50,365 nt of DNA from Candidatus Omnitrophota bacterium. Its GTDB lineage: Bacteria > Omnitrophota > Gorgyraeia > Zapsychrales > Aceulaceae. Location of the stretch: positions 1-50,365 of the forward strand of contig JAQUUP010000013.1 of the NCBI GenBank assembly GCA_028693815.1, read 5' to 3'. Of the stretch, positions 1 to 50,365 are shown piece after piece. Positions within the stretch are counted from its first letter, which is position 1; each line of letters starts with the position of its first letter. The notes under the pieces are model-generated. The model saw only the letters and a program-made list of their open reading frames with translations. It was not told where the DNA came from and did no database searches. A program made the position numbers and the translations under genes.

Positions 1-894
1 GGGGGTTTTGATATTGAAGGAAGAGGTGCATTCTTTATCAAAAGAATTGAAGGGTGTTATTTTAATGTGGTCGGTCTTCCAATGGCACGTCTAACACAGA
101 TGCTAAAAAAGTTTGGAGTAAAAATCTTAACACTTTTAATGTGTTTATATTTAGCAGGATGCGTATCCACCGAGTACAATTTGGCAACACAAAAACAAGA
201 GACGCTCCTTTTTAGCACAGAAAAAGAGGTTGCTATTGGAGATGCTATTGCGCGAAGCATCAATAAAGAATTCGAAATCAATACAGATGTTGATATCAAT
301 GAGCGGGTGTCGAGAATTGAAAAACGGATTAAAGAAGTTTGTGATCGTTCAGAGATTTTTTATACTGTTCAAGTGATTAACAAAGACGAAGTGAATGCTT
401 TTGCGCTTCCAGGCGGATTTATTTATGTGTATAAGGGCTTGATTGATGTTGTGGATAATGATGATCAACTTGCCGGTGTTATTGCTCATGAATTTGGTCA
501 TATTACAGCTAAACATGCCATGAAGAGGTTGCAAGCCCAATATGGATATAATTTGTTACAAATTATGGCGATTACGTCAGGGAACTCAAAAATGGCGCCA
601 GGAATAAATTTAGCATTTGGATCAATTCTTACGGGGTATTCAAGAGAGGATGAATTCTTGGCAGATCGCTTATCTGTTAAATATATGAAAAAGGCTGGTT
701 ATGATCCTGAAGAAATGAAGAAATTCTTAGAAAAATTACATGAAATTAATGCGAAAAAGCCAATTCGTAGATTTAGTTATTGGAGAACGCATCCGTATAC
801 AACACAACGCATTTCAACGGTTAATCAAGAAATTACAGGTGAGACGACGTTTCAAGATTACGTTCGCTTAACAGAAGAGGAAGGAACATTATGA
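1..894 (+). CDS. Maf-like C-terminus running in frame into an M48-family metalloprotease lipoprotein (5' partial)
   Basis: The frame is open from the left edge. Codons 1-39 read like the end of a Maf nucleotide pyrophosphatase (RIEGCYFNVVGLPMARL, then a final helix ending KKFGV). With no stop, this passes into a hydrophobic stretch ending in the lipobox LAGC (Cys codon at 160-162) and then an M48 peptidase domain with HEFGH (codons at 487-501) and the distal EFLADR motif that supplies the third zinc ligand. M48 lipoproteins of this BepA/LoiP-like type act in envelope quality control. A separate lipoprotein could start at ATG 100, ATG 82 or GTG 67, but none has a visible Shine-Dalgarno sequence. 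The sequence therefore allows either a real fusion or in-frame overlapping genes with internal initiation. The M48 assignment is firm; the architecture is open. Confidence 0.85.
   Translation, partial: GGFDIEGRGAFFIKRIEGCYFNVVGLPMARLTQMLKKFGVKILTLLMCLYLAGCVSTEYNLATQKQETLLFSTEKEVAIGDAIARSINKEFEINTDVDINERVSRIEKRIKEVCDRSEIFYTVQVINKDEVNAFALPGGFIYVYKGLIDVVDNDDQLAGVIAHEFGHITAKHAMKRLQAQYGYNLLQIMAITSGNSKMAPGINLAFGSILTGYSREDEFLADRLSVKYMKKAGYDPEEMKKFLEKLHEINAKKPIRRFSYWRTHPYTTQRISTVNQEITGETTFQDYVRLTEEEGTL
100..162 (+). other. candidate internal start and lipoprotein signal peptide inside the Maf-M48 frame
   Basis: ATG 100 would give a 21-residue lipoprotein signal: MLKK, a hydrophobic core, then LAGC with the acylated Cys at codon 160-162. 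The n-region is the same DNA as the last Maf helix. No ribosome binding site is visible in front of it, so translation would have to rely on coupling or read-through from the Maf reading phase. Confidence 0.5.
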
Positions 895-1331
895 TGAAGC
901 ATATGTTTATTGTTGGATTGTTTTTAATATCAAGCTTGACTGCTGGCTGCAAGCAACAGATATCGAAAGTATGTTTTGACTCGACATGCGTGGTGGTGGA
1001 AGTTGCTCAGACTCCAGAACAGCTATCTCAGGGGTTGCAGTATCGTGAGCATTTAGATAAAGATAAGGGAATGATTTTTATTTTTCCTGAACCGTCTAAA
1101 GCAAATTTTTGGATGAAGAATACATTGATTCCTTTGGATATGATTTGGTTTAATAGTGCTGGCGAAGTTGTTTATATCAAAAAGAATGCGCCGCCATGTT
1201 TATCTGGGTTGTGCCCGACTTATGGGTCTGATGAATTGACAAAATATGTTTTGGAAGTTAATGCTGGATTTACTGATGCCTATAATATTGGCGTAGGCGA
1301 TGGCGCTCAAATAAAAATAGAGACAAAATAA
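891..1331 (+). CDS. DUF192 family lipoprotein
   Basis: 146 residues. The N-terminus has a hydrophobic signal ending LTAGC, a lipobox. The rest matches the DUF192 (COG1430) fold: VEVAQTPEQLSQGLQYRE, then GMIFIFPEP and FWMKNTLIPLDMIWF, which are the conserved signature segments of the family. The ATG overlaps the stop of the M48 gene (ATGA), so the two are probably translationally coupled and both products reach the envelope. The molecular function of DUF192 is not established. Two consecutive ATG codons (891, 894) leave a one-residue start ambiguity. Confidence 0.88.
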   Translation: MMKHMFIVGLFLISSLTAGCKQQISKVCFDSTCVVVEVAQTPEQLSQGLQYREHLDKDKGMIFIFPEPSKANFWMKNTLIPLDMIWFNSAGEVVYIKKNAPPCLSGLCPTYGSDELTKYVLEVNAGFTDAYNIGVGDGAQIKIETK

Positions 1332-1364
1332 AACTTAAGCAAAAATACGTTTTTTAGTCTTTTG

Positions 1365-1373
1365 TGTTATAAT
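1365..1373 (+). promoter_or_regulatory. extended -10 promoter for the sensor kinase, likely leaderless transcript
   Basis: TGTTATAAT is an extended -10 element ending 7 bases before ATG 1381. There is no good -35. A start site at the usual distance would fall on or next to the start codon, and no Shine-Dalgarno is present. Confidence 0.55.
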
Positions 1374-1380
1374 TTAAAAA

Positions 1381-2904
1381 ATGACAAATCTTATAAATAT
1401 TATCCAATCACCGTATTATTATTTTAATATTTCTTCGTTGATTCCATTTGTTTTCTTCAGCATTGCATTCTTCTTTTCTCTTTTTATTTTGGGGTTGGGC
1501 GCACGCCTTAGTTTTCATCGTTCTATTTTTTATTTTTATGTGAGCTCTGCCCTTTGGTTTTTGGGTTTTGCTCTTGGTTTAAGTGCTTGGGTCGATACAG
1601 TAACTTTTTTCTGGGGACGCGTTATCTTTTTGAGCATGATTTTGGTTCCAACGACGTTGTTGCATCTTTCTATTGTGGTGACCAATCACTACAGGAGAAA
1701 GAGATATTTTCTTTGGATGGCATATTTTGGTGTTATTTTGCTTTTGATTAAGTCTTTGAGGGATCCATTCTTTAATGGTATTGTTGAATATTCCTGGGGT
1801 TTTTCTCCAAAAGCCCAAGAGCCGCAGTGGTTGTTTCTTGTTTTTAGCTTTTCTTGTTTTACTTATGCGCTTTTTAATATTTTGCATCATTATCTTGAGT
1901 TTCTCAAGCTTCCTCGGAGACGACAATCGGATCTTCCGTATCAACGAAAATTAGAACTTGTGATGGTAGCCTTTGTTTTGACAACGCTAAGCAATATTAC
2001 CATACTCAATAATTATGGTATTAGCATTTATCCTTTAGGCCCGATATGCTTGTTTCTTGCGATTGTTGTTATGTCGTATGCTCTTGTAAAATATCATAAT
2101 GCTGCGTTTTTGCTTGAGCTTCGGGCTTTGGGTACAAAAGTGCGCTTGAAAGGGGCAGAGGCCGAGGCCGCTAAAGAAGAAGCTGAAAATATAAAGCTTA
2201 AATTGGCGGATGTTGGTAAGGCTGCTATTTTTTCTTCTCTTTCTGCAGGTATTTTGCATCAGATTTGTCAGCCGATTACAGCTATGCATGGACTTGTAAA
2301 GTTTATGCGGAGCAACACGGATGAAAAAGATCCACGCTATAAGACCATTGATCTTATTCTTGAACAATCGACATATATCAAGGAGATGCTTAATGATTTG
2401 ATGGATTTGATGCGTCATAAGGAAGTGAAGAAAGAAAATGTTAATGTTAATGATTGCATGGATCGCGCTTTGCGGCTTGTAAGAGACGAGCTTCGTATTA
2501 AACGTGTGAATTGGGATTTTGAGCGTGAAGAGAACCTTCCTAAAGTGCATGCTGATGCAGTGCATCTCCAGGAAACATTTATGAACATTATTATTAACGC
2601 GCTAGAAGCCATGGGAGATTTGCCTAGAGGAGAAAAGCGATATATCAAGATGATTTCTGGATTTGACTCTTCAGCCAATGAGGTTTTTGTTATTTTTGAG
2701 AATACAGGGTCGACCTTAACGGATGACCAGATGAAATATGTTTTTGAGCCATTTGTATCTAATCGAGAAAAAGGAACAGGGATCGGTCTTGCGCTATGTC
2801 GAGATTTAATTGCAGATCACGGCGGTATTATTAGTGTTGAGAATATGGAAGGAAAACAAAAAGGTGTGCGTTTTTATTTGCGTTTTCCTGTTTCTAGTTC
2901 GTAA
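1381..2904 (+). CDS. membrane sensor histidine kinase
   Basis: 507 residues. About seven hydrophobic helices fill residues 18-240, resembling the 7TM-type N-terminal sensor of some histidine kinases. A charged helical linker (245-275) follows. The phospho-acceptor box lies around His293 (SAGILHQICQPI), although the residues after His are ICQP rather than the usual EIxNP. The ATPase domain has an N box (MNIIINALEAM) and a G box (GTGIGLALCRDLIADHGG). No receiver domain is attached and no response regulator gene is adjacent, so it looks like an orphan kinase. The signal sensed is unknown. The gene converges on lpdA, with an 11-bp tail overlap. Confidence 0.88.
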   Translation: MTNLINIIQSPYYYFNISSLIPFVFFSIAFFFSLFILGLGARLSFHRSIFYFYVSSALWFLGFALGLSAWVDTVTFFWGRVIFLSMILVPTTLLHLSIVVTNHYRRKRYFLWMAYFGVILLLIKSLRDPFFNGIVEYSWGFSPKAQEPQWLFLVFSFSCFTYALFNILHHYLEFLKLPRRRQSDLPYQRKLELVMVAFVLTTLSNITILNNYGISIYPLGPICLFLAIVVMSYALVKYHNAAFLLELRALGTKVRLKGAEAEAAKEEAENIKLKLADVGKAAIFSSLSAGILHQICQPITAMHGLVKFMRSNTDEKDPRYKTIDLILEQSTYIKEMLNDLMDLMRHKEVKKENVNVNDCMDRALRLVRDELRIKRVNWDFEREENLPKVHADAVHLQETFMNIIINALEAMGDLPRGEKRYIKMISGFDSSANEVFVIFENTGSTLTDDQMKYVFEPFVSNREKGTGIGLALCRDLIADHGGIISVENMEGKQKGVRFYLRFPVSSS

Positions 2905-4297
2905 CAAAATGAGCGCTGGTGCCTAGAAAGCTTTGGGCGCATTCTTTTAATGTTTCTGATAGTGATGGATGAGGAAAGACAGTCTCGGCAAATTGCCTTG
3001 TTGTTAATTGATTTTGAATGGCTAGATTGATTGAGCCAATAAGTTCTCCTGCCTCAGGGCCAACCACAACAGCTCCTATGATATTTCCAAGCTTAGAATC
3101 AAAGATTAATTTTATAAATCCATCTCTCTGATTAATGCCAAGTGCGCGGCCGTTGGTCAGCATTGGAATCTTAGATATTTTTATTTCCATATTTTTTTCT
3201 TTAGCTTCGACTTCAGTTACGCCACACCATGCAATTTCTGGATCTGTAAAAATAACACAGGGGATTGTTCTTGGTGCTTGCTCATAAGATGGATTTGAAA
3301 TGAGTTCAATGATGCGATGCGCTTCATCGGAAGCTTTGTGCGCTAAAAGAAGTCCGCCTGAAACATCTCCGATGGCGTAAATATTTTTAGTTGGAGTTTG
3401 ATTTTTTTTATCAATTTCAATGAAACCGTTTTCATTTAGGGAGATGTTTGCATTTGAAAGATTTAAATTTTTTGTATTTGGGATGCGTCCTGCGGCAATG
3501 AGAACTTGATCAAATGTATCCTCAAAAATGTTTTCTTGCGGTCCATTAAAAACAACCAAGATACCTTGGTCTGTTTTTTGATAGCTTTCAACAGCGGTTG
3601 AAGCATGAATATTGGATAACGTTTTTGAAAGCTTTTTAGATAGCACAGCGATAGCGTCTTGATCTCCGCCAGGTAAAAGGGTTGGTGCAATTTCGCAAAC
3701 AGTTACTTCTGAGCCGAAGCTTGAATAGATTGTTGCCATTTCCAGCCCAACATATCCACCGCCGATAATTAGAAGTTTTTTAGGAATAGTTTTTAATTCT
3801 AGTGCTTGTTTGGAGAAAATAACACGATCATCTTTTTGAGCATCAGCAAATGGATTAGCTGGTAAAGAACCTGTTGCAATAATACATTTTTCAAAGCTAA
3901 GCGTGATTGTTTTGTCCGGTGTTTTTATTTCAAGTGATGTTTCGTTTAAAAATGAAGCAATACCTTCAATCAGAGTGATGCCGCGTTTTTTAAGCAGTAG
4001 ATTGAGCCCACCGTTTAGCTGTGTAATAACTTTGTTTTTAAAAGATGCGATTTTTTCAAGATCTAAAGAAGGCGCGTTAAAGGTAACGCCTAGATTCGAG
4101 GCTTCTTTGCCCGTTGAAATAATTTTAGCAACATGCAAAAGAGCTTTAGATGGGATGCATCCATGATGAAGGCAGGTGCCACCTAGTTTTCCGCTTGAGT
4201 CAATTAGGGTGACTTTTAGGCCTTTATCGGCAGCTAAAAAAGCTGCGGTGTATCCAGCTGGGCCTGCGCCAATAATAAAGAGTTGTGCTTGTTGCAT
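2894..4297 (-). CDS. lpdA: dihydrolipoyl dehydrogenase (E3)
   Basis: 467 residues from ATG 4297. The FAD-binding GAGPAG motif is at the N-terminus. The redox disulfide GGTCLHHGCIPSK uses Cys42 and Cys47. A second NAD-binding GGGYVGLEMA motif follows, then the AIGDVSGG FAD segment and the C-terminal catalytic HPSLSE. It regenerates lipoamide for 2-oxoacid dehydrogenase or glycine cleavage complexes, but no other subunits lie in this window. The frame could extend to a TTG at 4375. That TTG is the first triplet of a consensus -35 box, so it is upstream of the transcript and was rejected as the start. Confidence 0.93.
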   Translation of the reverse strand: MQQAQLFIIGAGPAGYTAAFLAADKGLKVTLIDSSGKLGGTCLHHGCIPSKALLHVAKIISTGKEASNLGVTFNAPSLDLEKIASFKNKVITQLNGGLNLLLKKRGITLIEGIASFLNETSLEIKTPDKTITLSFEKCIIATGSLPANPFADAQKDDRVIFSKQALELKTIPKKLLIIGGGYVGLEMATIYSSFGSEVTVCEIAPTLLPGGDQDAIAVLSKKLSKTLSNIHASTAVESYQKTDQGILVVFNGPQENIFEDTFDQVLIAAGRIPNTKNLNLSNANISLNENGFIEIDKKNQTPTKNIYAIGDVSGGLLLAHKASDEAHRIIELISNPSYEQAPRTIPCVIFTDPEIAWCGVTEVEAKEKNMEIKISKIPMLTNGRALGINQRDGFIKLIFDSKLGNIIGAVVVGPEAGELIGSINLAIQNQLTTRQFAETVFPHPSLSETLKECAQSFLGTSAHFVTN

Positions 4298-4346
4298 TCT
4301 GGAATTCTTTTGTTTATGTTGAATTTGTTGTTGCGTCTTTTTTAAA

Positions 4347-4375
4347 AGTATATCGATAAAACTTTGATGTGTCAA
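4347..4375 (-). promoter_or_regulatory. sigma70-type promoter of lpdA
   Basis: On the minus strand, TTGACA (4375-4370), a 17-bp spacer and TATACT (4352-4347). The predicted start near 4340 leaves a leader of about 43 bases before ATG 4297. This placement decides the start codon of lpdA. Confidence 0.75.
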
Positions 4376-4407
4376 TTGTTTGCATTATCGGTTTTTTAGT
4401 CAAGGAA

Positions 4408-4435
4408 TTGCGTGAGAATATCATTGTGGTATAAT
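4408..4435 (+). promoter_or_regulatory. promoter of the AEC transporter gene
   Basis: TTGCGT, a 16-bp spacer and an extended -10 (TGGTATAAT, box at 4430-4435). It lies divergent from the lpdA promoter and about 100 bases before ATG 4538. Confidence 0.5.
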
Positions 4436-4537
4436 GTCGTTGTTATACTGCTTCTTAATTAAATTTTCTAATTTAGGAAATAGATGAATTTTATTAAGTT
4501 AGCGTGTTTTATTAAAATTTTGACGGGAAAAAGATAA

Positions 4538-5497
4538 ATGTTAAATATATCGTTTCAAAGCATTGGGTTAGCGACGCTACAGATTTTCATTACAGGATCG
4601 GTTGGTTACATTCTTGGGAAAAAAGGTGTTATTAAAGAGGAAAATTTAAAAACATTAAGCAAGCTTTTGGTTTATATATTTTTGCCTTGTTTGATTTTTT
4701 CAGAGTTTGTAGATAGTTTTTCATTTTCTGAGTATGAAAATTGGTGGTTTTTTCCTCTTTTAAGCTTTGCGATTACTCTTGGTGGGTTTTTGCTTGGTAA
4801 GATTGTTTCGAGCTTTTCTAAGAATACGCGCGTGAAGAATGAAATTTTGGCTCTGACATCATTTCAGAACGCAGGCTATATTCCTTTGATTGTTGCTACG
4901 CAAGTGTTGAGTCCTAGTGAAGCAGGGCAAATGTATGTGTATATTTTTCTTTTTTTAGCTGGATTTAATTTGGCGATTTGGTCACTCGGCGTCTGTCTTG
5001 TGACAGGAAAAGATGCAAAAACTTTAAAATTAAAAGATGTGTTTAATCCACCGATGCTGGCAACAGTTTTTTCATTGATTGCTATTTTCTTTAATATACA
5101 AGGGTTTGTGCCTGGCGTTATGATGTCATCGGTTGAAATGTTTGGAGCCTGCGCGCTTCCGATTGCGATTTTAGTTGTTGGTGCAAATCTTGCAGGTATG
5201 AGTCTTAAAATTAAAGAATATAAAAAAGAGATTGTTTTCGCTGTTTTAACAAAAGTTATTTTTCTTCCTTTGCTAGCACTCTTGGTTGTTTTTCTTTTAA
5301 AGATAAAAGGCCTGGTTGGGTTTTTGATTATTTTAGAATCGGTTGTTCCTAGTGCGACGACACTCGTCGTTATTTCGAAGTATTTTCATACTGAGGAGAA
5401 AATTATCAGCAAGGCTATTTTGTACGGGCATCTTTTGGGGCTTTTGGCAACGCCAATTTTCTTAACAGTATACATTGAAATTTCTAAAGGATTTTAA
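4538..5497 (+). CDS. AEC (auxin efflux carrier-type) family transporter
   Basis: 319 residues with about ten hydrophobic helices. The N-terminal part (GYILGKKGVI, then LSKLLVYIFLPCLIF) and the paired half-repeats are typical of the AEC/YfdV family of permeases. Family members export or exchange small organic anions; the substrate cannot be read from sequence. The gene ends 2 bases before smpB and may be co-transcribed with it. The Shine-Dalgarno is weak (a GGGAAAAAG stretch just before the ATG). Confidence 0.85.
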   Translation: MLNISFQSIGLATLQIFITGSVGYILGKKGVIKEENLKTLSKLLVYIFLPCLIFSEFVDSFSFSEYENWWFFPLLSFAITLGGFLLGKIVSSFSKNTRVKNEILALTSFQNAGYIPLIVATQVLSPSEAGQMYVYIFLFLAGFNLAIWSLGVCLVTGKDAKTLKLKDVFNPPMLATVFSLIAIFFNIQGFVPGVMMSSVEMFGACALPIAILVVGANLAGMSLKIKEYKKEIVFAVLTKVIFLPLLALLVVFLLKIKGLVGFLIILESVVPSATTLVVISKYFHTEEKIISKAILYGHLLGLLATPIFLTVYIEISKGF

Positions 5498-5499
5498 AC

Positions 5500-5964
5500 A
5501 TGAAAGCCAGAAAAGTAGCGACAAATAAAAAAGCGTTTCGTGATTATTTTATTGTTGATCAATGGGAGTGCGGGATTGCGTTATCTGGCAGCGAAGTTAA
5601 ATCAATTCGAGATGATGGGATAAATTTTAAAGATAGCTTTGCCCGCATTGAGGGCAATGAAATTTTTCTTTATAATCTTCATATTAATCCATATGTTCAG
5701 GCTAGCTATCTTAATTTGGAAGCAGATAGAAAGCGCAAGCTCCTTTTGCATAAGAATGAAATCAAAAAGATTTTAGGTCGCATGACCCAGAGAGGTCTTG
5801 CGCTCATACCGACAAAAATCTATTTTAATGCGCGCAATTTTGTCAAAGTTGAAATCGGGCTTGTGAAGGGTAAAAAACTTTTTGATAAGCGTGAAACAAT
5901 AAAGAAACGTGATCTTGACAAGCAAGTTGATCGCGCAGTGCGTAGCTATAAGCCTCGTTCGTAA
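5500..5964 (+). CDS. smpB: SsrA-binding protein SmpB
   Basis: 154 residues, the family's usual length. It begins VATNKKAFRDYFI and continues with WECGIALSGSEVKSIR, a central GLALIPTKIYF block and a basic C-terminal tail rich in Lys and Arg, all hallmarks of SmpB. It binds tmRNA and delivers it to stalled ribosomes. Its partner RNA gene ssrA lies only about 160 bases downstream, the common smpB-ssrA arrangement. Confidence 0.97.
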   Translation: MKARKVATNKKAFRDYFIVDQWECGIALSGSEVKSIRDDGINFKDSFARIEGNEIFLYNLHINPYVQASYLNLEADRKRKLLLHKNEIKKILGRMTQRGLALIPTKIYFNARNFVKVEIGLVKGKKLFDKRETIKKRDLDKQVDRAVRSYKPRS

Positions 5965-6001
5965 CCATTTCTTGAAAAACATCAGAAATAAGCTATAATT
6001 A

Positions 6002-6058
6002 AAACACTGTAATCACTAATGTTGACTTTTTTGTATAACATTAGTGATTACAGTGTTT
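6002..6058. repeat. perfect 22-bp inverted repeat with 13-base loop between smpB and ssrA
   Basis: Arms 6002-6023 and 6037-6058 are exact reverse complements, separated by 13 bases. The transcript would form a long stem-loop after smpB. No clear T-run follows, so a simple intrinsic terminator is not certain. No flanking target duplication suggesting an insertion was seen. Confidence 0.9.
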
Positions 6059-6121
6059 AATGCTGTATTCCGTTTTTGAATAATATATGAAATTCGGCAT
6101 TGATTTATCGTTCTTTAAAAG

Positions 6122-6517
6122 GGGGGTGACAAGGCTTCGACTTGAGCTTCACCCGATATTGGTGGCATGCCGAGGATGTCTAGTTGGCCTCGTTAATCAT
6201 CTAGGCAAATAATAAACGCAGATAATCTAATTGCGAAAGCTAACGAGATTGTTGAACCAATCTTCGCTGGCGAAACAGTCCCTGTTTAAATAAATAGGGC
6301 CCTTTTTCAAGATTTTGTCTATGGGTTTTGAGAAAGGTTATTTAATAGGCTGGCTTTGTTGATCGCCTTTGTTGGCAAAGTGAGATTTAAAGGCTAGCTT
6401 TGATAATGTTTGTTTGTTTAAAGTGATCAAAGTGAAATTTTAAAAAACAAACTATGCATGTAGAGGCCTTTATTAGGTATCCCAAGGACCGGGGTTCGAT
6501 TCCCCGCACCTCCACCA
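6122..6517 (+). ncRNA. ssrA: transfer-messenger RNA (tmRNA, SsrA)
   Basis: The 5' end GGGGGTGACAAGGCTTCGAC and the 3' end GGTTCGATTCCCCGCACCTCCACCA form the tRNA-like domain; a 7-bp acceptor stem pairs 6122-6128 with 6507-6513, and CCA is encoded. The likely resume codon is GCA 6218 in AATAAACGCA. The only open frame gives a 23-residue tag that starts ADNLIAKANE and ends GETVPV before TAA 6287-6289. This differs from the usual Ala-Ala tag end. The gene's 3' end is the left attachment site of the island, which restores it intact. Confidence 0.95.
6496..6517 (+). repeat. attL core: 22-bp direct repeat at the 3' end of ssrA
   Basis: The last 22 bases of ssrA are repeated exactly at 22159-22180. 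The ends of tRNA and tmRNA genes are classic integration sites for tyrosine recombinases, and an integrase gene lies 0.8 kb inside this end. Confidence 0.9.
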
Positions 6518-6547
6518 TTCTATTTATTAGTGTCATAAACATATTGA

Positions 6548-6576
6548 TTGACAGTAGTTTACAAGAGTGGTAATAT
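6548..6576 (+). promoter_or_regulatory. promoter of the ORF6N-integrase operon
   Basis: TTGACA (6548-6553), a 17-bp spacer and TAATAT (6571-6576). The transcript would begin near 6583, immediately before the paired TGGTGCCCA sites, so a protein bound there could block its own operon. Confidence 0.65.
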
Positions 6577-6589
6577 TTTCACATAGGCT

Positions 6590-6609
6590 TGGTGCCCAGA
6601 TGGTGCCCA
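6590..6609 (+). promoter_or_regulatory. paired 9-bp sites near attL (candidate integrase arm sites or operator)
   Basis: TGGTGCCCA occurs at 6590-6598 and 6601-6609 with 11-bp periodicity. The same two-unit layout appears at 22012-22031 near attR and, inverted, at 19078-19097 before xis. This distribution fits arm-type integrase/Xis binding sites. Confidence 0.6.
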
Positions 6610-6653
6610 TGAAAATGTGAGGAAATAGTGAGACAAATTTATTAGTTAATTTT

Positions 6654-6689
6654 AAGGCAATTCTCTTAGCGGAGGGTTGCCTTTTTTGT
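6654..6689 (+). terminator. terminator-like hairpin in the leader of the ORF6N gene
   Basis: AAGGCAA (6654-6660) pairs with TTGCCTT (6677-6683) and is followed by a T-run. It sits between the predicted promoter and the ORF6N gene, so it could attenuate the operon or stop transcripts entering from ssrA. Confidence 0.55.
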
Positions 6690-6736
6690 TTGAAGTCACA
6701 ATGTGATCTCAGAATAACCAATCTGGAGGTTAGAAA

Positions 6737-7270
6737 ATGGTAAAAAAGAAAATAAAAGTTATTTCAACTTCTCAAGAAATTATTCAAAGCATGATTTATA
6801 TTGTCAGAGGGCAGAAAATAATGCTTGATGAAGATTTGGCTCAATTGTATGGAGTAACGACTAGTCGTTTGAATGAACAAGTCAAAAGGAATGTTAAGAG
6901 ATTTCCAGATGATTTTATGTTTCAATTATCAAAGGATGAATTTCAGGTCTTGAAATCGCAATTTGCGACATCAAGTTGGGGTGGTCGAAGGAAACTACCT
7001 TTTGCCTTTACCGAACAAGGTGTTGCTATGCTCTCGAGTGTTTTAAATAGCGATCGGGCGATACGGGTTAATATTACAATTATGAGGACATTTACGCAGT
7101 TGAGACAATTAACTTTTATTCATAAAGAATTAGCTAGTCAATTGAAAAAGATTGAGAATAGGATAGGGAAGCATGATGGAGATATTAGGGCAATAATTGA
7201 TTTGATTAGAAAATTGCATTCAGAGCCTGAAAAACAGAAAAAAGAAATAGGCTTTCATGTAGAAAGTTGA
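6737..7270 (+). CDS. ORF6N-domain DNA-binding protein
   Basis: 177 residues. Residues 12-120 match the ORF6N domain common in phages and mobile elements: IVRGQKIMLDEDLAQLYGV, then LNEQVKRNVKRFPDDFMFQL and the FTEQGVAMLSSVL segment. A helical, charged tail follows (residues 125-177). Such proteins are thought to bind DNA as regulators or antirepressors. A good Shine-Dalgarno (GGAGG) precedes the ATG. The stop overlaps the longest reading of the integrase frame, so the two genes form an operon. Confidence 0.85.
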   Translation: MVKKKIKVISTSQEIIQSMIYIVRGQKIMLDEDLAQLYGVTTSRLNEQVKRNVKRFPDDFMFQLSKDEFQVLKSQFATSSWGGRRKLPFAFTEQGVAMLSSVLNSDRAIRVNITIMRTFTQLRQLTFIHKELASQLKKIENRIGKHDGDIRAIIDLIRKLHSEPEKQKKEIGFHVES

Positions 7271-7281
7271 AACAAAGAACA

Positions 7282-8313
7282 ATGGCAACACTTCGCAAAA
7301 AAGGAAACGCATATTTTATAGACTATCGTGTTGATGGTCGCAGGAGGCGTAAGGCTGTCGGCAAGTCTAAAAAGATGGCAGAGCTTGCATTGAAAGATTT
7401 TGAAGTTAAGCTAGCTCGTAAAGAATTAGGTTTTGATCAAAAAGATTCAACCCTTCACAAGTTACTATTTGATTTTCAAGCATATTGCAAAACTAATGTT
7501 GCTCTTTCTACGCAGAAAAGGTATAGAGCGATACTTAATAATTTTAAAAGATTTTTAAAGACTGATTATTCACATTTAGAAAAGATTTCTCATTTCACCC
7601 CGAAGATTTTTGAAGATTACAAAGGGTTTAGAAAAGGAGATGGTGCAGAGAACCGCACTATTAATGCAGAAATGGTTGTTTTAAGGATGATGCTTCGCTT
7701 AGCCATACAATGGGGTTATTCAAAAGAAAATCCAACAGACGGCGTATCTAAGCTAAAAATAACTAAGAAAGTTTCTCCTGAGTTCTTAACAGATGATCAG
7801 TGTAGGGTTTTGCTCGACAAGGCAGATGATTGGTTTAGGGCAATACTTTTTACATTCTTAAATACAGGAATGCGTAAGAGTGAGCTTGAGAATCTTTGCT
7901 GGGACAATGTTGATTTTAAAAGAAGAAAGATCCGTATTATTGAAAAAGATGGATGGTCTCCGAAAACGAATGAGAGAGAAATTCCTATTAATGATGTTTT
8001 GTGTGATGTGCTTCAAAAACAGAGGAATAAAATTAAGAATAGTAAATATGTTTTTCCTGATGAAAAAGGGAAGAAAATATTTCAGAATCGCCTTCGTAAG
8101 AAATTAATGAGTCTTACTAAAAAATGTGGATTTCCAGAGATTACTAAGATCCATGCTCTTAGGCACACTTTTGCTTCACACTTAGTTATGAAGGGTGTAG
8201 ATTTAGCTACAGTGAAGAAATTAATGGGTCATTCCGATATTGATACAACTATGATTTATAGTCATCTTACGGAGAAACATGTAGATGATGCGGTTGAGAA
8301 GTTAAATTTCTGA
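7282..8313 (+). CDS. int: tyrosine recombinase / integrase
   Basis: 343 residues from ATG 7282. The N-terminus has an arm-type DNA-binding region (TLRKKGNAYFIDYRVDGRRR), then a SAM-like core-binding domain (about 60-155). The catalytic domain shows Arg in NTGMRKSELENL, the HALRHTFASHL box, LMGHSDIDTTMIYSHL and the nucleophile Tyr in MIYSHL. It probably catalyses integration at ssrA. A TTG at 7267 in the same frame overlaps the upstream stop; ATG 7282 fits the domain start better. The last 34 codons are echoed in a diverged copy at 9241-9342. Confidence 0.93.
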   Translation: MATLRKKGNAYFIDYRVDGRRRRKAVGKSKKMAELALKDFEVKLARKELGFDQKDSTLHKLLFDFQAYCKTNVALSTQKRYRAILNNFKRFLKTDYSHLEKISHFTPKIFEDYKGFRKGDGAENRTINAEMVVLRMMLRLAIQWGYSKENPTDGVSKLKITKKVSPEFLTDDQCRVLLDKADDWFRAILFTFLNTGMRKSELENLCWDNVDFKRRKIRIIEKDGWSPKTNEREIPINDVLCDVLQKQRNKIKNSKYVFPDEKGKKIFQNRLRKKLMSLTKKCGFPEITKIHALRHTFASHLVMKGVDLATVKKLMGHSDIDTTMIYSHLTEKHVDDAVEKLNF

Positions 8314-8382
8314 ACCTTGCTTGTTTTTTGGGTGAGGAGTAGAATGAAATAAATTATTTTAGAGAATAAGTGGAGGAACAAT

Positions 8383-8712
8383 ATGGATAAGATGCTTTGT
8401 TTAGCTTTTTTAATTATTGTTTATGTTGGCATAAAAAGATTTTTCTTAGAAATAAGGTGTGATATTAAGCAAATTAAAGAAAAGCTCGGAATTAGTGAAT
8501 TGAATAGATATGAAATGGCATATAAAGAAAATGATACTGTTTCCAGGGGACGATGGATTAAAAGTATGCTGGCAGAGAGATATAGCGAGATTGAGATCGC
8601 AAGCGCCTATTTTGATATATGGGGGCGAATAAGTTGGTATTTTTCAGGTAGGAAGATATTGAAATCGCTATCGAAATCTCAAAATAAGAAAAAAGAAAAT
8701 TCTGATGAATAA
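8383..8712 (+). CDS. small membrane-anchored protein of unknown function
   Basis: 109 residues, not recognised. One N-terminal hydrophobic segment (about residues 4-20) is followed by a charged cytoplasmic-type region. A strong GGAGG lies 6 bases before the ATG. The 3' end overlaps the next gene by 8 bases, so the pair is probably co-translated. Both genes lie between the full integrase and a remnant integrase tail, which suggests they arrived together as a cassette. Confidence 0.7.
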   Translation: MDKMLCLAFLIIVYVGIKRFFLEIRCDIKQIKEKLGISELNRYEMAYKENDTVSRGRWIKSMLAERYSEIEIASAYFDIWGRISWYFSGRKILKSLSKSQNKKKENSDE

Positions 8713-9244
8713 ATTATTAATCATATTAGCTTTATTGCTTCTTCCAGTACTGTCTTTCGCTCAAGAATGGACGATTAAAGATTGGAATGTTCAGCCGTTT
8801 AGCGGAGGAAGGGTTTTATTTTATGCCCATGGAACGGTTGTTCACGGGCATCAATTTGGATTCTTAAAGAATACTAAGGATTGTGACACAGATATTCTTT
8901 TGATATCTCTCGGATCTTTTGATAAAAAAGTAAAAGATTTTGATGGAGAACCAGTTACTTTTAGCATTGAAGTTGATGGTGTAGAATTTCAGATTAGTGT
9001 TAATGTATTTTCTAAAAATACGGGATCGATTACCATAATGACATTCACTAATTTTGTAGCGAAAGAGGATTTTACTAATTTTCTTATTAAGGGAAATGAG
9101 CTAAATTTAAAAATTGTTGAACCGAAAGAATTTATAAAATATTTTGATATGAACAATGAAACTTTTAGTTTAATTGGTTTTACAGCTGCAAGAAAGAAAG
9201 CGAAAGATTATTGTGAAGAAACAAAAAATAGAGGAGCTTTATGA
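8705..9244 (+). CDS. exported protein of unknown function
   Basis: 179 residues with a clear signal peptide (MNKLLIILALLLLPVLSFAQ; cleavage expected after SFA). The mature part has no recognised domain; it is rich in beta-prone segments and has three Cys residues (two near the middle and C-terminus could pair in the periplasm). It is translationally coupled to the upstream membrane protein (8-base overlap). Its stop overlaps the ATG of the integrase remnant (ATGA). Confidence 0.72.
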   Translation: MNKLLIILALLLLPVLSFAQEWTIKDWNVQPFSGGRVLFYAHGTVVHGHQFGFLKNTKDCDTDILLISLGSFDKKVKDFDGEPVTFSIEVDGVEFQISVNVFSKNTGSITIMTFTNFVAKEDFTNFLIKGNELNLKIVEPKEFIKYFDMNNETFSLIGFTAARKKAKDYCEETKNRGAL

Positions 9245-9342
9245 AGAAATTAATGGGTCACTCTGATATTGATACAACCATGATATATAGCCACCTTACA
9301 AAGAAGCATGTAGATGAGGCGTTAGGGAAATTAGACTTCTAA
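9241..9342 (+). pseudogene. remnant of a second integrase (C-terminal 33 codons)
   Basis: This 102-base stretch matches the last 102 bases of the integrase at 8212-8313 without gaps. I count 18 differences, most of them synonymous. It keeps LMGHSDIDTTMIYSHL with the catalytic Tyr and ends in TAA. The rest of that integrase is absent. The divergence argues for a tail from a related, older element rather than a recent duplication. It still has an ATG overlapping the previous stop, so a 33-residue peptide could be made. Confidence 0.85.
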
Positions 9343-9354
9343 AAGGAGGAATTG

Positions 9355-10575
9355 ATGATCTATGAAATAGAAAAGTTTGTAGTTTGTAACGAGTATACAA
9401 AAAAAGAAATTGAATATTTATTTAATATTTTGCCCTTAGAGGAGAAGAAAAAACTAATTTCAGACTTAGTGAATAATTCTTTGACATCTCGAGTATATGA
9501 ACATCTTGAGAATTTTATTGTTTCTGGAGAGAATAAAATAGATAAGATTATTTTAGTTGAGAATAGCAATTCCATTGACGATAAGAGCTTGATAAGGCTT
9601 TATAATGATGGTGATGAGTTGATGAGAGCTAAAATGATTGAGAGCCAAGGATTATTTTTGGAAGGCAAAGATTTTAAGAGTTTAAGCTTTATGGAGAAAC
9701 TTGCTTATTGTAGGTCATTTAAATATAGTAGTGATTTTGTTGAGAAATTAATAGACCCAGATTGCGATGAGTTAAAGGATGAAGATGGAAGAAGAGAACT
9801 AATTCTTTCTTTTTTTACTAATAAAGAATATATAGAAGACTCAAAAAAGGGTTTTCTTGACGATTCGTATACAGATGGGTTAGATGCTTGTTTTACAGTA
9901 TCAGGAAATAAAAAGATTTGTGAGCTGGTTTTTAAGTGGCTTGAATCTGATCCTGATATTGTCAGTAATTATTTAGATTCTTTTTATGGCGATCAGGATC
10001 TAAAATTGTATATGTACGAGAAGTTAATTGATAGAAAGTATGATTTATTTAGAGCTAAATTGTTTTGGAATTTAGCTGAAGAAAAAACGTTATTTCAGAA
10101 CTACAATGAATTGTTTGAAAAAGGAATAAATGACCCGTATGAAATAATAAGCATTAGATGTGTTGAGCTAAAGGCATTAACTGAAAAAGAATTAGGTAAG
10201 ATTTTAAAAGTTAACGATGGGTACACTAATGGATATTTATTGAGAAATAAGAATTTACATCACACCCTAATGAAAATTATTTTAAATGAGATTGATTCTG
10301 GTGATTTTAATATGCCAGAATTCTTACCGTTTGGGGCAAGGAGAGAGCAGGAAGATGAGTTCAGAGAGCTTTATTATCAGAAAACTTCCGATAGCAAGCA
10401 GAATGTTTTTTATTTCTTGCGTAATTATAGGCAGCTGGAAGACAAAACAGAATCTCAGAAAATTCTTGAATACCTGAAGGTTTTTTATCAAGAGAACAGA
10501 AAGCTTGTAGAATCGATTAAAAAACTTTTATGGGCTGTTATTGTAATACTTATATTATACGAACTTGTCTTATAA
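9355..10575 (+). CDS. large helical tail-anchored protein of unknown function
   Basis: 406 residues, not recognised. No signal peptide is visible. The sequence is acidic and strongly helical, with short repeating helical pairs that could form a HEAT- or TPR-like superhelix. It ends in one C-terminal hydrophobic segment (about the last 18 residues, IVILILYELVL), so a cytoplasmic domain tethered by its tail is likely. ATG 9355 is preceded by AGGAGG at a 5-base spacing, which favours it over the TTG at 9352. It sits directly after the integrase remnant. Confidence 0.72.
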   Translation: MIYEIEKFVVCNEYTKKEIEYLFNILPLEEKKKLISDLVNNSLTSRVYEHLENFIVSGENKIDKIILVENSNSIDDKSLIRLYNDGDELMRAKMIESQGLFLEGKDFKSLSFMEKLAYCRSFKYSSDFVEKLIDPDCDELKDEDGRRELILSFFTNKEYIEDSKKGFLDDSYTDGLDACFTVSGNKKICELVFKWLESDPDIVSNYLDSFYGDQDLKLYMYEKLIDRKYDLFRAKLFWNLAEEKTLFQNYNELFEKGINDPYEIISIRCVELKALTEKELGKILKVNDGYTNGYLLRNKNLHHTLMKIILNEIDSGDFNMPEFLPFGARREQEDEFRELYYQKTSDSKQNVFYFLRNYRQLEDKTESQKILEYLKVFYQENRKLVESIKKLLWAVIVILILYELVL

Positions 10576-10593
10576 AAGATTTAAGGTGATGAA

Positions 10594-11118
10594 ATGAAGA
10601 AATACTTTTTTATCGCAATACTTTTATTCTTTACTTCTTATGTGCATGCTTTTCAAGCTGTAGATATTAATCCTGAATTTCAGCCTACACAAGAAGAGCT
10701 TTTGGGTCTTGCGATTGAAAAAGACTTTGTTCCAGCTGATCATGGTGAAGAGTATTTTAGAGAAAAAATAAAAGAGAAAGATACGTTGCTTGCGTGGGTT
10801 GGTCTTTCTCAGGAAGATAAAATTAAGATTTTGGGAGCCTTGATCGAGATTCATAGACAAGAAGGAACTATCGTTGAGAGACATCCTGTTTATTACGCTA
10901 AAGAGATAGATAAGACTCTTTATATCGGGTTAAGAAAGGGAACTTTTAGAGAGATGGGCGGAATTGGAATTGTTTTTAAGACTATAGCTGTGATGGATGG
11001 AGATTTTGATAACGGAGAAGATCCTAAGGTTCTCCTTGAGAGCTGGATGCCAGTAGAGGTAATAGAGGTTTTTAAACAAACTTATCCAAAAAAATATAAA
11101 AGGATTTTTGGAGAATAA
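10594..11118 (+). CDS. exported protein of unknown function
   Basis: 174 residues with a signal peptide (KKYFFIAILLFFTSYVHA). The mature protein is rich in Glu and Lys, contains no Cys and matches no family I recognise. AAGGTGA precedes the ATG. It is the first of a run of six closely spaced, same-strand genes for exported products (10594-14705). Confidence 0.7.
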   Translation: MKKYFFIAILLFFTSYVHAFQAVDINPEFQPTQEELLGLAIEKDFVPADHGEEYFREKIKEKDTLLAWVGLSQEDKIKILGALIEIHRQEGTIVERHPVYYAKEIDKTLYIGLRKGTFREMGGIGIVFKTIAVMDGDFDNGEDPKVLLESWMPVEVIEVFKQTYPKKYKRIFGE

Positions 11119-11145
11119 AGTTTTGGTAAAGGGAGATTGAGTGTA

Positions 11146-11709
11146 ATGAAGAAAATAATAATAGGGCTAATATTTTGTTTTTTAGTTTTTTGTTCAGAAT
11201 CCGTTGCTGATATGTATCATAATTATATTGAGTATCGATACCAGCCTAAATTAGGAAAAATAACAATTTCAGATAGTTTTGTGCGTAGCGTGGAATATGT
11301 TGATTATGTATCTGATAACTGGGAAAAATTAGCTAAGGAAGATATTTTTGTTCATGGGGAACTTCATGCAGGAGAGGCGAGAACTTTTAAAAGAAGTGCT
11401 GTAATTGGGAAACATAAGATTGATACAGTTTTGACGCTTTATCCTCCCGCAGGCAATGGCATGGGCGGAGCATACCCAACAACTTACTTGCAAGTGATGA
11501 TTGATGAAAAGAAGAAGATAGATTGTAATATAGGGTTTTTCCCTGGAGGAAAGGAGAAAGTTTCTCAGATAACGATTCACCCCGAGGATGATGCAATCTT
11601 TGTTGATGCATTTGATTTTGTAAAAGGTGAAAAAATATGTGATCATTATATTAATATGAGCGATTCTGAGATTGTTACGAATGAATATGTAAAGACAAGT
11701 AAATATTAA
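11146..11709 (+). CDS. exported protein of unknown function
   Basis: 187 residues from ATG 11146, which follows GGGAGA at 9 bases; the longer TTG start at 11137 abuts that ribosome site and is less likely. The signal peptide is MKKIIIGLIFCFLVFCSESVAD with cleavage near SVA. The mature chain has beta-rich character and two Cys (CNIGF and KICDHY) that could form a disulfide. No family recognised. Confidence 0.7.
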   Translation: MKKIIIGLIFCFLVFCSESVADMYHNYIEYRYQPKLGKITISDSFVRSVEYVDYVSDNWEKLAKEDIFVHGELHAGEARTFKRSAVIGKHKIDTVLTLYPPAGNGMGGAYPTTYLQVMIDEKKKIDCNIGFFPGGKEKVSQITIHPEDDAIFVDAFDFVKGEKICDHYINMSDSEIVTNEYVKTSKY

Positions 11710-11750
11710 TAGAAAAGATTGTTGCGAAGGGTTCGGAAAAGGAGAGGGCT

Positions 11751-12239
11751 ATGAAGAAATTATTAATTGTTTTTTGTTGTTTATTGTTTACGAGCTTCAT
11801 AGGTAGCAGAGCTGAAGGAAGGTGTTTATGGTCTTATGACGAAAGCATTCTTTCAGGTCATATTTGCGTAGACGAATCTATAGAGCCTTTTGATTTTGTT
11901 TTTCGAGTTACAAATAATACAAAAACTGCGATTAATTTTAAAATACTCTCCTACAGGGTTGAGATGGAAGACGGATCTATTTATGTCTTAGAAAATCCTC
12001 GAGTTGTAGGCAATGATGGTATTGCAGGCAGCTATATACTTAATCCAAAACAAGTGATAGCGGTATATGCAACATCACCTTTTTCTAGAAAAGAAGAGCT
12101 TGAAAAAGTTAAAGAGGTTTATATAAGGCATGGAGATAAAAGGATATTTTTTGTTTTAGAATCAGAAATTGATGAATATAAAAAGCCAGAAAATATAGCT
12201 ATTAGACATTTAAGAAATCTTTGGTGGAATATTAAGTGA
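11751..12239 (+). CDS. exported protein of unknown function
   Basis: 162 residues with a signal peptide (MKKLLIVFCCLLFTSFIGS). The mature part resembles a small beta-sandwich (FVFRVTNNTKTAINFKIL, a pattern seen in proteinase-inhibitor-like or CARDB-like folds), but I assign no family. The bases from the ribosome site through the first eight codons are almost identical to those of the next gene at 12258, pointing to shared ancestry or exchange of the start region. Confidence 0.7.
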   Translation: MKKLLIVFCCLLFTSFIGSRAEGRCLWSYDESILSGHICVDESIEPFDFVFRVTNNTKTAINFKILSYRVEMEDGSIYVLENPRVVGNDGIAGSYILNPKQVIAVYATSPFSRKEELEKVKEVYIRHGDKRIFFVLESEIDEYKKPENIAIRHLRNLWWNIK

Positions 12240-12257
12240 TAAAATTAGGAGAGGACT

Positions 12258-13244
12258 ATGAAGAAATTATTAATTGTTTTGGTATGTTTCAATTTATTTG
12301 TTTTTAATATTTTTGCAGAAGAATCCGAAGAATCAAATGCTATGTTAGAAAAAAGCGAGTATTACGATTCTCATATTAAAGAGAACGAAGAAATATCAAG
12401 CTTAAGCTCTCTGACAGACGAAGAACTAAGGGCTATGTTAGAAAAGTTGGAAGCTGAAGAATTGAGTGTTTCTCGACTAGACTCTTTAACGGAAAATGTA
12501 ATAGAGGATTATATAATAGAAAAACCTTTAAAGACATATCAATTTTTACACGATTATATTGATTGCCTGCACAGGCTAGAGGTTGCAAATATGTATGCGG
12601 AAATGGAAACATCAAATATTTTAGATCAGATGAAGAATATAAATACTTATATTTCATATTTAAATGAGGCAAAAGAAGTTCTTTATCCCTGGGCAGGGGA
12701 ATTTGTAAATATGAGAAAAGTGGCTATGGATTTTGATAGAATCTTTGCAGATTCAAACAGGATTAACATGATAGCAGGTCCTTTGTATGCGGGTATTAAT
12801 TATATTCAAACTTTGCAGGAGAAGAATCTTAAAATTTTGGATGGCTCAGCAGATGGAACAACCTCGGACATTGTCAAGAATAGTTCTGATATGGAAGTTG
12901 CGTGGGTGCAATTCTATAGGGACTCAGCGAATCTTATTATGGTTATAACTCAACTTCGAAAAGATGACTCTGAAATCCCTATAGGAAAAATACCGCATCT
13001 TATTTCTGATGAAGAACGTTATAAGCTTATAGGTTATCTTAATAAACTTTTTAAAGATAAATTTAAAGAATATAATGAACTAGCTCAGAAATATAAATAT
13101 GGGGCAATTTCTGAGGAAGAATTTAATCCTACAATCGTTACTTATTGTGCTCTTCATTTAAAGAAACTATTATCTGGTGAAACCTATGAGGAATCAAAGG
13201 CAAGAGATGAATCAGAAGACCCCTATTATTTTGAATTAGAATGA
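12258..13244 (+). CDS. exported acidic helical protein of unknown function
   Basis: 328 residues with a signal peptide (MKKLLIVLVCFNLFVFNIFA). The mature N-terminus is very acidic (EESEESN), followed by two similar AMLEKL/SEYY-type acidic helices and a long helical body; coiled-coil potential is likely in residues 30-110. No family recognised. It follows the preceding gene by 18 bases and shares its start-region sequence. Confidence 0.7.
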   Translation: MKKLLIVLVCFNLFVFNIFAEESEESNAMLEKSEYYDSHIKENEEISSLSSLTDEELRAMLEKLEAEELSVSRLDSLTENVIEDYIIEKPLKTYQFLHDYIDCLHRLEVANMYAEMETSNILDQMKNINTYISYLNEAKEVLYPWAGEFVNMRKVAMDFDRIFADSNRINMIAGPLYAGINYIQTLQEKNLKILDGSADGTTSDIVKNSSDMEVAWVQFYRDSANLIMVITQLRKDDSEIPIGKIPHLISDEERYKLIGYLNKLFKDKFKEYNELAQKYKYGAISEEEFNPTIVTYCALHLKKLLSGETYEESKARDESEDPYYFELE

Positions 13245-13269
13245 AAAAAATTATTTAAAGGATGGGGCT

Positions 13270-14076
13270 ATGAAAAAAATACTAATCATTCTAATGTGCC
13301 TAGGATTGGCTGGATGCGTTTCTTATGGGACATCCTATAAAAAATTGGTTTTAGATATGCATAAGCAAGAATATTTATCTAATTCAGATTTCTTCCTTTT
13401 GAATCTTATGAATGAACCGTGCTCTGTTAAGAAAAATATAAATATGATTATTGAGGAGATGGATGGTTTTTTGTCTAGTCTGGAATTTGAGACTAGGTCT
13501 GCTGAAGAAAAGAATATAGTAGTTCAAAGCTATAAATTAATGCTAGAAATGCAAAAAGAAAATCCAGAATTAGTAATTAATACTTATGAAATTCTTAAAA
13601 AAGGATTGGACAGTGAAATAATAACCTGGAAACAATATCGAGATGAGGTTGACAGCTGCAAAGATCTTGAAAAAGATTTTAATAAGGTGCGCACTTATTA
13701 TTCTCTTGCTAATTTTATTGAGAATGAACATAGAAGGAAAAAAGGTTATTTCAAGGATATTGTGTCAAAAGTTGTTGCTTATGCACATAAAAGATGCTCC
13801 CAGTTTGAAACTGACAGAAGAAATGCTATGGATTCTTGGGTTGCCATTCTTTCGGCAGGGGCAGAGAATTCAACAAGAGCAGCAAATCAGTCTTCTTATT
13901 CTGCGCCACAATACGGGGAAGCTCGTATTTATGGCGATAGGATAGAATACCCTGATGGCTCAGAATCTTTTATTTATGGTAATAGAATAGAGAATCCTGA
14001 TGGCTCAGAATCTTTTATTCAAGGCGATAGGATAGAACATCCTGATGGTTCCGAGTCTTTTATTTATGGTAATTGA
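13270..14076 (+). CDS. lipoprotein with C-terminal tandem PDGSESF repeats
   Basis: 268 residues. The lipobox LAGC in MKKILIILMCLGLAGC marks an acylated lipoprotein. The middle is helical and charged. The last 50 residues hold three 15-residue repeats of the form IYGxRIExPDGSESF plus a partial fourth (IYGN), probably a small repetitive beta structure. The rest is not recognised. RBS GGATGGGGCT is shared in style with the gene at 14121. Confidence 0.75.
   Translation: MKKILIILMCLGLAGCVSYGTSYKKLVLDMHKQEYLSNSDFFLLNLMNEPCSVKKNINMIIEEMDGFLSSLEFETRSAEEKNIVVQSYKLMLEMQKENPELVINTYEILKKGLDSEIITWKQYRDEVDSCKDLEKDFNKVRTYYSLANFIENEHRRKKGYFKDIVSKVVAYAHKRCSQFETDRRNAMDSWVAILSAGAENSTRAANQSSYSAPQYGEARIYGDRIEYPDGSESFIYGNRIENPDGSESFIQGDRIEHPDGSESFIYGN
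13927..14061 (+). repeat. three 45-bp in-frame tandem repeats
   Basis: Units at 13927-13971, 13972-14016 and 14017-14061, each coding 15 residues, followed by a truncated unit before the stop. The units are nearly identical at both the DNA and protein level, so copy number may vary between strains. Confidence 0.9.
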
Positions 14077-14120
14077 ATAAAGAATAAATGAAACGCTGTT
14101 TAACAGTTAAGGATGTGGCT

Positions 14121-14705
14121 ATGAAAAAAATAGTATTCGTTTTTGTCTTTTGCTTCTTGGCTGGCTGTGCAACATTTTCTTCGCAGATGTATCCTAATGC
14201 AAAGAAATATCCAGCAACTAATCCTGAAGATATTGCTATATTTGAATTTCCTCCGCAAGAACCATTTGTAGCTATTGGTGAAGTTGGGTCTCAAGCAGCA
14301 CCAGCAGCTCAAAGAGAAAGTCTTTACAAAAGATTGAAGGAGGAAGCTTCTAAAATGGGTGGGGATGCGATTATTGTAAACCATAGCAAAGATGTCGCAG
14401 GTTTCTACAATTCTGGCGGCTCCTCTTATACAAGCGGAACTGTTTATGGCTATGGCAACACGGCAACATATAGCGGAACGACAACTACTTACCCCACTTA
14501 TTCAACTCCGATAGTCAAAAAGATAATCAGAGGTCTTGTTATTAAATATGTGGATGAATCAGAAGTCCCAAAGCAAAAGCTTGAAGTTGAAATAGAAGAA
14601 GATGGGTATGATAAGTTAAAGAAATTAAAAGAACTCAAAGACGACGGTGCTATAACTGAAGAAGAATTTAACAAAGAAAAGAAAGAGATATTAGAGAAGT
14701 ATTAA
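14121..14705 (+). CDS. lipoprotein with C-terminal SHOCT-like domain
   Basis: 194 residues from ATG 14121; the frame extends to ATG 14088, but the ribosome site AAGGATGTGGCT and the signal peptide favour 14121. The signal ends LAGC, a lipobox. A middle segment (RLKEEASKMGGDAIIVNHSKD) resembles YbjQ/heavy-metal-binding-like lipoproteins, followed by a Gly/Ser/Tyr/Thr-rich linker. The C-terminal 30 residues (KLKKLKELKDDGAITEEEF) match a SHOCT domain, a short helix pair found at the ends of many prokaryotic proteins. Its function in the island is unknown. Confidence 0.78.
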   Translation: MKKIVFVFVFCFLAGCATFSSQMYPNAKKYPATNPEDIAIFEFPPQEPFVAIGEVGSQAAPAAQRESLYKRLKEEASKMGGDAIIVNHSKDVAGFYNSGGSSYTSGTVYGYGNTATYSGTTTTYPTYSTPIVKKIIRGLVIKYVDESEVPKQKLEVEIEEDGYDKLKKLKELKDDGAITEEEFNKEKKEILEKY

Positions 14706-14736
14706 AATGTTTATTCCAAGAAAGATTATATAGATG

Positions 14737-15711
14737 CTAAAGAGTAGAGCTCGATGAAGTATAGATGTCTTTTAGACTTTTACCGTTCTTTGTTTGTCTT
14801 TGCATCCATCTTTGAGCAGTTTTATAGCTAATACTTTTTCTTTCTGCATATCTTTCCGCCAATGCTTTTTTAACATCCTTCTCACTTTTTCTATGCCTTG
14901 CTAAAGCCATTTGCTTAGCAGTAAACACATAGCGACCTTCTTTTTTAGATAATCTTATGGTGCCTCTACGATTGCTGTAATACAGGTATTTCTTGATGGG
15001 TTCATTTATAAAATCTTCATCAGAGAAATACTTTTTCTTTTTTTCTTTTCTTAGAATATTTTGCAGGTAAATGCCAACGTGATATTTCAAGCCAAGGGAA
15101 TGTTTAGATTGGCACCAATATCCAATGACTTTGGGCAAATTATTTAATAATATTTCAGAGTACTTTATTTTTGTGTATGTTTTATTAAAGTATTTATTAG
15201 CAAACTGGATGAATAGTTGGTTGAATTCGCATGCTGATACTATTTCTCTTTGAGCGAGATATATTCCCAATTCTAGCGTAATAGAATCTGCTAATTCTTC
15301 CACCCAGTTGGAATCATTAATATTAGTATTATCTAAAAAGATAGAAGGAATGAAGCCTCTTGGTAGGCGAGAGAATTTGTCTCCTAATTGAATACCCTTT
15401 AAATCTTTTTTCGTAGCGTAATTACGCATCCGAATGTAATCAACCCAGTCTTTCCAGCTATGAAATATTTCATGCTGTATCTGAAAGTCCAATCTTTTTC
15501 CATTATCAGAAAACGCAGGCTTTAACTTAACAGACTCCTTTCCTGATAGGTCTATAAGGGCAAAGCCTTCAATATCACCATTTTTAGAGGTAAAGATGTG
15601 TCCTCTTAGAGTGGCATTTGGCTTTGATAGCTGAATCATATTTCTCGCAATTTGATTCAACCTCCTGCGTAAACTCCCTCTTCCAAATTTTTTTTCACTA
15701 ATTATCTTCAT
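14737..15711 (-). CDS. HExxH-motif protein with C-terminal helix-turn-helix, possible island regulator
   Basis: 324 residues, no confident family. His80-Glu-Ile-Phe-His84 is an HExxH metallopeptidase motif, and WVEELADSITLEL (residues 136-148) resembles the ExxAD segment of ImmA/IrrE-type peptidases, although the spacing is longer than usual. The C-terminal part (ALAERYAERKSISYKTAQRWMQ) reads like an HTH. It is the only leftward gene of the island and has a full-consensus promoter, as repressor genes of mobile elements often do. The role as a regulator is inference. Confidence 0.7.
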   Translation of the reverse strand: MKIISEKKFGRGSLRRRLNQIARNMIQLSKPNATLRGHIFTSKNGDIEGFALIDLSGKESVKLKPAFSDNGKRLDFQIQHEIFHSWKDWVDYIRMRNYATKKDLKGIQLGDKFSRLPRGFIPSIFLDNTNINDSNWVEELADSITLELGIYLAQREIVSACEFNQLFIQFANKYFNKTYTKIKYSEILLNNLPKVIGYWCQSKHSLGLKYHVGIYLQNILRKEKKKKYFSDEDFINEPIKKYLYYSNRRGTIRLSKKEGRYVFTAKQMALARHRKSEKDVKKALAERYAERKSISYKTAQRWMQRQTKNGKSLKDIYTSSSSTL

Positions 15712-15738
15712 CTCATCCTCTTAATGTCGCTTTTTAGA

Positions 15739-15767
15739 ATTATATCCGTAGACGTTAGAAGTGTCAA
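15739..15767 (-). promoter_or_regulatory. full-consensus promoter of the leftward HExxH-HTH gene
   Basis: On the minus strand, TTGACA (15767-15762), a 17-bp spacer and TATAAT (15744-15739). Start is expected near 15732, with AAGAGGA just before ATG 15711. It lies in the 83-bp divergent gap before the primase operon. Confidence 0.8.
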
Positions 15768-15794
15768 TCATAAAGAGGAGAGAGGTAGGATGCG

Positions 15795-16046
15795 ATGAAT
15801 AAAACAAATTATTGTACTGCGAATATTTATGAAGCTGCATATTTATTAACAGTAGGCTTTCAGCTTGCAGGAAAACAAAGAAATGGAGCAAAAATTGTTC
15901 TTGAGTTTAAGGCAAGCCAGAAGTTAATAGATGAGAGTTTAAAGTTTTACAACGGAGGGAGGGTTGACGCAAGAGCATTTAGCGAAGCGTTCAAGAATAT
16001 TAAGAATTTTATTTTTGAAGCAAATAAGGGAAATGTTGCCGTTTAA
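15795..16046 (+). CDS. DUF5659-like protein
   Basis: 83 residues. The pattern YLLTVGFQLAGKQRNGAKIVLEF, then KFYNGGRVDARAFSEAFKNIKNFI matches the small DUF5659 proteins found in mobile elements next to replication genes. The function is unknown. It opens the rightward block that leads into prim-pol. Several purine-rich stretches before the ATG can serve as ribosome sites. Confidence 0.7.
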   Translation: MNKTNYCTANIYEAAYLLTVGFQLAGKQRNGAKIVLEFKASQKLIDESLKFYNGGRVDARAFSEAFKNIKNFIFEANKGNVAV

Positions 16047-16105
16047 AATTATTTTCAATGAGGGCAGAAGATTTAAATTAAATAAATAGGAGGATGAGGA
16101 GAGAA

Positions 16106-18325
16106 ATGGAAAACAAATTATTAGAATACGCATTAAAGTATAGCAAAATTGGATGGTATGTTTTTCCGTGCAGACGAAATAATAAGCATCCAATGACTAA
16201 GAATGGTTTTAAAGACGCCACGATAGATGAGCAGGTTATACGACGATGGTGGACTCGCAATCCAGATGCCATGATTGGAGTTGCTTGTGGTAAGTCGGGA
16301 TTTGTTGTGATTGACATTGATGATAAAGATGGACGTTTTGGCTCAAGAACGTGGGAGGCTATAAAGCATGAGGATATTATAACGGTAGAGTCTATTACTC
16401 CGACAGCTGGAAGACATTTGCTTTTTGAGCTTGATGAAAAAAGAAAAATACATCAAGATTCAGACATTTATGGTCATGTTGGGATAGACATAAGAAATCA
16501 AGGTGGTTATATTATTGTTGAGCCATCGCTTATGACTCCTGAATATGCACACTCGCAAATACTAGGGAAAGATAAGCAGCAAATATATGAATGGGTGGAA
16601 GATCAATCTCCCTTTGATATGAAGCCAATAAGAATGCCAGATTGGGTATATGAATTATTTAAAGAAAAGAAGGAATCCGAGAAAGAGAAATTCAGTCTTC
16701 CTGATAATGTTCCAAAGGGTCAACAAGATGATACTTTTTTTAGATTTGCTTGTAGCTTGAAAGCTCAAGGATATGATCCTGATATGGTAAGAGGTGCGTT
16801 AAAAATATCAATAGAGGAAAGATGTGAGCAAGACAAGGATGATCCATTCACTTGTAAAGATATTGAGCGATGGATTAAGCAGGCTTTTAAGTATGACGAT
16901 GAGAAAAAGGATAAGAAAAAAATTAAGAAAAATAAATTTTTGGAGACGAGTTTTATTGTTTTAGAGGATGGACAGATTGCTGAGATGGTGTGTGATAGGG
17001 CTGATCAAAAAGTGCAGTTTGCTGTTTACGATAAGGAAACGGGAGAGTCGCGCTTGACCGATTCGGTGCTTTATAATGGCAAAACAGTTATTCCATACCA
17101 GAATGATTTCTTAATTAATCCCGTGAACCCTACTGAGACGCCAGTAGTATTGTTGCCAAGCAAAACAGAAGAATATAATTTAGATAAAGAATTGTTTGAC
17201 GAGATAAAGTGTTTTATTCATAAGCATGTTGGATTAAATGAGTGTTTTGAGAAATTAGCCACCATATATGTGATGTTTTCATGGTTATATGATTGTTTTA
17301 CTGTGTTGCCATACATAAGGGTTCTTGGAGATTTCGGAACTGGAAAGTCTAGGTTTTTATCAACAATAGGCTCTATTTGTTACAAGCCAATGACTATTGT
17401 TGCTGCTGTGGGAGAAGCCCCAATTTTCCGCATGATACAAAGATACAAAGGGACTCTCGTTCTTGATGAGGCCAATTTTAAGCATAATGATGTTAATGCC
17501 GCAATTATGCAAATATTAAATGCTGGATATGAGAAAAGAACTCCTGTTGTACGATGCGATTCTAAAGATTATGAGAAAATTATTCAATGTCAAGTTTTTG
17601 GACCTAAGATTATCTCTAGTCGTGAGAAGTGGAAGGATTTAGCTCTTGAAAGTCGGTGTTTAACGCATATGTCTAATACCTCTGAAAGAATACAGGCGGT
17701 TGGGGCAGATCCAGAAGAAGATGATATTCCAATTTATCTTGGACATGAGTTTGATAGACAAGCTTTACAGTTAAGAAATAAGTTATTGCTATATAGGTTT
17801 AGGAATTATGGAGAGAAAGAAATAGATGTGAAAAAGTTAAAATATCCTGTAGAGCCTAGAATATCTCAAATACTTTTGCCACTTGCTAATTTAACTAGTG
17901 ATGAGCAGGTATTGGAAGAAATTAATAATATAGCTAAACAAATGAATAAGGAGCGCATAGAGGATAGATCTTCTAGGTATGAAGCCAAGATACTTCAAGT
18001 AATAAAGAATATTGAGGAGGAAAGAATTGCTAAGGGTGAAAAGATCTACATCAAAGAGATAGCTGATTCCTATAATAAAGAGGCTTATAACGAGAAAGAG
18101 AAAATGAGTCCGCAAAGGATTAGTTATTATATTCGAAAGCCTGAGCTAGCTATAGAATTGCAACCTAAAGATCGTGACGGAAGAAGTATTATTTGCAATT
18201 CCGAGCAGATGAATAAGTTGTATATAAAGTATGGCATTATTACTGCAGATTGTATTGATAATGAGAGCGTGGGCTATATTGATTGTGACGATGTGACGGC
18301 TGTGACGAACTCATGGGAAGAGTAG
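16106..18325 (+). CDS. bifunctional primase-polymerase / helicase replication protein
   Basis: 739 residues from ATG 16106. Residues 10-190 form a prim-pol domain (GWYVFPCRRNNKHPMTKNGFKDA; metal-binding VIDIDDKDG). A primase C-terminal-like helical region follows (about 205-270). The ATPase segment has Walker A (GDFGTGKSR) and a Walker B-like LVLDEANF. Such proteins prime and unwind DNA for replication of plasmids, satellites and phages. ATG 16094 abuts its AGGAGG, so 16106 (after GGAGAG) is preferred. The C-terminal codons overlap the left half of the repeat cluster at 18284-18396. Confidence 0.88.
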   Translation: MENKLLEYALKYSKIGWYVFPCRRNNKHPMTKNGFKDATIDEQVIRRWWTRNPDAMIGVACGKSGFVVIDIDDKDGRFGSRTWEAIKHEDIITVESITPTAGRHLLFELDEKRKIHQDSDIYGHVGIDIRNQGGYIIVEPSLMTPEYAHSQILGKDKQQIYEWVEDQSPFDMKPIRMPDWVYELFKEKKESEKEKFSLPDNVPKGQQDDTFFRFACSLKAQGYDPDMVRGALKISIEERCEQDKDDPFTCKDIERWIKQAFKYDDEKKDKKKIKKNKFLETSFIVLEDGQIAEMVCDRADQKVQFAVYDKETGESRLTDSVLYNGKTVIPYQNDFLINPVNPTETPVVLLPSKTEEYNLDKELFDEIKCFIHKHVGLNECFEKLATIYVMFSWLYDCFTVLPYIRVLGDFGTGKSRFLSTIGSICYKPMTIVAAVGEAPIFRMIQRYKGTLVLDEANFKHNDVNAAIMQILNAGYEKRTPVVRCDSKDYEKIIQCQVFGPKIISSREKWKDLALESRCLTHMSNTSERIQAVGADPEEDDIPIYLGHEFDRQALQLRNKLLLYRFRNYGEKEIDVKKLKYPVEPRISQILLPLANLTSDEQVLEEINNIAKQMNKERIEDRSSRYEAKILQVIKNIEEERIAKGEKIYIKEIADSYNKEAYNEKEKMSPQRISYYIRKPELAIELQPKDRDGRSIICNSEQMNKLYIKYGIITADCIDNESVGYIDCDDVTAVTNSWEE

Positions 18326-18396
18326 GAGTTTGTCACATAATGATTAAAGGAGTAAGGGTCTCTTATGTATGTTGTCACAATCGTCACAGTGTCACA
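18284..18396. repeat. symmetric TGTGAC repeat cluster, candidate replication origin
   Basis: Three TGTGAC units (18284, 18292, 18301) with 8- and 9-bp steps lie at the 3' end of the primase gene. Three inverted units (GTCACA, starting at 18374, 18383 and 18391) with 9- and 8-bp steps follow at 18371-18396, and a single GTCACA sits at 18332. The two triplets form an imperfect inverted repeat of about 26 bp. Iteron clusters next to a replication gene commonly mark origins. Confidence 0.7.
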
Positions 18397-18440
18397 GTAA
18401 TGAGCAGAATTGAACGATATTGAACAAAATTATGGGGATT

Positions 18441-18824
18441 ATGATGGAAAATAAAGTCGAGTTAACCGATAAACAATTTTTAGTTATAGGATATTCTTTA
18501 GCAGCATCTTCTATCGAGTCGGCTTGTAAGGAGGCTGGTATTAGTAGAGGAACCTTTTATGAATGGCTAAAGAATAAAGATTTTAAGGATGAACTTAAGC
18601 GTCAAAGAGACGAGATTGTTTTTGCTTCTATAAACAGGCTTCAAGTAGGAATGACAAAGGCAGTCGATGTTTTATTTGATTTGATGGACTCGGATAAGCC
18701 GTCAATTCGTTTATGGGCAGCGAAAGAAATGTTGCATCAAGCCATAAGGGTTAAAGAGGATGAAGATATTATTCAAAGATTAGAGTCTTTAGAGCAAGAG
18801 GCTGGGAAAAAGAATGAGAATTAA
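18441..18824 (+). CDS. phBC6A51-like HTH protein, resembling terminase small subunits
   Basis: About 128 residues; start uncertain between ATG 18432, 18441 and 18444. Residues 5-55 form a helix-turn-helix (SIESACKEAGISRGTFYEWLKN) of the kind annotated as phBC6A51 or as the N-terminal domain of terminase small subunits. A helical region and a coiled-coil tail ending in repeated Glu and Lys follow. No large terminase subunit is present. In satellites a lone small subunit redirects helper packaging; whether that applies here is unknown. Confidence 0.7.
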   Translation: MMENKVELTDKQFLVIGYSLAASSIESACKEAGISRGTFYEWLKNKDFKDELKRQRDEIVFASINRLQVGMTKAVDVLFDLMDSDKPSIRLWAAKEMLHQAIRVKEDEDIIQRLESLEQEAGKKNEN

Positions 18825-19065
18825 TTCAAGAATAAAGCGATTAGAAGATAAGTTTTGTACGAACGAAAAGGAAGATTTTGTTTTTATTACTTTTAGTGTA
18901 GTCAAAGGCAAAAAAGGTGAATGGGAGCATGAAGGAAAAAGATTCTTTGACCTCTTTGTTTTTAGAAGAAGGGGCGGCAAATTAATGGATATGTTACATG
19001 AGGGCTCGGATGAGTTTAATAAAGTATTGCGTGAAAATGGATATAAGAGGGTTAAAAGTGTGTAA
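18814..19065 (+). CDS. small hypothetical protein
   Basis: 83 residues, not recognised. The N-terminus is basic and helical (INSRIKRLEDKF), then a short beta-prone segment (DFVFITFSVVKGKKGEW). It overlaps the upstream HTH gene by 11 bases, so it is probably co-translated. Very similar short N-terminal patterns occur in many phage orphan proteins, so no function is proposed. Confidence 0.6.
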   Translation: MRINSRIKRLEDKFCTNEKEDFVFITFSVVKGKKGEWEHEGKRFFDLFVFRRRGGKLMDMLHEGSDEFNKVLRENGYKRVKSV

Positions 19066-19077
19066 ATACAGGGTATT

Positions 19078-19097
19078 TGGGCATCGTATGGGCACCA
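19078..19097 (-). promoter_or_regulatory. inverted paired 9-bp site before xis
   Basis: On the minus strand this reads TGGTGCCCA then, after 2 bases, CGATGCCCA. It is the same 11-bp period as the pairs at 6590 and 22012, inverted and with one degenerate unit, about 80 bases before the xis-like gene. Confidence 0.55.
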
Positions 19098-19175
19098 AAT
19101 ATAGAAGGAATTGCATAAGTAATTATGATTAAACAAGTTAACCTTAACTGGTGGAGATTAAAGTAATCGAACCCC

Positions 19176-19376
19176 ATGGAAAAGTTGCTAAAAGTTGAAC
19201 AAGTCGCGGAGTTGTTGCAGGTGAGTAAGCGAACAATTTATGATTGGACGCATGCGGAGTATATTCCACATTATAAGTTCCGAAATAACGTGAGGTTTAA
19301 AGAATTGGAAATAGATAGTTGGGTAAAAAAGAAGAAAAAAAGAGGTAGAAATGAATATAGAGAGACATTGGAATAA
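19176..19376 (+). CDS. xis: excisionase-family HTH protein
   Basis: 66 residues forming one MerR/AlpA-like winged helix: LLKVEQVAELLQVSKRTIYDWTHAEYIPHYKF, then VRFKELEIDSWVKKKKK. This is the typical pattern of excisionase-type DNA-binding proteins, which steer tyrosine recombinases towards excision. The ribosome site (GGTGGAG) is about 18 bases upstream, so initiation may be weak. The gene follows the inverted copy of the paired 9-bp site. Confidence 0.82.
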   Translation: MEKLLKVEQVAELLQVSKRTIYDWTHAEYIPHYKFRNNVRFKELEIDSWVKKKKKRGRNEYRETLE

Positions 19377-19452
19377 TGGTAGTCGAAGTATATTTTTAAC
19401 TTTTTATTTTTTAATATTAATGTATAATTATTTAAAGGGATTAAATCAAAAC

Positions 19453-19635
19453 ATGACTGAAGAAGAAATTAAAGAACAATTTAAAAAGCTGGATATCTTA
19501 ATAGAAAAAGATGCAGATTATTCTGATCCTTATAGCTTTGCTTTAAAGCTTAGGGAAGATTTACCCAAAGACGAATATAATATCTGCTATTCAAACTCTA
19601 CAATATTGCCACAGTACACTTCATACAATGCCTAA
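19453..19635 (+). CDS. small protein upstream of the ClpP/SppA-class protease
   Basis: 60 residues from ATG 19453 (an upstream ATG at 19351 in the same frame lies within xis and is less likely). It begins MTEEEIKEQFKKLDILIEKDADY and is acidic and helical; no family is recognised. A TATAAT at 19423-19428 could give it a promoter separate from xis. It overlaps the protease gene by 8 bases, so the two are probably a functional pair. Confidence 0.6.
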   Translation: MTEEEIKEQFKKLDILIEKDADYSDPYSFALKLREDLPKDEYNICYSNSTILPQYTSYNA

Positions 19636-20533
19636 CTGGAATCAAGTTCTTGAAGAATTAAATCGTGAAGCAAGCACTAGTCCTCTTGATAGAGTTAGGC
19701 GTAAATATCTATCCTCACTATCTATTTACTTAAAAAGAAATGTAATTGCTTATTATTCTGGATGGATACAAAAACCAGGCGTGGATAGTGCAGGAATAAA
19801 TGATAATGATATGAATGGATTGATGGCTGCAGTTCATCAGTTAGATAAAAAAAAGGGTTTGGATTTAATTTTGCATACGCCAGGAGGAAATCTAGCTACT
19901 ATTGAATCGATCGTTGATTACTTGAGAAAAATATTTGGAAGAGATATTCGTGCGTTTGTTCCTCAGATAGCATATTCTGCTGGTACTATGTGGGCTTTGT
20001 CGTGTCGTGAAATAATTATGGGTAAGCATTCTTTTTTAGGTCCGATAGATCCGCAGTTTAATAGGATTTCAGCTGAGGCAGTTAAAGAAGAGTTTGAGAG
20101 GGCGATGAAGGAAACCAAGGAAGACCCAAGCCGAATACTTATTTGGAAAGAAATAATTAAGAAATATCATCCTACTTTTATTGGTGATTGTGAGAAAGCT
20201 ATCGAGTGGTCTAAAGAGATAGTTCAAAAATGGCTTGAGACAAATATGTTTAGCGACAAACCAACTTGCACAGAGGATGCAAAGAAAGTAGTGGAGCGTT
20301 TTTCTAGCCATAAAGAGACAAAGGCTCACAATCGTCAAATACCATCTGTTGACTGCAAGAGTGTTGGTTTAAATATCGTAGATTTAGAAGCTGATTCAAA
20401 GTTGCAAGATTTATTATTAACCGTTCATCATGCATTTATGCATACTTTTTCTAGTACTTCTGCTATAAAAATTATTGAGAATCATGAAGGCAAGGCTTTG
20501 GTTAGTTTTCACAGCGTTCAGCTGAAGAGGTAG
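19628..20533 (+). CDS. SDH/SppA-like serine protease (ClpP-crotonase fold)
   Basis: 301 residues. The central region matches the serine dehydrogenase proteinase (SDH_sah) type of ClpP-class proteins: LDLILHTPGGNLATIESIVDYLR, then PQIAYSAGTMWALSCREIIMG with the likely nucleophile Ser in YSAGT, and HSFLGPIDPQF. No signal peptide or membrane segment is visible, so it is probably cytoplasmic. A helical C-terminal part follows (about 150-300). Proteases of this fold with unknown substrates occur in mobile elements; a role in host take-over or defence is a guess. Confidence 0.8.
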   Translation: MPNWNQVLEELNREASTSPLDRVRRKYLSSLSIYLKRNVIAYYSGWIQKPGVDSAGINDNDMNGLMAAVHQLDKKKGLDLILHTPGGNLATIESIVDYLRKIFGRDIRAFVPQIAYSAGTMWALSCREIIMGKHSFLGPIDPQFNRISAEAVKEEFERAMKETKEDPSRILIWKEIIKKYHPTFIGDCEKAIEWSKEIVQKWLETNMFSDKPTCTEDAKKVVERFSSHKETKAHNRQIPSVDCKSVGLNIVDLEADSKLQDLLLTVHHAFMHTFSSTSAIKIIENHEGKALVSFHSVQLKR

Positions 20534-20577
20534 TTTTTAATCGGCGCTAAACTGGTGTAATTGGTTTTTGAGCTTGT

Positions 20578-20600
20578 CTATTCTTAAGAATAGGTATAAA
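20578..20600 (+). promoter_or_regulatory. 16-bp palindrome overlapping a promoter of the lipoprotein operon
   Basis: CTATTCTTAAGAATAG (20578-20593) is a perfect palindrome directly followed by a -10-like TATAAA (20595-20600). The position just upstream of the -10 suits a repressor or activator site for the three lipoprotein genes at 20645-22010. The -35 is unclear. Confidence 0.55.
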
Positions 20601-20644
20601 ATAAGTTAATTGTTTTAATCATTTTTTAAAAAAGAGGAGAGCAT

Positions 20645-21040
20645 ATGAGAGTTCTGTTATTTTTAGTGTGCATGACTGTATGTTTTTCAGGATGTGCCTC
20701 TGCGCCGTATCATCGTGATCAGCTAAGGGATGATTCTGGAGATCGTTTAACGGTCGGAACGGTTCAGAAAGAAATAAAGGTTGGAATGTCATCGGCACAG
20801 GTAGCAGAAATCTTAGGGTCTCCGAATGTAGTTACAACTGATGAACAAAGGCGTGAGGTTTGGGTTTACGATAAGATTTCTACTGAAGTTTATTATTCTG
20901 AAAGCGGAGCAGGACTAAAGTTTATGACATCGGGAAGCTCTGGAGGGGCAACGAAGACCCAGAGAACATTAACAGTTGTTATTAAATTTGATTCAGAAGG
21001 TAAAGTTAGAGATTTTGCTTATCATACATCGAGGTTTTAA
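20645..21040 (+). CDS. BamE/SmpA-like lipoprotein
   Basis: 131 residues. The signal peptide ends FSGCAS, a lipobox. The domain at residues 35-90 has the SmpA/OmlA pattern: VQKEIKVGMSSAQVAEILGSPNVV and an aromatic EVWVYD segment. BamE-type proteins help the outer-membrane beta-barrel assembly machine; many small lipoproteins share the fold without that role. It is the first gene of a three-lipoprotein operon at the right end of the island. Confidence 0.78.
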   Translation: MRVLLFLVCMTVCFSGCASAPYHRDQLRDDSGDRLTVGTVQKEIKVGMSSAQVAEILGSPNVVTTDEQRREVWVYDKISTEVYYSESGAGLKFMTSGSSGGATKTQRTLTVVIKFDSEGKVRDFAYHTSRF

Positions 21041-21042
21041 AT

Positions 21043-21591
21043 ATGAAAAAATTTTTTTATGGTGCTGTAGTCTTATTATTCTTTTGTGGTTGTGCAGCTA
21101 CTTTACCGAAAGACATGCTTAAGTTGTCAGACGAGAGCTTAAAAAACAGAGAGCAGCAAATGCGTCAGTATGAAACTACGGATGAAGAGAAAATCCTCGT
21201 CTCCTCAGCTACTGTTTTGCAAGATTTGGGATTCATTATTGATGACACCGAGACGGAACTCGGGTTTATTGCTACTTCAAAAAGTGCTGATGCTACTAAC
21301 GCAGGACAAATTGCAGGTGCTTTTTTTATTGATATGCTTGCCGCTTTAGGAGGAAATGCAAGCGCTTCGGCTACTAAGAATTGTGATAAAGAACAAAAGG
21401 TTCGAGCTTCGATTATAGTTAAACCTAGCAATGATAAAAGCAAAATGGTTGTTAGGATTACATTTCAAAGAATTGTTTGGAATCAAGCAGGATTAGTTTC
21501 TCGTTTTGAAACAATAAGGGATGAAGAGATGTATCAAACTTTTTTTGATAAATTGTCTAAATCGATTTTCTTAGAGGAGCAACAAATATGA
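21043..21591 (+). CDS. lipoprotein, paralogue of the next gene
   Basis: 182 residues. The signal peptide ends FFCGCAA with the lipidated Cys. The body shares a pattern with the following gene: YETTDEEKILVSSATVLQDLGFIID, LGFIATSK, then VRITFQ and YQTFFDKLSKSIFL. Relative to it, this copy has an insertion rich in Ala and Gly (residues 82-115) that includes a hydrophobic stretch. Not assigned to a named family. It follows the BamE-like gene by 2 bases. Confidence 0.78.
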   Translation: MKKFFYGAVVLLFFCGCAATLPKDMLKLSDESLKNREQQMRQYETTDEEKILVSSATVLQDLGFIIDDTETELGFIATSKSADATNAGQIAGAFFIDMLAALGGNASASATKNCDKEQKVRASIIVKPSNDKSKMVVRITFQRIVWNQAGLVSRFETIRDEEMYQTFFDKLSKSIFLEEQQI

Positions 21592-22010
21592 AAAAGATTA
21601 GAATCTTCATTATTTTATTCTTAGTGTTAATTATGTCGGGATGTGCCACAACAACTCAACAGGTTATGACGACCCAAGAGAGCCAGGTAATGTTAAGGTC
21701 GATGCAGACTAGAGTTTTCGATACTACCGATAGAAACATGATGTTGAGAACGATTATCGGAACGCTTCAAGATTTAAATTTTGTTATTGATAGCGCAGAT
21801 GAAATGCTTGGAACAATAACTGCTACAAAATATGTTTATAATAGTGTTTTAAAATCTACTGTAACTGTTAGACCTAGAGGAGAAACTCAGCTTCTCGTTC
21901 GTTTAAACGCACAATACGGGTTAAAAACAGTTGAGGATCCAGAAACATATCAGGATTTTTTTACTGCCCTAGAGAAGGCTATATTTTTAACAGCTCATCA
22001 GGTTGATTAA
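21588..22010 (+). CDS. lipoprotein, paralogue of the previous gene
   Basis: 140 residues. The signal peptide ends MSGCAT. It shares with its upstream neighbour DTTDRNMMLRTIIGTLQDLNFVID, LGTITATK, VTVRP and YQDFFTALEKAIFL, but lacks the Ala/Gly insertion. The ATG overlaps the previous stop by 4 bases. The tandem arrangement suggests a duplication followed by divergence, perhaps forming a hetero-oligomer in the outer membrane. Confidence 0.78.
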   Translation: MKKIRIFIILFLVLIMSGCATTTQQVMTTQESQVMLRSMQTRVFDTTDRNMMLRTIIGTLQDLNFVIDSADEMLGTITATKYVYNSVLKSTVTVRPRGETQLLVRLNAQYGLKTVEDPETYQDFFTALEKAIFLTAHQVD

Positions 22011-22011
22011 T

Positions 22012-22031
22012 TGGTGCCTAAATGGTGCCCA
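22012..22031 (+). promoter_or_regulatory. paired 9-bp sites near attR (candidate integrase arm sites)
   Basis: TGGTGCCTA (22012-22020) and TGGTGCCCA (22023-22031), with 11-bp periodicity as at 6590-6609. The pair lies about 130 bases inside the right end of the island. Confidence 0.6.
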
Positions 22032-22158
22032 TCTTACATCAAAACGCTCGCACTTTAGCGTATCTAAATGTAACTGTTCGCACAACTTTTTAAGAGCGTT
22101 CCTCGACGCTATTTGAGTAAAGTTATTGAAAATAAAGGAGTTATGTCGTCGGGGCTAA

Positions 22159-22180
22159 TCGATTCCCCGCACCTCCACCA
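22159..22180 (+). repeat. attR core: second copy of the ssrA 3' end
   Basis: These 22 bases are identical to 6496-6517. Upstream similarity breaks down at once (GGGGCTAA instead of GGGGT), so this is the displaced original end of ssrA, not a second gene. The 130 bases between this and 22031 hold no gene. Confidence 0.9.
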
Positions 22181-22225
22181 GCCTTCGCTAAAGCTACGGC
22201 TGGCAAGCCATGAAGATGCGAAGGC
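22181..22225. repeat. short inverted repeat (REP-like) directly after attR
   Basis: GCCTTCGC (22181-22188) pairs with GCGAAGGC (22218-22225), with shorter GGCT/AGCC pairings inside and a further GCCGAAGC just after. This may be the displaced terminator of ssrA or a dispersed repeat. There is no T-run. Confidence 0.6.
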
Positions 22226-22348
22226 AGTCCGCCGAAGCAGGTAAAAATTCTTGGCGTTGGTGTCTAAAATCAGCCTATTTATTAAATTATAATAACTTTT
22301 AGAATTTGCTTCATTGGTGTGTCAAAATATCAAAAAACGGAGGGCATT

Positions 22349-22756
22349 ATGAGTAAAGGTAAAATTATTGAAATTTTGCAAATTGTGTCGGGACTTCTAA
22401 TAATTCCTTGTTTTTTTGCTCTTCTTTGGTGCTATATGCCGGTGGATGCAGCAGGAAAGATTCTTGAAGGATATAGATATTTGAAAACAGGGGATGTTTT
22501 AATAGAATCTGTTGAGAAATTAGAAAAAAAAGAAATAGTTACTAAGCAAGAAATTCAAAACCTTATTGTTAGCTTGAAAGAAGCGAAACGGAAAAGTGAA
22601 AGAGAGTCTATCTATTTAATTACGGGTTTTCTAAAAAAAACCGTTTCATTGCTAGTTATAATTAGTTTTGTATTAGGCGTTTTATTTTCAGGAGTTCTTT
22701 TAACAACATTCTTGAAAGAAGAAAGAATTGATTTAAATCAAAATTCTTCAGCTTAG
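22349..22756 (+). CDS. two-helix membrane protein of unknown function
   Basis: 135 residues from ATG 22349, which follows GGAGGG at 4 bases; the longer GTG start at 22319 is not supported. Two hydrophobic helices (about residues 10-30 and 95-118) flank a charged, helical loop rich in Lys and Glu. Not recognised. It is the first gene beyond the island. Confidence 0.68.
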   Translation: MSKGKIIEILQIVSGLLIIPCFFALLWCYMPVDAAGKILEGYRYLKTGDVLIESVEKLEKKEIVTKQEIQNLIVSLKEAKRKSERESIYLITGFLKKTVSLLVIISFVLGVLFSGVLLTTFLKEERIDLNQNSSA

Positions 22757-22758
22757 TT

Positions 22759-22956
22759 TTAGTTCGCAGCTATTTTACTTAGGCGAAGCATCCATGTCGA
22801 TAGGACTAATGTAGCGATAAGTCCGATTACGCTAATCCACATTGGAAGAATTTTCTTGCTGATGATAACTTCCGTTTTAAAGATTAGCCTTAGTAGATGA
22901 AAAATTGATACAGTTAGAAAAATAATTCCTGCTATTATCAGAGCCATATGTTCCAT
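22759..22956 (-). CDS. small two-helix membrane protein
   Basis: 65 residues with two hydrophobic helices (about 5-25 and 38-56) and a short basic loop. AGGAGA precedes the ATG. Not recognised. It is tail-to-tail with the preceding gene, leaving 2 bases between stops. Confidence 0.6.
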   Translation of the reverse strand: MEHMALIIAGIIFLTVSIFHLLRLIFKTEVIISKKILPMWISVIGLIATLVLSTWMLRLSKIAAN

Positions 22957-23009
22957 TTTTCTCCTAAATTAACTTCTCCTTAACATCTTGAAGAGCTTTT
23001 GGAGCTATT

Positions 23010-23195
23010 TCAGGGATTGTTGTTTGCTTCTTTAATACGATTATTCACTTTTTCCAAATCTTTGTTAACATTCTGAATGATCTTTTGACTGTTAGAGATA
23101 CTTTGTTTTGTTGCTTTGGAATTATTAGTAAGAACTTGAGTATTGAATGCCGCAATTACTAAAATGACGAAGATGCCTATCAAGACATAAGCCAT
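23010..23195 (-). CDS. small single-helix membrane protein with coiled-coil tail
   Basis: 61 residues from the ATG at 23195, preceded by GGAGA; the longer reading to 23258 lacks a ribosome site. One N-terminal helix (YVLIGIFVILVIAAF) and a tail with heptad-like spacing (SNSQKIIQNVNKDLEKVNNRIKE). Not recognised. Confidence 0.62.
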   Translation of the reverse strand: MAYVLIGIFVILVIAAFNTQVLTNNSKATKQSISNSQKIIQNVNKDLEKVNNRIKEANNNP

Positions 23196-23328
23196 TGTAT
23201 TTCTCCTTGTTGATTTAAGTATATCAAATAAACTAATTTTGTTAAATAAATAAACCAAGCTATTCTTGTGCCTTCTTCTTTGAGTAAAATCAATTTAAAA
23301 TAAAGTGTTATTTTTTAAACAACAACGC

Positions 23329-23334
23329 TATAAT
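23329..23334 (+). promoter_or_regulatory. -10 box of the acyltransferase gene, likely leaderless transcript
   Basis: TATAAT ends 7 bases before ATG 23342, the same spacing as at 1381. No Shine-Dalgarno lies between them and the -35 is poor. Confidence 0.5.
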
Positions 23335-23341
23335 TAATGCT

Positions 23342-24265
23342 ATGCGAATTATTCCGCCTTATTATTTAAAGAAATTCTTAAATCAACTTTCGATTATGAG
23401 CCTTAAGCTATTTTTAGGCTTAATGCGGATTTTGCCACGATGGTGCGTTCAGGGCCTTGTTGGCGTCGTTTTTTCTTTAGCGTATTTGTGGATCAAGGGT
23501 TTGAAAAAGATTTGTAAAAAGAATTTGTTGGTTGTTTATGGTCAAGATAAAACACCAGAGCAGTATGAAATAATGATGAAAGAGTGTTTTAGAACTCTTG
23601 GAGACTCTATGATTGACATGCTCTATTATGTTAATCGGCCGCAAGAATTTTCAGAGGTTTTTAGTATCCATGGTGAGGAGTGTTTAAAGAAAGCGCAGAA
23701 GAAGGCTAAAGGTGTTGTTTGCGTCACTGCGCATCTTGGAAATTTTCCGCTCATGTTCATGGGTCTTGTGCAAAAAGGATATAAAGTTAATGTGATTATT
23801 CGCCCGATGCGGGATAAGGATTTTAGCGAATTTATGTTTGGGCTTTGTTCTCAGTGGGGGATCAATATGATTCAGACAGCGCCTAAAAAACAGTTTATCA
23901 AAAAAACATTAGCCTGCTTGCAGAGAAATGAGCTTTTGTTTATTTTGCTTGATGAAGTTGTTCCCAAGGAATCAGGTGTTGATGTTGATTTTCTAAATTG
24001 TAAAGTAACGCGATCGGTTGGCCCAGTTTTGTTTTACGAACGATTAGGGTCGGCGATTGTTCCTATGTTTGTTGTTAAAGATCACAATGGGCATTTTGAT
24101 ATTTTTATTGAGAAAGAATTAGCTGTAGAAAATAATTTTAGTTCAGAAGAAAATACGATAAGAAATATTTCTTCGTTAAGCCAGACGATTGAATTTTTTG
24201 TTAAGAAGTATCCTTTGCAGTGGGGTGGATGGCTTAACAAGAGATGGGCACAAAACCGTCCCTAG
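23342..24265 (+). CDS. LpxL/HtrB-like lipid A or lysophospholipid acyltransferase
   Basis: 307 residues, close to the family's usual length. An N-terminal hydrophobic anchor (about 18-55) is followed by the acyltransferase core: VVCVTAHLGNFPLMFMG, then VIIRPM and a central LFILLDEVVPKESGV. In typical members the block reads HLGNWE, with the Glu completing the HX4E catalytic pair. Here that position is Pro, so activity is questionable or the acid comes from elsewhere. The protein would sit on the inner membrane and modify envelope lipids. It appears to be a monocistronic, possibly leaderless gene. Confidence 0.8.
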   Translation: MRIIPPYYLKKFLNQLSIMSLKLFLGLMRILPRWCVQGLVGVVFSLAYLWIKGLKKICKKNLLVVYGQDKTPEQYEIMMKECFRTLGDSMIDMLYYVNRPQEFSEVFSIHGEECLKKAQKKAKGVVCVTAHLGNFPLMFMGLVQKGYKVNVIIRPMRDKDFSEFMFGLCSQWGINMIQTAPKKQFIKKTLACLQRNELLFILLDEVVPKESGVDVDFLNCKVTRSVGPVLFYERLGSAIVPMFVVKDHNGHFDIFIEKELAVENNFSSEENTIRNISSLSQTIEFFVKKYPLQWGGWLNKRWAQNRP

Positions 24266-24295
24266 GTTTTCAAGCGACGGTCTAATAAAAAATTG

Positions 24296-24324
24296 TTGAC
24301 TATATTTCGTTGATAAAGCATAAT
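24296..24324 (+). promoter_or_regulatory. promoter of the FKBP gene
   Basis: TTGACT (24296-24301), a 17-bp spacer and CATAAT (24319-24324). The transcript would start near 24331 and carry a leader of about 104 bases. Confidence 0.65.
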
Positions 24325-24327
24325 GTT

Positions 24328-24409
24328 TTTTGCGTTTTAGTCAAAAGGAGCGCAAAAACGATTTGGAATTTTTACCGCAAGGTGAGGGTGTCTCGTTTTG
24401 CGGTTTTTT
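24328..24409 (+). promoter_or_regulatory. attenuator-like leader of the FKBP gene
   Basis: Hairpin 1 pairs TTTTGCG (24328-24334) with CGCAAAA (24351-24357). Hairpin 2 pairs ACCGCAA (24374-24380) with TTGCGGT (24398-24404) and is followed by a run of six T, as in an intrinsic terminator. CGTTTTGCG (24394-24402) can instead pair with CGCAAAAACG (24351-24360), which would break both hairpins. Such mutually exclusive pairings are typical of attenuators. Start of hairpin 1 lies at or just before the predicted transcript start. Confidence 0.5.
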
Positions 24410-24434
24410 ATTTAATAATCTGAAAGGAGAAAGT

Positions 24435-24932
24435 ATGAAATTTTTAACAATCCTGTTGTCATTATCCTTGCTGGTGATGGTTAACGGAACAATTGCAGAA
24501 GGGAAGGATATGATGATTGAAAACGGAAAAACTGTAAAATTTGATTATACGCTAACGGTTGAAGGACAGGTTGTGGATACATCTGAAGGAAAAGAGCCTC
24601 TAGAGTACGTTCAAGGTTCTGGCAATATTATTCCTGGGCTTGAGAAACAAATGGTTGGATTAAAGGCAGGGGATTCTAGAAAGTTGACTGTTGACGCCAA
24701 AGAGGCATATGGCGAGATTAATCCGGAATTGCTTCAAGAAGTTTCAAAGTCAGTTTTTCCACCAGATCTTGAATTGAAAAAAGGCATGATGGTTCCATTG
24801 CAGAATAATGATGGACAACCAATTCCTGCTATTGTTGAAGAAGTTAAAGAAGAATCTGTTGTGTTTAATTTTAATCATCCTTTGGCAGGGCAGAATCTTT
24901 TGTTTGATGTTAAAGTTGTTGACGTAAAATAA
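24435..24932 (+). CDS. FKBP-type peptidyl-prolyl isomerase, exported
   Basis: 165 residues from ATG 24435, after AAAGGAGA. A signal peptide (MKFLTILLSLSLLVMVNGTIA) directs it to the periplasm. The FKBP domain has VKFDYTLTVEGQVVDTSEGKEPLEYVQGSG, then IIPGLEKQMVGLKAG and AKEAYGE, the SlyD-like flap arrangement. It accelerates proline isomerisation in folding envelope proteins. The frame extends upstream to 24330, but that part is leader RNA with hairpins and was excluded. A strong terminator follows. Confidence 0.9.
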   Translation: MKFLTILLSLSLLVMVNGTIAEGKDMMIENGKTVKFDYTLTVEGQVVDTSEGKEPLEYVQGSGNIIPGLEKQMVGLKAGDSRKLTVDAKEAYGEINPELLQEVSKSVFPPDLELKKGMMVPLQNNDGQPIPAIVEEVKEESVVFNFNHPLAGQNLLFDVKVVDVK

Positions 24933-24964
24933 AAGATTTTATTTTTATTTATAGCAATTTGAAT

Positions 24965-24996
24965 GGGAGAGCTTCTTTAGAAGCTCTCCCTTTTTT
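24965..24996 (+). terminator. intrinsic terminator of the FKBP gene
   Basis: An 11-bp perfect stem (GGGAGAGCTTC with its complement) with a 4-base loop, followed by six T. Confidence 0.92.
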
Positions 24997-25118
24997 ATCA
25001 GGTATCAAAGGCGCAGGATTGCCTAGCACTCTCATATTAAAAATAAGAGTATATCCGATAGATATTTTAAATAAGAGGTGTTAAAATAAAACAAAAATCT
25101 CTTAAAGGGTAGCTCTAA

Positions 25119-25853
25119 ATGAAAAGCTTTATAAAGCAGAATAAAAATATTTTATTTTTTGGTGTGATTGTTGCGTTATTTTTTATTTTATCAGCGGTTA
25201 TAAATAATTCGATTGATTCAACTGAAAAAGCAGTTGTCAATATTCCTAAAGATGTGCCAATCCTAGCAGAGGTTGTTCCTAAAAAGGCTAAAAAGAAAAT
25301 TCTCGGAAAGATCACAAGAGTTTCTCGGCTTAATCCAAATAGAACTTATTATGATACAACTTTTTTTGAAGATGGAGAGCCTTTTGCGGAATGCAAAAGC
25401 ATAGATCACAAGGTGTATGATTGCACGGATAAAATTCCAGATGGGTTTGTTGAATTTATTGATGAAACAAAAAAGACTTCTGGAAAAGAATATTATCGAG
25501 ATGGCAAAAAAGATCAATTGTATCAAGAGTATTATTCAAGCGGACAGCTGAGAAAAGAATCTGAGTATTTTTTAGGAACCATGAAGAAAAATAAGGAGTA
25601 TTTTTCTGATGGAATTATGAGTAAACAAGAGGACTTTGAGGATGCTTTATGGATTCCTGAGAATAAAAATCAAGAAACAGGTTCAGGCAAAGTCTATTTT
25701 CGTGATGGTAGCCTGATGTATGAATGGCACTTGACAAATCAGAGTCAGGGTGGGTATACGAAATCTTATGATCGCAACGGTCGATTGGTTGCTGTTAGTT
25801 ATTTTGATCAAGACGGTGATTTGATAGAAGAAAATTTCTTAAATTCTCAATAA
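25119..25853 (+). CDS. MORN-variant (YwqK-like) repeat protein with N-terminal membrane anchor
   Basis: 244 residues. A hydrophobic anchor (about residues 10-30) precedes a repeat domain with units of the type EYYRDGKKDQLYQEYYSSGQLRKE and KSYDRNGRLVAVSYFDQDG. These are the MORN_2/YwqK-type repeats, in which about 22-residue hairpins end in DG or SG turns. Family members include toxin-immunity and envelope proteins; the role here is unknown. The terminator at 24965 isolates it from the FKBP gene. Confidence 0.75.
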   Translation: MKSFIKQNKNILFFGVIVALFFILSAVINNSIDSTEKAVVNIPKDVPILAEVVPKKAKKKILGKITRVSRLNPNRTYYDTTFFEDGEPFAECKSIDHKVYDCTDKIPDGFVEFIDETKKTSGKEYYRDGKKDQLYQEYYSSGQLRKESEYFLGTMKKNKEYFSDGIMSKQEDFEDALWIPENKNQETGSGKVYFRDGSLMYEWHLTNQSQGGYTKSYDRNGRLVAVSYFDQDGDLIEENFLNSQ

Positions 25854-25925
25854 AGCTAGATTTGAGATATCTTAGAATATTAGAAAAAAATGGTTTATAC
25901 TTATAGTAAGAGGGAGGTGTAGCCG

Positions 25926-26495
25926 ATGTGTTGCAAAGTAGGAGGCCGCAAATCCTCAAAAGAAATAAATTGCCGCTGCTGTCCCCAGAAGGCTAAGGGT
26001 ATTTTTGCAAACCAATTCTCGTTTTTCCATTTCTTATCCAAGAAGAAATTACAAGCTTTTACAATAGCCGAACTTTTGATTGTTGTTGGGATTTTGGCCG
26101 TTGTTATTGTTGGGATGATTAATTTGTTTATTTATACATCTGTGGCCGCCGCTTTAGCGGGGAATAAGACGGTTGCTGTTGCTGCGGCACAATCAAAAAT
26201 GGAAGAAATACGTAACTATGATTATGATTTGATTGCAGTTGACTATGCGTCCGGAGGAGTACCAGGAAATACGTTTTTATTAAATCAGCCAAATGGCATA
26301 GGCACTATTTATATTGATTCAACTAATCCTGATTTACTTGAAATTAAAATAGTTGTTTGTTGGGAAGATAAATATAATCGAATTATTGGTGAGGATATTA
26401 ATTTGAATGGAAATTTAGAAGTCGATGAAGATTTGAATGGAAACAATGAGCTTGATTCGATCGTGAGTTTAGTTATGTTATTTGCTAAAAAGTAG
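25926..26495 (+). CDS. type IV pilin-like prepilin (PilV-type)
   Basis: 189 residues. The class III signal lies at QA/FTIAELLIVVGIL, with Glu5 kept but Ala instead of Gly at the cleavage -1 site. The leader is long (about 44 residues) and Cys-rich (CC near the start and CRCC at 16-19), which is unusual; ATG 25926 follows GGGAGG, so the start is plausible. The end has an EF-hand-like, Asp/Asn-rich stretch (INLNGNLEVDEDLNGNNELD) that may bind calcium. It opens a three-gene pseudopilin operon. Confidence 0.8.
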   Translation: MCCKVGGRKSSKEINCRCCPQKAKGIFANQFSFFHFLSKKKLQAFTIAELLIVVGILAVVIVGMINLFIYTSVAAALAGNKTVAVAAAQSKMEEIRNYDYDLIAVDYASGGVPGNTFLLNQPNGIGTIYIDSTNPDLLEIKIVVCWEDKYNRIIGEDINLNGNLEVDEDLNGNNELDSIVSLVMLFAKK

Positions 26496-26501
26496 GGAAA
26501 A

Positions 26502-27056
26502 ATGGAAATGCAAAAAGTTAAAAGAAAAAAACAGTCATTAAAAGGTTCAACGCTAGTTGAAGTTATGGTGACGATGTTAATTTTTTCCATTTTGATGGGT
26601 GCTTTGTATATGTCTATGAATGTGAGTCAAACTGCATGGGCTGTTAATAGCGCTCAGATTGGTCTTCAGAGAGAATTGCGCAAAGCCATGGAGCAAATGA
26701 AAAAAGAGATATTTGAGACCGGATCAATTGCTATTAATGATGTTCCCGCAAATGGCAATTGGTATCCGTCGATTAGAATTCGTAGGCCTGCTGGGCTTTC
26801 AGCGAACTCATCTATTGTTTGGCAAGCAAATATGATTCAGTATATTTTAGGAGGAGCTGATTTAACAGAACTTCATCAGATTAATTCTGTGGGACCAACG
26901 GTAGACATTGTGGCGCATAACATTCAATCTGTGCAGTTTAGAAGGCAGTCAGAAACTCCGGATGTTGTAGAAGTTGCGCTTGTTGGAGAGGATGCAACAT
27001 TAAAAGGTGATCCTTTGACATATCAGCTAAATTTTAAAATAGAATTGAGGAATTGA
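26502..27056 (+). CDS. type IV pilin-like minor pseudopilin (PilW/GspJ-type)
   Basis: 184 residues. The prepilin cleavage site is KG/STLVEVMVTMLIFSILMG, with Gly at -1 and Glu at +5. An extended amphipathic helix (LQRELRKAMEQMKKEIF) and a beta-rich C-terminal part follow, as in PilW or GspJ. It starts 6 bases after the previous gene. Minor pseudopilins form the tip complex that primes pilus or type II secretion fibres. Confidence 0.82.
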   Translation: MEMQKVKRKKQSLKGSTLVEVMVTMLIFSILMGALYMSMNVSQTAWAVNSAQIGLQRELRKAMEQMKKEIFETGSIAINDVPANGNWYPSIRIRRPAGLSANSSIVWQANMIQYILGGADLTELHQINSVGPTVDIVAHNIQSVQFRRQSETPDVVEVALVGEDATLKGDPLTYQLNFKIELRN

Positions 27057-27057
27057 T

Positions 27058-28563
27058 ATGGATAACGAGCAAATAAGAACTATGTTTAGAAAATTAAAAA
27101 ACAGAAGAGGAAGCTTGTTATTGATTTCTTATCTTGCGATTGTTGTTTTGATTGGCTTGAGCGCTGCTTTTATGTTGTATGCAACGAATGAAGCGCGTAT
27201 TTCAGAAAGGCAGAGACTTGAAACTGTAGCTTTTTATATTGCAGAGTCTGGATTGCAGAGAATGGTATATGATTTAAAATTAGATTATGCTTCAACAGGA
27301 AGCTGGAATGATGGAGACATTGGACCTTTTAATATTGGGCCAGATACAAGTAGTCCGTATGTTGTTCCTTATGTCGATACTTCTTTAAATGGAGGACAAT
27401 ATTTGGTTAGTTTAAGGAACGTAGCTTCTTCTAGCGAGATAAAAATCATTTCGACAGGGACTATTCAAGGCGCAACTTCAACTATTGTGGCTTATGTTTC
27501 GGCAAAAAATACATCTCCTTGGGATTACGTTATTTTTGCTGGGGCAGGACAAGCCGGGGCAATGATCAATGGGACAGTTGATATTGCGGGATCTGTCCTT
27601 ATTTTAGGAACCGGGCTTGATCCAACAGATTTAGCTGTCAATTTAGGTGGAACAGCAGATTTTGTTCAAAATAATTATTCAGGCTTGGATGCGGCTTTGC
27701 AAGCAAAGATCTCGCCTCTTCCAACAACGATTTTTAATGGAGAAACTGTTTCGACTCTGAACGCTGAGCTTAGAGTCAAAAATGGTGTTGTTGCATTAAG
27801 TGGAAGCGCGGGCATTGGTAGCCCTGATGTGGCTGGTAATTCTGTTAAGGAAACTGTTGACGCTGTTTATGTGACGGATGGATGGGGAGGTAACAAAGGA
27901 GCTAATAATGTTTTTTCAGACAATGGGACAACAAGGGCTTATGACTTAGGGGATTCTGTTGTGTTTCCAAGCTTATCTGACCCTGATCCAGATAATCCAA
28001 GCTTGACTGTTCAGCAAAAATTTCGATCAGAAGCACTTATTTTGACGAATGAGCTTAGTAATCTTAAGCCTAATAGTTCTTTTTCTTACACAGACGGTAT
28101 TAATAGTATCAGCATGGATGGCAGTGGAAATTTATCCATTACAGGAAAAATTTATATTGATGGTGATAATAATCTAAATTTTAATAAAAATAATACCGGC
28201 ACAACAATAACTTATAGTGGAAAAGGAACAGTCTTTGTCACCGGCAGCGCGGAAGTTAACACAAATTTGATAACGTCAGGCAACAATTCTTTTCCAGCGA
28301 ATTCGTTTGGGATCATGACTCCGCATACAATTGGATTTTATGAAGCGCAGACAGCTGTTATGGGCGCGTTTTATGCAGAAGACACAATTACGATTACGAA
28401 GCAAACTGATGTGATTGGTACGATTGTTTCAAATTATTTTGATATGGGAACTAATGTTCCATCGATTTACCAGGCTCCTGATTTATCTAGAAATCTTCCT
28501 CCCGGCATGATTGGTGGAAGTTCAAGTGTGATTCTTGATATTTTCTTTTGGTATGAGACATAA
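27058..28563 (+). CDS. PilX/GspK-like large pseudopilin
   Basis: 501 residues, far longer than an ordinary pilin. The N-terminal helix (RRG/SLLLISYLAIVVLIGLSAAFMLY) has Gly at the cleavage site but no Glu5, a feature of GspK-type tip pseudopilins. IAESGLQRMVYDLK follows in the PilX manner. The rest is a large extracellular region rich in Gly, Ser, Asn and Thr with beta-helix-like repeats. It starts 1 base after the previous stop, so the three pseudopilins are translated as one unit. Confidence 0.8.
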   Translation: MDNEQIRTMFRKLKNRRGSLLLISYLAIVVLIGLSAAFMLYATNEARISERQRLETVAFYIAESGLQRMVYDLKLDYASTGSWNDGDIGPFNIGPDTSSPYVVPYVDTSLNGGQYLVSLRNVASSSEIKIISTGTIQGATSTIVAYVSAKNTSPWDYVIFAGAGQAGAMINGTVDIAGSVLILGTGLDPTDLAVNLGGTADFVQNNYSGLDAALQAKISPLPTTIFNGETVSTLNAELRVKNGVVALSGSAGIGSPDVAGNSVKETVDAVYVTDGWGGNKGANNVFSDNGTTRAYDLGDSVVFPSLSDPDPDNPSLTVQQKFRSEALILTNELSNLKPNSSFSYTDGINSISMDGSGNLSITGKIYIDGDNNLNFNKNNTGTTITYSGKGTVFVTGSAEVNTNLITSGNNSFPANSFGIMTPHTIGFYEAQTAVMGAFYAEDTITITKQTDVIGTIVSNYFDMGTNVPSIYQAPDLSRNLPPGMIGGSSSVILDIFFWYET

Positions 28564-28604
28564 AAAGCATAAATTGAAGTAATATTACATTAAGGAGAGC
28601 GGCG

Positions 28605-29129
28605 GTGGCTTTGCTTGATCTTTTTTTGGTTTTTTTTCGGATTGGTTTGTTTGCCGTTGGTGGTGCATATTCTTTTTTGCCTTTAATTGAAAAAGATGTT
28701 GTTGAGCGATACCATTGGTTGGCAAAAGAAGAATTCCTAGAGGTTTTGGGTATTGTTAAAATTTTCCCGGGTGCGATTTCAGTTAAGTTTGCAACCTATA
28801 CAGGGAATAAGGTTGCTGGGATTCCTGGAGCTATTGTTGCCAACATTGCCAATCTCTTATCACCTGTTATTCTTGTTTTGGTTGCGACGTATTTTTATAA
28901 TCAATATAAAGATATTCCATCAGTCAAAGGTGCTTTTAGTACAATTCAGATTGTTATTTTTGCGATGATTATAGCGGTTGGCTTTCAGACGGTTGGTGTT
29001 ATGAATTTGATGAGCTGGAAAAATGTTCTTTTGGTCATTGTTGCATTCAGCCTTTTTATGTTTACAAAGATTCATCCTGCTTTAATTATTTTTGGAGCCG
29101 GCATTTTAGGGGCATTAGCTTGTCGATAG
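28605..29129 (+). CDS. chromate transporter family protein (single-domain)
   Basis: 174 residues, the length of one half of a ChrA. GLFAVGGAYSFLPLIEKDVVERYHWL and FPGAISVKFATYTGNKVAGIPGAI match the conserved first block of the family (usually GGxxAxxP and PGPxxx). About five hydrophobic helices. In short-chain ChrA systems two such proteins work together; no second half is adjacent. Start is GTG 28605, after AAGGAGAG. Confidence 0.85.
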   Translation: MALLDLFLVFFRIGLFAVGGAYSFLPLIEKDVVERYHWLAKEEFLEVLGIVKIFPGAISVKFATYTGNKVAGIPGAIVANIANLLSPVILVLVATYFYNQYKDIPSVKGAFSTIQIVIFAMIIAVGFQTVGVMNLMSWKNVLLVIVAFSLFMFTKIHPALIIFGAGILGALACR

Positions 29130-29230
29130 ATGAATTTCTATTTTTTAAAGAGGTCCTTTTCTTAAAACTTTGTTTGTGTTAATATGTTTAAGAATAAAAT
29201 TTATTAACATACATTATTCAAGGAGGAAAA

Positions 29231-29623
29231 ATGTCTTGTAATCGATCTGAAATTTATACATGTTCCAATGATGATAATTGTGATTGTTTGGTAGAAGCGG
29301 TTAGGGGGTGTGCGGAAAATTGTGAGATTTCTTGTTGCGGAAATCCGCTTAAGAAAGCTGAGCCAAAGACGGCTGATCAAGGAAAAGAAAAACATGTTCC
29401 AGTGGTTGAGAAAATAGAAGGTGGGTACAGGGTTAAAGTCGGCGAAGTTCCTCATCCAATGGAAGAAGATCATTATATTGAATTTATTGAGCTTAAAACA
29501 TGTGATGAAGTTCATCGTAAATATCTAAAGCCTGGCGTTGCGCCGGAAGCTATTTTTATGACAGAGGCACAGGATGTTAAGGCTATCGAGTTTTGCAATA
29601 AACATGGACTTTGGATAAAATAA
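29231..29623 (+). CDS. desulfoferrodoxin-type superoxide reductase with altered N-terminal Cys domain
   Basis: 130 residues. The catalytic domain has KHVP, HPMEEDHYIEFIEL and the final FCNKHGLW, giving the four His and one Cys that bind the active iron, with a Lys in front. The N-terminal desulforedoxin-like region has EIYTC, a C-x-C and SCCGNPLKK, with about ten extra residues between the first Cys and the CC pair, so the usual second Cys spacing is changed. Eight Cys lie in the first 37 residues. It reduces superoxide without forming oxygen, fitting an anaerobe or microaerophile. A strong GGAGG precedes the ATG. Confidence 0.88.
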   Translation: MSCNRSEIYTCSNDDNCDCLVEAVRGCAENCEISCCGNPLKKAEPKTADQGKEKHVPVVEKIEGGYRVKVGEVPHPMEEDHYIEFIELKTCDEVHRKYLKPGVAPEAIFMTEAQDVKAIEFCNKHGLWIK

Positions 29624-29626
29624 GAT

Positions 29627-30256
29627 ATGTTAAAAATTATTATTCATGAACTTAAAAGTCATTCTTCGTTTACTATTTTTGGAGCCTTGTTTGGCGTTGT
29701 TTTGATGGCAGCTTTTCAAAGGATTCCAGAGAATATTGCGTATAACACATTTTATGTTTTGCATCCTTTGCATGTTTTTTTAAGTGCACTTACTACCGCT
29801 TCGATGTATCACCGCCATAAATGTGAGAAGTTAAAGAAAAAATGCAATATTTGGATGTTGCTTCTGATTGGATATATTGGATCTGTTGGTATCGCAACGT
29901 TGAGTGATTCTGTGATCCCGTATTTAGGTGAGACACTTTTAAACATGCCGCATCGGGAAATGCATGTTGGTTTTATTGAAAAGTGGTGGCTTATTAATCC
30001 TCTTGCGATTGCGGGTATTGCTATTGCTTATTTTAAGCCAACGACAAAATTTCCTCACGGGGCGCATGTTTTAATTAGCACGTGGGCTTCGTTGTTTCAT
30101 GTTATTATGGCTATGGGAAATCCTTTAGGTGTTGGTGCTTACATTGGCATATTTTTGTTCTTATTTTTAGCTGTTTGGGTTCCTTGTTGTGTGAGCGATA
30201 TTGTTTTTCCGCTTTTGTTTGTTAAAGATGATGAGCGAGTAAAGTGTAGTTGTTAA
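29627..30256 (+). CDS. His- and Cys-rich polytopic membrane protein of unknown function
   Basis: 209 residues with about six hydrophobic helices. Not recognised with certainty. Possible metal ligands are plentiful: HELKSH at the N-terminus, MPHREMH in a loop, HGAH and FHVIM in helices, PCC and the ending KCSC. It starts 3 bases after the superoxide reductase gene and is followed closely by DoxX, so it belongs to the redox cluster. A role in metal handling would fit but is inference. Confidence 0.75.
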   Translation: MLKIIIHELKSHSSFTIFGALFGVVLMAAFQRIPENIAYNTFYVLHPLHVFLSALTTASMYHRHKCEKLKKKCNIWMLLLIGYIGSVGIATLSDSVIPYLGETLLNMPHREMHVGFIEKWWLINPLAIAGIAIAYFKPTTKFPHGAHVLISTWASLFHVIMAMGNPLGVGAYIGIFLFLFLAVWVPCCVSDIVFPLLFVKDDERVKCSC

Positions 30257-30274
30257 CACAATAACTAAGGAGAG

Positions 30275-30691
30275 ATGATGTGCTGCGAAATCTGTAAAAA
30301 AATAGGTAAAACAAGCGCTGGATGGAGTGTTAATTTGCTGCGTCTTTTTATTGCTTGGATTTTTATTAAGTCTGGAGCAGGAAAGCTTTTCGGATGGTTT
30401 GATGGACCTGGAATTGAGAATTTTATTACATTTATGGGTAGTTTAGGATTTTTATCGCCGATGGCTTATTTTGTCGGATGGACTGAATTTATTGGCGGCA
30501 TTCTTTTTGCTTTTGGGCTTTTGACGCGCGTGACAGCTGTTAGTTTTATAATTGTTATGGTGGTTGCTATTGTTAAAGTTCATCCAAATGATTATTTTTA
30601 TCCTGCGACTGTTTTGATGAGTTCGTTGGTTATTCTTCATCTTGGGGCGGGAAAATTTTCTTTAGATTGGCTTTTGACAAGAAATAAATAA
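30275..30691 (+). CDS. DoxX family membrane protein
   Basis: 138 residues with four hydrophobic helices. LLRLFIAWIFIKSGAGKLFGWFDGPGI, then YFVGWTEFIGGILFAFGLLTRVTA match the DoxX pattern. DoxX proteins are often linked to thiol or quinone redox and oxidative stress responses. It precedes a type II NADH dehydrogenase by 17 bases, a common pairing. There are two in-frame ATG codons (30275, 30278), and the N-terminus has a CCEIC cluster. Confidence 0.87.
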   Translation: MMCCEICKKIGKTSAGWSVNLLRLFIAWIFIKSGAGKLFGWFDGPGIENFITFMGSLGFLSPMAYFVGWTEFIGGILFAFGLLTRVTAVSFIIVMVVAIVKVHPNDYFYPATVLMSSLVILHLGAGKFSLDWLLTRNK

Positions 30692-30708
30692 TTTTAAAAG
30701 GAAATTTT

Positions 30709-31917
30709 GTGCAAAACAAAACTCCGCGTATTTTAATTCTTGGTGGTGGATTCGCCGGAATCTACACCGCTCTTGAATTTGAAAAAGTGCTTGCTCATGG
30801 TTTTGATGCAGAAGTAATATTAGTATCAAGCCAAGATCATTTTCTTTTTACTCCGATGTTACATGAAGTTGTCTCTGGGGATTTAAGGGATGACAACATC
30901 ACAATTCCTATTAGAAAAATCTTAAAGAATATTCGCTTTGTTCATGCAGATGTTTTATCTGTTGATTTGGTGAAACAATTTCTAAAAATAAACAATGGCG
31001 AATTGTTTTATGATTATGTGATTTTAGCTTTGGGAGCTGTTCCTAATTTTTTTGAGATGGATCATGTTGCTCAAAAAGCATTGCCTATGAAGAAAGCAGG
31101 GGATGCTGTTAAGATTCGTGCTCAGATTGAGGCATGTTTTAAGAAAGCAAGCGTTGAGTCTGACGAAGACACTCAGAAGAAGCTGCTTACTTTTGTTGTT
31201 GCGGGTGGAGGATTTACTGGGGTAGAAACCATTGGAGCGATTAGTGATTTTGCTCAAAGAATGCTAAAAGTGTATTCTAGCATTTCTTCCGATTTAATAA
31301 AAATTTGCTTGATTCATCCTGGTAGCGAGATTGTGCCAGAGATGAGCTCTAAAATGGGTTTGTATGCTAAGAAAAATTTTGAAAAACGAAATATTAAAAT
31401 AAAGCTTCAGGCGAGTGTTGTTGATTTCTCAGAACAAGGAGTTTGTTTAAATGACGGAGAAATAATTTTTGCCGAGACAATGGTTTGGGCAGCAGGCAAT
31501 AAGGCAAGTCCTGTTGTTGAATCTTTGGATTTACCAAAAGAAAAGGGCCGAATCATTGTGGATGAATATTTTCAAGTTAAGGGATTTCCGAGTGTTTGGG
31601 CGATTGGGGATTGCGCATTTGTTCCTGATAAAAAACGTGGTGGATCACATCCTCCAACGGCACAGCATGCCGTTCGAGAGGCGAAGGCAATGGCTCAAAA
31701 TTTGATAGCAACCATTAAAGAAAAGCCAAAAAAAATATTTTATTTTGATACTTTAGGGCAAATTGCTAATATTGGCGGAAGAAGAGGAATAGCAACAGTT
31801 TTGGGTTTCGATGTTACGGGAATTTTAGCTTGGATTTTATGGCATATTGTTTATTTGCTTAAATTACCTACTTCTGGTAAAAAGATAAAGGTGCTTGGAA
31901 GGTGGATATTTCATTGA
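30709..31917 (+). CDS. NAD(P)/FAD-dependent oxidoreductase, type II NADH dehydrogenase-like
   Basis: 402 residues from GTG 30709. The FAD-binding ILILGGGFAGIYTALEFE, the second dinucleotide site FVVAGGGFTGVETIG, and the WAIGDCAFV segment followed by PPTAQHAVREA define an NDH-2-type protein. The C-terminal hydrophobic segment (ILAWILWHIVYLLKLP) is typical for membrane attachment. It oxidises NADH and reduces quinone without pumping protons. It ends the redox cluster of superoxide reductase, membrane protein and DoxX. Confidence 0.9.
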   Translation: MQNKTPRILILGGGFAGIYTALEFEKVLAHGFDAEVILVSSQDHFLFTPMLHEVVSGDLRDDNITIPIRKILKNIRFVHADVLSVDLVKQFLKINNGELFYDYVILALGAVPNFFEMDHVAQKALPMKKAGDAVKIRAQIEACFKKASVESDEDTQKKLLTFVVAGGGFTGVETIGAISDFAQRMLKVYSSISSDLIKICLIHPGSEIVPEMSSKMGLYAKKNFEKRNIKIKLQASVVDFSEQGVCLNDGEIIFAETMVWAAGNKASPVVESLDLPKEKGRIIVDEYFQVKGFPSVWAIGDCAFVPDKKRGGSHPPTAQHAVREAKAMAQNLIATIKEKPKKIFYFDTLGQIANIGGRRGIATVLGFDVTGILAWILWHIVYLLKLPTSGKKIKVLGRWIFH

Positions 31918-31930
31918 TTTACAAAATATT

Positions 31931-32809
31931 ATGCGATTTCTAAAGTATTTAATTATTTTTCTTTTTTTGTCTGCTTGTTTTGCAGGTTCTGTTGATTGGA
32001 TTTCGCTGCACAACAGGGCAGATCAGCTGTTAGACCAAAATTTGGTTGATGATCCTTTTTCGAATTTAGATCAGATTTCTGCGATGTATTTATCGGGATT
32101 AGTAGCGCTTAACAATTATCAAGTAGATCAAGCTGCCGAATTGTTTCGAAATATTCTAAAATTAGATCCTAACAATATTGCAGCAAAATGGGGTAAAGCT
32201 GAATGTTTGCGCCGAGAGCATGATTATGAAAAGGCAATCCCTATTTTAGAAGAGGTTATTAAAGCTGATCCAGAGTTTTCGCCAGCCTATATTTCTCTTG
32301 CATATATTAAATATATCCAAAAAGATTTCGATGGGTCAATACGATTAACTGGAAAAGTAATTAATCAGGGAAAAAGAGGTCAGGCTGATGATAAGAATTA
32401 TTTACGTGCTCATGGATTGTATGCGGCGGCTAAGGGGATGATTGCTCATTATGGAGGTCCAGTCTCTAAAGCGATTAATGGAGCTGGTGTTTTAAAGCAT
32501 TTGTCCATTATAAAAGAAATGAGTCCAAATGATCCTGTTGTTAATTTTGGGCTTGGAAGTTATTATATGCTTATTCCGGTTGCTTTTGGTCAAGACTTAG
32601 AGAAGGCAAAGGAATATCTAGAGAAAGCGATTGAAGCGGATCCCCTTTTTCCGGATCCATACGTACGTTTAGCTCAAATTTATTTAAAAAATGGGGATCA
32701 AGAGAAATATGATCAATATATTAATAAAGCATTATTGTTGGATTCAAAGAATGAAATTGCGATAGATGTAAAAACAAGAAACTGTTATTTTATTTGTTTA
32801 ACACAATAG
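31931..32809 (+). CDS. TPR-repeat lipoprotein
   Basis: 292 residues from ATG 31931; the frame extends to 31895 inside the NDH-2 gene, but the signal peptide starts at 31931. The lipobox is LSAC in FLKYLIIFLFLSAC. The mature chain has tetratricopeptide repeats: AAELFRNILKLDPNNIAAKWGKAECL, YEKAIPILEEVIKADP and AKEYLEKAIEADP. TPR proteins act as docking scaffolds. There is an 8-base gap to crtI, so it is probably co-transcribed with it. Confidence 0.82.
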   Translation: MRFLKYLIIFLFLSACFAGSVDWISLHNRADQLLDQNLVDDPFSNLDQISAMYLSGLVALNNYQVDQAAELFRNILKLDPNNIAAKWGKAECLRREHDYEKAIPILEEVIKADPEFSPAYISLAYIKYIQKDFDGSIRLTGKVINQGKRGQADDKNYLRAHGLYAAAKGMIAHYGGPVSKAINGAGVLKHLSIIKEMSPNDPVVNFGLGSYYMLIPVAFGQDLEKAKEYLEKAIEADPLFPDPYVRLAQIYLKNGDQEKYDQYINKALLLDSKNEIAIDVKTRNCYFICLTQ

Positions 32810-32817
32810 AGGAATAT

Positions 32818-34284
32818 ATGAAAGAAAATCAGAGAATTGCTATTATTGGAGCTGGCGTTGGTGGGCTTTCAGCCGCTGCGCGATTGTCTTTTCGAGGTTT
32901 TGATGTTGATGTTTTTGAGAAGCTCGATCGATGCGGAGGAAGAAATAATTTGATTGAAGATAAGGGTTTTAAGTTTGACACGGGACCATCGTTTGTTTTG
33001 ATGCCTGATTTTTTCGAAGAAGTTTTTTTAGATTGCTCAGAAAAAATGAGTGATTATTTAGATTTGAAAGTTTTGGAAACAAATTATAAAATTTTTTATT
33101 CGGATGGAGATGTCTTTAGTGTTTTTAAAGATTTAGAAAAGACAAAAGCAGAGATTGAGCGATTTGAGCAAGGTGGCTCGATTGGTTTTGATGAATTTAT
33201 CAAAAAGACAGAGAATTTTTATAAAGCGGTTCGTCCGCTTCTTTTTAAATGCTTTACAAAGAAAGCTTTGCTTAATCCTCGGTATTGGAAGCTGCTTTTT
33301 CAATTGGAACCTTTCTCAACTTATTGGAATTTGGCTAGAAAATTTTTTAAAAATGAGAAGCTTTGCTATGCGTTTACGTTTGAAGCGATGTTCATGGGGG
33401 TTTCGCCTTTTGAGGCGCCCGCATTTTATAGTATTATTTCTTATGCTGACCATATTCAAAAAATAGCTCATCCGATGGGCGGTATGTATGAGATTCCAAA
33501 GGCGCTAGAAAAGATTGCCATTAAAAATGGGGCGAAATTTCATTATAATTCTGAAGTTAAAATGATTTATCCTCGAAGTGGTCAGATTTGCATGCAAGTC
33601 AAAGGTGAATCGCAGATGTTTGATAAGGTCATTATTAATGCAGATTATGCATATGTGCAAGAAAAACTTTTAAAGAGGAAGATTCCAGATTATCAATATT
33701 CTTGCTCTGTATTTTTGCTCTACTTGGGCTTAAAAGAGAAATTAAAGAATCTTGATCATCATAATTTGTTTTTTGCAGATGATTTGCGAAAAAATCTAAA
33801 TGATATTTTTAAGACAAGCTCTGTTTCGCTGGATCCATCTTTTTATGTCCACGTTCCAACTGTTACTGACTTGACGCTTGCGCCCAAAGGTAAAGAGATT
33901 GCTTATATCCTCATTCCTGTTCCGAATTTAGAAATGAAAAAAGATGATATGGGTGAGTTTGAATCAAGAATGAAGGAAATTGTTTTTGAGAAAATAAATC
34001 AAGTGACTGGTCAGAACATTGAGAGTTTAATTGAAGTTGAACATAAGTTTTACCCGAATGATTTTATTGCTCGTTATAATATTAAAAATGGGGCGACATT
34101 TGGTCTTGCCCATAATTTGTTTCAGAGTGCATTCTTTAGGCCTCCTAATATCGACAGTAAAAATAAGAATATTTTTTATGTTGGAGCAAGCACTCAGCCT
34201 GGAGGGGGCTTGCCAGTTGTGATGGCCAGTTCAAAGATTGTTTCTGATATTATCTCGGAGGAGAAACAAGAAAGTCATTTTTGA
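32818..34284 (+). CDS. crtI: phytoene desaturase / CrtI-family carotenoid dehydrogenase
   Basis: 488 residues from ATG 32818, after AGAGGA. The FAD-binding IAIIGAGVGGLSAAARLSFRGFDVDVFEK and CGGRNN, plus the C-terminal GASTQPGGGLPVVMASSKI, are hallmarks of the CrtI family. It introduces double bases into phytoene (C40) or diapophytoene (C30). Together with crtB and a lycopene cyclase the set suggests carotenes; C30 versus C40 cannot be told from sequence. The 3' end overlaps crtB on the other strand by 35 bp. Confidence 0.92.
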   Translation: MKENQRIAIIGAGVGGLSAAARLSFRGFDVDVFEKLDRCGGRNNLIEDKGFKFDTGPSFVLMPDFFEEVFLDCSEKMSDYLDLKVLETNYKIFYSDGDVFSVFKDLEKTKAEIERFEQGGSIGFDEFIKKTENFYKAVRPLLFKCFTKKALLNPRYWKLLFQLEPFSTYWNLARKFFKNEKLCYAFTFEAMFMGVSPFEAPAFYSIISYADHIQKIAHPMGGMYEIPKALEKIAIKNGAKFHYNSEVKMIYPRSGQICMQVKGESQMFDKVIINADYAYVQEKLLKRKIPDYQYSCSVFLLYLGLKEKLKNLDHHNLFFADDLRKNLNDIFKTSSVSLDPSFYVHVPTVTDLTLAPKGKEIAYILIPVPNLEMKKDDMGEFESRMKEIVFEKINQVTGQNIESLIEVEHKFYPNDFIARYNIKNGATFGLAHNLFQSAFFRPPNIDSKNKNIFYVGASTQPGGGLPVVMASSKIVSDIISEEKQESHF

Positions 34285-35140
34285 AGAATTGAACAATACA
34301 GTAGAGAGTTTTTATTATTTTTGTTTTTAATGAGATAAATACTTTTTTAGAAAAGATATTATAGTTATTTCTTTCAATTTCATTTAATATTTCTGAGTAT
34401 AAAGTCATCATTAAGAATGTTACGAAACGACAGCGAGTGTCTGCAATGAATTGGATGCCTCGGCTAGCTTTTGAATAATACAGACGAGTTAATTTAATAT
34501 GATCAATCATTAAGTTTTTAAAATTTTCTTTTGTATTATGTGTTTTAATATCAGATTCTGTTATTTTGTGTTTCATTAGATTTTGCTTGGGGATATAAAT
34601 ACGACCAAGCTCAAAATCTTCTTTGATGTCTCGTGCAATATTTGTTAGCTGAAAAGCAATTCCGAGTTCAACGGCATGAAGCTCTGCTAGAGGATTTGTG
34701 TAGTTGAAAATTTTGAGCATAATAAGCCCGATGACCCCGGCAACTCTATAGCAATAAGTATAAAGTTCGTCGAAATTAGTATATCTTGTTTTTTCTAAGT
34801 CCATCGACATTCCTTCAAGGAGTTCGTCAAAATATTTCTTTGGGATATCATAATTTTGGATTGTTTTTCTAAAAGCGCAAAGAATAGGATCGAATAGTTC
34901 TTGATTGTTGTAGCATTTTTGGATATTGTCTTGAATCTTGGCAAGATCTTTTTTTCGGTTTGTCGATATGTCAGCCGCGTCATCGCTTAATCGGCAGATC
35001 GAATAAACGCTATAAGCGGCAAGGCGTTTTTGTTTTGGTAGAAAAAAGGAACAGAGATAAAATGTTTTTGAATTCTTTTTGGTGATTTTTTCTGCTTGCT
35101 TAAAGCCTTGAGAAATTAATTTGTTATTTTTATTAACCAT
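34250..35140 (-). CDS. crtB: phytoene synthase (squalene/phytoene synthase family)
   Basis: 296 residues. SKTFYLCSFFLP, the first Asp-rich motif SDDAAD, AFQLTNIARDIKEDFELGRIYIP with the second DxxxD, and a hydrophobic helical end match phytoene synthases. It couples two prenyl diphosphates. It is transcribed against crtI, with overlapping 3' ends, which could give antisense coupling between the two steps. Confidence 0.92.
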   Translation of the reverse strand: MVNKNNKLISQGFKQAEKITKKNSKTFYLCSFFLPKQKRLAAYSVYSICRLSDDAADISTNRKKDLAKIQDNIQKCYNNQELFDPILCAFRKTIQNYDIPKKYFDELLEGMSMDLEKTRYTNFDELYTYCYRVAGVIGLIMLKIFNYTNPLAELHAVELGIAFQLTNIARDIKEDFELGRIYIPKQNLMKHKITESDIKTHNTKENFKNLMIDHIKLTRLYYSKASRGIQFIADTRCRFVTFLMMTLYSEILNEIERNNYNIFSKKVFISLKTKIIKTLYCIVQFFKNDFLVSPPR

Positions 35141-35245
35141 TGTTTTATTCTATCTGAAAAATGAAATGTTTCCAAATGAAAAATTGCTCTTGCAGGGAAC
35201 TTATTTTAAACATAAAACAACGATCATTCATAAAAGGGAGATGAG

Positions 35246-35920
35246 ATGAGTTTTTATTTGTGGATTGATATTATTATTGTTAGTATCCCGCTGTTATTAT
35301 CTTTTGAGAAAAAAATTTTTTATTTTAAGAAATGGCCATATGTATTAGGGTCTGTTTTGATCGTAGGGCCTGTTTATATTGCTTGGGATATTTTAGCGAC
35401 AGATCTTGCGCATTGGTCTTTTAATCCTCAGTATGTTGGGACTGCTCGAATTTTTAATTTGCCGATTCCTGAGGTCTTGTTCTTTGTTGTTGTGCCATTT
35501 AGTTGTATTTTTATTTATGAAGTGGTGCAATATTTCTCAAAAGATCGAGAAATTTATTTTAATAAAAATATTATTTATGCCTTTGTTTTTATTCTGATGG
35601 GATTATCCTTATTTTATGAGAATCAAGATTACACATCGATTAGTTTAGTATTTTTAGCTGGATTTTTGTTTTTATCTGTTAGTTCGTTCAGGAAGATTGT
35701 TTTTAGAAAAAATTTCTTTCTTTATTTAGCTATATGTTATATTCCGTTTTTGATATTTAATGGGATTTTAACAAGTATCCCGGTTGTGATGTACAATCCT
35801 AAAGCAATATGGGGTATGCGAATTTTTTCTATTCCGATAGAGGATTTTATTTATAATCTTACTTTTCTTGGATTTTCTGTTGTTATATATAAAGTTCTAA
35901 TCGATAAAAAGTTTTCTTAA
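35246..35920 (+). CDS. lycopene cyclase domain protein (CrtYcd-type)
   Basis: 224 residues with about seven hydrophobic helices. LATDLAHWSFNPQYVGTARIFNLPIPEVLFFVVVPFSCIFIYE contains the PxE-FF type motif of CrtYc/CrtYd, and a second related block (WGMRIFSIPIEDFIYNL) near the end shows the fused two-half form. It cyclises the ends of lycopene to beta rings. It is divergent from crtB and completes the pathway. SD GGGAG precedes the ATG. Confidence 0.85.
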   Translation: MSFYLWIDIIIVSIPLLLSFEKKIFYFKKWPYVLGSVLIVGPVYIAWDILATDLAHWSFNPQYVGTARIFNLPIPEVLFFVVVPFSCIFIYEVVQYFSKDREIYFNKNIIYAFVFILMGLSLFYENQDYTSISLVFLAGFLFLSVSSFRKIVFRKNFFLYLAICYIPFLIFNGILTSIPVVMYNPKAIWGMRIFSIPIEDFIYNLTFLGFSVVIYKVLIDKKFS

Positions 35921-36019
35921 AATTCTTATCTTGGTAAAACAAAGTGTTTTGTCTTGTTTGAAGATAGAATTAAGGTAAAATAAAATCTAACTTATAAATC
36001 AACTACTTAGAGGTGCATT

Positions 36020-37768
36020 ATGTCAAATAGCGCGGTTAATCAAGGAATTGAAAATGTTCGAAAAAAAGGAAGTGGTGTTTTTCGTGAAGGCGCTCACATG
36101 CTTCCAAGTGTATCTTTGATGATGGCAGAAGGTGTTTTGAAATCTATTAAGGATTTAAAGAAGCCATTTGTTACGATTATTAATTCTTACACAACGCAGA
36201 TTCCAGGTCATGCTCATTTGGATCAGTTGGGTGCAATTGTTAAAAAGGAATTAGAAAAACAAGGTGTCAATGTTTGGTATGCTAATGTCGGGGGCGCCAT
36301 CTGTGACGGAATTGCAATGGGACATTTTGGCATGAAATATTCTCTGGCTTCTCGTGAGCTTATCACAGATCAAATCGAAACTATTATTGGGGCTCATCCA
36401 TGCGATGCTTGGATTGGCATTGGTAATTGTGACAAAATTGTTCCAGCGATGTATAACGCCATGGTTCGGATCAATATTCCCGCCATTTATGTCAGTGGAG
36501 GCCCTATGCTCGCAGGTTCGCGTTGCACAGATCTTGTTTCGATTTTTGAGGGTGTTGGCAAACATAGCGCAGGAAATATGAGCGCAAAGGCATTGGAAAA
36601 ATTGACGTCTTGTGCTTGCCCGAGTTTCGGAAGTTGTTCGGGTATGTTTACGGCAAATTCTATGAATTGCTTGGGCGAAGTTTTAGGATTTGCACTTCCC
36701 GGAAACGGAACTATTACGGCAACGGTTCCTGTGAAGGGCAAAAAGCATCAATACAAATTAAATCCAAAAAGAATCGATCTTGTAAAAAAAGCCTCGCGTC
36801 AGCTTTTGGTTTTATTAAAAAATAAAATACGTCCTCTGGACATCTTAAAAAAACATTCTATTGATAATGCTTTTATTCTTGATATGGCTATGGGGGGATC
36901 GACGAATACTGTGTTACATGTTTTGGCTTTAGCTCATGAGGCTGGTATTAAATATGATTTAAAACGTATTAATCAGCTTTCAAAGGTAACGGCAAATGTT
37001 ATTAAGATTTCTCCATCAAGAATGGATGTACACATCCAAGATGTGCACAACATCGGAGGTATGGGCGCGATTTTAAAATCAATAGATCAGGGCAACAAAA
37101 CACCGTTAAATTTAGACGCTAAGACTGTCTATGGTACGCTTCGTAGTTATGTTAAAAAATCTCCTGCACCAGATGGAAAGATATTGCGATCTGTTAAGAA
37201 TGCTTTCTCAAAAGAGGGGGGATTGACTATTTTATTTGGCAATATCGCACGCAAAGGATCTGTTGTAAAAATAAGTGGTGTTGATGAAGACATGTTTGAG
37301 TTTTCCGGTCCAGCACGCATTTATGAGTCTCAAGAAGATGCTTTGGAAGGTATTTTAAAAGGGCAGGTAAAAAATGGAGAAGTGGTTGTGATTCGGTATG
37401 AGGGGCCAAAGGGCGGTCCTGGCATGCAAGAGATGCTTTCACCAACATCGGCTCTTAAGGGTGCAGGCATTCGCGCGGCATTGATTACAGATGGACGGTT
37501 TTCTGGTGGGACACGAGGACTTTGCATTGGCCATATTTCCCCGGAAGCAGCGGCTGGCGGAGAAATTGCGATTCTTAAAGATGGGGATATTATAGAAATT
37601 GATGCGCATAAAAGTAAATTGCATGTTAAGTTGTCTGGCGCTGAAATTAAAAGACGTTTAGCCAAGCTGAAGCCTTTTAAGACCAAGGTGCAAGGTGGCT
37701 GGCTTAAAAGATATGCGGCGTTTGTTACAAGCGCTGACACAGGAGCTGTTTTAAAGAATCCACAATAA
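36020..37768 (+). CDS. ilvD: dihydroxy-acid dehydratase
   Basis: 582 residues, near the family's usual length. Conserved blocks include INSYTTQIPGHAHL, GNCDKIVPAM (Cys ligand), CPSFGSCSGMFTANSMNCLGEVLGFALPG, DMAMGGSTNTVLH, EGPKGGPGMQEML and TDGRFSGGTRGLCIGHISPEA. It converts dihydroxy-isovalerate and -methylvalerate to the keto acids of valine and isoleucine biosynthesis and carries an Fe-S cluster. No other ilv genes are nearby. Confidence 0.96.
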   Translation: MSNSAVNQGIENVRKKGSGVFREGAHMLPSVSLMMAEGVLKSIKDLKKPFVTIINSYTTQIPGHAHLDQLGAIVKKELEKQGVNVWYANVGGAICDGIAMGHFGMKYSLASRELITDQIETIIGAHPCDAWIGIGNCDKIVPAMYNAMVRINIPAIYVSGGPMLAGSRCTDLVSIFEGVGKHSAGNMSAKALEKLTSCACPSFGSCSGMFTANSMNCLGEVLGFALPGNGTITATVPVKGKKHQYKLNPKRIDLVKKASRQLLVLLKNKIRPLDILKKHSIDNAFILDMAMGGSTNTVLHVLALAHEAGIKYDLKRINQLSKVTANVIKISPSRMDVHIQDVHNIGGMGAILKSIDQGNKTPLNLDAKTVYGTLRSYVKKSPAPDGKILRSVKNAFSKEGGLTILFGNIARKGSVVKISGVDEDMFEFSGPARIYESQEDALEGILKGQVKNGEVVVIRYEGPKGGPGMQEMLSPTSALKGAGIRAALITDGRFSGGTRGLCIGHISPEAAAGGEIAILKDGDIIEIDAHKSKLHVKLSGAEIKRRLAKLKPFKTKVQGGWLKRYAAFVTSADTGAVLKNPQ

Positions 37769-37792
37769 AAACCAAAAGGAGCAAGAGGCTAA

Positions 37793-39112
37793 ATGAAAAA
37801 GAATTTTGTTTTAGACACCAATGTCTTGATTCACAATCCGCATTCGATTTATTCTTTTGCTGATAATAATGTTATTATTCCTGTTGTTGTGATCGAAGAG
37901 CTTGATGAGTTCAAGACGAGTCCAGATAAAAACGGGATGCATGCTCGTGAGGTTTTAAGAGAAATTGACGGCTTGATTAAGAAAGGAGCTCTTAAAAAAG
38001 GGGCTAAAATGTCAAACGGAGGGACGCTGATTCTTTCATTTGGCCCAAAAGATGTCGAGCTTCCAGATATTGATGCGCGACTTAGTGATAATAAAATTTT
38101 AGCCGTTGCATGGGATTTGCAAAATAAGAAGCAAGATGTTTTTTTTATATCTAAAGATATTAATGCGCGTATTAAGGCAGAGGCTTTGGGGATTAAATCT
38201 TCGGATTATGAAAAACAAAAAGTTGAATATTCTCATCTATATAAAGGTTGGCGCGAGATTGAAATCTCAAAAGATGAGCTTAATCAGCTTTATGCGCAAG
38301 ATAAACTTGAGGTCAAGGGGTATACTTTGTTTGAAAATGAGCATGTTTTTGCAAAGGCTAAAGATGATCCCGCTTCTTCAGCTATTTGTCGGTATGATAG
38401 TTCTGAAAATATGCTTACTCCCATTAAAAAAGAATTTTCTGCGATGGGAATTCGTCCGCTTAATATGGAGCAGCGTTTTGCTTTTGATCTTCTTCTAAAT
38501 GATAAAGTTAAGCTGGTTACATTAGTTGGACAAGCTGGAACAGGAAAGACTTTGATGGCGATTGCGTGTGGACTTTCTATGATTACTGAAAAAACCGCTA
38601 CATATGAAAGGCTTTTGGTGGCGAGACCGATTATGCCTTTGGGAAAAGACATTGGATATTTGCCTGGAACTATGGAAAAGAAGCTGGCTTATTGGATGCA
38701 GCCGATTTATGATAATTTAGAATTTATTTTAAAGCGCTCTGTTGTTGCAAAAGCTGAAGGAGTGGCCACGAGTGAGCTCACAGCAGATTCTCTGATGAAA
38801 TCAGGATTAATTCAAGTCGAAGCGCTTACGTATATTCGTGGGCGTAGTATTCCAAATCAGTTTTTGATTGTTGATGAGGCGCAGAATTTAACCCCGCATG
38901 AAATTAAAACAATTGTTTCGCGTGCAGGCGAAGGGACAAAAATTATTTTAACGGGGGACCCGGATCAGATTGATAATCCTTATTTGGATGCGAATTCAAA
39001 TGGACTTTCGTATGCGGTCGAACGATTAAAGAAGCATAAAATTTTTGGCCATGCATTTTTGGCTAAAAGTGAACGATCAGAATTGGCTTCTTTGGCGGTT
39101 AATGAGCTATAA
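37793..39112 (+). CDS. PIN-PhoH family ATPase
   Basis: 439 residues. An N-terminal PIN nuclease domain (NFVLDTNVLIHNPHSIYSF; acidic residues in EELDEFK and DIDARLSDNKI) is followed by a PhoH ATPase with Walker A (GQAGTGKTLMA), Walker B (FLIVDEAQNLTPHE) and TGDPDQIDNPYLD. Such PhoH2-type proteins couple RNA unwinding and cleavage in other bacteria. AAAGGAG precedes the ATG. An intrinsic terminator lies 29 bases after the stop. Confidence 0.93.
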   Translation: MKKNFVLDTNVLIHNPHSIYSFADNNVIIPVVVIEELDEFKTSPDKNGMHAREVLREIDGLIKKGALKKGAKMSNGGTLILSFGPKDVELPDIDARLSDNKILAVAWDLQNKKQDVFFISKDINARIKAEALGIKSSDYEKQKVEYSHLYKGWREIEISKDELNQLYAQDKLEVKGYTLFENEHVFAKAKDDPASSAICRYDSSENMLTPIKKEFSAMGIRPLNMEQRFAFDLLLNDKVKLVTLVGQAGTGKTLMAIACGLSMITEKTATYERLLVARPIMPLGKDIGYLPGTMEKKLAYWMQPIYDNLEFILKRSVVAKAEGVATSELTADSLMKSGLIQVEALTYIRGRSIPNQFLIVDEAQNLTPHEIKTIVSRAGEGTKIILTGDPDQIDNPYLDANSNGLSYAVERLKKHKIFGHAFLAKSERSELASLAVNEL

Positions 39113-39140
39113 GTAGAATTTTAAGAGAACAGTAAAAGAA

Positions 39141-39170
39141 AAGAGCCCGTGGTTATCCACGGGCTCTTTT
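39141..39170 (+). terminator. intrinsic terminator after the PhoH gene
   Basis: A 12-bp stem (AAGAGCCCGTGG and complement) with a TTAT loop, followed by T residues. The opposite strand also begins with an A-run complement, so it may serve the leftward ferredoxin gene too. Confidence 0.88.
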
Positions 39171-39202
39171 CAGTAACCTTTAAAAAAGATTTTTAAAAGT
39201 TC

Positions 39203-39388
<186 letters not shown>

Positions 39389-39500
39389 TTAAAATTCTTT
39401 ATTTAAATGAAATTGTATCATATTTTTTTTATAACACAATAGCAAAATCTAAGATTTATTTGTTTATTTAGGAAATTGTCATTTTAGCTTTGGTGTTTGA

Positions 39501-39550
39501 TTAGACTTGACAGCTTATATCTTAAATGTTAGACTTGTCTAACATTTAAG
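39501..39550 (+). promoter_or_regulatory. promoter and dyad operator of the feo operon
   Basis: TTGACA (39507-39512), 17 bp, and TAGACT (39530-39535) form the promoter. The -10 lies inside a perfect dyad with 14-bp arms (39521-39534 and 39537-39550) around a central TT. The core TTAGACTTGTCTAA closely resembles DtxR/IdeR sites. A partial copy, TTAGACTTG, occurs at 39501-39509, 28 bp upstream. Binding would cover the -10, so repression is expected. The regulator gene that follows is the likely binder. Confidence 0.82.
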
Positions 39551-39568
39551 GAAAGATCAGCATTCATT

Positions 39569-40048
39569 ATGATAGAAACTAAAAAAAGACAAGAAAACGT
39601 ATTAAGCTCAAGTATGGAAGATTATCTTGAGTGCATTTTTGTTCTTAAAGAAACAAAAAATGTTGTTCGCGTGTGTGATTTAACTCAGTTGATGAATGTT
39701 AAGACATCGAGCACAGCAAGTGCTTTAAATTTTCTTTCAAAAACCGGGTATGTGATTCATGAGCGTTATGGCTGTGTGCAGCTTACAGAACAAGGCGAAA
39801 AGTTGGCAAAGCTTATTTATCGCAGGCATAAGACGCTTATTCGTTTTATTGATGAAATTTTAGGGGTCAACAAAAAGATCGCGGCTCAAGATGCTTGTAA
39901 AATTGAACATGCGATCAGCGTTGATACGTTTGAAAGATTATCAAAGTTCTTAGAATTTATGGATGAGGGTCATCATGTCAAATGGCTCTCTGATTTTCGT
40001 CAATATTGTAACGACAATCAAAGTTTTAAAAGAAAAACAAAAGGATAG
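39569..40048 (+). CDS. DtxR/MntR-family metal-responsive regulator
   Basis: 159 residues. SSSMEDYLECIFVLKE, the winged helix (VCDLTQLMNVKTSSTASALNFLSKTGYV), LTEQGEKLAKLIYRRHKTLIRFI and CKIEHAISVDTFERLSKFLEF match the DNA-binding and metal-binding/dimer domains; no SH3 domain is attached. Cys and His in CKIEHAI are likely metal ligands. Metal-bound protein would repress its own operon through the dyad at 39521-39550. It is followed by the Fur-FeoA gene after 2 bases. Confidence 0.9.
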   Translation: MIETKKRQENVLSSSMEDYLECIFVLKETKNVVRVCDLTQLMNVKTSSTASALNFLSKTGYVIHERYGCVQLTEQGEKLAKLIYRRHKTLIRFIDEILGVNKKIAAQDACKIEHAISVDTFERLSKFLEFMDEGHHVKWLSDFRQYCNDNQSFKRKTKG

Positions 40049-40050
40049 CT

Positions 40051-40743
40051 ATGTTATACGGAGATTTTCATATTATTTCTAGAGAGGTACAGGATCATCT
40101 TTGCGATCTTTTGCATAATAAGGGGCGTATTGATAAAAATATTTGTCCTGATATTATTCGGGAATTTTCTTCATGTGAAGATCATGTGTCTGTTGAAGAT
40201 TTTTATAAAATTCTTCAAAATAAGGGAGTTGATATTGATAAATCAGATGTTGAGAAATCATTAAAATTATTTTCTGAGATAGGATTTGCTTCTGAACTTC
40301 AGTTTGAAGGAGAAAATTTTAAACGGTATGAGCAGTTGCATTCTGAAAATCACCATGATCATTTTGTTTGCGTAAAATGTAATAAAGTTATGGAGTTTAC
40401 AAGTGATCAGCTTGAATCGCTTCAGAATTCTTTAATTTTTCAGAAAGGATGCCGACCGTTATTTCATAAGCTAGAAGTTTATGGTGTTTGTGATCAATGC
40501 CAAAAGACAACTAATGAAATTGTTCCTATTACTCTTGTCTCTGAAAACCAAACTGTTCGCCTGGCAAAGATGCAAGGAGGCGCGGCTCTTCGTAAGCGTT
40601 TGATGGATTTGGGGCTTGTTCCTAATGGAGATTTTAAAATTATCAAAAATTCACATTTTGGACCAATTGTTTTAGAGCTTAAAGACGCGCGTATTGCGAT
40701 CGGTCGAGGCGAAGCAAAACAAATCTTGGTTTATAAACCTTAA
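40051..40743 (+). CDS. Fur-FeoA fusion protein
   Basis: 230 residues. Residues 5-155 resemble a Fur regulator: a divergent winged helix, then HSENHHDHFVCVKCNKVMEF and VYGVCDQC, with two CxxC zinc pairs and the His-rich metal site. Residues 165-230 are a FeoA SH3-like domain (VRLAKMQGGAALRKRLMDLGLVPNG and IAIGRGEAKQILV). FeoA normally is a free protein that assists FeoB. The fusion would link iron sensing directly to transport; I have not seen this architecture as a standard one. Start is ATG? TTATACGG context suggests ATG 40051, after AAAAGGAT. Confidence 0.85.
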   Translation: MLYGDFHIISREVQDHLCDLLHNKGRIDKNICPDIIREFSSCEDHVSVEDFYKILQNKGVDIDKSDVEKSLKLFSEIGFASELQFEGENFKRYEQLHSENHHDHFVCVKCNKVMEFTSDQLESLQNSLIFQKGCRPLFHKLEVYGVCDQCQKTTNEIVPITLVSENQTVRLAKMQGGAALRKRLMDLGLVPNGDFKIIKNSHFGPIVLELKDARIAIGRGEAKQILVYKP

Positions 40744-40748
40744 AGAAT

Positions 40749-43007
40749 ATGAAGAAAAAATCAATTATTGCTGTGGTTGGAAACCCAAATTGCGGCAAAA
40801 CTTCATTATTTAATATTCTAACAAAATCTAGGCGAAAAGTAGGCAATTGGCCAGGTGTCACAGTTTCGCGCGAAGAAGGAAGCTATACGTACAGAGGAAG
40901 GTTTGTTTTGGTTGTTGATCTTCCAGGTATTTATTCTTTGTCAGCGTCTTCTTTAGATGAGAAGATTGCTCGAGAATATATCCTTCATCAAAAACCAGAT
41001 TTGGTGGTCAATATTGTTGATGCGTCAAATCTTGAGCGTAATTTATATTTAACAATACAGCTTATTGAAATGCGTGTTCCTTGTGTTGTTATTTTAAATA
41101 AAATGGATATTGCGAAATCTTTGGGAATTCGCATTAAGCTTGAAGAGCTTTCAAGAAATTTAAATGTGCCGATTTCTTGTACGGTTGCTAGCAAAGATCA
41201 AGGTATTGACGATGCAAAGGATTTGATTGAAGATGCTTTAAATAAAAAATTAGTATCTAAGTCAAACATTTATTTTCCGAAGGAGATTGAGCAAGGCATA
41301 AAAGAGATCTCGTTATTTCTTAAAAATAACCCAGAGGATAAAAAAGATTTTGAAGGGAATTCCCGGTGGATAGCGACTAAGCTCTTGGAAGAAAAAGATT
41401 TTCTTAAAGAGACGCGCGTTAAAAATCCTTTGTTTGATATTCTTAATGATGTTCAGCAAAGATCTAAGGAAATCTTAGGGGAACAAGCCGATATTATTAT
41501 TGCCGATAGTCGCTATGGATTTATCAATTCTTTGTGTAAAAAAGTTGTTATTAAAAATAGGGTGGTGAGACGAGATATTTCCGATTTGATTGATAAATTT
41601 GCGCTGAATCGATATTTGGGTATTCCGATTTTTCTTTTAGCAATGTATTTAACATTTTGGATAACGATTAGTTTTGGAGGATGTTTTGTTGATTTTTTTG
41701 ATCTTTCATTTGGTGCGATTTTTGTAGATGGTTTTCGAAATATTTTGACACTTATTAATGCTCCAGAAATTCTTAAAGTATTTTTAGCCGATGGGCTGGG
41801 GGGAGGAATTCAAACGGTTGCGACATTTGTTCCGACAATATTTTTTATGTTCTTTTGTTTAGCAATTTTGGAAGATTCAGGATATATGGCGCGGGCTGCT
41901 TTTGTTATGGATGGGCTGATGCGTGCTATTGGGCTCCCAGGAAAAGCCTTTGTTTCGATGCTAATGGGTTTTGGATGTAATGTTCCTGCTATTATGTCGA
42001 CGAGAACATTGGAAAGTGTTCGTGATCGTACTTTAGCGGTTGTTATTAATCCTTTTATATCTTGTGGTGCAAGATTGCCTGTGTATGCAGTTTTTGCGGC
42101 TGCTTTTTTCCCTTCTAACGGAGGGTTGGTTATTTTTGCTCTGTATGTGATTGGAATTCTTTGTGCTATTATGACAGCTTTTTTGCTTAAAAATACTGTT
42201 TTAAAGGGAGACCCTTCCGCTTTTATTATGGAACTTCCTCCCTATCATAAGCCCACTCTGAAAGGCATCTTGGTGCATACATGGGAAAGGCTTAAGGGAT
42301 TTATTTTTAAAGCTGGAAAAGCGATCCTTTTTGTTGTTGTGCTTTTAAATCTTTTATATGCTTTTTCGGGAGGATCGAATTTAAGAGAGCAGGGGAGCGG
42401 GTCTGTTTTAAAGCAAGGAGGACAATTTGTGCTTCCGGTCTTTAAACCAATGGGAATAAGGCAGGAGAATTGGCCAGCTGTTATTGGAATTTTTACAGGA
42501 GTTTTTGCTAAAGAATCCGTTGTTGGCACGCTAGATTCATTGTATAGAAGAACTGAGAATAGAGAAGGTCTTGATGAAAATTTTAATTTTGGCTTGAGGA
42601 TAAAACAGGCATTTTTATCTGTTCCAGAAAATATAGAAAAATTAAACCTTCCATTTTCTTCTAAAGAAGACCGTGTTAATAATAATGAGATATCGGGAAG
42701 TTTTCGGTTTTCTTTGATTCAAAATTTTGATGGAAAAGTAGGGGCTTTTGCATATCTTTTGATGGTTCTTCTTTATATGCCTTGTATTGCAACAATTGCG
42801 GCAATTAATGCTGAGCTGAATTTAAAATGGATGATTTTTAGCATTCTTTATTCTTCTTTGCTGGGCTGGTCTGTCGCAGTCTTGTTTTATCAGACAGCTC
42901 GTTTTTATATGCATCCGATAGAATCATTGGGTTGGATTCTTTTTATTGGTATGATGCTTTTCTCGTGCTTTATTTTTATAAAAGATTACTTTAAGAAATA
43001 TTTATAA
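40749..43007 (+). CDS. feoB: ferrous iron transporter FeoB
   Basis: 752 residues. The N-terminal G domain has GNPNCGKTSLFN (G1), DLPGIYSL (G3) and NKMD (G4), followed by the helical GDI-like region. The membrane part holds the two Gate domains, with GFGCNVPAIMSTRTLES and NPFISCGARLPVYAVF, the Cys-containing motifs of the pore. It imports Fe2+ across the inner membrane. It starts 5 bases after the Fur-FeoA stop and is followed by a FeoC-like gene. Confidence 0.97.
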   Translation: MKKKSIIAVVGNPNCGKTSLFNILTKSRRKVGNWPGVTVSREEGSYTYRGRFVLVVDLPGIYSLSASSLDEKIAREYILHQKPDLVVNIVDASNLERNLYLTIQLIEMRVPCVVILNKMDIAKSLGIRIKLEELSRNLNVPISCTVASKDQGIDDAKDLIEDALNKKLVSKSNIYFPKEIEQGIKEISLFLKNNPEDKKDFEGNSRWIATKLLEEKDFLKETRVKNPLFDILNDVQQRSKEILGEQADIIIADSRYGFINSLCKKVVIKNRVVRRDISDLIDKFALNRYLGIPIFLLAMYLTFWITISFGGCFVDFFDLSFGAIFVDGFRNILTLINAPEILKVFLADGLGGGIQTVATFVPTIFFMFFCLAILEDSGYMARAAFVMDGLMRAIGLPGKAFVSMLMGFGCNVPAIMSTRTLESVRDRTLAVVINPFISCGARLPVYAVFAAAFFPSNGGLVIFALYVIGILCAIMTAFLLKNTVLKGDPSAFIMELPPYHKPTLKGILVHTWERLKGFIFKAGKAILFVVVLLNLLYAFSGGSNLREQGSGSVLKQGGQFVLPVFKPMGIRQENWPAVIGIFTGVFAKESVVGTLDSLYRRTENREGLDENFNFGLRIKQAFLSVPENIEKLNLPFSSKEDRVNNNEISGSFRFSLIQNFDGKVGAFAYLLMVLLYMPCIATIAAINAELNLKWMIFSILYSSLLGWSVAVLFYQTARFYMHPIESLGWILFIGMMLFSCFIFIKDYFKKYL

Positions 43008-43017
43008 TATTAAGAAT

Positions 43018-43242
43018 ATGCTTATTAAAATAAAAGAATTATTTGAGAAGCAAAAGATTTTATCCTTGGAAGAGCTTTCGACATATTTTCAAGTTGAGCC
43101 AACGGCTATGGAGAAAATGCTGGATATTTTAGTTGAGAAAGGATTTATCCAAAAGAAAGTCATTGAATGCAAAACAACATTATGTGCGGATTGTGCCCAA
43201 TCTTGTGGCTCAGCGAAGCTTGTTTTCTTTGAAAAGTTGTAA
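43018..43242 (+). CDS. FeoC-like protein
   Basis: 74 residues. A small winged helix (LEELSTYFQVEPTAMEKMLDILVEKGFI) is followed by a Cys-rich tail, CKTTLCADCAQSCG, with four Cys that could bind an Fe-S cluster or zinc. This is the usual layout of FeoC, and the gene lies 10 bases after feoB. Confidence 0.85.
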   Translation: MLIKIKELFEKQKILSLEELSTYFQVEPTAMEKMLDILVEKGFIQKKVIECKTTLCADCAQSCGSAKLVFFEKL

Positions 43243-43344
43243 AGATAAGATTTTTAAAAGCCTTTTTTGTTTATAGTTTTTTGCGGTATAATGTGTTTGC
43301 ACCTTAGAGTTGATCTCAAAACTTGAAAAAGAGAAGGGCAGTCG

Positions 43345-44321
43345 ATGGAAAATCAAATGAAAATATCAGAAAATAAATGTGGTATTTTTCTTGCCCTTGT
43401 TGTTGGACTTGCGGCTTTTTTTCTTCAAGAAATTACTTTGAACCCTCTATTGGATCCTCTTTTTGTTGCTCTTTTATTTGGCATTTTTATCAATTCCTTT
43501 TTTCGCATTCCTAAGCAATGCTTTTCCGGCATTGATCGTGCCCCGACTTTATTTATTCCGATTGGAGTTGTTCTGTACGGGTGCGTTAATCTAAATTTTA
43601 AAACATTTGCATTTATTAAGTTTGACTTTATTTTTTTGATTCTATTTGTTTTTATAATTTACATTATTTCTGTACTTTTTTATCTTCCATTTTAAGGCTT
43701 AAGGAAAAAGTGGGGTATCTCTTGACGGCTGGCTCTGCTATTTGTGGCGCTTCTGCGGTTGTCATTGCCTCGAAAGCTATCGATGCTGATCCGGATGAAG
43801 TTTCTGTTAGTTTGGTTCCGATTTTTATTTCTGGAATGATTGGTTTGTTTGTTATTTTGCCGCTAGTTTCTTTATGGCTTAAAATGTCAGATGTCGATTA
43901 TGGTGTTCTTTCTGGCAGTGTTTTACAATTTACTGGCTTTGTTAAAGTTGCTGTTCGAGATTTTCCAGACTATATAAAATTGTTAGCTATTTCGGTTAAG
44001 GCGATTCGATATTCAGGATTATTATTTTTAATTCCGTTATTTGCAAGTTTTTCTAAAGGGAGACTTTATGTTCCTTGGTATCTGTGGGGGTTTTTGTTAG
44101 GAGGCCTGATCTTTACATTTTTTCCTATTGTTGAGCCTCTTCGTCCAGTGTTAAAAATTATTTTGACATTATTTTGGAGCGTTGCGATGGCGGCGATTGG
44201 GTTAAGCGCGAGTTTTAAAAGTGTATTTTCTAGGCAGGGAATGAAAGCATTCGCTGTAAGCTTGCTTTCTTTTTTAATTGTTGTTGGTGTTTTTTTATTG
44301 GGAGCGTATTTTAGCGTCTGA
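43345..44321 (+). pseudogene. YeiH-family membrane protein split by a frameshift
   Basis: Two open frames, 43345-43695 (116 codons) and 43710-44321, together give a YeiH-type (UPF0324) protein of about 325 residues: LDPLFVALLFGIFI and PIGVVLYG in the first part, YLLTAGSAICGASAVVIAS and LSASF in the second. The first frame stops at TAA 43693-43695; one missing base in the TTTT run at 43690-43693 would restore P-F-L-R-L-K-E-K-V-G-Y in a continuous frame. It may be a true mutation or a sequence error. YeiH is a putative sulfate exporter. Confidence 0.85.
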
Positions 44322-44323
44322 TT

Positions 44324-47300
44324 ATGAAAATAGGTATCAAATTAATTTTAGGTTTTTTAATTGTTGTTTTTCTTCTAGCGGTTGTCGGTTATGTGGCGAC
44401 GAACATAAGTCGTCGAGCGCTTGAAAAAAATATTGGAAAAAGTTCTGCTGTTTTGGCTCGAACAACATTGGGTAAGATCGATAGAGATATCTTTAATAAA
44501 ATTCAAGCCTTTCGCGAAATCTTTTTTGATCCAAATTTCCAGAAAAGTCTTCGAGACTCTAATAAAGAATTTTCTAAGATTGAAGATTTCCCATCCTATG
44601 TTAAGGAGCATGAAAAACTTTGGGATAAAATTGGACAAGGGGAAATGCCTTTGTTCATTTCTGATTCTTTAGAAAATCCTTTGGCACAGCTTCTTAGAAA
44701 TCGATTGTTATTTTATTCTGGTGAATACGGATATCCTGTTTTTGGAGAGGCTTTTATTACGAATCGATATGGGGTTAACATTGCACAAACTTCAATGACA
44801 ACGGATTATTATCAGGCTGACGAAAACTGGTGGATTCAGGCAAAAGAAAAAGGGCTGTTTGTGGAGGATGTTAATTTTGATGCGAGCTCTAATATGAATG
44901 CAATTAACTTCTGCTTAAGAATTAATGATGTTAATGGAGATTTTTTAGGTGTTTTAAAAGTTGTTTTTAATCTTGACGGAGTTTTTGATATTATTGATTC
45001 TGTAAAGCAAGCTGAAATTGAGCCAACGATAGGATTTTTAGATTTACAAATTGCTATTCCAGATTTTCAGCTTTTTACAAGAAATGGAGAGTTAATCTAT
45101 CCTTTCAAAACACATTTTTTGAAAACAGTCCAGGGGCAGAGTTCTTTTTCATCTTTTGAAAGATTTCTGAGTGATTACCCTCGTTATTTTGTTATAAAAG
45201 AAAAAGATCAGGAAACAAAACTTGTTGCGTATTCGCAATCAAGAGGGTTTGGTGATTATAAAGGCTTGGGATGGGTTTTAGTTTTGTCTTTTAAAGGGGA
45301 CGAAGTTTTTTCTGATATTAATCGAATAAAAAGTATTATCCTCATTGTTTCTTTGATTGCGATGGGTCTTTCAATTTTAATTGGATTTATCATTTCTGAT
45401 TCGATTTCGAGTCGGTTAATTAAACTTAGAAATGCAACATCTGAAGTTGGAAAGGGAAATTTGGATATTGTGATTCAGGCGGATACTCAGGATGAACTTG
45501 GTGAATTGGCCGAAGCGTTTAATCAGATGACGATCAATCTTAAAGATGTTACGGCTAGCAAGAATGATCTTGATCGTGAAATCTTAAGGCGAGAAAGAAT
45601 TGAGGATGCCCTTAGGCGAGAGAAGGATCTTGCGAGACAATATTTGGATATTGCTGGCGTTATGATGGTAGCGCTAGATATAGAAGGAAATATTATTTTA
45701 ATTAATGAACGAGGATGCGAGATTTTAGGCTATCGCAAAGAAGAAATTCTAGGACAGAATTGGTTTGATTTGTTTTTGCCTCAAAAGAATGCGAAACGCA
45801 TAAAAGAAGTTCATGCTCGCTTGATGGCAGGTGAGACTGAACTTTTGCGCTATTATGAAAATTCAATTTTAACAAAGCGGGGGGAAGAAAGAAACATTCT
45901 TTGGAGCAATTCATCGCTTAAAGGAGAAGATGGTCAATGCATCGGTATCCTAAGCTCAGGAGAGGATGTTACGGAGCGACGAAAAAGTGAAAAGATCATT
46001 TCTTTGCAAAGAGACTTAGGGATTATGTTATCTGCTAGGCATAATCTAAAGAATGCCTCTGAAGATCTTTTGCAAATTATGTTGCAGATTGAGGAGTTTG
46101 ATTCTGGAGCGATTTATTTAATCGAAAAAGAAACAAAGAAGCCAAGGTTAATTATTCAAAAAGGATTTACTGAAGAGTTTGCAGCTATTTGTGAGAATTT
46201 AGATGTTAGTCAGGAGAAAGTGCAGTGTGTCTTAGAAGGGCGTGCGGTTTATGGTCTTTATTCAGAAGTTGCTGCTCAACTAGATGGAGTCCGCCGAAAT
46301 GAAGGTCTGCGTGGCGTTGCGATTACTCCGGTTGAAGATCGAGGAGAAGTGGTGGCGATTATTTTTCTTTCATCTCATTTTTATAAAGATATTTCTCTTT
46401 TAACGCGAAATGCTATTGAGATTATTGCGGCGCGCTTAGGCGGTGTTATTGCGCGCATTCGAACAGAAGAAGATTTGATGGCAAGTGAAGATCGTTATCG
46501 TGTTATGGCAGAACAGACCGGACAGCTTATTTATGACCACGATCTTGTTTCGCAAAGAGTTTATTGGTCAGGGGCGATTGAAAAGGTCACAGGATATACT
46601 CCGGAAGAATATTTACATGTTGATTCAGATGAATGGGTTTCGCATATTCATCCAGATGACAGGACTGAGGTGGTATCTAGGTTTAATGAGAAAATGAAGA
46701 ATTTGCAGCCTTTTGATGTTGAGTATCGATTTTGTCAAAAAGATGGTCATTATATTTATCTTGAGGAGCATGGCGTTTTTTTGACAGATGAACATGGTGT
46801 TGCCAATCGAATGATTGGCACGATGAGCGATATAACAAAGCGTAAAGAAGATGAGATGGCGATTAAAAAAAGTGAAGAAAAATATCGGGAGCTAGTTGAA
46901 AGCGCTAATAGTATTATTTTGCGTATGGATCAAGAAGGAAGGGTTTCTTTTTTAAATGAGTTTGCTCAGAAATTCTTTAGGTATAAACAAGAGGAAATTT
47001 TGGGCAAGAGTGTTGTTGGCACTATTGTTCCCGAGACAGATGATTCGGGGCAAGATCTAAAGCGAATGATTGAAGAAATTTGCGTTTATCCTGAGAAGTA
47101 TGCGTTTAATGAAAACCAAAACATGCGCAAGGATGGATATCGAATGTGGGTTGCTTGGACAAACAAGGTTATTTTTACAGATTCTGGTACAAAAGAAATT
47201 TTATGTATTGGCACAGAGATTACAGAACGCAAAGAAGCAGAGCAAAAGCTTGAGGCGATGTTTTTAGATCTTCAGAAAGTTCATAAGCAGTTAAAGCAGG

Positions 47301-48016
47301 CGCAGCAGCAACTTTTGCAATCAGAAAAGATGGCAGCGATTGGTCAGCTTTCTGCTGGCGTTGCACATGAAGTTAAAAATCCTTTATCGATTATTTTGCT
47401 AAGCGTTGGGATGTTAGAGGAAACAATACGCGATTTAGGGGAAGAAGGTCAGCAGCATTTGAAAATGATCGTTGATGCGGCTGAACGTGCGAACAAGGTT
47501 GTCGTAGAGCTTCTTAATTTTTCAAGATACTCCCAGATGGAATTATCTGATATTTCTTTGCATCAAGCGCTGGATAATGTTGTTTCTCTTTCTAGGGGAA
47601 CATTTAAAAATAAGGATGTTGTTTTTAACACGGAGTTTACGGATAAAGAAATTGTTGTTAAGGCTGATAAGATTTTATTGGAACAGGTCTTTTTTAATTT
47701 ATTTGGCAATGCGTTTGATGCGATTGAAGACAAAGGAGAGATCAGCATCAAGACATATATTACAGAGGATGTGCAGGAAGATAAAAAGGAAGTGATTGTA
47801 GAGGTTTCAGATACGGGTAGTGGAATGCCAAAAGAGGTTAAGGACAAAATCTTCGAACCGTTTTATACAACAAAAGATCCGGGCAAGGGAACTGGATTGG
47901 GATTAAGCACAGCCTATATGATACTTGAAAGGCATGGCGCTAAAATAACTGTTGAGAGCGAAGTTGGCAAAGGGTCTAAATTTTTTGTTACAATTCCTGT
48001 TTCGAGTGTTGGATAG
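44324..48016 (+). CDS. multi-domain sensor histidine kinase (dCache-HAMP-PAS-GAF-PAS-PAS-HisKA-HATPase)
   Basis: 1230 residues. TM1 (5-25) and TM2 (about 337-358) enclose a large periplasmic sensor of dCache type. HAMP follows (360-412), then PAS 1 (about 437-555), GAF (about 560-720), PAS 2 (about 725-845; with HPDDR), PAS 3 (about 850-970) and a coiled coil. The HisKA box SAGVAHEVKNPLS has His1015. The ATPase has FFNLFGNAFDAIED, SDTGSGMP and GKGTGLGLSTAYMI. It has no receiver; the PilZ-receiver protein 103 bases downstream is the likely partner. It starts 2 bases after yeiH. Confidence 0.92.
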   Translation: MKIGIKLILGFLIVVFLLAVVGYVATNISRRALEKNIGKSSAVLARTTLGKIDRDIFNKIQAFREIFFDPNFQKSLRDSNKEFSKIEDFPSYVKEHEKLWDKIGQGEMPLFISDSLENPLAQLLRNRLLFYSGEYGYPVFGEAFITNRYGVNIAQTSMTTDYYQADENWWIQAKEKGLFVEDVNFDASSNMNAINFCLRINDVNGDFLGVLKVVFNLDGVFDIIDSVKQAEIEPTIGFLDLQIAIPDFQLFTRNGELIYPFKTHFLKTVQGQSSFSSFERFLSDYPRYFVIKEKDQETKLVAYSQSRGFGDYKGLGWVLVLSFKGDEVFSDINRIKSIILIVSLIAMGLSILIGFIISDSISSRLIKLRNATSEVGKGNLDIVIQADTQDELGELAEAFNQMTINLKDVTASKNDLDREILRRERIEDALRREKDLARQYLDIAGVMMVALDIEGNIILINERGCEILGYRKEEILGQNWFDLFLPQKNAKRIKEVHARLMAGETELLRYYENSILTKRGEERNILWSNSSLKGEDGQCIGILSSGEDVTERRKSEKIISLQRDLGIMLSARHNLKNASEDLLQIMLQIEEFDSGAIYLIEKETKKPRLIIQKGFTEEFAAICENLDVSQEKVQCVLEGRAVYGLYSEVAAQLDGVRRNEGLRGVAITPVEDRGEVVAIIFLSSHFYKDISLLTRNAIEIIAARLGGVIARIRTEEDLMASEDRYRVMAEQTGQLIYDHDLVSQRVYWSGAIEKVTGYTPEEYLHVDSDEWVSHIHPDDRTEVVSRFNEKMKNLQPFDVEYRFCQKDGHYIYLEEHGVFLTDEHGVANRMIGTMSDITKRKEDEMAIKKSEEKYRELVESANSIILRMDQEGRVSFLNEFAQKFFRYKQEEILGKSVVGTIVPETDDSGQDLKRMIEEICVYPEKYAFNENQNMRKDGYRMWVAWTNKVIFTDSGTKEILCIGTEITERKEAEQKLEAMFLDLQKVHKQLKQAQQQLLQSEKMAAIGQLSAGVAHEVKNPLSIILLSVGMLEETIRDLGEEGQQHLKMIVDAAERANKVVVELLNFSRYSQMELSDISLHQALDNVVSLSRGTFKNKDVVFNTEFTDKEIVVKADKILLEQVFFNLFGNAFDAIEDKGEISIKTYITEDVQEDKKEVIVEVSDTGSGMPKEVKDKIFEPFYTTKDPGKGTGLGLSTAYMILERHGAKITVESEVGKGSKFFVTIPVSSVG

Positions 48017-48119
48017 TTGTTATTTTTTGAAAAGATGTTTAAGAAAATTGTTGATTTTTTTTGTGGGGAGTCAAGTCATCTTGTGAATGGATGATTATAA
48101 TACAAGGAGATAATCTAAA

Positions 48120-48830
48120 ATGACAGAAAAAAGAGCTTATAAAAGAGTAGATGTTAATTTTCCTGGTCGCTTTAAATTTTCGGATAATTCAGAAGAATCC
48201 TTTGAGATTACAACAATCAATTTAAGTGCGGAGGGTATTTGTTTTCGTTCTGAATTAAAGATAGAAAAAGGACAAGAAATTGATTTATTTATTCAAGTCA
48301 AAGAGGGTCAGGAGATTTTGTTGAGGGCCGCAGCGGCATGGGCATTAAAATTGGATGATTTTGATTTGTATCGGGTGGGTGTTAAAATTGTTAAGACTGA
48401 TAGCGAGGATGAAAAAAAGTTTTTTGAATTTTTTTATCAACAAATGACTGCTTTGTCTGATCGAAAAAAGAAAATTTTGATTGTTGATGATGAAAAAGAT
48501 TTGGTGACTCTTTTAAAAGTTCATTTTAAGAAGGCAGGGTATGAAGTTATTGAAGCCTTTGATGGAGAGCAAGGGTATCAGAAGTATTTAACAGAGGCGC
48601 CAGATTTAATTTTGCTTGATTTAAAAATGCCTAAATTAAATGGATTTGAGGTGTGTCGAAAGATTCGTCGAGAAAGTAAAGATGAGTCGATTCCCATTAT
48701 TATGTTAACGGCGCTTCAAGATGATGCGGATCGTCTTATTGGCAAGGTGGTGGGGGCACAAAAGTATATGACAAAGCCTTTTAAGGTTGAAGAGCTTTTA
48801 CGAGAAGTAGAATGGCTCATTCCAGTCTAA
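48120..48830 (+). CDS. PilZ-receiver response regulator
   Basis: 236 residues. An N-terminal PilZ domain (KRAYKRVDVNFPGRFKF and TINLSAEGICFRS) is fused to a receiver domain beginning KKILIVDDEKDLVTLL with the phospho-acceptor Asp167 in LILLDLKMPKLNG, Thr in MLTALQDD and Lys in YMTKPFK. PilZ domains bind c-di-GMP or act as adaptors in motility; the RxxxR motif here is KRVDVNFPGR-like and incomplete, so c-di-GMP binding is uncertain. It follows the large histidine kinase. Confidence 0.9.
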   Translation: MTEKRAYKRVDVNFPGRFKFSDNSEESFEITTINLSAEGICFRSELKIEKGQEIDLFIQVKEGQEILLRAAAAWALKLDDFDLYRVGVKIVKTDSEDEKKFFEFFYQQMTALSDRKKKILIVDDEKDLVTLLKVHFKKAGYEVIEAFDGEQGYQKYLTEAPDLILLDLKMPKLNGFEVCRKIRRESKDESIPIIMLTALQDDADRLIGKVVGAQKYMTKPFKVEELLREVEWLIPV

Positions 48831-48907
48831 TGGAATTTCAGATATTTTAAATTGATTTTGTTTTGAATCAATATTACAATGAATTAAATTTAAAAAAGGA
48901 GTTTATT

Positions 48908-49405
48908 ATGTTGGCATTTGGATTATTAATTTTTGGTGTTGCGATGAGGCTGTTTGTTCATCCGGCAAATTTTACGCCAGTTCTTGCCCTTGTGCTTTTT
49001 GGCGGTGTTTATCTTGATAAGAAATATGCGATGATTTTTCCTGTTTTTTTAATGATGGCAACAGACATTATTTTAGGAGCGCATTCTGTGATGATTTTTA
49101 CGTGGGGTAGTTTATTGTTGATATCTGCGATTGGACTTTGGCTTCGCAATAAAAAGAGTGCGAAAAATGTTATTGCTTCTAGCCTTGTGTCTGCATTTGT
49201 TTTTTTTGTGATCACAAATTTTGGTGTTTGGTTGTCAGGATATTATCCTTTAACGCTTAAAGGGTTGTCGACTTGTTTTATGCTTGCGATTCCATTTTTT
49301 AGAATGACTCTTTTAAGCACAATTGGATATAGTATTGTATTTTTTGGAGTTTATGAAATTTTAGCAAAGCGAATAAAGCAGACTCGCTTTGCGCACGTTC
49401 TTTAA
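48908..49405 (+). CDS. DUF6580-like membrane protein
   Basis: 165 residues from ATG 48908, after AAGGAG; the longer frame from 48863 lacks a ribosome site. Five to six helices. HPANFTPVLALVLFGGVYLDKK and the later YYPLTLKGLSTCFMLAIPFFRMTLLSTIGYS fit the DUF6580 family, which resembles ECF-type S components. A cobalamin riboswitch and a TonB-dependent receptor follow, so a role in vitamin or metal uptake is possible. Confidence 0.75.
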   Translation: MLAFGLLIFGVAMRLFVHPANFTPVLALVLFGGVYLDKKYAMIFPVFLMMATDIILGAHSVMIFTWGSLLLISAIGLWLRNKKSAKNVIASSLVSAFVFFVITNFGVWLSGYYPLTLKGLSTCFMLAIPFFRMTLLSTIGYSIVFFGVYEILAKRIKQTRFAHVL

Positions 49406-49414
49406 AACTTTTTT

Positions 49415-49452
49415 ACCCCTTTTTTGTTAGAGAATTTTTTCTCTAAAGGGGT
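49415..49452 (+). terminator. nested hairpin after the DUF6580 gene
   Basis: ACCCCTTT (49415-49422) pairs with AAAGGGGT (49445-49452), with an inner AGAGAA/TTCTCT stem. No long T-run follows immediately, so it may be a weak terminator or shield the riboswitch from readthrough. Confidence 0.5.
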
Positions 49453-49455
49453 TTG

Positions 49456-49570
49456 CTTTAGGCGTCCTTAAAGAAATTAAAGGACTTAAAAGGGAAAATC
49501 TGTGAAAACCAGATGCAGTCCCGCTGCTGTAACTAGAAATTTTTCTAGGAGCCAGAATGCCTTCCTAAAG
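49456..49570 (+). promoter_or_regulatory. cobalamin riboswitch
   Basis: CTTTAGG (49456-49462) pairs with CCTAAAG (49564-49570) as P1. In between come AAAAGGGAA, CTGTGAAAACCAG, GCAGTCCCGCTGCTGTAA and GAGCCAG, which follow the order of the conserved cobalamin riboswitch core. It should turn off the downstream receptor gene when cobalamin is abundant. Confidence 0.88.
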
Positions 49571-49639
49571 ACTACGTATTTTTGTGCTGCGAGAAAACAG
49601 TGCAGGAATAAATGTTGAGGACTAGAGTTTCGAGGATGC

Positions 49640-49678
49640 ACTCCCAGCTGAATTTTTCGGTTGGGAGTCTTTTTTTTG
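49640..49678 (+). terminator. terminator of the cobalamin riboswitch
   Basis: ACTCCCAGCTG (49640-49650) pairs with CGGTTGGGAGT (49658-49668), followed by TCT and a T-run. AGTGCA (49599-49604) can pair with TGCACT (49637-49642), overlapping the 5' arm, as an antiterminator. Confidence 0.8.
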
Positions 49679-49789
49679 TTGTTTGCCGACTGCTATTGTT
49701 TTAAAGAGAAGGCGGACAGAACATCCTGAGGAGCTGTAAGCGACGAGGATATTTTCACTCTTTATGTTTTTAAGGAAGACGAAAAGAAG

Positions 49790-49834
49790 ACTCTTAAGGA
49801 GCCTGATTTTAATCAGGCGACGTAGAGTTTTTTT
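49790..49834 (+). terminator. second terminator-like hairpin before the receptor gene
   Basis: GCCTGAT/ATCAGGC forms a perfect inner stem, ACTCT (49790-49794) and AGAGT (49824-49828) an outer one, followed by seven T. It lies 150 bases after the riboswitch terminator. Confidence 0.6.
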
Positions 49835-49893
49835 GGAAGTTTCTAAAGGATTTCTCTGGTAACGCGAAGGATACTTTCTGGGTAAACACTTCC
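49835..49893 (+). other. third structured segment in the receptor leader
   Basis: GGAAGT (49835-49840) pairs with ACTTCC (49888-49893), with AAAG/CTTT pairings inside. It sits between the second terminator-like hairpin and the receptor gene. I do not recognise the class. Confidence 0.4.
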
Positions 49894-49930
49894 ACCGTAA
49901 AAGCAGAAGTATTTAAAAGAAAGACAGAAA

Positions 49931-50365
49931 ATGAAACAAAGAATAGGTTTTTTATTGATCACGGTTTTTTTAATTCCAAGCATTTGTTTTGCAATTGATG
50001 ATTTTGATTTAGGAGAAATTAATATTTTAGCGAGCCGAAATAGTTTAAACATTTTAGACGTGACACAAGGTGTTTCTGTTGTTACAAGAGAGGATATTGA
50101 ACAATCAACGGCAACATCTGTGCCTGAAATTATTGGGACTCAGAGCGGTATTTTTGTTGCTAATTATTTAGGTAATCCGAAGGGTGTCAATATGGATATT
50201 CGTGGGTTTGGCGAAACAAGCAAAACCAATGTGCTGGTTTTGATTGACGGGCGAAGGACAAACCAGGTTGATCTTTCTGGCGCTGATTGGGGGCAGATTA
50301 GTCTTGATTCGATTGAGCGCATTGAAATTCTAAAAGGCGCTTCAACTGTTTTGTACGGGGACAAT
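49931..50365 (+). CDS. TonB-dependent outer membrane receptor, BtuB-like (3' partial)
   Basis: 145 codons to the window edge. A signal peptide (MKQRIGFLLITVFLIPSICFA) is followed by the TonB-box-like region and plug domain: ILDVTQGVSVVTREDIEQS, IGTQSGIFVANY, VNMDIRGFGETSKTNVLVLIDGRR and IERIEILKGASTVLYGDN. Outer-membrane receptors of this type import large nutrients using TonB energy. The cobalamin riboswitch in its leader suggests a corrinoid substrate. Confidence 0.92.
   Translation, partial: MKQRIGFLLITVFLIPSICFAIDDFDLGEINILASRNSLNILDVTQGVSVVTREDIEQSTATSVPEIIGTQSGIFVANYLGNPKGVNMDIRGFGETSKTNVLVLIDGRRTNQVDLSGADWGQISLDSIERIEILKGASTVLYGDN

Follow-up and report, generated by a model that had tools for sequence, protein, structure and literature searches.

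The window, a stretch of 50,365 nucleotides from a Candidatus Omnitrophota genome of 1.9 Mb in 52 contigs, contains a 15,663-bp island of about 22 genes inserted at the end of ssrA. That this island is a mobile element is close to certain, because it is missing from ssrA in both congeners and in a relative of the same family, while sister islands occupy the site elsewhere in the order. We consider it rather probable that the island is an integrated, and probably functional, phage-satellite-like element, satellites being small elements that depend on the particles of another phage for their spread. This reading follows from its presence and absence among relatives, from the sister islands, and from a small-terminase (TerS)-like protein whose matches in the phage database are all satellites.

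The limits of the element are precise. The tmRNA gene ssrA lies at 6122–6517 on the forward strand (ARAGORN; Rfam RF00023, E = 1.8e-72), directly downstream of smpB (5500–5964, PF01668). Its final 22 nucleotides (6496–6517, the attL core, TCGATTCCCCGCACCTCCACCA) reappear at 22159–22180 (the attR core) as an exact direct repeat on the same strand, and the island is the sequence between these two copies. This confirms the 15.7-kb element bounded by exact 22-bp copies of the ssrA end described in an earlier note on this DNA. The pair is the sole exact 22-mer repeated more than 1 kb apart in the contig; chance alone would give about 1e-4 such pairs in a sequence of 50 kb. Integration leaves ssrA intact, as both the att copies and the sister islands show. 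The scanned neighbours beyond the repeats are ordinary chromosomal genes or lack a match. A cobalamin riboswitch is found at 49443–49582, close to the contig end.

The earlier note had proposed searching related genomes for ssrA junctions with and without the element; relatives that lack it and relatives with sister islands were found. The comparison genomes each represent a different species, so that presence and absence are read between species. The element is absent at ssrA in the two congeners (G001 and G002) and in a genome of the same family (G003), and homology searches in these three found neither the TerS-like protein nor the integrase of the island. In G002, ssrA is followed by a chromosomal-looking set of genes. 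In G003, a distance of 3.6 kb separates ssrA from the lipid A acyltransferase gene, which in the window follows the island. In G001, an apparently different element occupies ssrA. At this locus (L033), an ORF of 571 aa resembling large serine recombinases overlaps the ssrA end on the opposite strand, and an HTH_17-like ORF is found further along.

Seven further genomes of the order encode integrases 56–76% identical to that of the island, and the two with the lowest identity adjoin tRNA-Ser. Named relatives of the integrase also place the host in Candidatus Omnitrophota. In named genomes of this phylum, members of the integrase family lie directly after the tmRNA gene; in those of Zixibacteria, Calditrichota, and Auribacter, they mostly follow tRNA-Ser. 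The 3′ end of the tRNA-Ser beside sister integrases (L091–L102) resembles that of ssrA. One of the sister islands, in genome G004, is complete: it sits at ssrA, spans 10.1 kb, and is bounded by an exact 20-bp att repeat. Its proteins are 68% (integrase), 40% (TerS-like), and 43% (excisionase) identical to those in the window, whereas its primase is of the CHC2 type and its cargo is different. The two islands have a common gene plan: integrase, cargo, replication gene, TerS-like gene, a gene of 83 or 86 codons, excisionase, and att. In G183, integrase and TerS-like genes lie 8 kb apart beside tRNA-Phe, the right end of this island being tentative, and in three other genomes (G333, G142, and G073) TerS-like genes are clustered with recombinases of other kinds. 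Altogether, TerS-like proteins were matched in 11 of 384 genomes of the phylum, several of them weakly. Homologues of the first gene of the island, which encodes an ORF6N protein, occur at the same place in G040, G024, G021, and G079, and the replication genes differ among sister islands. A Zixibacteria island beside tRNA-His (L103) also has an integrase and an excisionase; one of its proteins is 34% identical to residues 266–718, the C-terminal part, of the Prim-Pol protein described below. A family of satellite-like islands that recurs in Omnitrophota is the best explanation of these observations, and a fairly probable one, together with the satellite reading as a whole.

The core genes of the island, all on the forward strand unless noted, could be named with profile searches. 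The anti-repressor-like ORF6N protein (6737–7270; PF10543, E = 1.3e-36; phrog_4792) overlaps by 4 nt a TTG start of the frame of the tyrosine integrase (7282–8313; PF00589, E = 4.7e-35). The integrase probably starts at the ATG at 7282 rather than at this TTG (7267), since its homologues begin at MATLRKK. PADLOC matched the ORF6N protein alone in the island (PDC-S05); we dropped a defence reading because ORF6N is a common phage-type domain. In the right-hand part, the only reverse-strand gene of the island (14737–15711) diverges from the replication module. It encodes a protein with an HEIFH (HExxH) motif and no family match, and a promoter scan found a 12/12 sigma-70 consensus upstream of it (15739–15767); it may be a regulator of the island. 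The module itself contains a DUF5659 protein (15795–16046, PF18903) and a Prim-Pol protein with a C-terminal helicase-like region (16094–18325; PF09250, E = 8e-32; phrog_1156), the presumed replication initiator. It is followed by the TerS-like gene (18420–18824; phrog_2538, E = 9.3e-11), whose product has an N-terminal HTH and long helices, and directly by a gene for an 83-aa protein (18814–19065). The latter had no match in the phage collection. Genes of similar size adjoin TerS in G004 (86 aa, a resemblance seen by eye) and in G183. Next come an excisionase/AlpA-like HTH_17 protein (19176–19376; PF12728, E = 3.6e-14; phrog_66) and a ClpP-like serine protease of the SDH type (19628–20533; PF01972; phrog_11747, E = 7.6e-94). 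The protease shares 47% identity with a protein of a Porphyromonas phage, weakly matches head maturation proteases, and was missing from the earlier description.

In the 20 island proteins that were scanned, searches against Pfam and PHROGs gave no convincing match to capsid, portal, large-terminase, tail, or relaxase families. The island thus has the integrase, excisionase, Prim-Pol/helicase, ORF6N, and lone TerS-like HTH proteins that the earlier note had listed from the sequence, and lacks, as it had stated, capsid, portal, and large-terminase genes; for conjugation, no relaxase family was matched in these 20 proteins. The profile searches against phage families that it had suggested named the core genes and left most of the cargo without a family. 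Nor did Pfam match coupling-protein, partition, or mobilisation families in the island. A site-specific integrase and accessory cargo without transfer machinery of its own would also suit a mobilisable genomic island (IME) that relies on a conjugative helper for its transfer, yet neither a relaxase nor a coupling protein was matched, and we regard this explanation as very unlikely.

The arrangement agrees with what is expected of a satellite: att-bounded integration, a length of 15.66 kb within the range of about 7–20 kb, an integrase, an excisionase and a replication gene of its own, and no structural, portal, or large-terminase gene among the 20 scanned proteins. The own capsid genes typical of cfPICI are absent, and the P4-like satellite genes psu, delta, and sid had no match in the island (Pfam and PHROGs in both cases). 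The TerS-like protein matched 23 of 50,697 phage records, every one of them a Streptococcus satellite phage, with 31–38% identity over 74–89% among the matches listed. Proteins of the window, of other Omnitrophota, and of the Streptococcus satellites alike match TerS PHROGs. In its AlphaFold model (pLDDT 73), an HTH precedes long helices, and the structural matches, none individually significant, include the phage protein phBC6A51 and small terminases. The best Pfam match is a transposase-type HTH. The identification of the protein as a small terminase is therefore a remote one. The TerS of SaPIs provides the comparison for a TerS-like gene without TerL.

An earlier suggestion left open whether the gene plan is that of a satellite or of an integrated plasmid. 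The relatives, the sister islands, and the TerS-like protein favour the former. The plasmid-like alternative, in which the element would replicate autonomously with the Prim-Pol protein, spread by transformation or passive transfer without a phage, and use the TerS-like protein as a DNA-binding regulator, is less favoured and in our view unlikely. In its favour, the Prim-Pol protein, of a family that occurs in plasmids, phages, and islands, has relatives in 73 plasmid records, the TerS-like protein is called an HTH by Pfam, and a search of this genome with three marker families (TerL, PF03354 and PF17289; portal, PF04860) found no helper. However, the TerS-like protein has one weak match in plasmids against the 23 in satellites, its gene is kept across islands with differing integrases and primases, and no partition or mobilisation family was found in the island. 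The missing helper markers are also compatible with a satellite whose helper is lytic or absent from the genome. A scan of IMG/VR returned one remote match for the TerS profile and two for the integrase profile, and a search for Prim-Pol in named GTDB contigs found none.

Alternatively, the island might be what is left of a prophage after the loss of its structural genes, given its ORF6N, integrase, and TerS-like genes and a protease known from phages too. The sister islands disfavour this explanation, which we consider very unlikely: the same reduced plan is found independently in G004 and G183, structural remnants are lacking while the main frames are intact, and the matches of the TerS-like protein are satellites rather than full phages. 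We thus retain the phage-satellite-like reading.

The island is also a mosaic. Downstream of the integrase gene, a cassette of two genes (8314–9343) encodes a 109-aa protein with an N-terminal membrane segment (8383–8712) and an exported 179-aa protein with a signal peptide (8705–9244), both on the forward strand. Its right border is a remnant of the 3′ end of a second integrase gene, of about 33 codons (9242–9343, same strand), with 83% DNA identity to the end of the island integrase; the differences between the two, compared by eye, are mostly silent. Since such a remnant bounds the cassette, the island has probably recombined with a relative.

Most of the remaining cargo has no family in Pfam or PHROGs and no usable NCBIfam name. 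Between the cassette and the reverse-strand gene, the forward strand encodes a 407-aa protein with a C-terminal membrane segment (9352–10575) and exported proteins of 174 aa (10594–11118), 190 aa (11137–11709), and 162 aa (11751–12239), all four without a family match, and an exported protein of 328 aa (12258–13244) with no convincing one. Two lipoproteins follow. The first (13270–14076, 268 aa) is nearly an orphan in the class and ends in three 15-aa repeats, encoded by three 45-nt tandem repeats at 13918–14085; the second (14121–14705, 194 aa) has a C-terminal SHOCT domain (PF09851, E = 2.7e-9). With the three lipoproteins of the right end, the exported set amounts to five proteins with signal peptides and five lipoproteins, plus two membrane-anchored proteins. 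The earlier count of about eleven genes for exported proteins or lipoproteins is therefore close to ours, ten and the two membrane-anchored ones. One of the lipoproteins (21043–21591) was called a signal-peptide protein by our script, and its lipobox was read by eye. Exported proteins and lipoproteins are enriched here: among ORFs of at least 100 aa they account for 10 of 19 in the island, compared with 55 of 318 in 400 kb sampled from the same genome (Fisher p = 8e-4, with a home-made heuristic predictor and a test chosen post hoc). One 20-kb region of the background reached 50% exported.

Does this cargo characterise the family? The sister island in G004 encodes four exported proteins, including one PEP-CTERM, the truncated island of G024 has one exported protein after the integrase (seen by eye), and the TerS cluster of G333 has a pair of lipoproteins. 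Because exported cargo is missing altogether from G183 and from as much of the G040 island as is sequenced, this cargo is exchangeable, an unusual feature of the present member that recurs in part, and not a trait of the whole family. The earlier idea of an element whose life style is to remodel the host envelope thus goes too far. The toxins of SaPIs are secreted too.

Concrete candidates for an effect on the envelope are three consecutive forward-strand lipoprotein genes at the right end. The first (20645–21040) encodes a BamE-like protein, identified from a domain match (PF04355, 30.0 bits for a cut-off of 23.2) and the conserved gene order; its profile matches to solved BamE structures are weak (E = 0.05). 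The model of the second (21043–21591, pLDDT 64) has a predicted fold resembling the N-terminal domain of BamC (E = 5e-4, TM 0.37/0.54), and 12 of the 15 top fold matches are BamC or chains of the BAM complex; a search for BamC homology at the sequence level found none. The third (21588–22010) is a paralogue of the second. Its weak PHROG matches lie mainly over the signal peptide, so we rejected its identification as a spanin or Cor protein. The second protein was matched in 18 of the 246 genomes of the class, and the order of the trio is kept in most of them, among the matches listed. Strong matches are 51–59% identical and their chromosomal surroundings differ. The operon is thus conserved but sporadic in Omnitrophota chromosomes, and in the genome of the window it is found only in the island. 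The TerS cluster of G333 has, in the same slot, a two-gene version: one gene is homologous to that of the BamE-like protein, the other to the family of the paralogue pair. The BamE-like protein and the second lipoprotein had no match in the phage collection, which leaves a phage-borne origin of these two unsupported. The best reading is that these are host-type envelope genes captured as cargo.

Several known systems resemble the island in part. The PICIs, including SaPIs, are also att-flanked elements of 7–20 kb with an integrase, regulators, a replication gene of their own, accessory genes, and a TerS-like gene without TerL or capsid genes. Unlike them, the island is from a different phylum, has an unrelated integrase and Prim-Pol protein, and carries mostly exported proteins and lipoproteins. 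Its gene plan fits the descriptions of phage satellites in PMC13376191, PMC11389934, and PMC10803314. The Streptococcus satellite prophages of the Javan set (PMC6813308) are the sole phage records in which the TerS-like protein has a homologue. In Javan99 and Javan176 this gene lies in the right-hand part, as in the island, but their replication genes are of the DnaC/DnaI type instead of Prim-Pol and they have no annotated envelope cargo. The PICMI of Vibrionaceae (PMC10803314) share an integrase, an AlpA-type HTH protein (PF12728 is among the profiles of the PICMI model), a primase, and a gene overlapping int by 4 nt. They differ in having six genes where the island has about 22, no Fis gene was identified in the island, and the TerS-like homologue was not found in PICMI. 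Phage-encoded superinfection-exclusion lipoproteins (Ltp, PMC3952083; T5, PMC9586334) provide a precedent for mobile elements that set envelope proteins against phage entry, although no sequence relation was found and the island lipoproteins resemble BamE/BamC-type proteins of the host. In a partial literature collection, we found no work joining Omnitrophota, satellite, and prophage.

These comparisons suggest how the element may work. As the att copies and the sister islands show, the site of recombination by the tyrosine integrase is the T-arm/3′ end of ssrA; excision would require the integrase and the AlpA/Xis-type protein. The Prim-Pol/helicase protein would replicate the island. Because the island lacks structural, portal, and large-terminase genes, we propose that the TerS-like protein may redirect the packaging motor of an incoming helper phage to island DNA, as satellites are described to redirect the packaging of their helpers (PMC11389934). 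Cargo is held in two main slots, one from the integrase to the replication module and one from the TerS/excisionase end to attR, and turns over by recombination. The BamE/BamC-like trio might act on the assembly of outer-membrane proteins or on surface receptors, and could thereby benefit the carrier or exclude competing phages. It is a plausible hypothesis that the cargo can alter the host envelope, with this operon as the candidate. That the satellite lineage picks up and spreads BamE/BamC-like lipoproteins, changing the outer-membrane proteins on display, is a more specific and doubtful proposition.

What is known of phage satellites comes mainly from a small number of well-studied bacteria. 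The satellite-like islands of Omnitrophota, almost without relatives among the viral contigs of IMG/VR, suggest that satellites are common across uncultured phyla and escape virus-calling. With its two slots and its swappable envelope cargo, the island offers a testable case of a satellite changing the cell surface, in contrast to the carriage of toxins or defence genes only; a concrete candidate for bringing this about is the BamE/BamC-like operon. If the lineage does spread such lipoproteins, carrying a satellite would alter the phage receptors or host-contact proteins that the cell displays.

Follow-up and report, generated by a model that had tools for sequence, protein, structure and literature searches.

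A mirrored TGTGAC array behind a PrimPol-helicase gene is a probable replication origin of a satellite-like island in Omnitrophota

A 113-bp array of TGTGAC units lies where a PrimPol-helicase gene ends in the genome of a Candidatus Omnitrophota bacterium, and we conclude that it is very probably the replication origin of an integrated, satellite-like island, with iterons that would be bound by the C-terminal winged-helix domain of the PrimPol-helicase. The stretch of DNA analyzed, here called the window, comprises 50,365 nucleotides of contig JAQUUP010000013.1 (assembly GCA_028693815.1), and the array is carried on a 15.7-kb island in it whose two ends are marked by a 22-bp direct repeat of the 3' end of tmRNA. 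Origins of this kind are already known from SaPI/PICI elements and from phages P4 and A2. The hexamer TGTGAC, the helicase clade, and the recurrence of TGTGAC across helicase families seem unreported, and a search of the open-access literature found no description of TGTGAC as an origin or iteron.

Anatomy and rarity of the array

The proposed origin (18284-18396, no strand assigned) contains seven exact TGTGAC units, arranged as two mirrored arms of iterons around 67 bp. The left arm is on the + strand and has units at 18284-18289, 18292-18297, and 18301-18306, with steps of 8 and then 9 bp. The right arm is on the - strand, with an inner unit at 18374-18379, a middle unit at 18383-18388 (step of 9), and an outer unit at 18391-18396 (step of 8). 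A single inverted unit (18332-18337, - strand) is between the arms. These coordinates agree with the mirrored steps and the single inner unit of the original prediction, which had put the gap between the two triplets at 60 bp; the measured interval is 67 bp (18307-18373). The prediction had also placed the array across the primase stop codon, and the TAG (18323-18325) is indeed inside it. Consequently, the left triplet is coding sequence (CDDVTAVTN) and the remainder of the array is non-coding.

The outer arms (23 nt each) are 83% complementary, and this complementarity comes from the units alone, as the spacers match at only one of five positions. The inner unit pairs with the third + strand unit of the left arm as a local hairpin that extends beyond the hexamer (TGTGACgAACTC/GAGTTtGTCACA, 18301-18312 with 18326-18337), and the window strand at the array folds better than shuffled sequences (z -3.8). 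The 67 bp between the arms are 63% AT, compared to 64.6% for the window. Because the gap is no richer in AT than the window, there is no clear melting site between the arms.

The array is real and far above chance. No other hexamer in the window is clustered as densely as these seven copies in 113 bp. When the whole window was shuffled 200 times with a first-order Markov model, no more than six copies were obtained (among hexamers containing G or C), and this number was attained once. Over the window, TGTGAC was otherwise near background (15 found versus 9.0 expected), and a TGTGAC pair with a 9-bp step occurred in just two further places in the 1.9-Mb genome of the host. When the array pattern was searched for in 383 relatives of the host, the only match was the host's own genome, indicating that the array is a trait of the mobile element and not of the lineage.

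The putative initiator is a PrimPol-helicase

The gene that ends in the array (16094-18325, + strand) encodes a PrimPol-helicase of 743 aa, the proposed initiator, with a Prim-Pol domain at aa 13-184 (PF09250, 8e-32). The helicase half (window 16904-18322) had no Pfam or NCBIfam family match, and we characterized it by structure prediction. An AlphaFold2 model from an alignment of 31 rows was confident (pLDDT of 82, pTM of 0.82), whereas one from only three rows was poor (pLDDT 46). The model has an AAA+/SF3-type helicase core (17183-17803, + strand, approximately aa 364-570) with the Walker A motif GDFGTGKS and a D5/MCM/PriRep1-like fold, followed by a C-terminal winged-helix-like domain (17978-18229, + strand, aa ~629-712, local pLDDT about 75-93). 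Foldseek matches included MCM, the NrS-1 phage helicase (CTR), MPXV E5, papillomavirus E1, and PriRep1. Their TM-scores were modest, and we take these matches to the model to indicate a class of fold and not close kinship. On the basis of the model, we read aa ~629-712 as a putative iteron-binding winged helix; the first iteron is ~55 bp past the end of this domain. The protein tail encoded by the array is disordered in the model.

Some relatives of the helicase keep the position and the layout of the array

A mirrored TGTGAC array is also present beside the helicase gene of a relative; looking for it next to prim-pol genes of related elements was the check proposed with the original prediction. 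L070, a contig from a Thermoplasmatota bin (the archaeal label is that of the metagenome bin), was retrieved by the DNA motif alone, and one of its proteins is related to the helicase half at 38% identity (phmmer 5e-74). It has a 3+3 mirrored TGTGAC array in the 3' part of the gene, right after the shared C-terminal domain as in the window, and an integrase gene is next after the array. The L070 protein tail is VT-rich, and its array spacers mostly fail to pair. A weaker helicase homologue, in L086, begins after a TGTGAC array rather than ending there.

The array appears to travel with the helicase half of the protein and not with the PrimPol half, as there was no TGTGAC array with the homologues of the PrimPol domain in relatives of the host (L003-L007 and L009). 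There was also none in Streptococcus phage SW9, Micrococcus phage Kurnik, or a Thermaerobacter plasmid, all of which have similarity to the PrimPol domain. Used as a single-protein query, the full PrimPol protein found no relatives in the genome and viral contig collections. L002, the closest homologue from within the class of the host, has no TGTGAC, and the repeat structure around its stop codon is of another kind and less clear.

An alignment-based protein search yielded 32 viral homologues of the helicase, and the Pfam-less helicase half, with more than 30 viral homologues, is possibly an undescribed clade of helicases. By the terms of the original prediction, it would be refuted if related elements conserved the flanking genes but not the repeats. 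That concern was borne out for the hexamer in many more distant homologues: none of the viral homologues checked had a TGTGAC cluster at the helicase 3' end, nor did any of ten named phages chosen as helicase relatives. It did not extend to the layout in several viral homologues, which keep mirrored short repeats of another sequence there, often with a GTGA core. Mirrored GTTACT/AGTAAC arrays are inside the C-terminal coding tail of the helicase homologue in L195 (7211-7361) and L196 (5897-6058), and the helicase homologues of L189 and L182 have mirrored CTTCAC/GTGAAG and TTCACT/AGTGAA repeats, respectively. Among 26 non-redundant helicase 3' ends, AGTG and GTGA were the most enriched 4-mers besides those made only of A and T. 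Thus, repeats are conserved along with the initiator as hexamer and layout in L070, and as layout in L182, L189, L195, and L196. Persistence of position and layout with a changing hexamer is what would be expected of iterons that co-evolve with their initiator.

Mirrored TGTGAC arrays are mostly found directly 3' of primase-helicase genes

The TGTGAC motif and its mirrored layout are strongly over-represented in other elements. The triple-unit pattern TGTGACNNTGTGACNNNTGTGAC was found in 45 viral contigs, and a control with the hexamer reversed was found in none. The mirrored four-unit pattern was found in 72 viral contigs and 44 genome contigs. Controls with the same layout in the same viral collection gave 4 contigs (AGTGAA) and 1 contig (CAGTGT). 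The 44 genome contigs span Alphaproteobacteria, Firmicutes, Chloroflexi, Actinobacteria, Bacteroidota, Synergistota, and two archaeal bins.

Most of these arrays are immediately 3' of genes for self-loading primase-helicases (D5/DUF5906, VapE, DUF927). Counted with phmmer, 69 of the 116 mirrored arrays have their start in a zone from -250 to +300 bp around a primase-helicase 3' end, which makes up 7.7% of the sequence as background. The median offset was +28 bp, in a set that is partly redundant, dominated by a single family (offset 28 bp), and includes many contigs cut at an end. For 44 of the 116, there was no recognized helicase 3' end within 1.5 kb (some of these contigs are cut). The Pfam assignments were one-sided: the genes with 3' ends abutting arrays (n = 93) matched DUF5906 (39), D5_N (30), VapE (9), DUF927 (8), and Cch HTH (3), counts that overlap between families, and the genes with 5' ends abutting arrays (n = 66) matched DUF5906 twice and D5_N once. 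In the related arrays, the gap between the arms averages ~10 AT points above its own locus.

Four marine contigs (L010, L013, L014, and L051) have two tandem mirrored TGTGAC arrays with no recognized helicase abutting them. These arrays are between a gene judged terS-like by eye and a nuclease-like gene.

Proposed function of the array as an origin

The leading idea of the original prediction, an island origin bound by the primase, is supported by L070 and by the arrays at primase-helicase 3' ends. From the array, the recurrence of its position and mirrored arms among independent elements, and the helicase fold, we infer how such an origin might be bound, loaded, melted, and fired. Each TGTGAC would be an iteron recognized by the winged-helix domain of the island's PrimPol-helicase, and each mirrored arm would nucleate one helicase hexamer, such that two hexamers face each other. 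The facing pair would melt the DNA between the arms, and the fused PrimPol domain would prime the exposed strands. Replication of the excised circle would then proceed in both directions, starting immediately behind the circle's initiator gene. The mirrored arms with fixed steps of 8-9 bp suggest two facing hexamers, and they make loading of D5/MCM-like helicases testable.

It is also possible, although we stop short of calling it probable, that mirrored TGTGAC is a recurrent recognition code of self-loading helicases across families (the Pfam-less clade of the window, DUF5906/D5_N, VapE, and DUF927/Cch), shared by phages and islands across many bacterial phyla and perhaps in archaea as well. 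TGTGAC would then be one "allele" of a wider set of iterons with a GTGA core that includes those of P4 and perhaps SCCmec. If so, DNA sequence by itself would suffice to call origins in uncultured elements. In uncultured lineages, few origins of satellites or temperate phages are annotated, and TGTGAC mirrored at a primase-helicase 3' end is a handle for finding candidate origins in many bacterial phyla without knowledge of the proteins. The layout outlasts changes of the hexamer.

We considered whether the array might serve the gene next to it. The neighboring HTH protein (18441-18824, + strand), whose gene begins 44 bp downstream of the array, resembles terminase small subunits (phrog_2538, 8e-11; PF13022, 5e-7), and pac sites are often in or beside terS genes. 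The array could therefore be a packaging site recognized by this protein, and the marine arrays near a terS-like gene (identified by eye) fit with that. We think this very unlikely. A small-terminase model matched only 1 of the 66 genes with 5' ends at arrays, primase-helicases dominate on the other side, and L070 carries the array yet has no evident terminase-like gene in 8 kb. The HTH protein, which the original prediction had offered as an alternative to the primase, fares worse as the binder: it is terS-like, and such genes rarely adjoin arrays. The tight operator that had also been proposed fares no better. Dense repeats of a short site can act as cooperative operators, and a repressor or the HTH protein might in this way control the downstream genes or autoregulate the primase operon; a primase could also bind its own origin and dampen transcription at the same time. 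But a + strand sigma-70-like promoter, such as an operator would require, was not detected near the array, the array is at the 3' end of a gene, and the same layout is found behind helicase genes of different families with differing neighbors, all of which make an operator extremely unlikely.

The array might also be a cruciform or stem-loop origin of the pRN1 type, in which the folded structure and not the iterons is the signal. In the PrimPol replicon of pRN1, a stem-loop of about 100 bp that immediately follows the replication gene is essential (PMC4234260), the window strand has the favorable fold described above, and inner spacers across the related arrays are complementary above expectation (0.77 versus 0.34), numbers that are indicative only, as the single-linkage clusterings used to remove redundancy over-merged. 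This spacer pairing may leave room for a stem-loop component. As the signal itself, structure seems very improbable: the hexamers are exact while only one of five spacer positions matches in the window and the L070 spacers are mostly unpaired, and shared spacers could equally reflect a longer, array-specific iteron, since spacers on the same strand within arrays agree as well (0.54 versus 0.32, subject to the same over-merging). In addition, binding by Cch2 required direct repeats and not inverted repeats (PMC7581432). Last, the left arm encodes DDVTAVTN and the L070 tail is VT-rich too, as might be seen if the array were a coding repeat of a VT-rich protein tail, or chance, and did nothing as DNA. 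However, the window's right arm does not code for protein and the layout is mirrored across the stop codon, the motif and layout recur in many contigs relative to controls, and the shuffles never reached seven copies. We regard this explanation as practically negligible.

Comparison to known origins

An iteron origin behind the initiator gene, as we propose for the island, has precedents in several kinds of elements. In SaPIs, the C-terminal domain of Rep recognizes an iteron origin directly downstream of its own gene (PMC7581432), and PICI origins have two sets of iterons immediately 3' of rep (PMC6092414). The island shares with the SaPI/PICI elements of Staphylococcus aureus and Gram-negative bacteria (pri-rep-ori) an integrated state and the order primase-helicase, origin with two iteron sets, terS-like gene, and PriRep1 is among the fold matches of its helicase. 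It differs in its iteron (TGTGAC), in a helicase half with no Pfam or NCBIfam family, and in the middle of the array, which is not AT-rich. Dependence on a helper phage, interference with capsids, and a regulator of the stl/rpr/alpA type are further features of SaPI/PICI elements.

The putative origin of SCCmec Cch/Cch2 is similar in that the C-terminal domain of a self-loading helicase, Cch2, binds short repeats directly downstream of cch2 (PMC7581432). It differs in having three AAGTG repeats in one direct array and a primase that is a separate polypeptide. ORF904 of the archaeal PrimPol plasmid pRN1 is a fusion of PrimPol, SF3 helicase, and winged helix that primes at GTG, and an essential region is directly 3' of its gene (PMC4234260). 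That region has a stem-loop without a TGTGAC array; there is one isolated inverted copy of TGTGAC.

Phage P4 has annotated type-1 repeats in both orientations 3' of its primase-helicase gene. The short, two-orientation iterons of P4 crr/ori, which are associated with the alpha protein, have a GTGA core (GGTGAACA) in common with the units in the window. The P4 iterons are TGTTCACC, which is absent from the array in the window, and have the GTGA core on the other strand; in addition, crr consists of a duplicated 120-bp unit, and the ori is annotated at a distance of several kilobases.

The origin of Lactobacillus phage A2 likewise lies across a stop codon. In the A2 record, the rep_origin starts no more than 30 bp before the primase gene ends and crosses the stop, and the DNA has mirrored GGGAGGAT-type iterons around an AT-rich centre. 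The A2 origin has reportedly been tested experimentally (Moscoso and Suarez, 2000). L064, a contig from Levilactobacillus, encodes an array-bearing primase-helicase that is 60% identical to that of A2 and has TGTGAC at the homologous place. A2 differs from the island in its iteron, in its AT-rich centre, and in being a full temperate phage and not a small island, and phmmer shows no sequence relationship between its primase-helicase and the helicase half in the window.

The island and its genes

The island is integrated at the 3' end of the tmRNA gene (6122-6517, + strand), which was the sole Rfam match. The left att repeat, TCGATTCCCCGCACCTCCACCA (6496-6517, + strand), is the 3' end of tmRNA, and an identical 22-bp right att repeat (22159-22180, + strand) is 15.66 kb away. 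In G003, which belongs to the same family, only ~3.6 kb separate the tmRNA gene from the gene that flanks the island on the right, and nothing in this interval matches the island's DNA, which fits with the island being an insertion. The picture is less clean in another genome: 173 bp at the right end of the island (22006-22178) recur with 83% identity near the tmRNA gene in G002, a genome of the same genus (2042-2214 of the reverse complement of L229), which suggests that a remnant or a related element occupies this site. A long, near-perfect inverted repeat (CACTGTAATCACTAATGTT ... AACATTAGTGATTACAGTG, window 6001-6060) immediately precedes the tmRNA gene.

Several properties of the island are those of a PICI. 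It has a tyrosine integrase (7267-8313, + strand; PF00589, 4.7e-35) and a specific att site, and a pri/rep gene followed by a putative origin with two iteron sets. The island proteins scanned include no capsid, tail, or large terminase of its own, with the terS-like gene present. Matches to structural PHROGs were absent among them, except for the terS-like gene and a weak head-protease-like match, which is the island's ClpP/SDH-type protease. One large-terminase model (PF04466) had no matches in the host genome, and PADLOC found no defence genes among the proteins scanned. By analogy, then, the array would work like an origin of the PICI/SaPI type. We have not filed the island itself as a PICI because the centre of the array is not AT-rich and the candidate regulator has no family match. 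That candidate is the product of an orphan gene (14737-15711, - strand; 324 aa) that is divergent to the replication genes and has a perfect sigma-70-like promoter (15767-15739). It had no match in protein-family scans, and a role as the island's regulator is possible.

Other genes of the island were less informative. A small DUF5659 protein is encoded directly 5' of the PrimPol-helicase gene (15795-16046, + strand). The ClpP/SDH-type serine protease (19628-20533; PF01972; phrog_11747, 8e-94) is encoded downstream of the terS-like gene. The regions 8705-14702 and 20645-22010 have small lipoprotein-like or secreted cargo genes with no informative family matches in the scans. Between the left att and the integrase gene, an ORF (6737-7270) appears by eye to be KilA-N/ORF6N-like.

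Follow-up and report, generated by a model that had tools for sequence, protein, structure and literature searches.

FeoA domains have been described in several settings. A census of FeoA architectures covers stand-alone FeoA, FeoA repeats and FeoA–FeoB fusions, and leaves out of account FeoA that is linked to DtxR or to another protein (PMC8980893). The regulator PgMntR belongs to the latter kind, with twin FeoA domains at its C-terminus (PMC4805248). In Bacteroides fragilis, FeoA stabilises GTP-bound FeoB (PMC8980893). As for the Fur family, the structures of Magnetospirillum MgFur bound to DNA show Lys15, Thr17, Gln19 and Arg20 of loop L1 touching DNA, together with Thr54, Tyr56 and Arg57 from the region of the recognition helix; the substitution R57A abolished DNA binding, and K15A weakened it (PMC4506495).

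The locus discussed here brings a Fur module and a FeoA domain together in one protein. It lies in a 50,365-nt stretch of a contig from a Candidatus Omnitrophota bacterium (the window), in which a gene on the plus strand (40051–40743; ATG start, zero internal stops) encodes a Fur–FeoA fusion of 230 residues. The gene is the second in an operon of the order dtxR/fur-feoA/feoB/feoC. Ahead of it, at a distance of 2 nt, is the plus-strand gene for a DtxR-family metal-dependent regulator of 159 residues (39569–40048; Pfam Fe_dep_repress, 2.7e-14, and Fe_dep_repr_C, 1.9e-18), in which Pfam finds no C-terminal FeoA/SH3-like domain and whose closest NCBIfam models, those of MntR, stay below threshold (92.7 bits against a cut-off of 138). 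After a gap of 5 nt follows the plus-strand gene for a 752-residue FeoB ferrous iron transporter (40749–43007; Pfam), the sole FeoB found in this genome; feoB is an open reading frame of its own from 40749, hence the FeoA domain is not fused to the FeoB G-domain. A further operon member, absent from an earlier note made on this DNA from its letters alone, encodes a 74-residue FeoC-like winged-helix protein that contains a cysteine cluster (43018–43242, plus strand; Pfam FeoC, 1.6e-12).

Two neighbours of the operon deserve a mention in their own right. On the minus strand, a gene divergent from the operon (39200–39373) specifies a small ferredoxin-like protein containing two CxxCxxCxxxCP clusters, and just past the operon a Cons_hypoth698 (YeiH-like) gene is spread over two open reading frames in different frames (43345–43695 and 43710–44321). 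The counterpart of the latter in another genome, G002, is a single 348-residue open reading frame, and the split gene in the window is either a recent pseudogene or a sequencing error.

Both parts of the fusion are recognised by Pfam above cut-off – FUR at residues 35–144 (75.9 bits, cut-off 23.1, E 3.9e-21) and FeoA at residues 159–228 (53.3 bits, cut-off 23, E 3e-14) – and no DtxR domain is found in it. Its matches in the PDB include E. coli Fur (8j6w, E 1.8e-17) and a FeoA structure (3e19, E 2.2e-06), and the displayed Foldseek matches belong to the Fur family. The AlphaFold2 model (mean pLDDT 88.7, pTM 0.60) still predicts a winged-helix fold, mostly with pLDDT above 90. Read along the plus strand, the protein comprises a Fur-derived winged-helix domain with replaced DNA-contact residues (approximately residues 11–88; 40081–40314), including the recognition helix (residues 64–76; 40240–40278); a Fur metal-binding and dimerisation domain, delimited by Pfam and alignment (approximately residues 89–152; 40315–40506); and the Pfam-defined FeoA domain (40525–40734), the sole one found in the genome. 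The claim of the earlier note that a Fur-like regulator and a FeoA domain share one open reading frame therefore stands exactly as stated, and its placing of the fusion between a DtxR regulator and feoB is borne out by the two short gaps.

Comparison with the closest described systems shows familiar parts in an unfamiliar arrangement. The Fur part resembles established family members (MgFur, E. coli Fur) in its fold, its site-1, site-2 and zinc ligands and its sequence, but it lacks the DNA contacts in loop L1 and the recognition helix, has an acidic winged helix, carries a FeoA domain and sits in a DtxR-controlled operon. The FeoA part is 45–49% identical to stand-alone FeoA proteins encoded in DtxR–FeoA–FeoB–FeoC operons (L055, L058), which occupy the same slot next to an FeoB of the same clade, yet the window FeoA differs from these in carrying an N-terminal Fur module. 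Bacteroides fragilis FeoAB (PMC8980893) provides another likeness, as its FeoA is tethered to a Feo-related module, implying a docking or regulatory part; there, however, the partner is FeoB, and here it is a metal-sensor domain. DtxR/MntR proteins with a C-terminal FeoA-like domain, such as PgMntR (PMC4805248), share with the fusion the combination of a metal-sensing winged-helix protein and a C-terminal FeoA-like domain, but the fusion is built on a Fur scaffold, has lost its DNA contacts and contains its genome's only FeoA found. We found no description of a Fur–FeoA fusion in the literature searched (architecture databases fell outside that search), so the possibility of a common, already described architecture, which the earlier note had raised against its own proposal, has no support there. 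What emerges is a new combination of known domains, with evidence that its function has changed, that our searches did not find described; within those bounds we say ‘undescribed’ and not ‘unknown’ because the searches beyond the phylum were shallow and those of the literature did without architecture databases.

Profile and protein searches recovered the full-length fusion from six genomes of the phylum: the window's and, in order of identity to the window fusion, G002 (83%), G001 (60%), G166 (53%), G033 (45%) and G253 (40%). The samples searched overlapped, and consisted of 92 relatives, 384 genomes of the phylum, 384 of the class, 49 from the class of G166 and 81 of the order. G166 belongs to another class, and G253 to another family of the window's class. 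Besides that of the window, the copies in G002, G001, G166 and G253 are intact and full-length; the one in G033 has a frameshift inside its FeoA part, followed by a degraded feoB start. The G033 operon copy (L042:1-1200) looks decayed, and this genome has a second operon with the order dtxR-feoA-feoA-feoB (L057). Farther afield, a shallow scan of genome contigs beyond the phylum with a single-protein query returned partial matches to the Fur part only, no match in plasmids or phages reached 80% coverage of the fusion, and viral contigs gave no fusion match.

The Fur parts of the fusions group together in one clade (100/100), whose stem is long, at 1.58 changes per site. For the fused FeoA domains, the tree is compatible with one origin, at weak support (57/31), and in the FeoB tree the fusion-bearing operons are neither grouped nor separated with resolution. 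Between the window and G002 copies, dN/dS is approximately 0.10 overall and 0.06–0.11 in the winged helix, the metal domain and FeoA; purifying selection acts over the full length of the fusion. Given the copies in several genomes, the single origin of the Fur part and the low dN/dS, the fusion is functional, rare and patchily distributed, and not an error.

It is in the winged helix that the fusions part company with other Fur proteins. The positions corresponding to MgFur K15, T17, Q19, R20, T54, Y56 and R57 are occupied in the window protein by Ile27, Lys29, Ile31, Cys32, Asp66, Glu68 and Lys69. Such replacement extends nearly throughout the six fusions – the exceptions being a Thr at the T17 position in G033 and an Arg at the K15 position in G166 – and the replacing residues often differ from one fusion to another. 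In 13 canonical Furs of the phylum, by contrast, the DNA-contact residues or close equivalents are kept nearly without exception. Of 57 other Furs, 53 have the motif [TS][VIL][YFH]R, which all six fusions lack; the two other Fur-family proteins of the window genome have TVYR and TVYS. Likewise, the net charge of the winged-helix part ranges from -3 to -13 in the fusions, as against 0 to +7 in the 13 canonical Furs. Mean pairwise identity among the fusions is 32% in the recognition helix and 64% in the metal domain, compared with 64% and 58%, respectively, among canonical Furs of the phylum. The divergence of the winged helix that the earlier note had remarked upon is real, and stronger than it said.

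The regulatory metal sites present the opposite picture. Their eight ligands (sites 1 and 2: E94, H101, H102, D103, H104, E122 and H139, along with H45 from the winged-helix part) are invariant in the alignment of all six fusions, and so are the structural zinc cysteines C107/C110 and C147/C150, the CxxC pairs that the earlier note had picked out. The fusion is accordingly predicted, from sequence, to bind metal and to dimerise. With these ligands invariant while the MgFur-type contacts are replaced and divergent and the domain is net acidic, the loss of Fur-type DNA contacts is well supported, and a Fur-type mode of DNA binding by this part is very unlikely. It had been proposed beforehand that this part may be an allosteric sensor rather than a DNA binder: the half of the proposal that concerns DNA agrees with the lost contacts and the invariant ligands, and the allosteric half is something we infer. 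The winged helix nonetheless does something, as its fold is predicted with high confidence and it is under purifying selection.

Some further observations concern the same family. Cys32 (40144–40146), which stands in place of Arg20, is shared by five of the six fusions, with Ser in G166; it could be a redox residue or an extra metal ligand. In three genomes of the collection (G013, G004 and G021), a shortened Fur-family protein is encoded beside a Fur gene (L018:1883-2203, L021:261-614 and L023:337-675). These proteins consist of the metal/dimer domain only, with HHNH and CxxC kept and no recognisable winged helix; they form one clade (100/100) and are possibly heterodimer partners or inhibitors of Fur.

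Transcription of the operon is explained by DtxR and its own predicted operator. A putative sigma-70-like promoter upstream of dtxR (39507–39535, plus strand) comprises TTGACA (39507–39512), a 17-nt spacer and TAGACT (39530–39535), and the layout TTGACA-N17-TAG[AG]CT recurs upstream of dtxR in G002 and G001. Overlapping the -10 element is a palindromic operator, CTTAAATGTTAGACTTGTCTAACATTTAAG (39521–39550), with the core TGTTAGACTTGTCTAACA at 39527–39544; palindromes also precede dtxR in G002, G001, G253, G166 and G032. The pattern TGTTAGNNNNNNCTAACA has a single exact match in the window, namely this operator, and one copy each, located upstream of dtxR, in the whole genomes of the window organism (G000), G001, G002, G253, G166 and G032, with none in G003. 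Across the phylum the pattern is not specific genome-wide (34 of 384 genomes, a reversed control being similar), and more than half of 30 fetched loci with the pattern have a dtxR gene just downstream. As the same palindrome also heads, elsewhere in the phylum, dtxR-feoA-feoB operons that lack the fusion, the operator goes with DtxR and not with the Fur part, and there is no need to invoke the fusion as its regulator. A classical Fur box has no match in the window at up to three mismatches.

Nine genomes were searched for FeoA and FeoB domains. In the window genome, G001, G002, G253 and G166, the outcome was one FeoA domain apiece, that of the fusion, and one FeoB. The fusion gene adjoins feoB in the window, G001, G002 and G253, and dtxR and the fusion gene are adjacent in four genomes. 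In the close operon relatives of G032 and G057 (dtxR-feoA-feoB-feoC), an ordinary feoA occupies the fusion's slot, and their FeoBs share a clade (100/100) with the fusion-associated ones. This comparative evidence points to the fusion serving as the cell's FeoA, and its being the only FeoA found in five genomes with one FeoB each favours an action on FeoB. Co-location with feo genes taken by itself proves little, because several canonical fur genes also neighbour feoA or feoB.

G166 departs from this arrangement: its feo operon is dtxR-feoB-feoC, without feoA, and its fusion gene is on a different contig, 20 nt downstream of a VIT1-family gene. No other observation speaks more clearly for a supply of FeoA in trans by the fusion, and the same arrangement is the main caution against regarding FeoB as its sole partner; coupling in G166 would have to be in trans or via the VIT protein. 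The product of the VIT1-family gene (L087:2130-3973) has an additional N-terminal region of some 155 residues, which is possibly ferritin-like.

The best overall explanation, to which we assign a probability of roughly 0.58, is that the fusion is a Fur-derived metal sensor acting on FeoB through FeoA, after translation. The alternatives have to be weighed against the same evidence. The fusion might still be a transcriptional regulator, its altered helix reading another DNA sequence and its FeoA domain tuning it as the SH3-like domain tunes DtxR/IdeR. The predicted integrity of the winged-helix fold, the purifying selection acting on it, the occurrence of FeoA-like domains C-terminal to DtxR-type regulators such as PgMntR and the want of one in the adjoining DtxR would all suit such a role. 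However, the helix is acidic and varies more between the fusions than any other part, the reverse of canonical Furs; the sole upstream operator seen also heads dtxR in fusion-less relatives, and the window has no Fur-box match; and a FeoA withdrawn from FeoB would leave these genomes without any, all of which makes a regulator of new specificity quite improbable. No better than unlikely, too, is a passive role for the Fur part, which would store or chaperone metal or serve as a dimerising scaffold and would not regulate transport: it might accept the Fe2+ that exits FeoB (in G166, hand it on to VIT1) or bring two FeoB molecules together. In favour of this, the metal ligands and the dimer domain are all kept, and the proximity of the G166 fusion gene to a VIT1 gene would suit general iron handling. 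Yet both Fur metal sites are retained, including H45 of the winged helix, which suggests that the metal-driven domain movement of Fur has been kept too, and a chaperone would not need it.

There is a slimmer chance that the fusion is a co-regulator contacting DtxR or FeoC, perhaps by tethering DtxR to FeoB or through competition for metal: dtxR adjoins the fusion in four genomes, but DtxR and its operator are also paired where feoA is ordinary, and the fusion of G166 is located elsewhere. As for an artefact – a frameshift, misassembly or decaying pseudogene that joined two genes, the first two of which the earlier note had also considered – the frameshifted G033 copy with its degraded feoB start is the one item in its favour, and it is excluded for practical purposes by purifying selection throughout and by the five full-length copies that stand intact in independently assembled genomes.

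A sensor acting on FeoB through FeoA could have arisen and may work as follows. In a DtxR-controlled dtxR-feoA-feoB-feoC operon, feoA would have been joined in frame to a fur gene, and the fused Fur part would then have lost its Fur-type DNA contacts while retaining the regulatory metal sites, the zinc site and the dimer domain. The product would now be the cell's FeoA, its SH3-like domain docking on the cytosolic G-domain region of FeoB. Binding or release of iron by the Fur dimer would alter the action of FeoA on FeoB – its GTP state, assembly or gating – and cytosolic Fe2+ would thereby adjust the importer post-translationally, in the simplest case by feedback inhibition, with transcription left to the DtxR repressor at its own operator. 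The earlier note had suggested a physical coupling of iron sensing to FeoB; such binding, the control of FeoB by metal and the direction of regulation are all parts of this scheme that we infer, and feedback inhibition is the likeliest sign. The most specific version, in which Fur has become an allosteric, non-DNA-binding subunit of FeoB that reads cytosolic Fe2+ and switches the GTP cycle via FeoA for post-translational feedback, is one we advance tentatively, at a little below even odds.

The fusion bears on the job of FeoA and on a possible post-translational control of FeoB transport. With the only FeoA found in the genome joined to a metal sensor without DNA contacts, iron-controlled FeoA action becomes a concrete, testable idea; the arrangement points to a possible direct tuning of the importer protein by cellular iron, and not via gene expression. 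If true, it would clearly exemplify a Fur-family protein that has given up DNA regulation but retained metal sensing.
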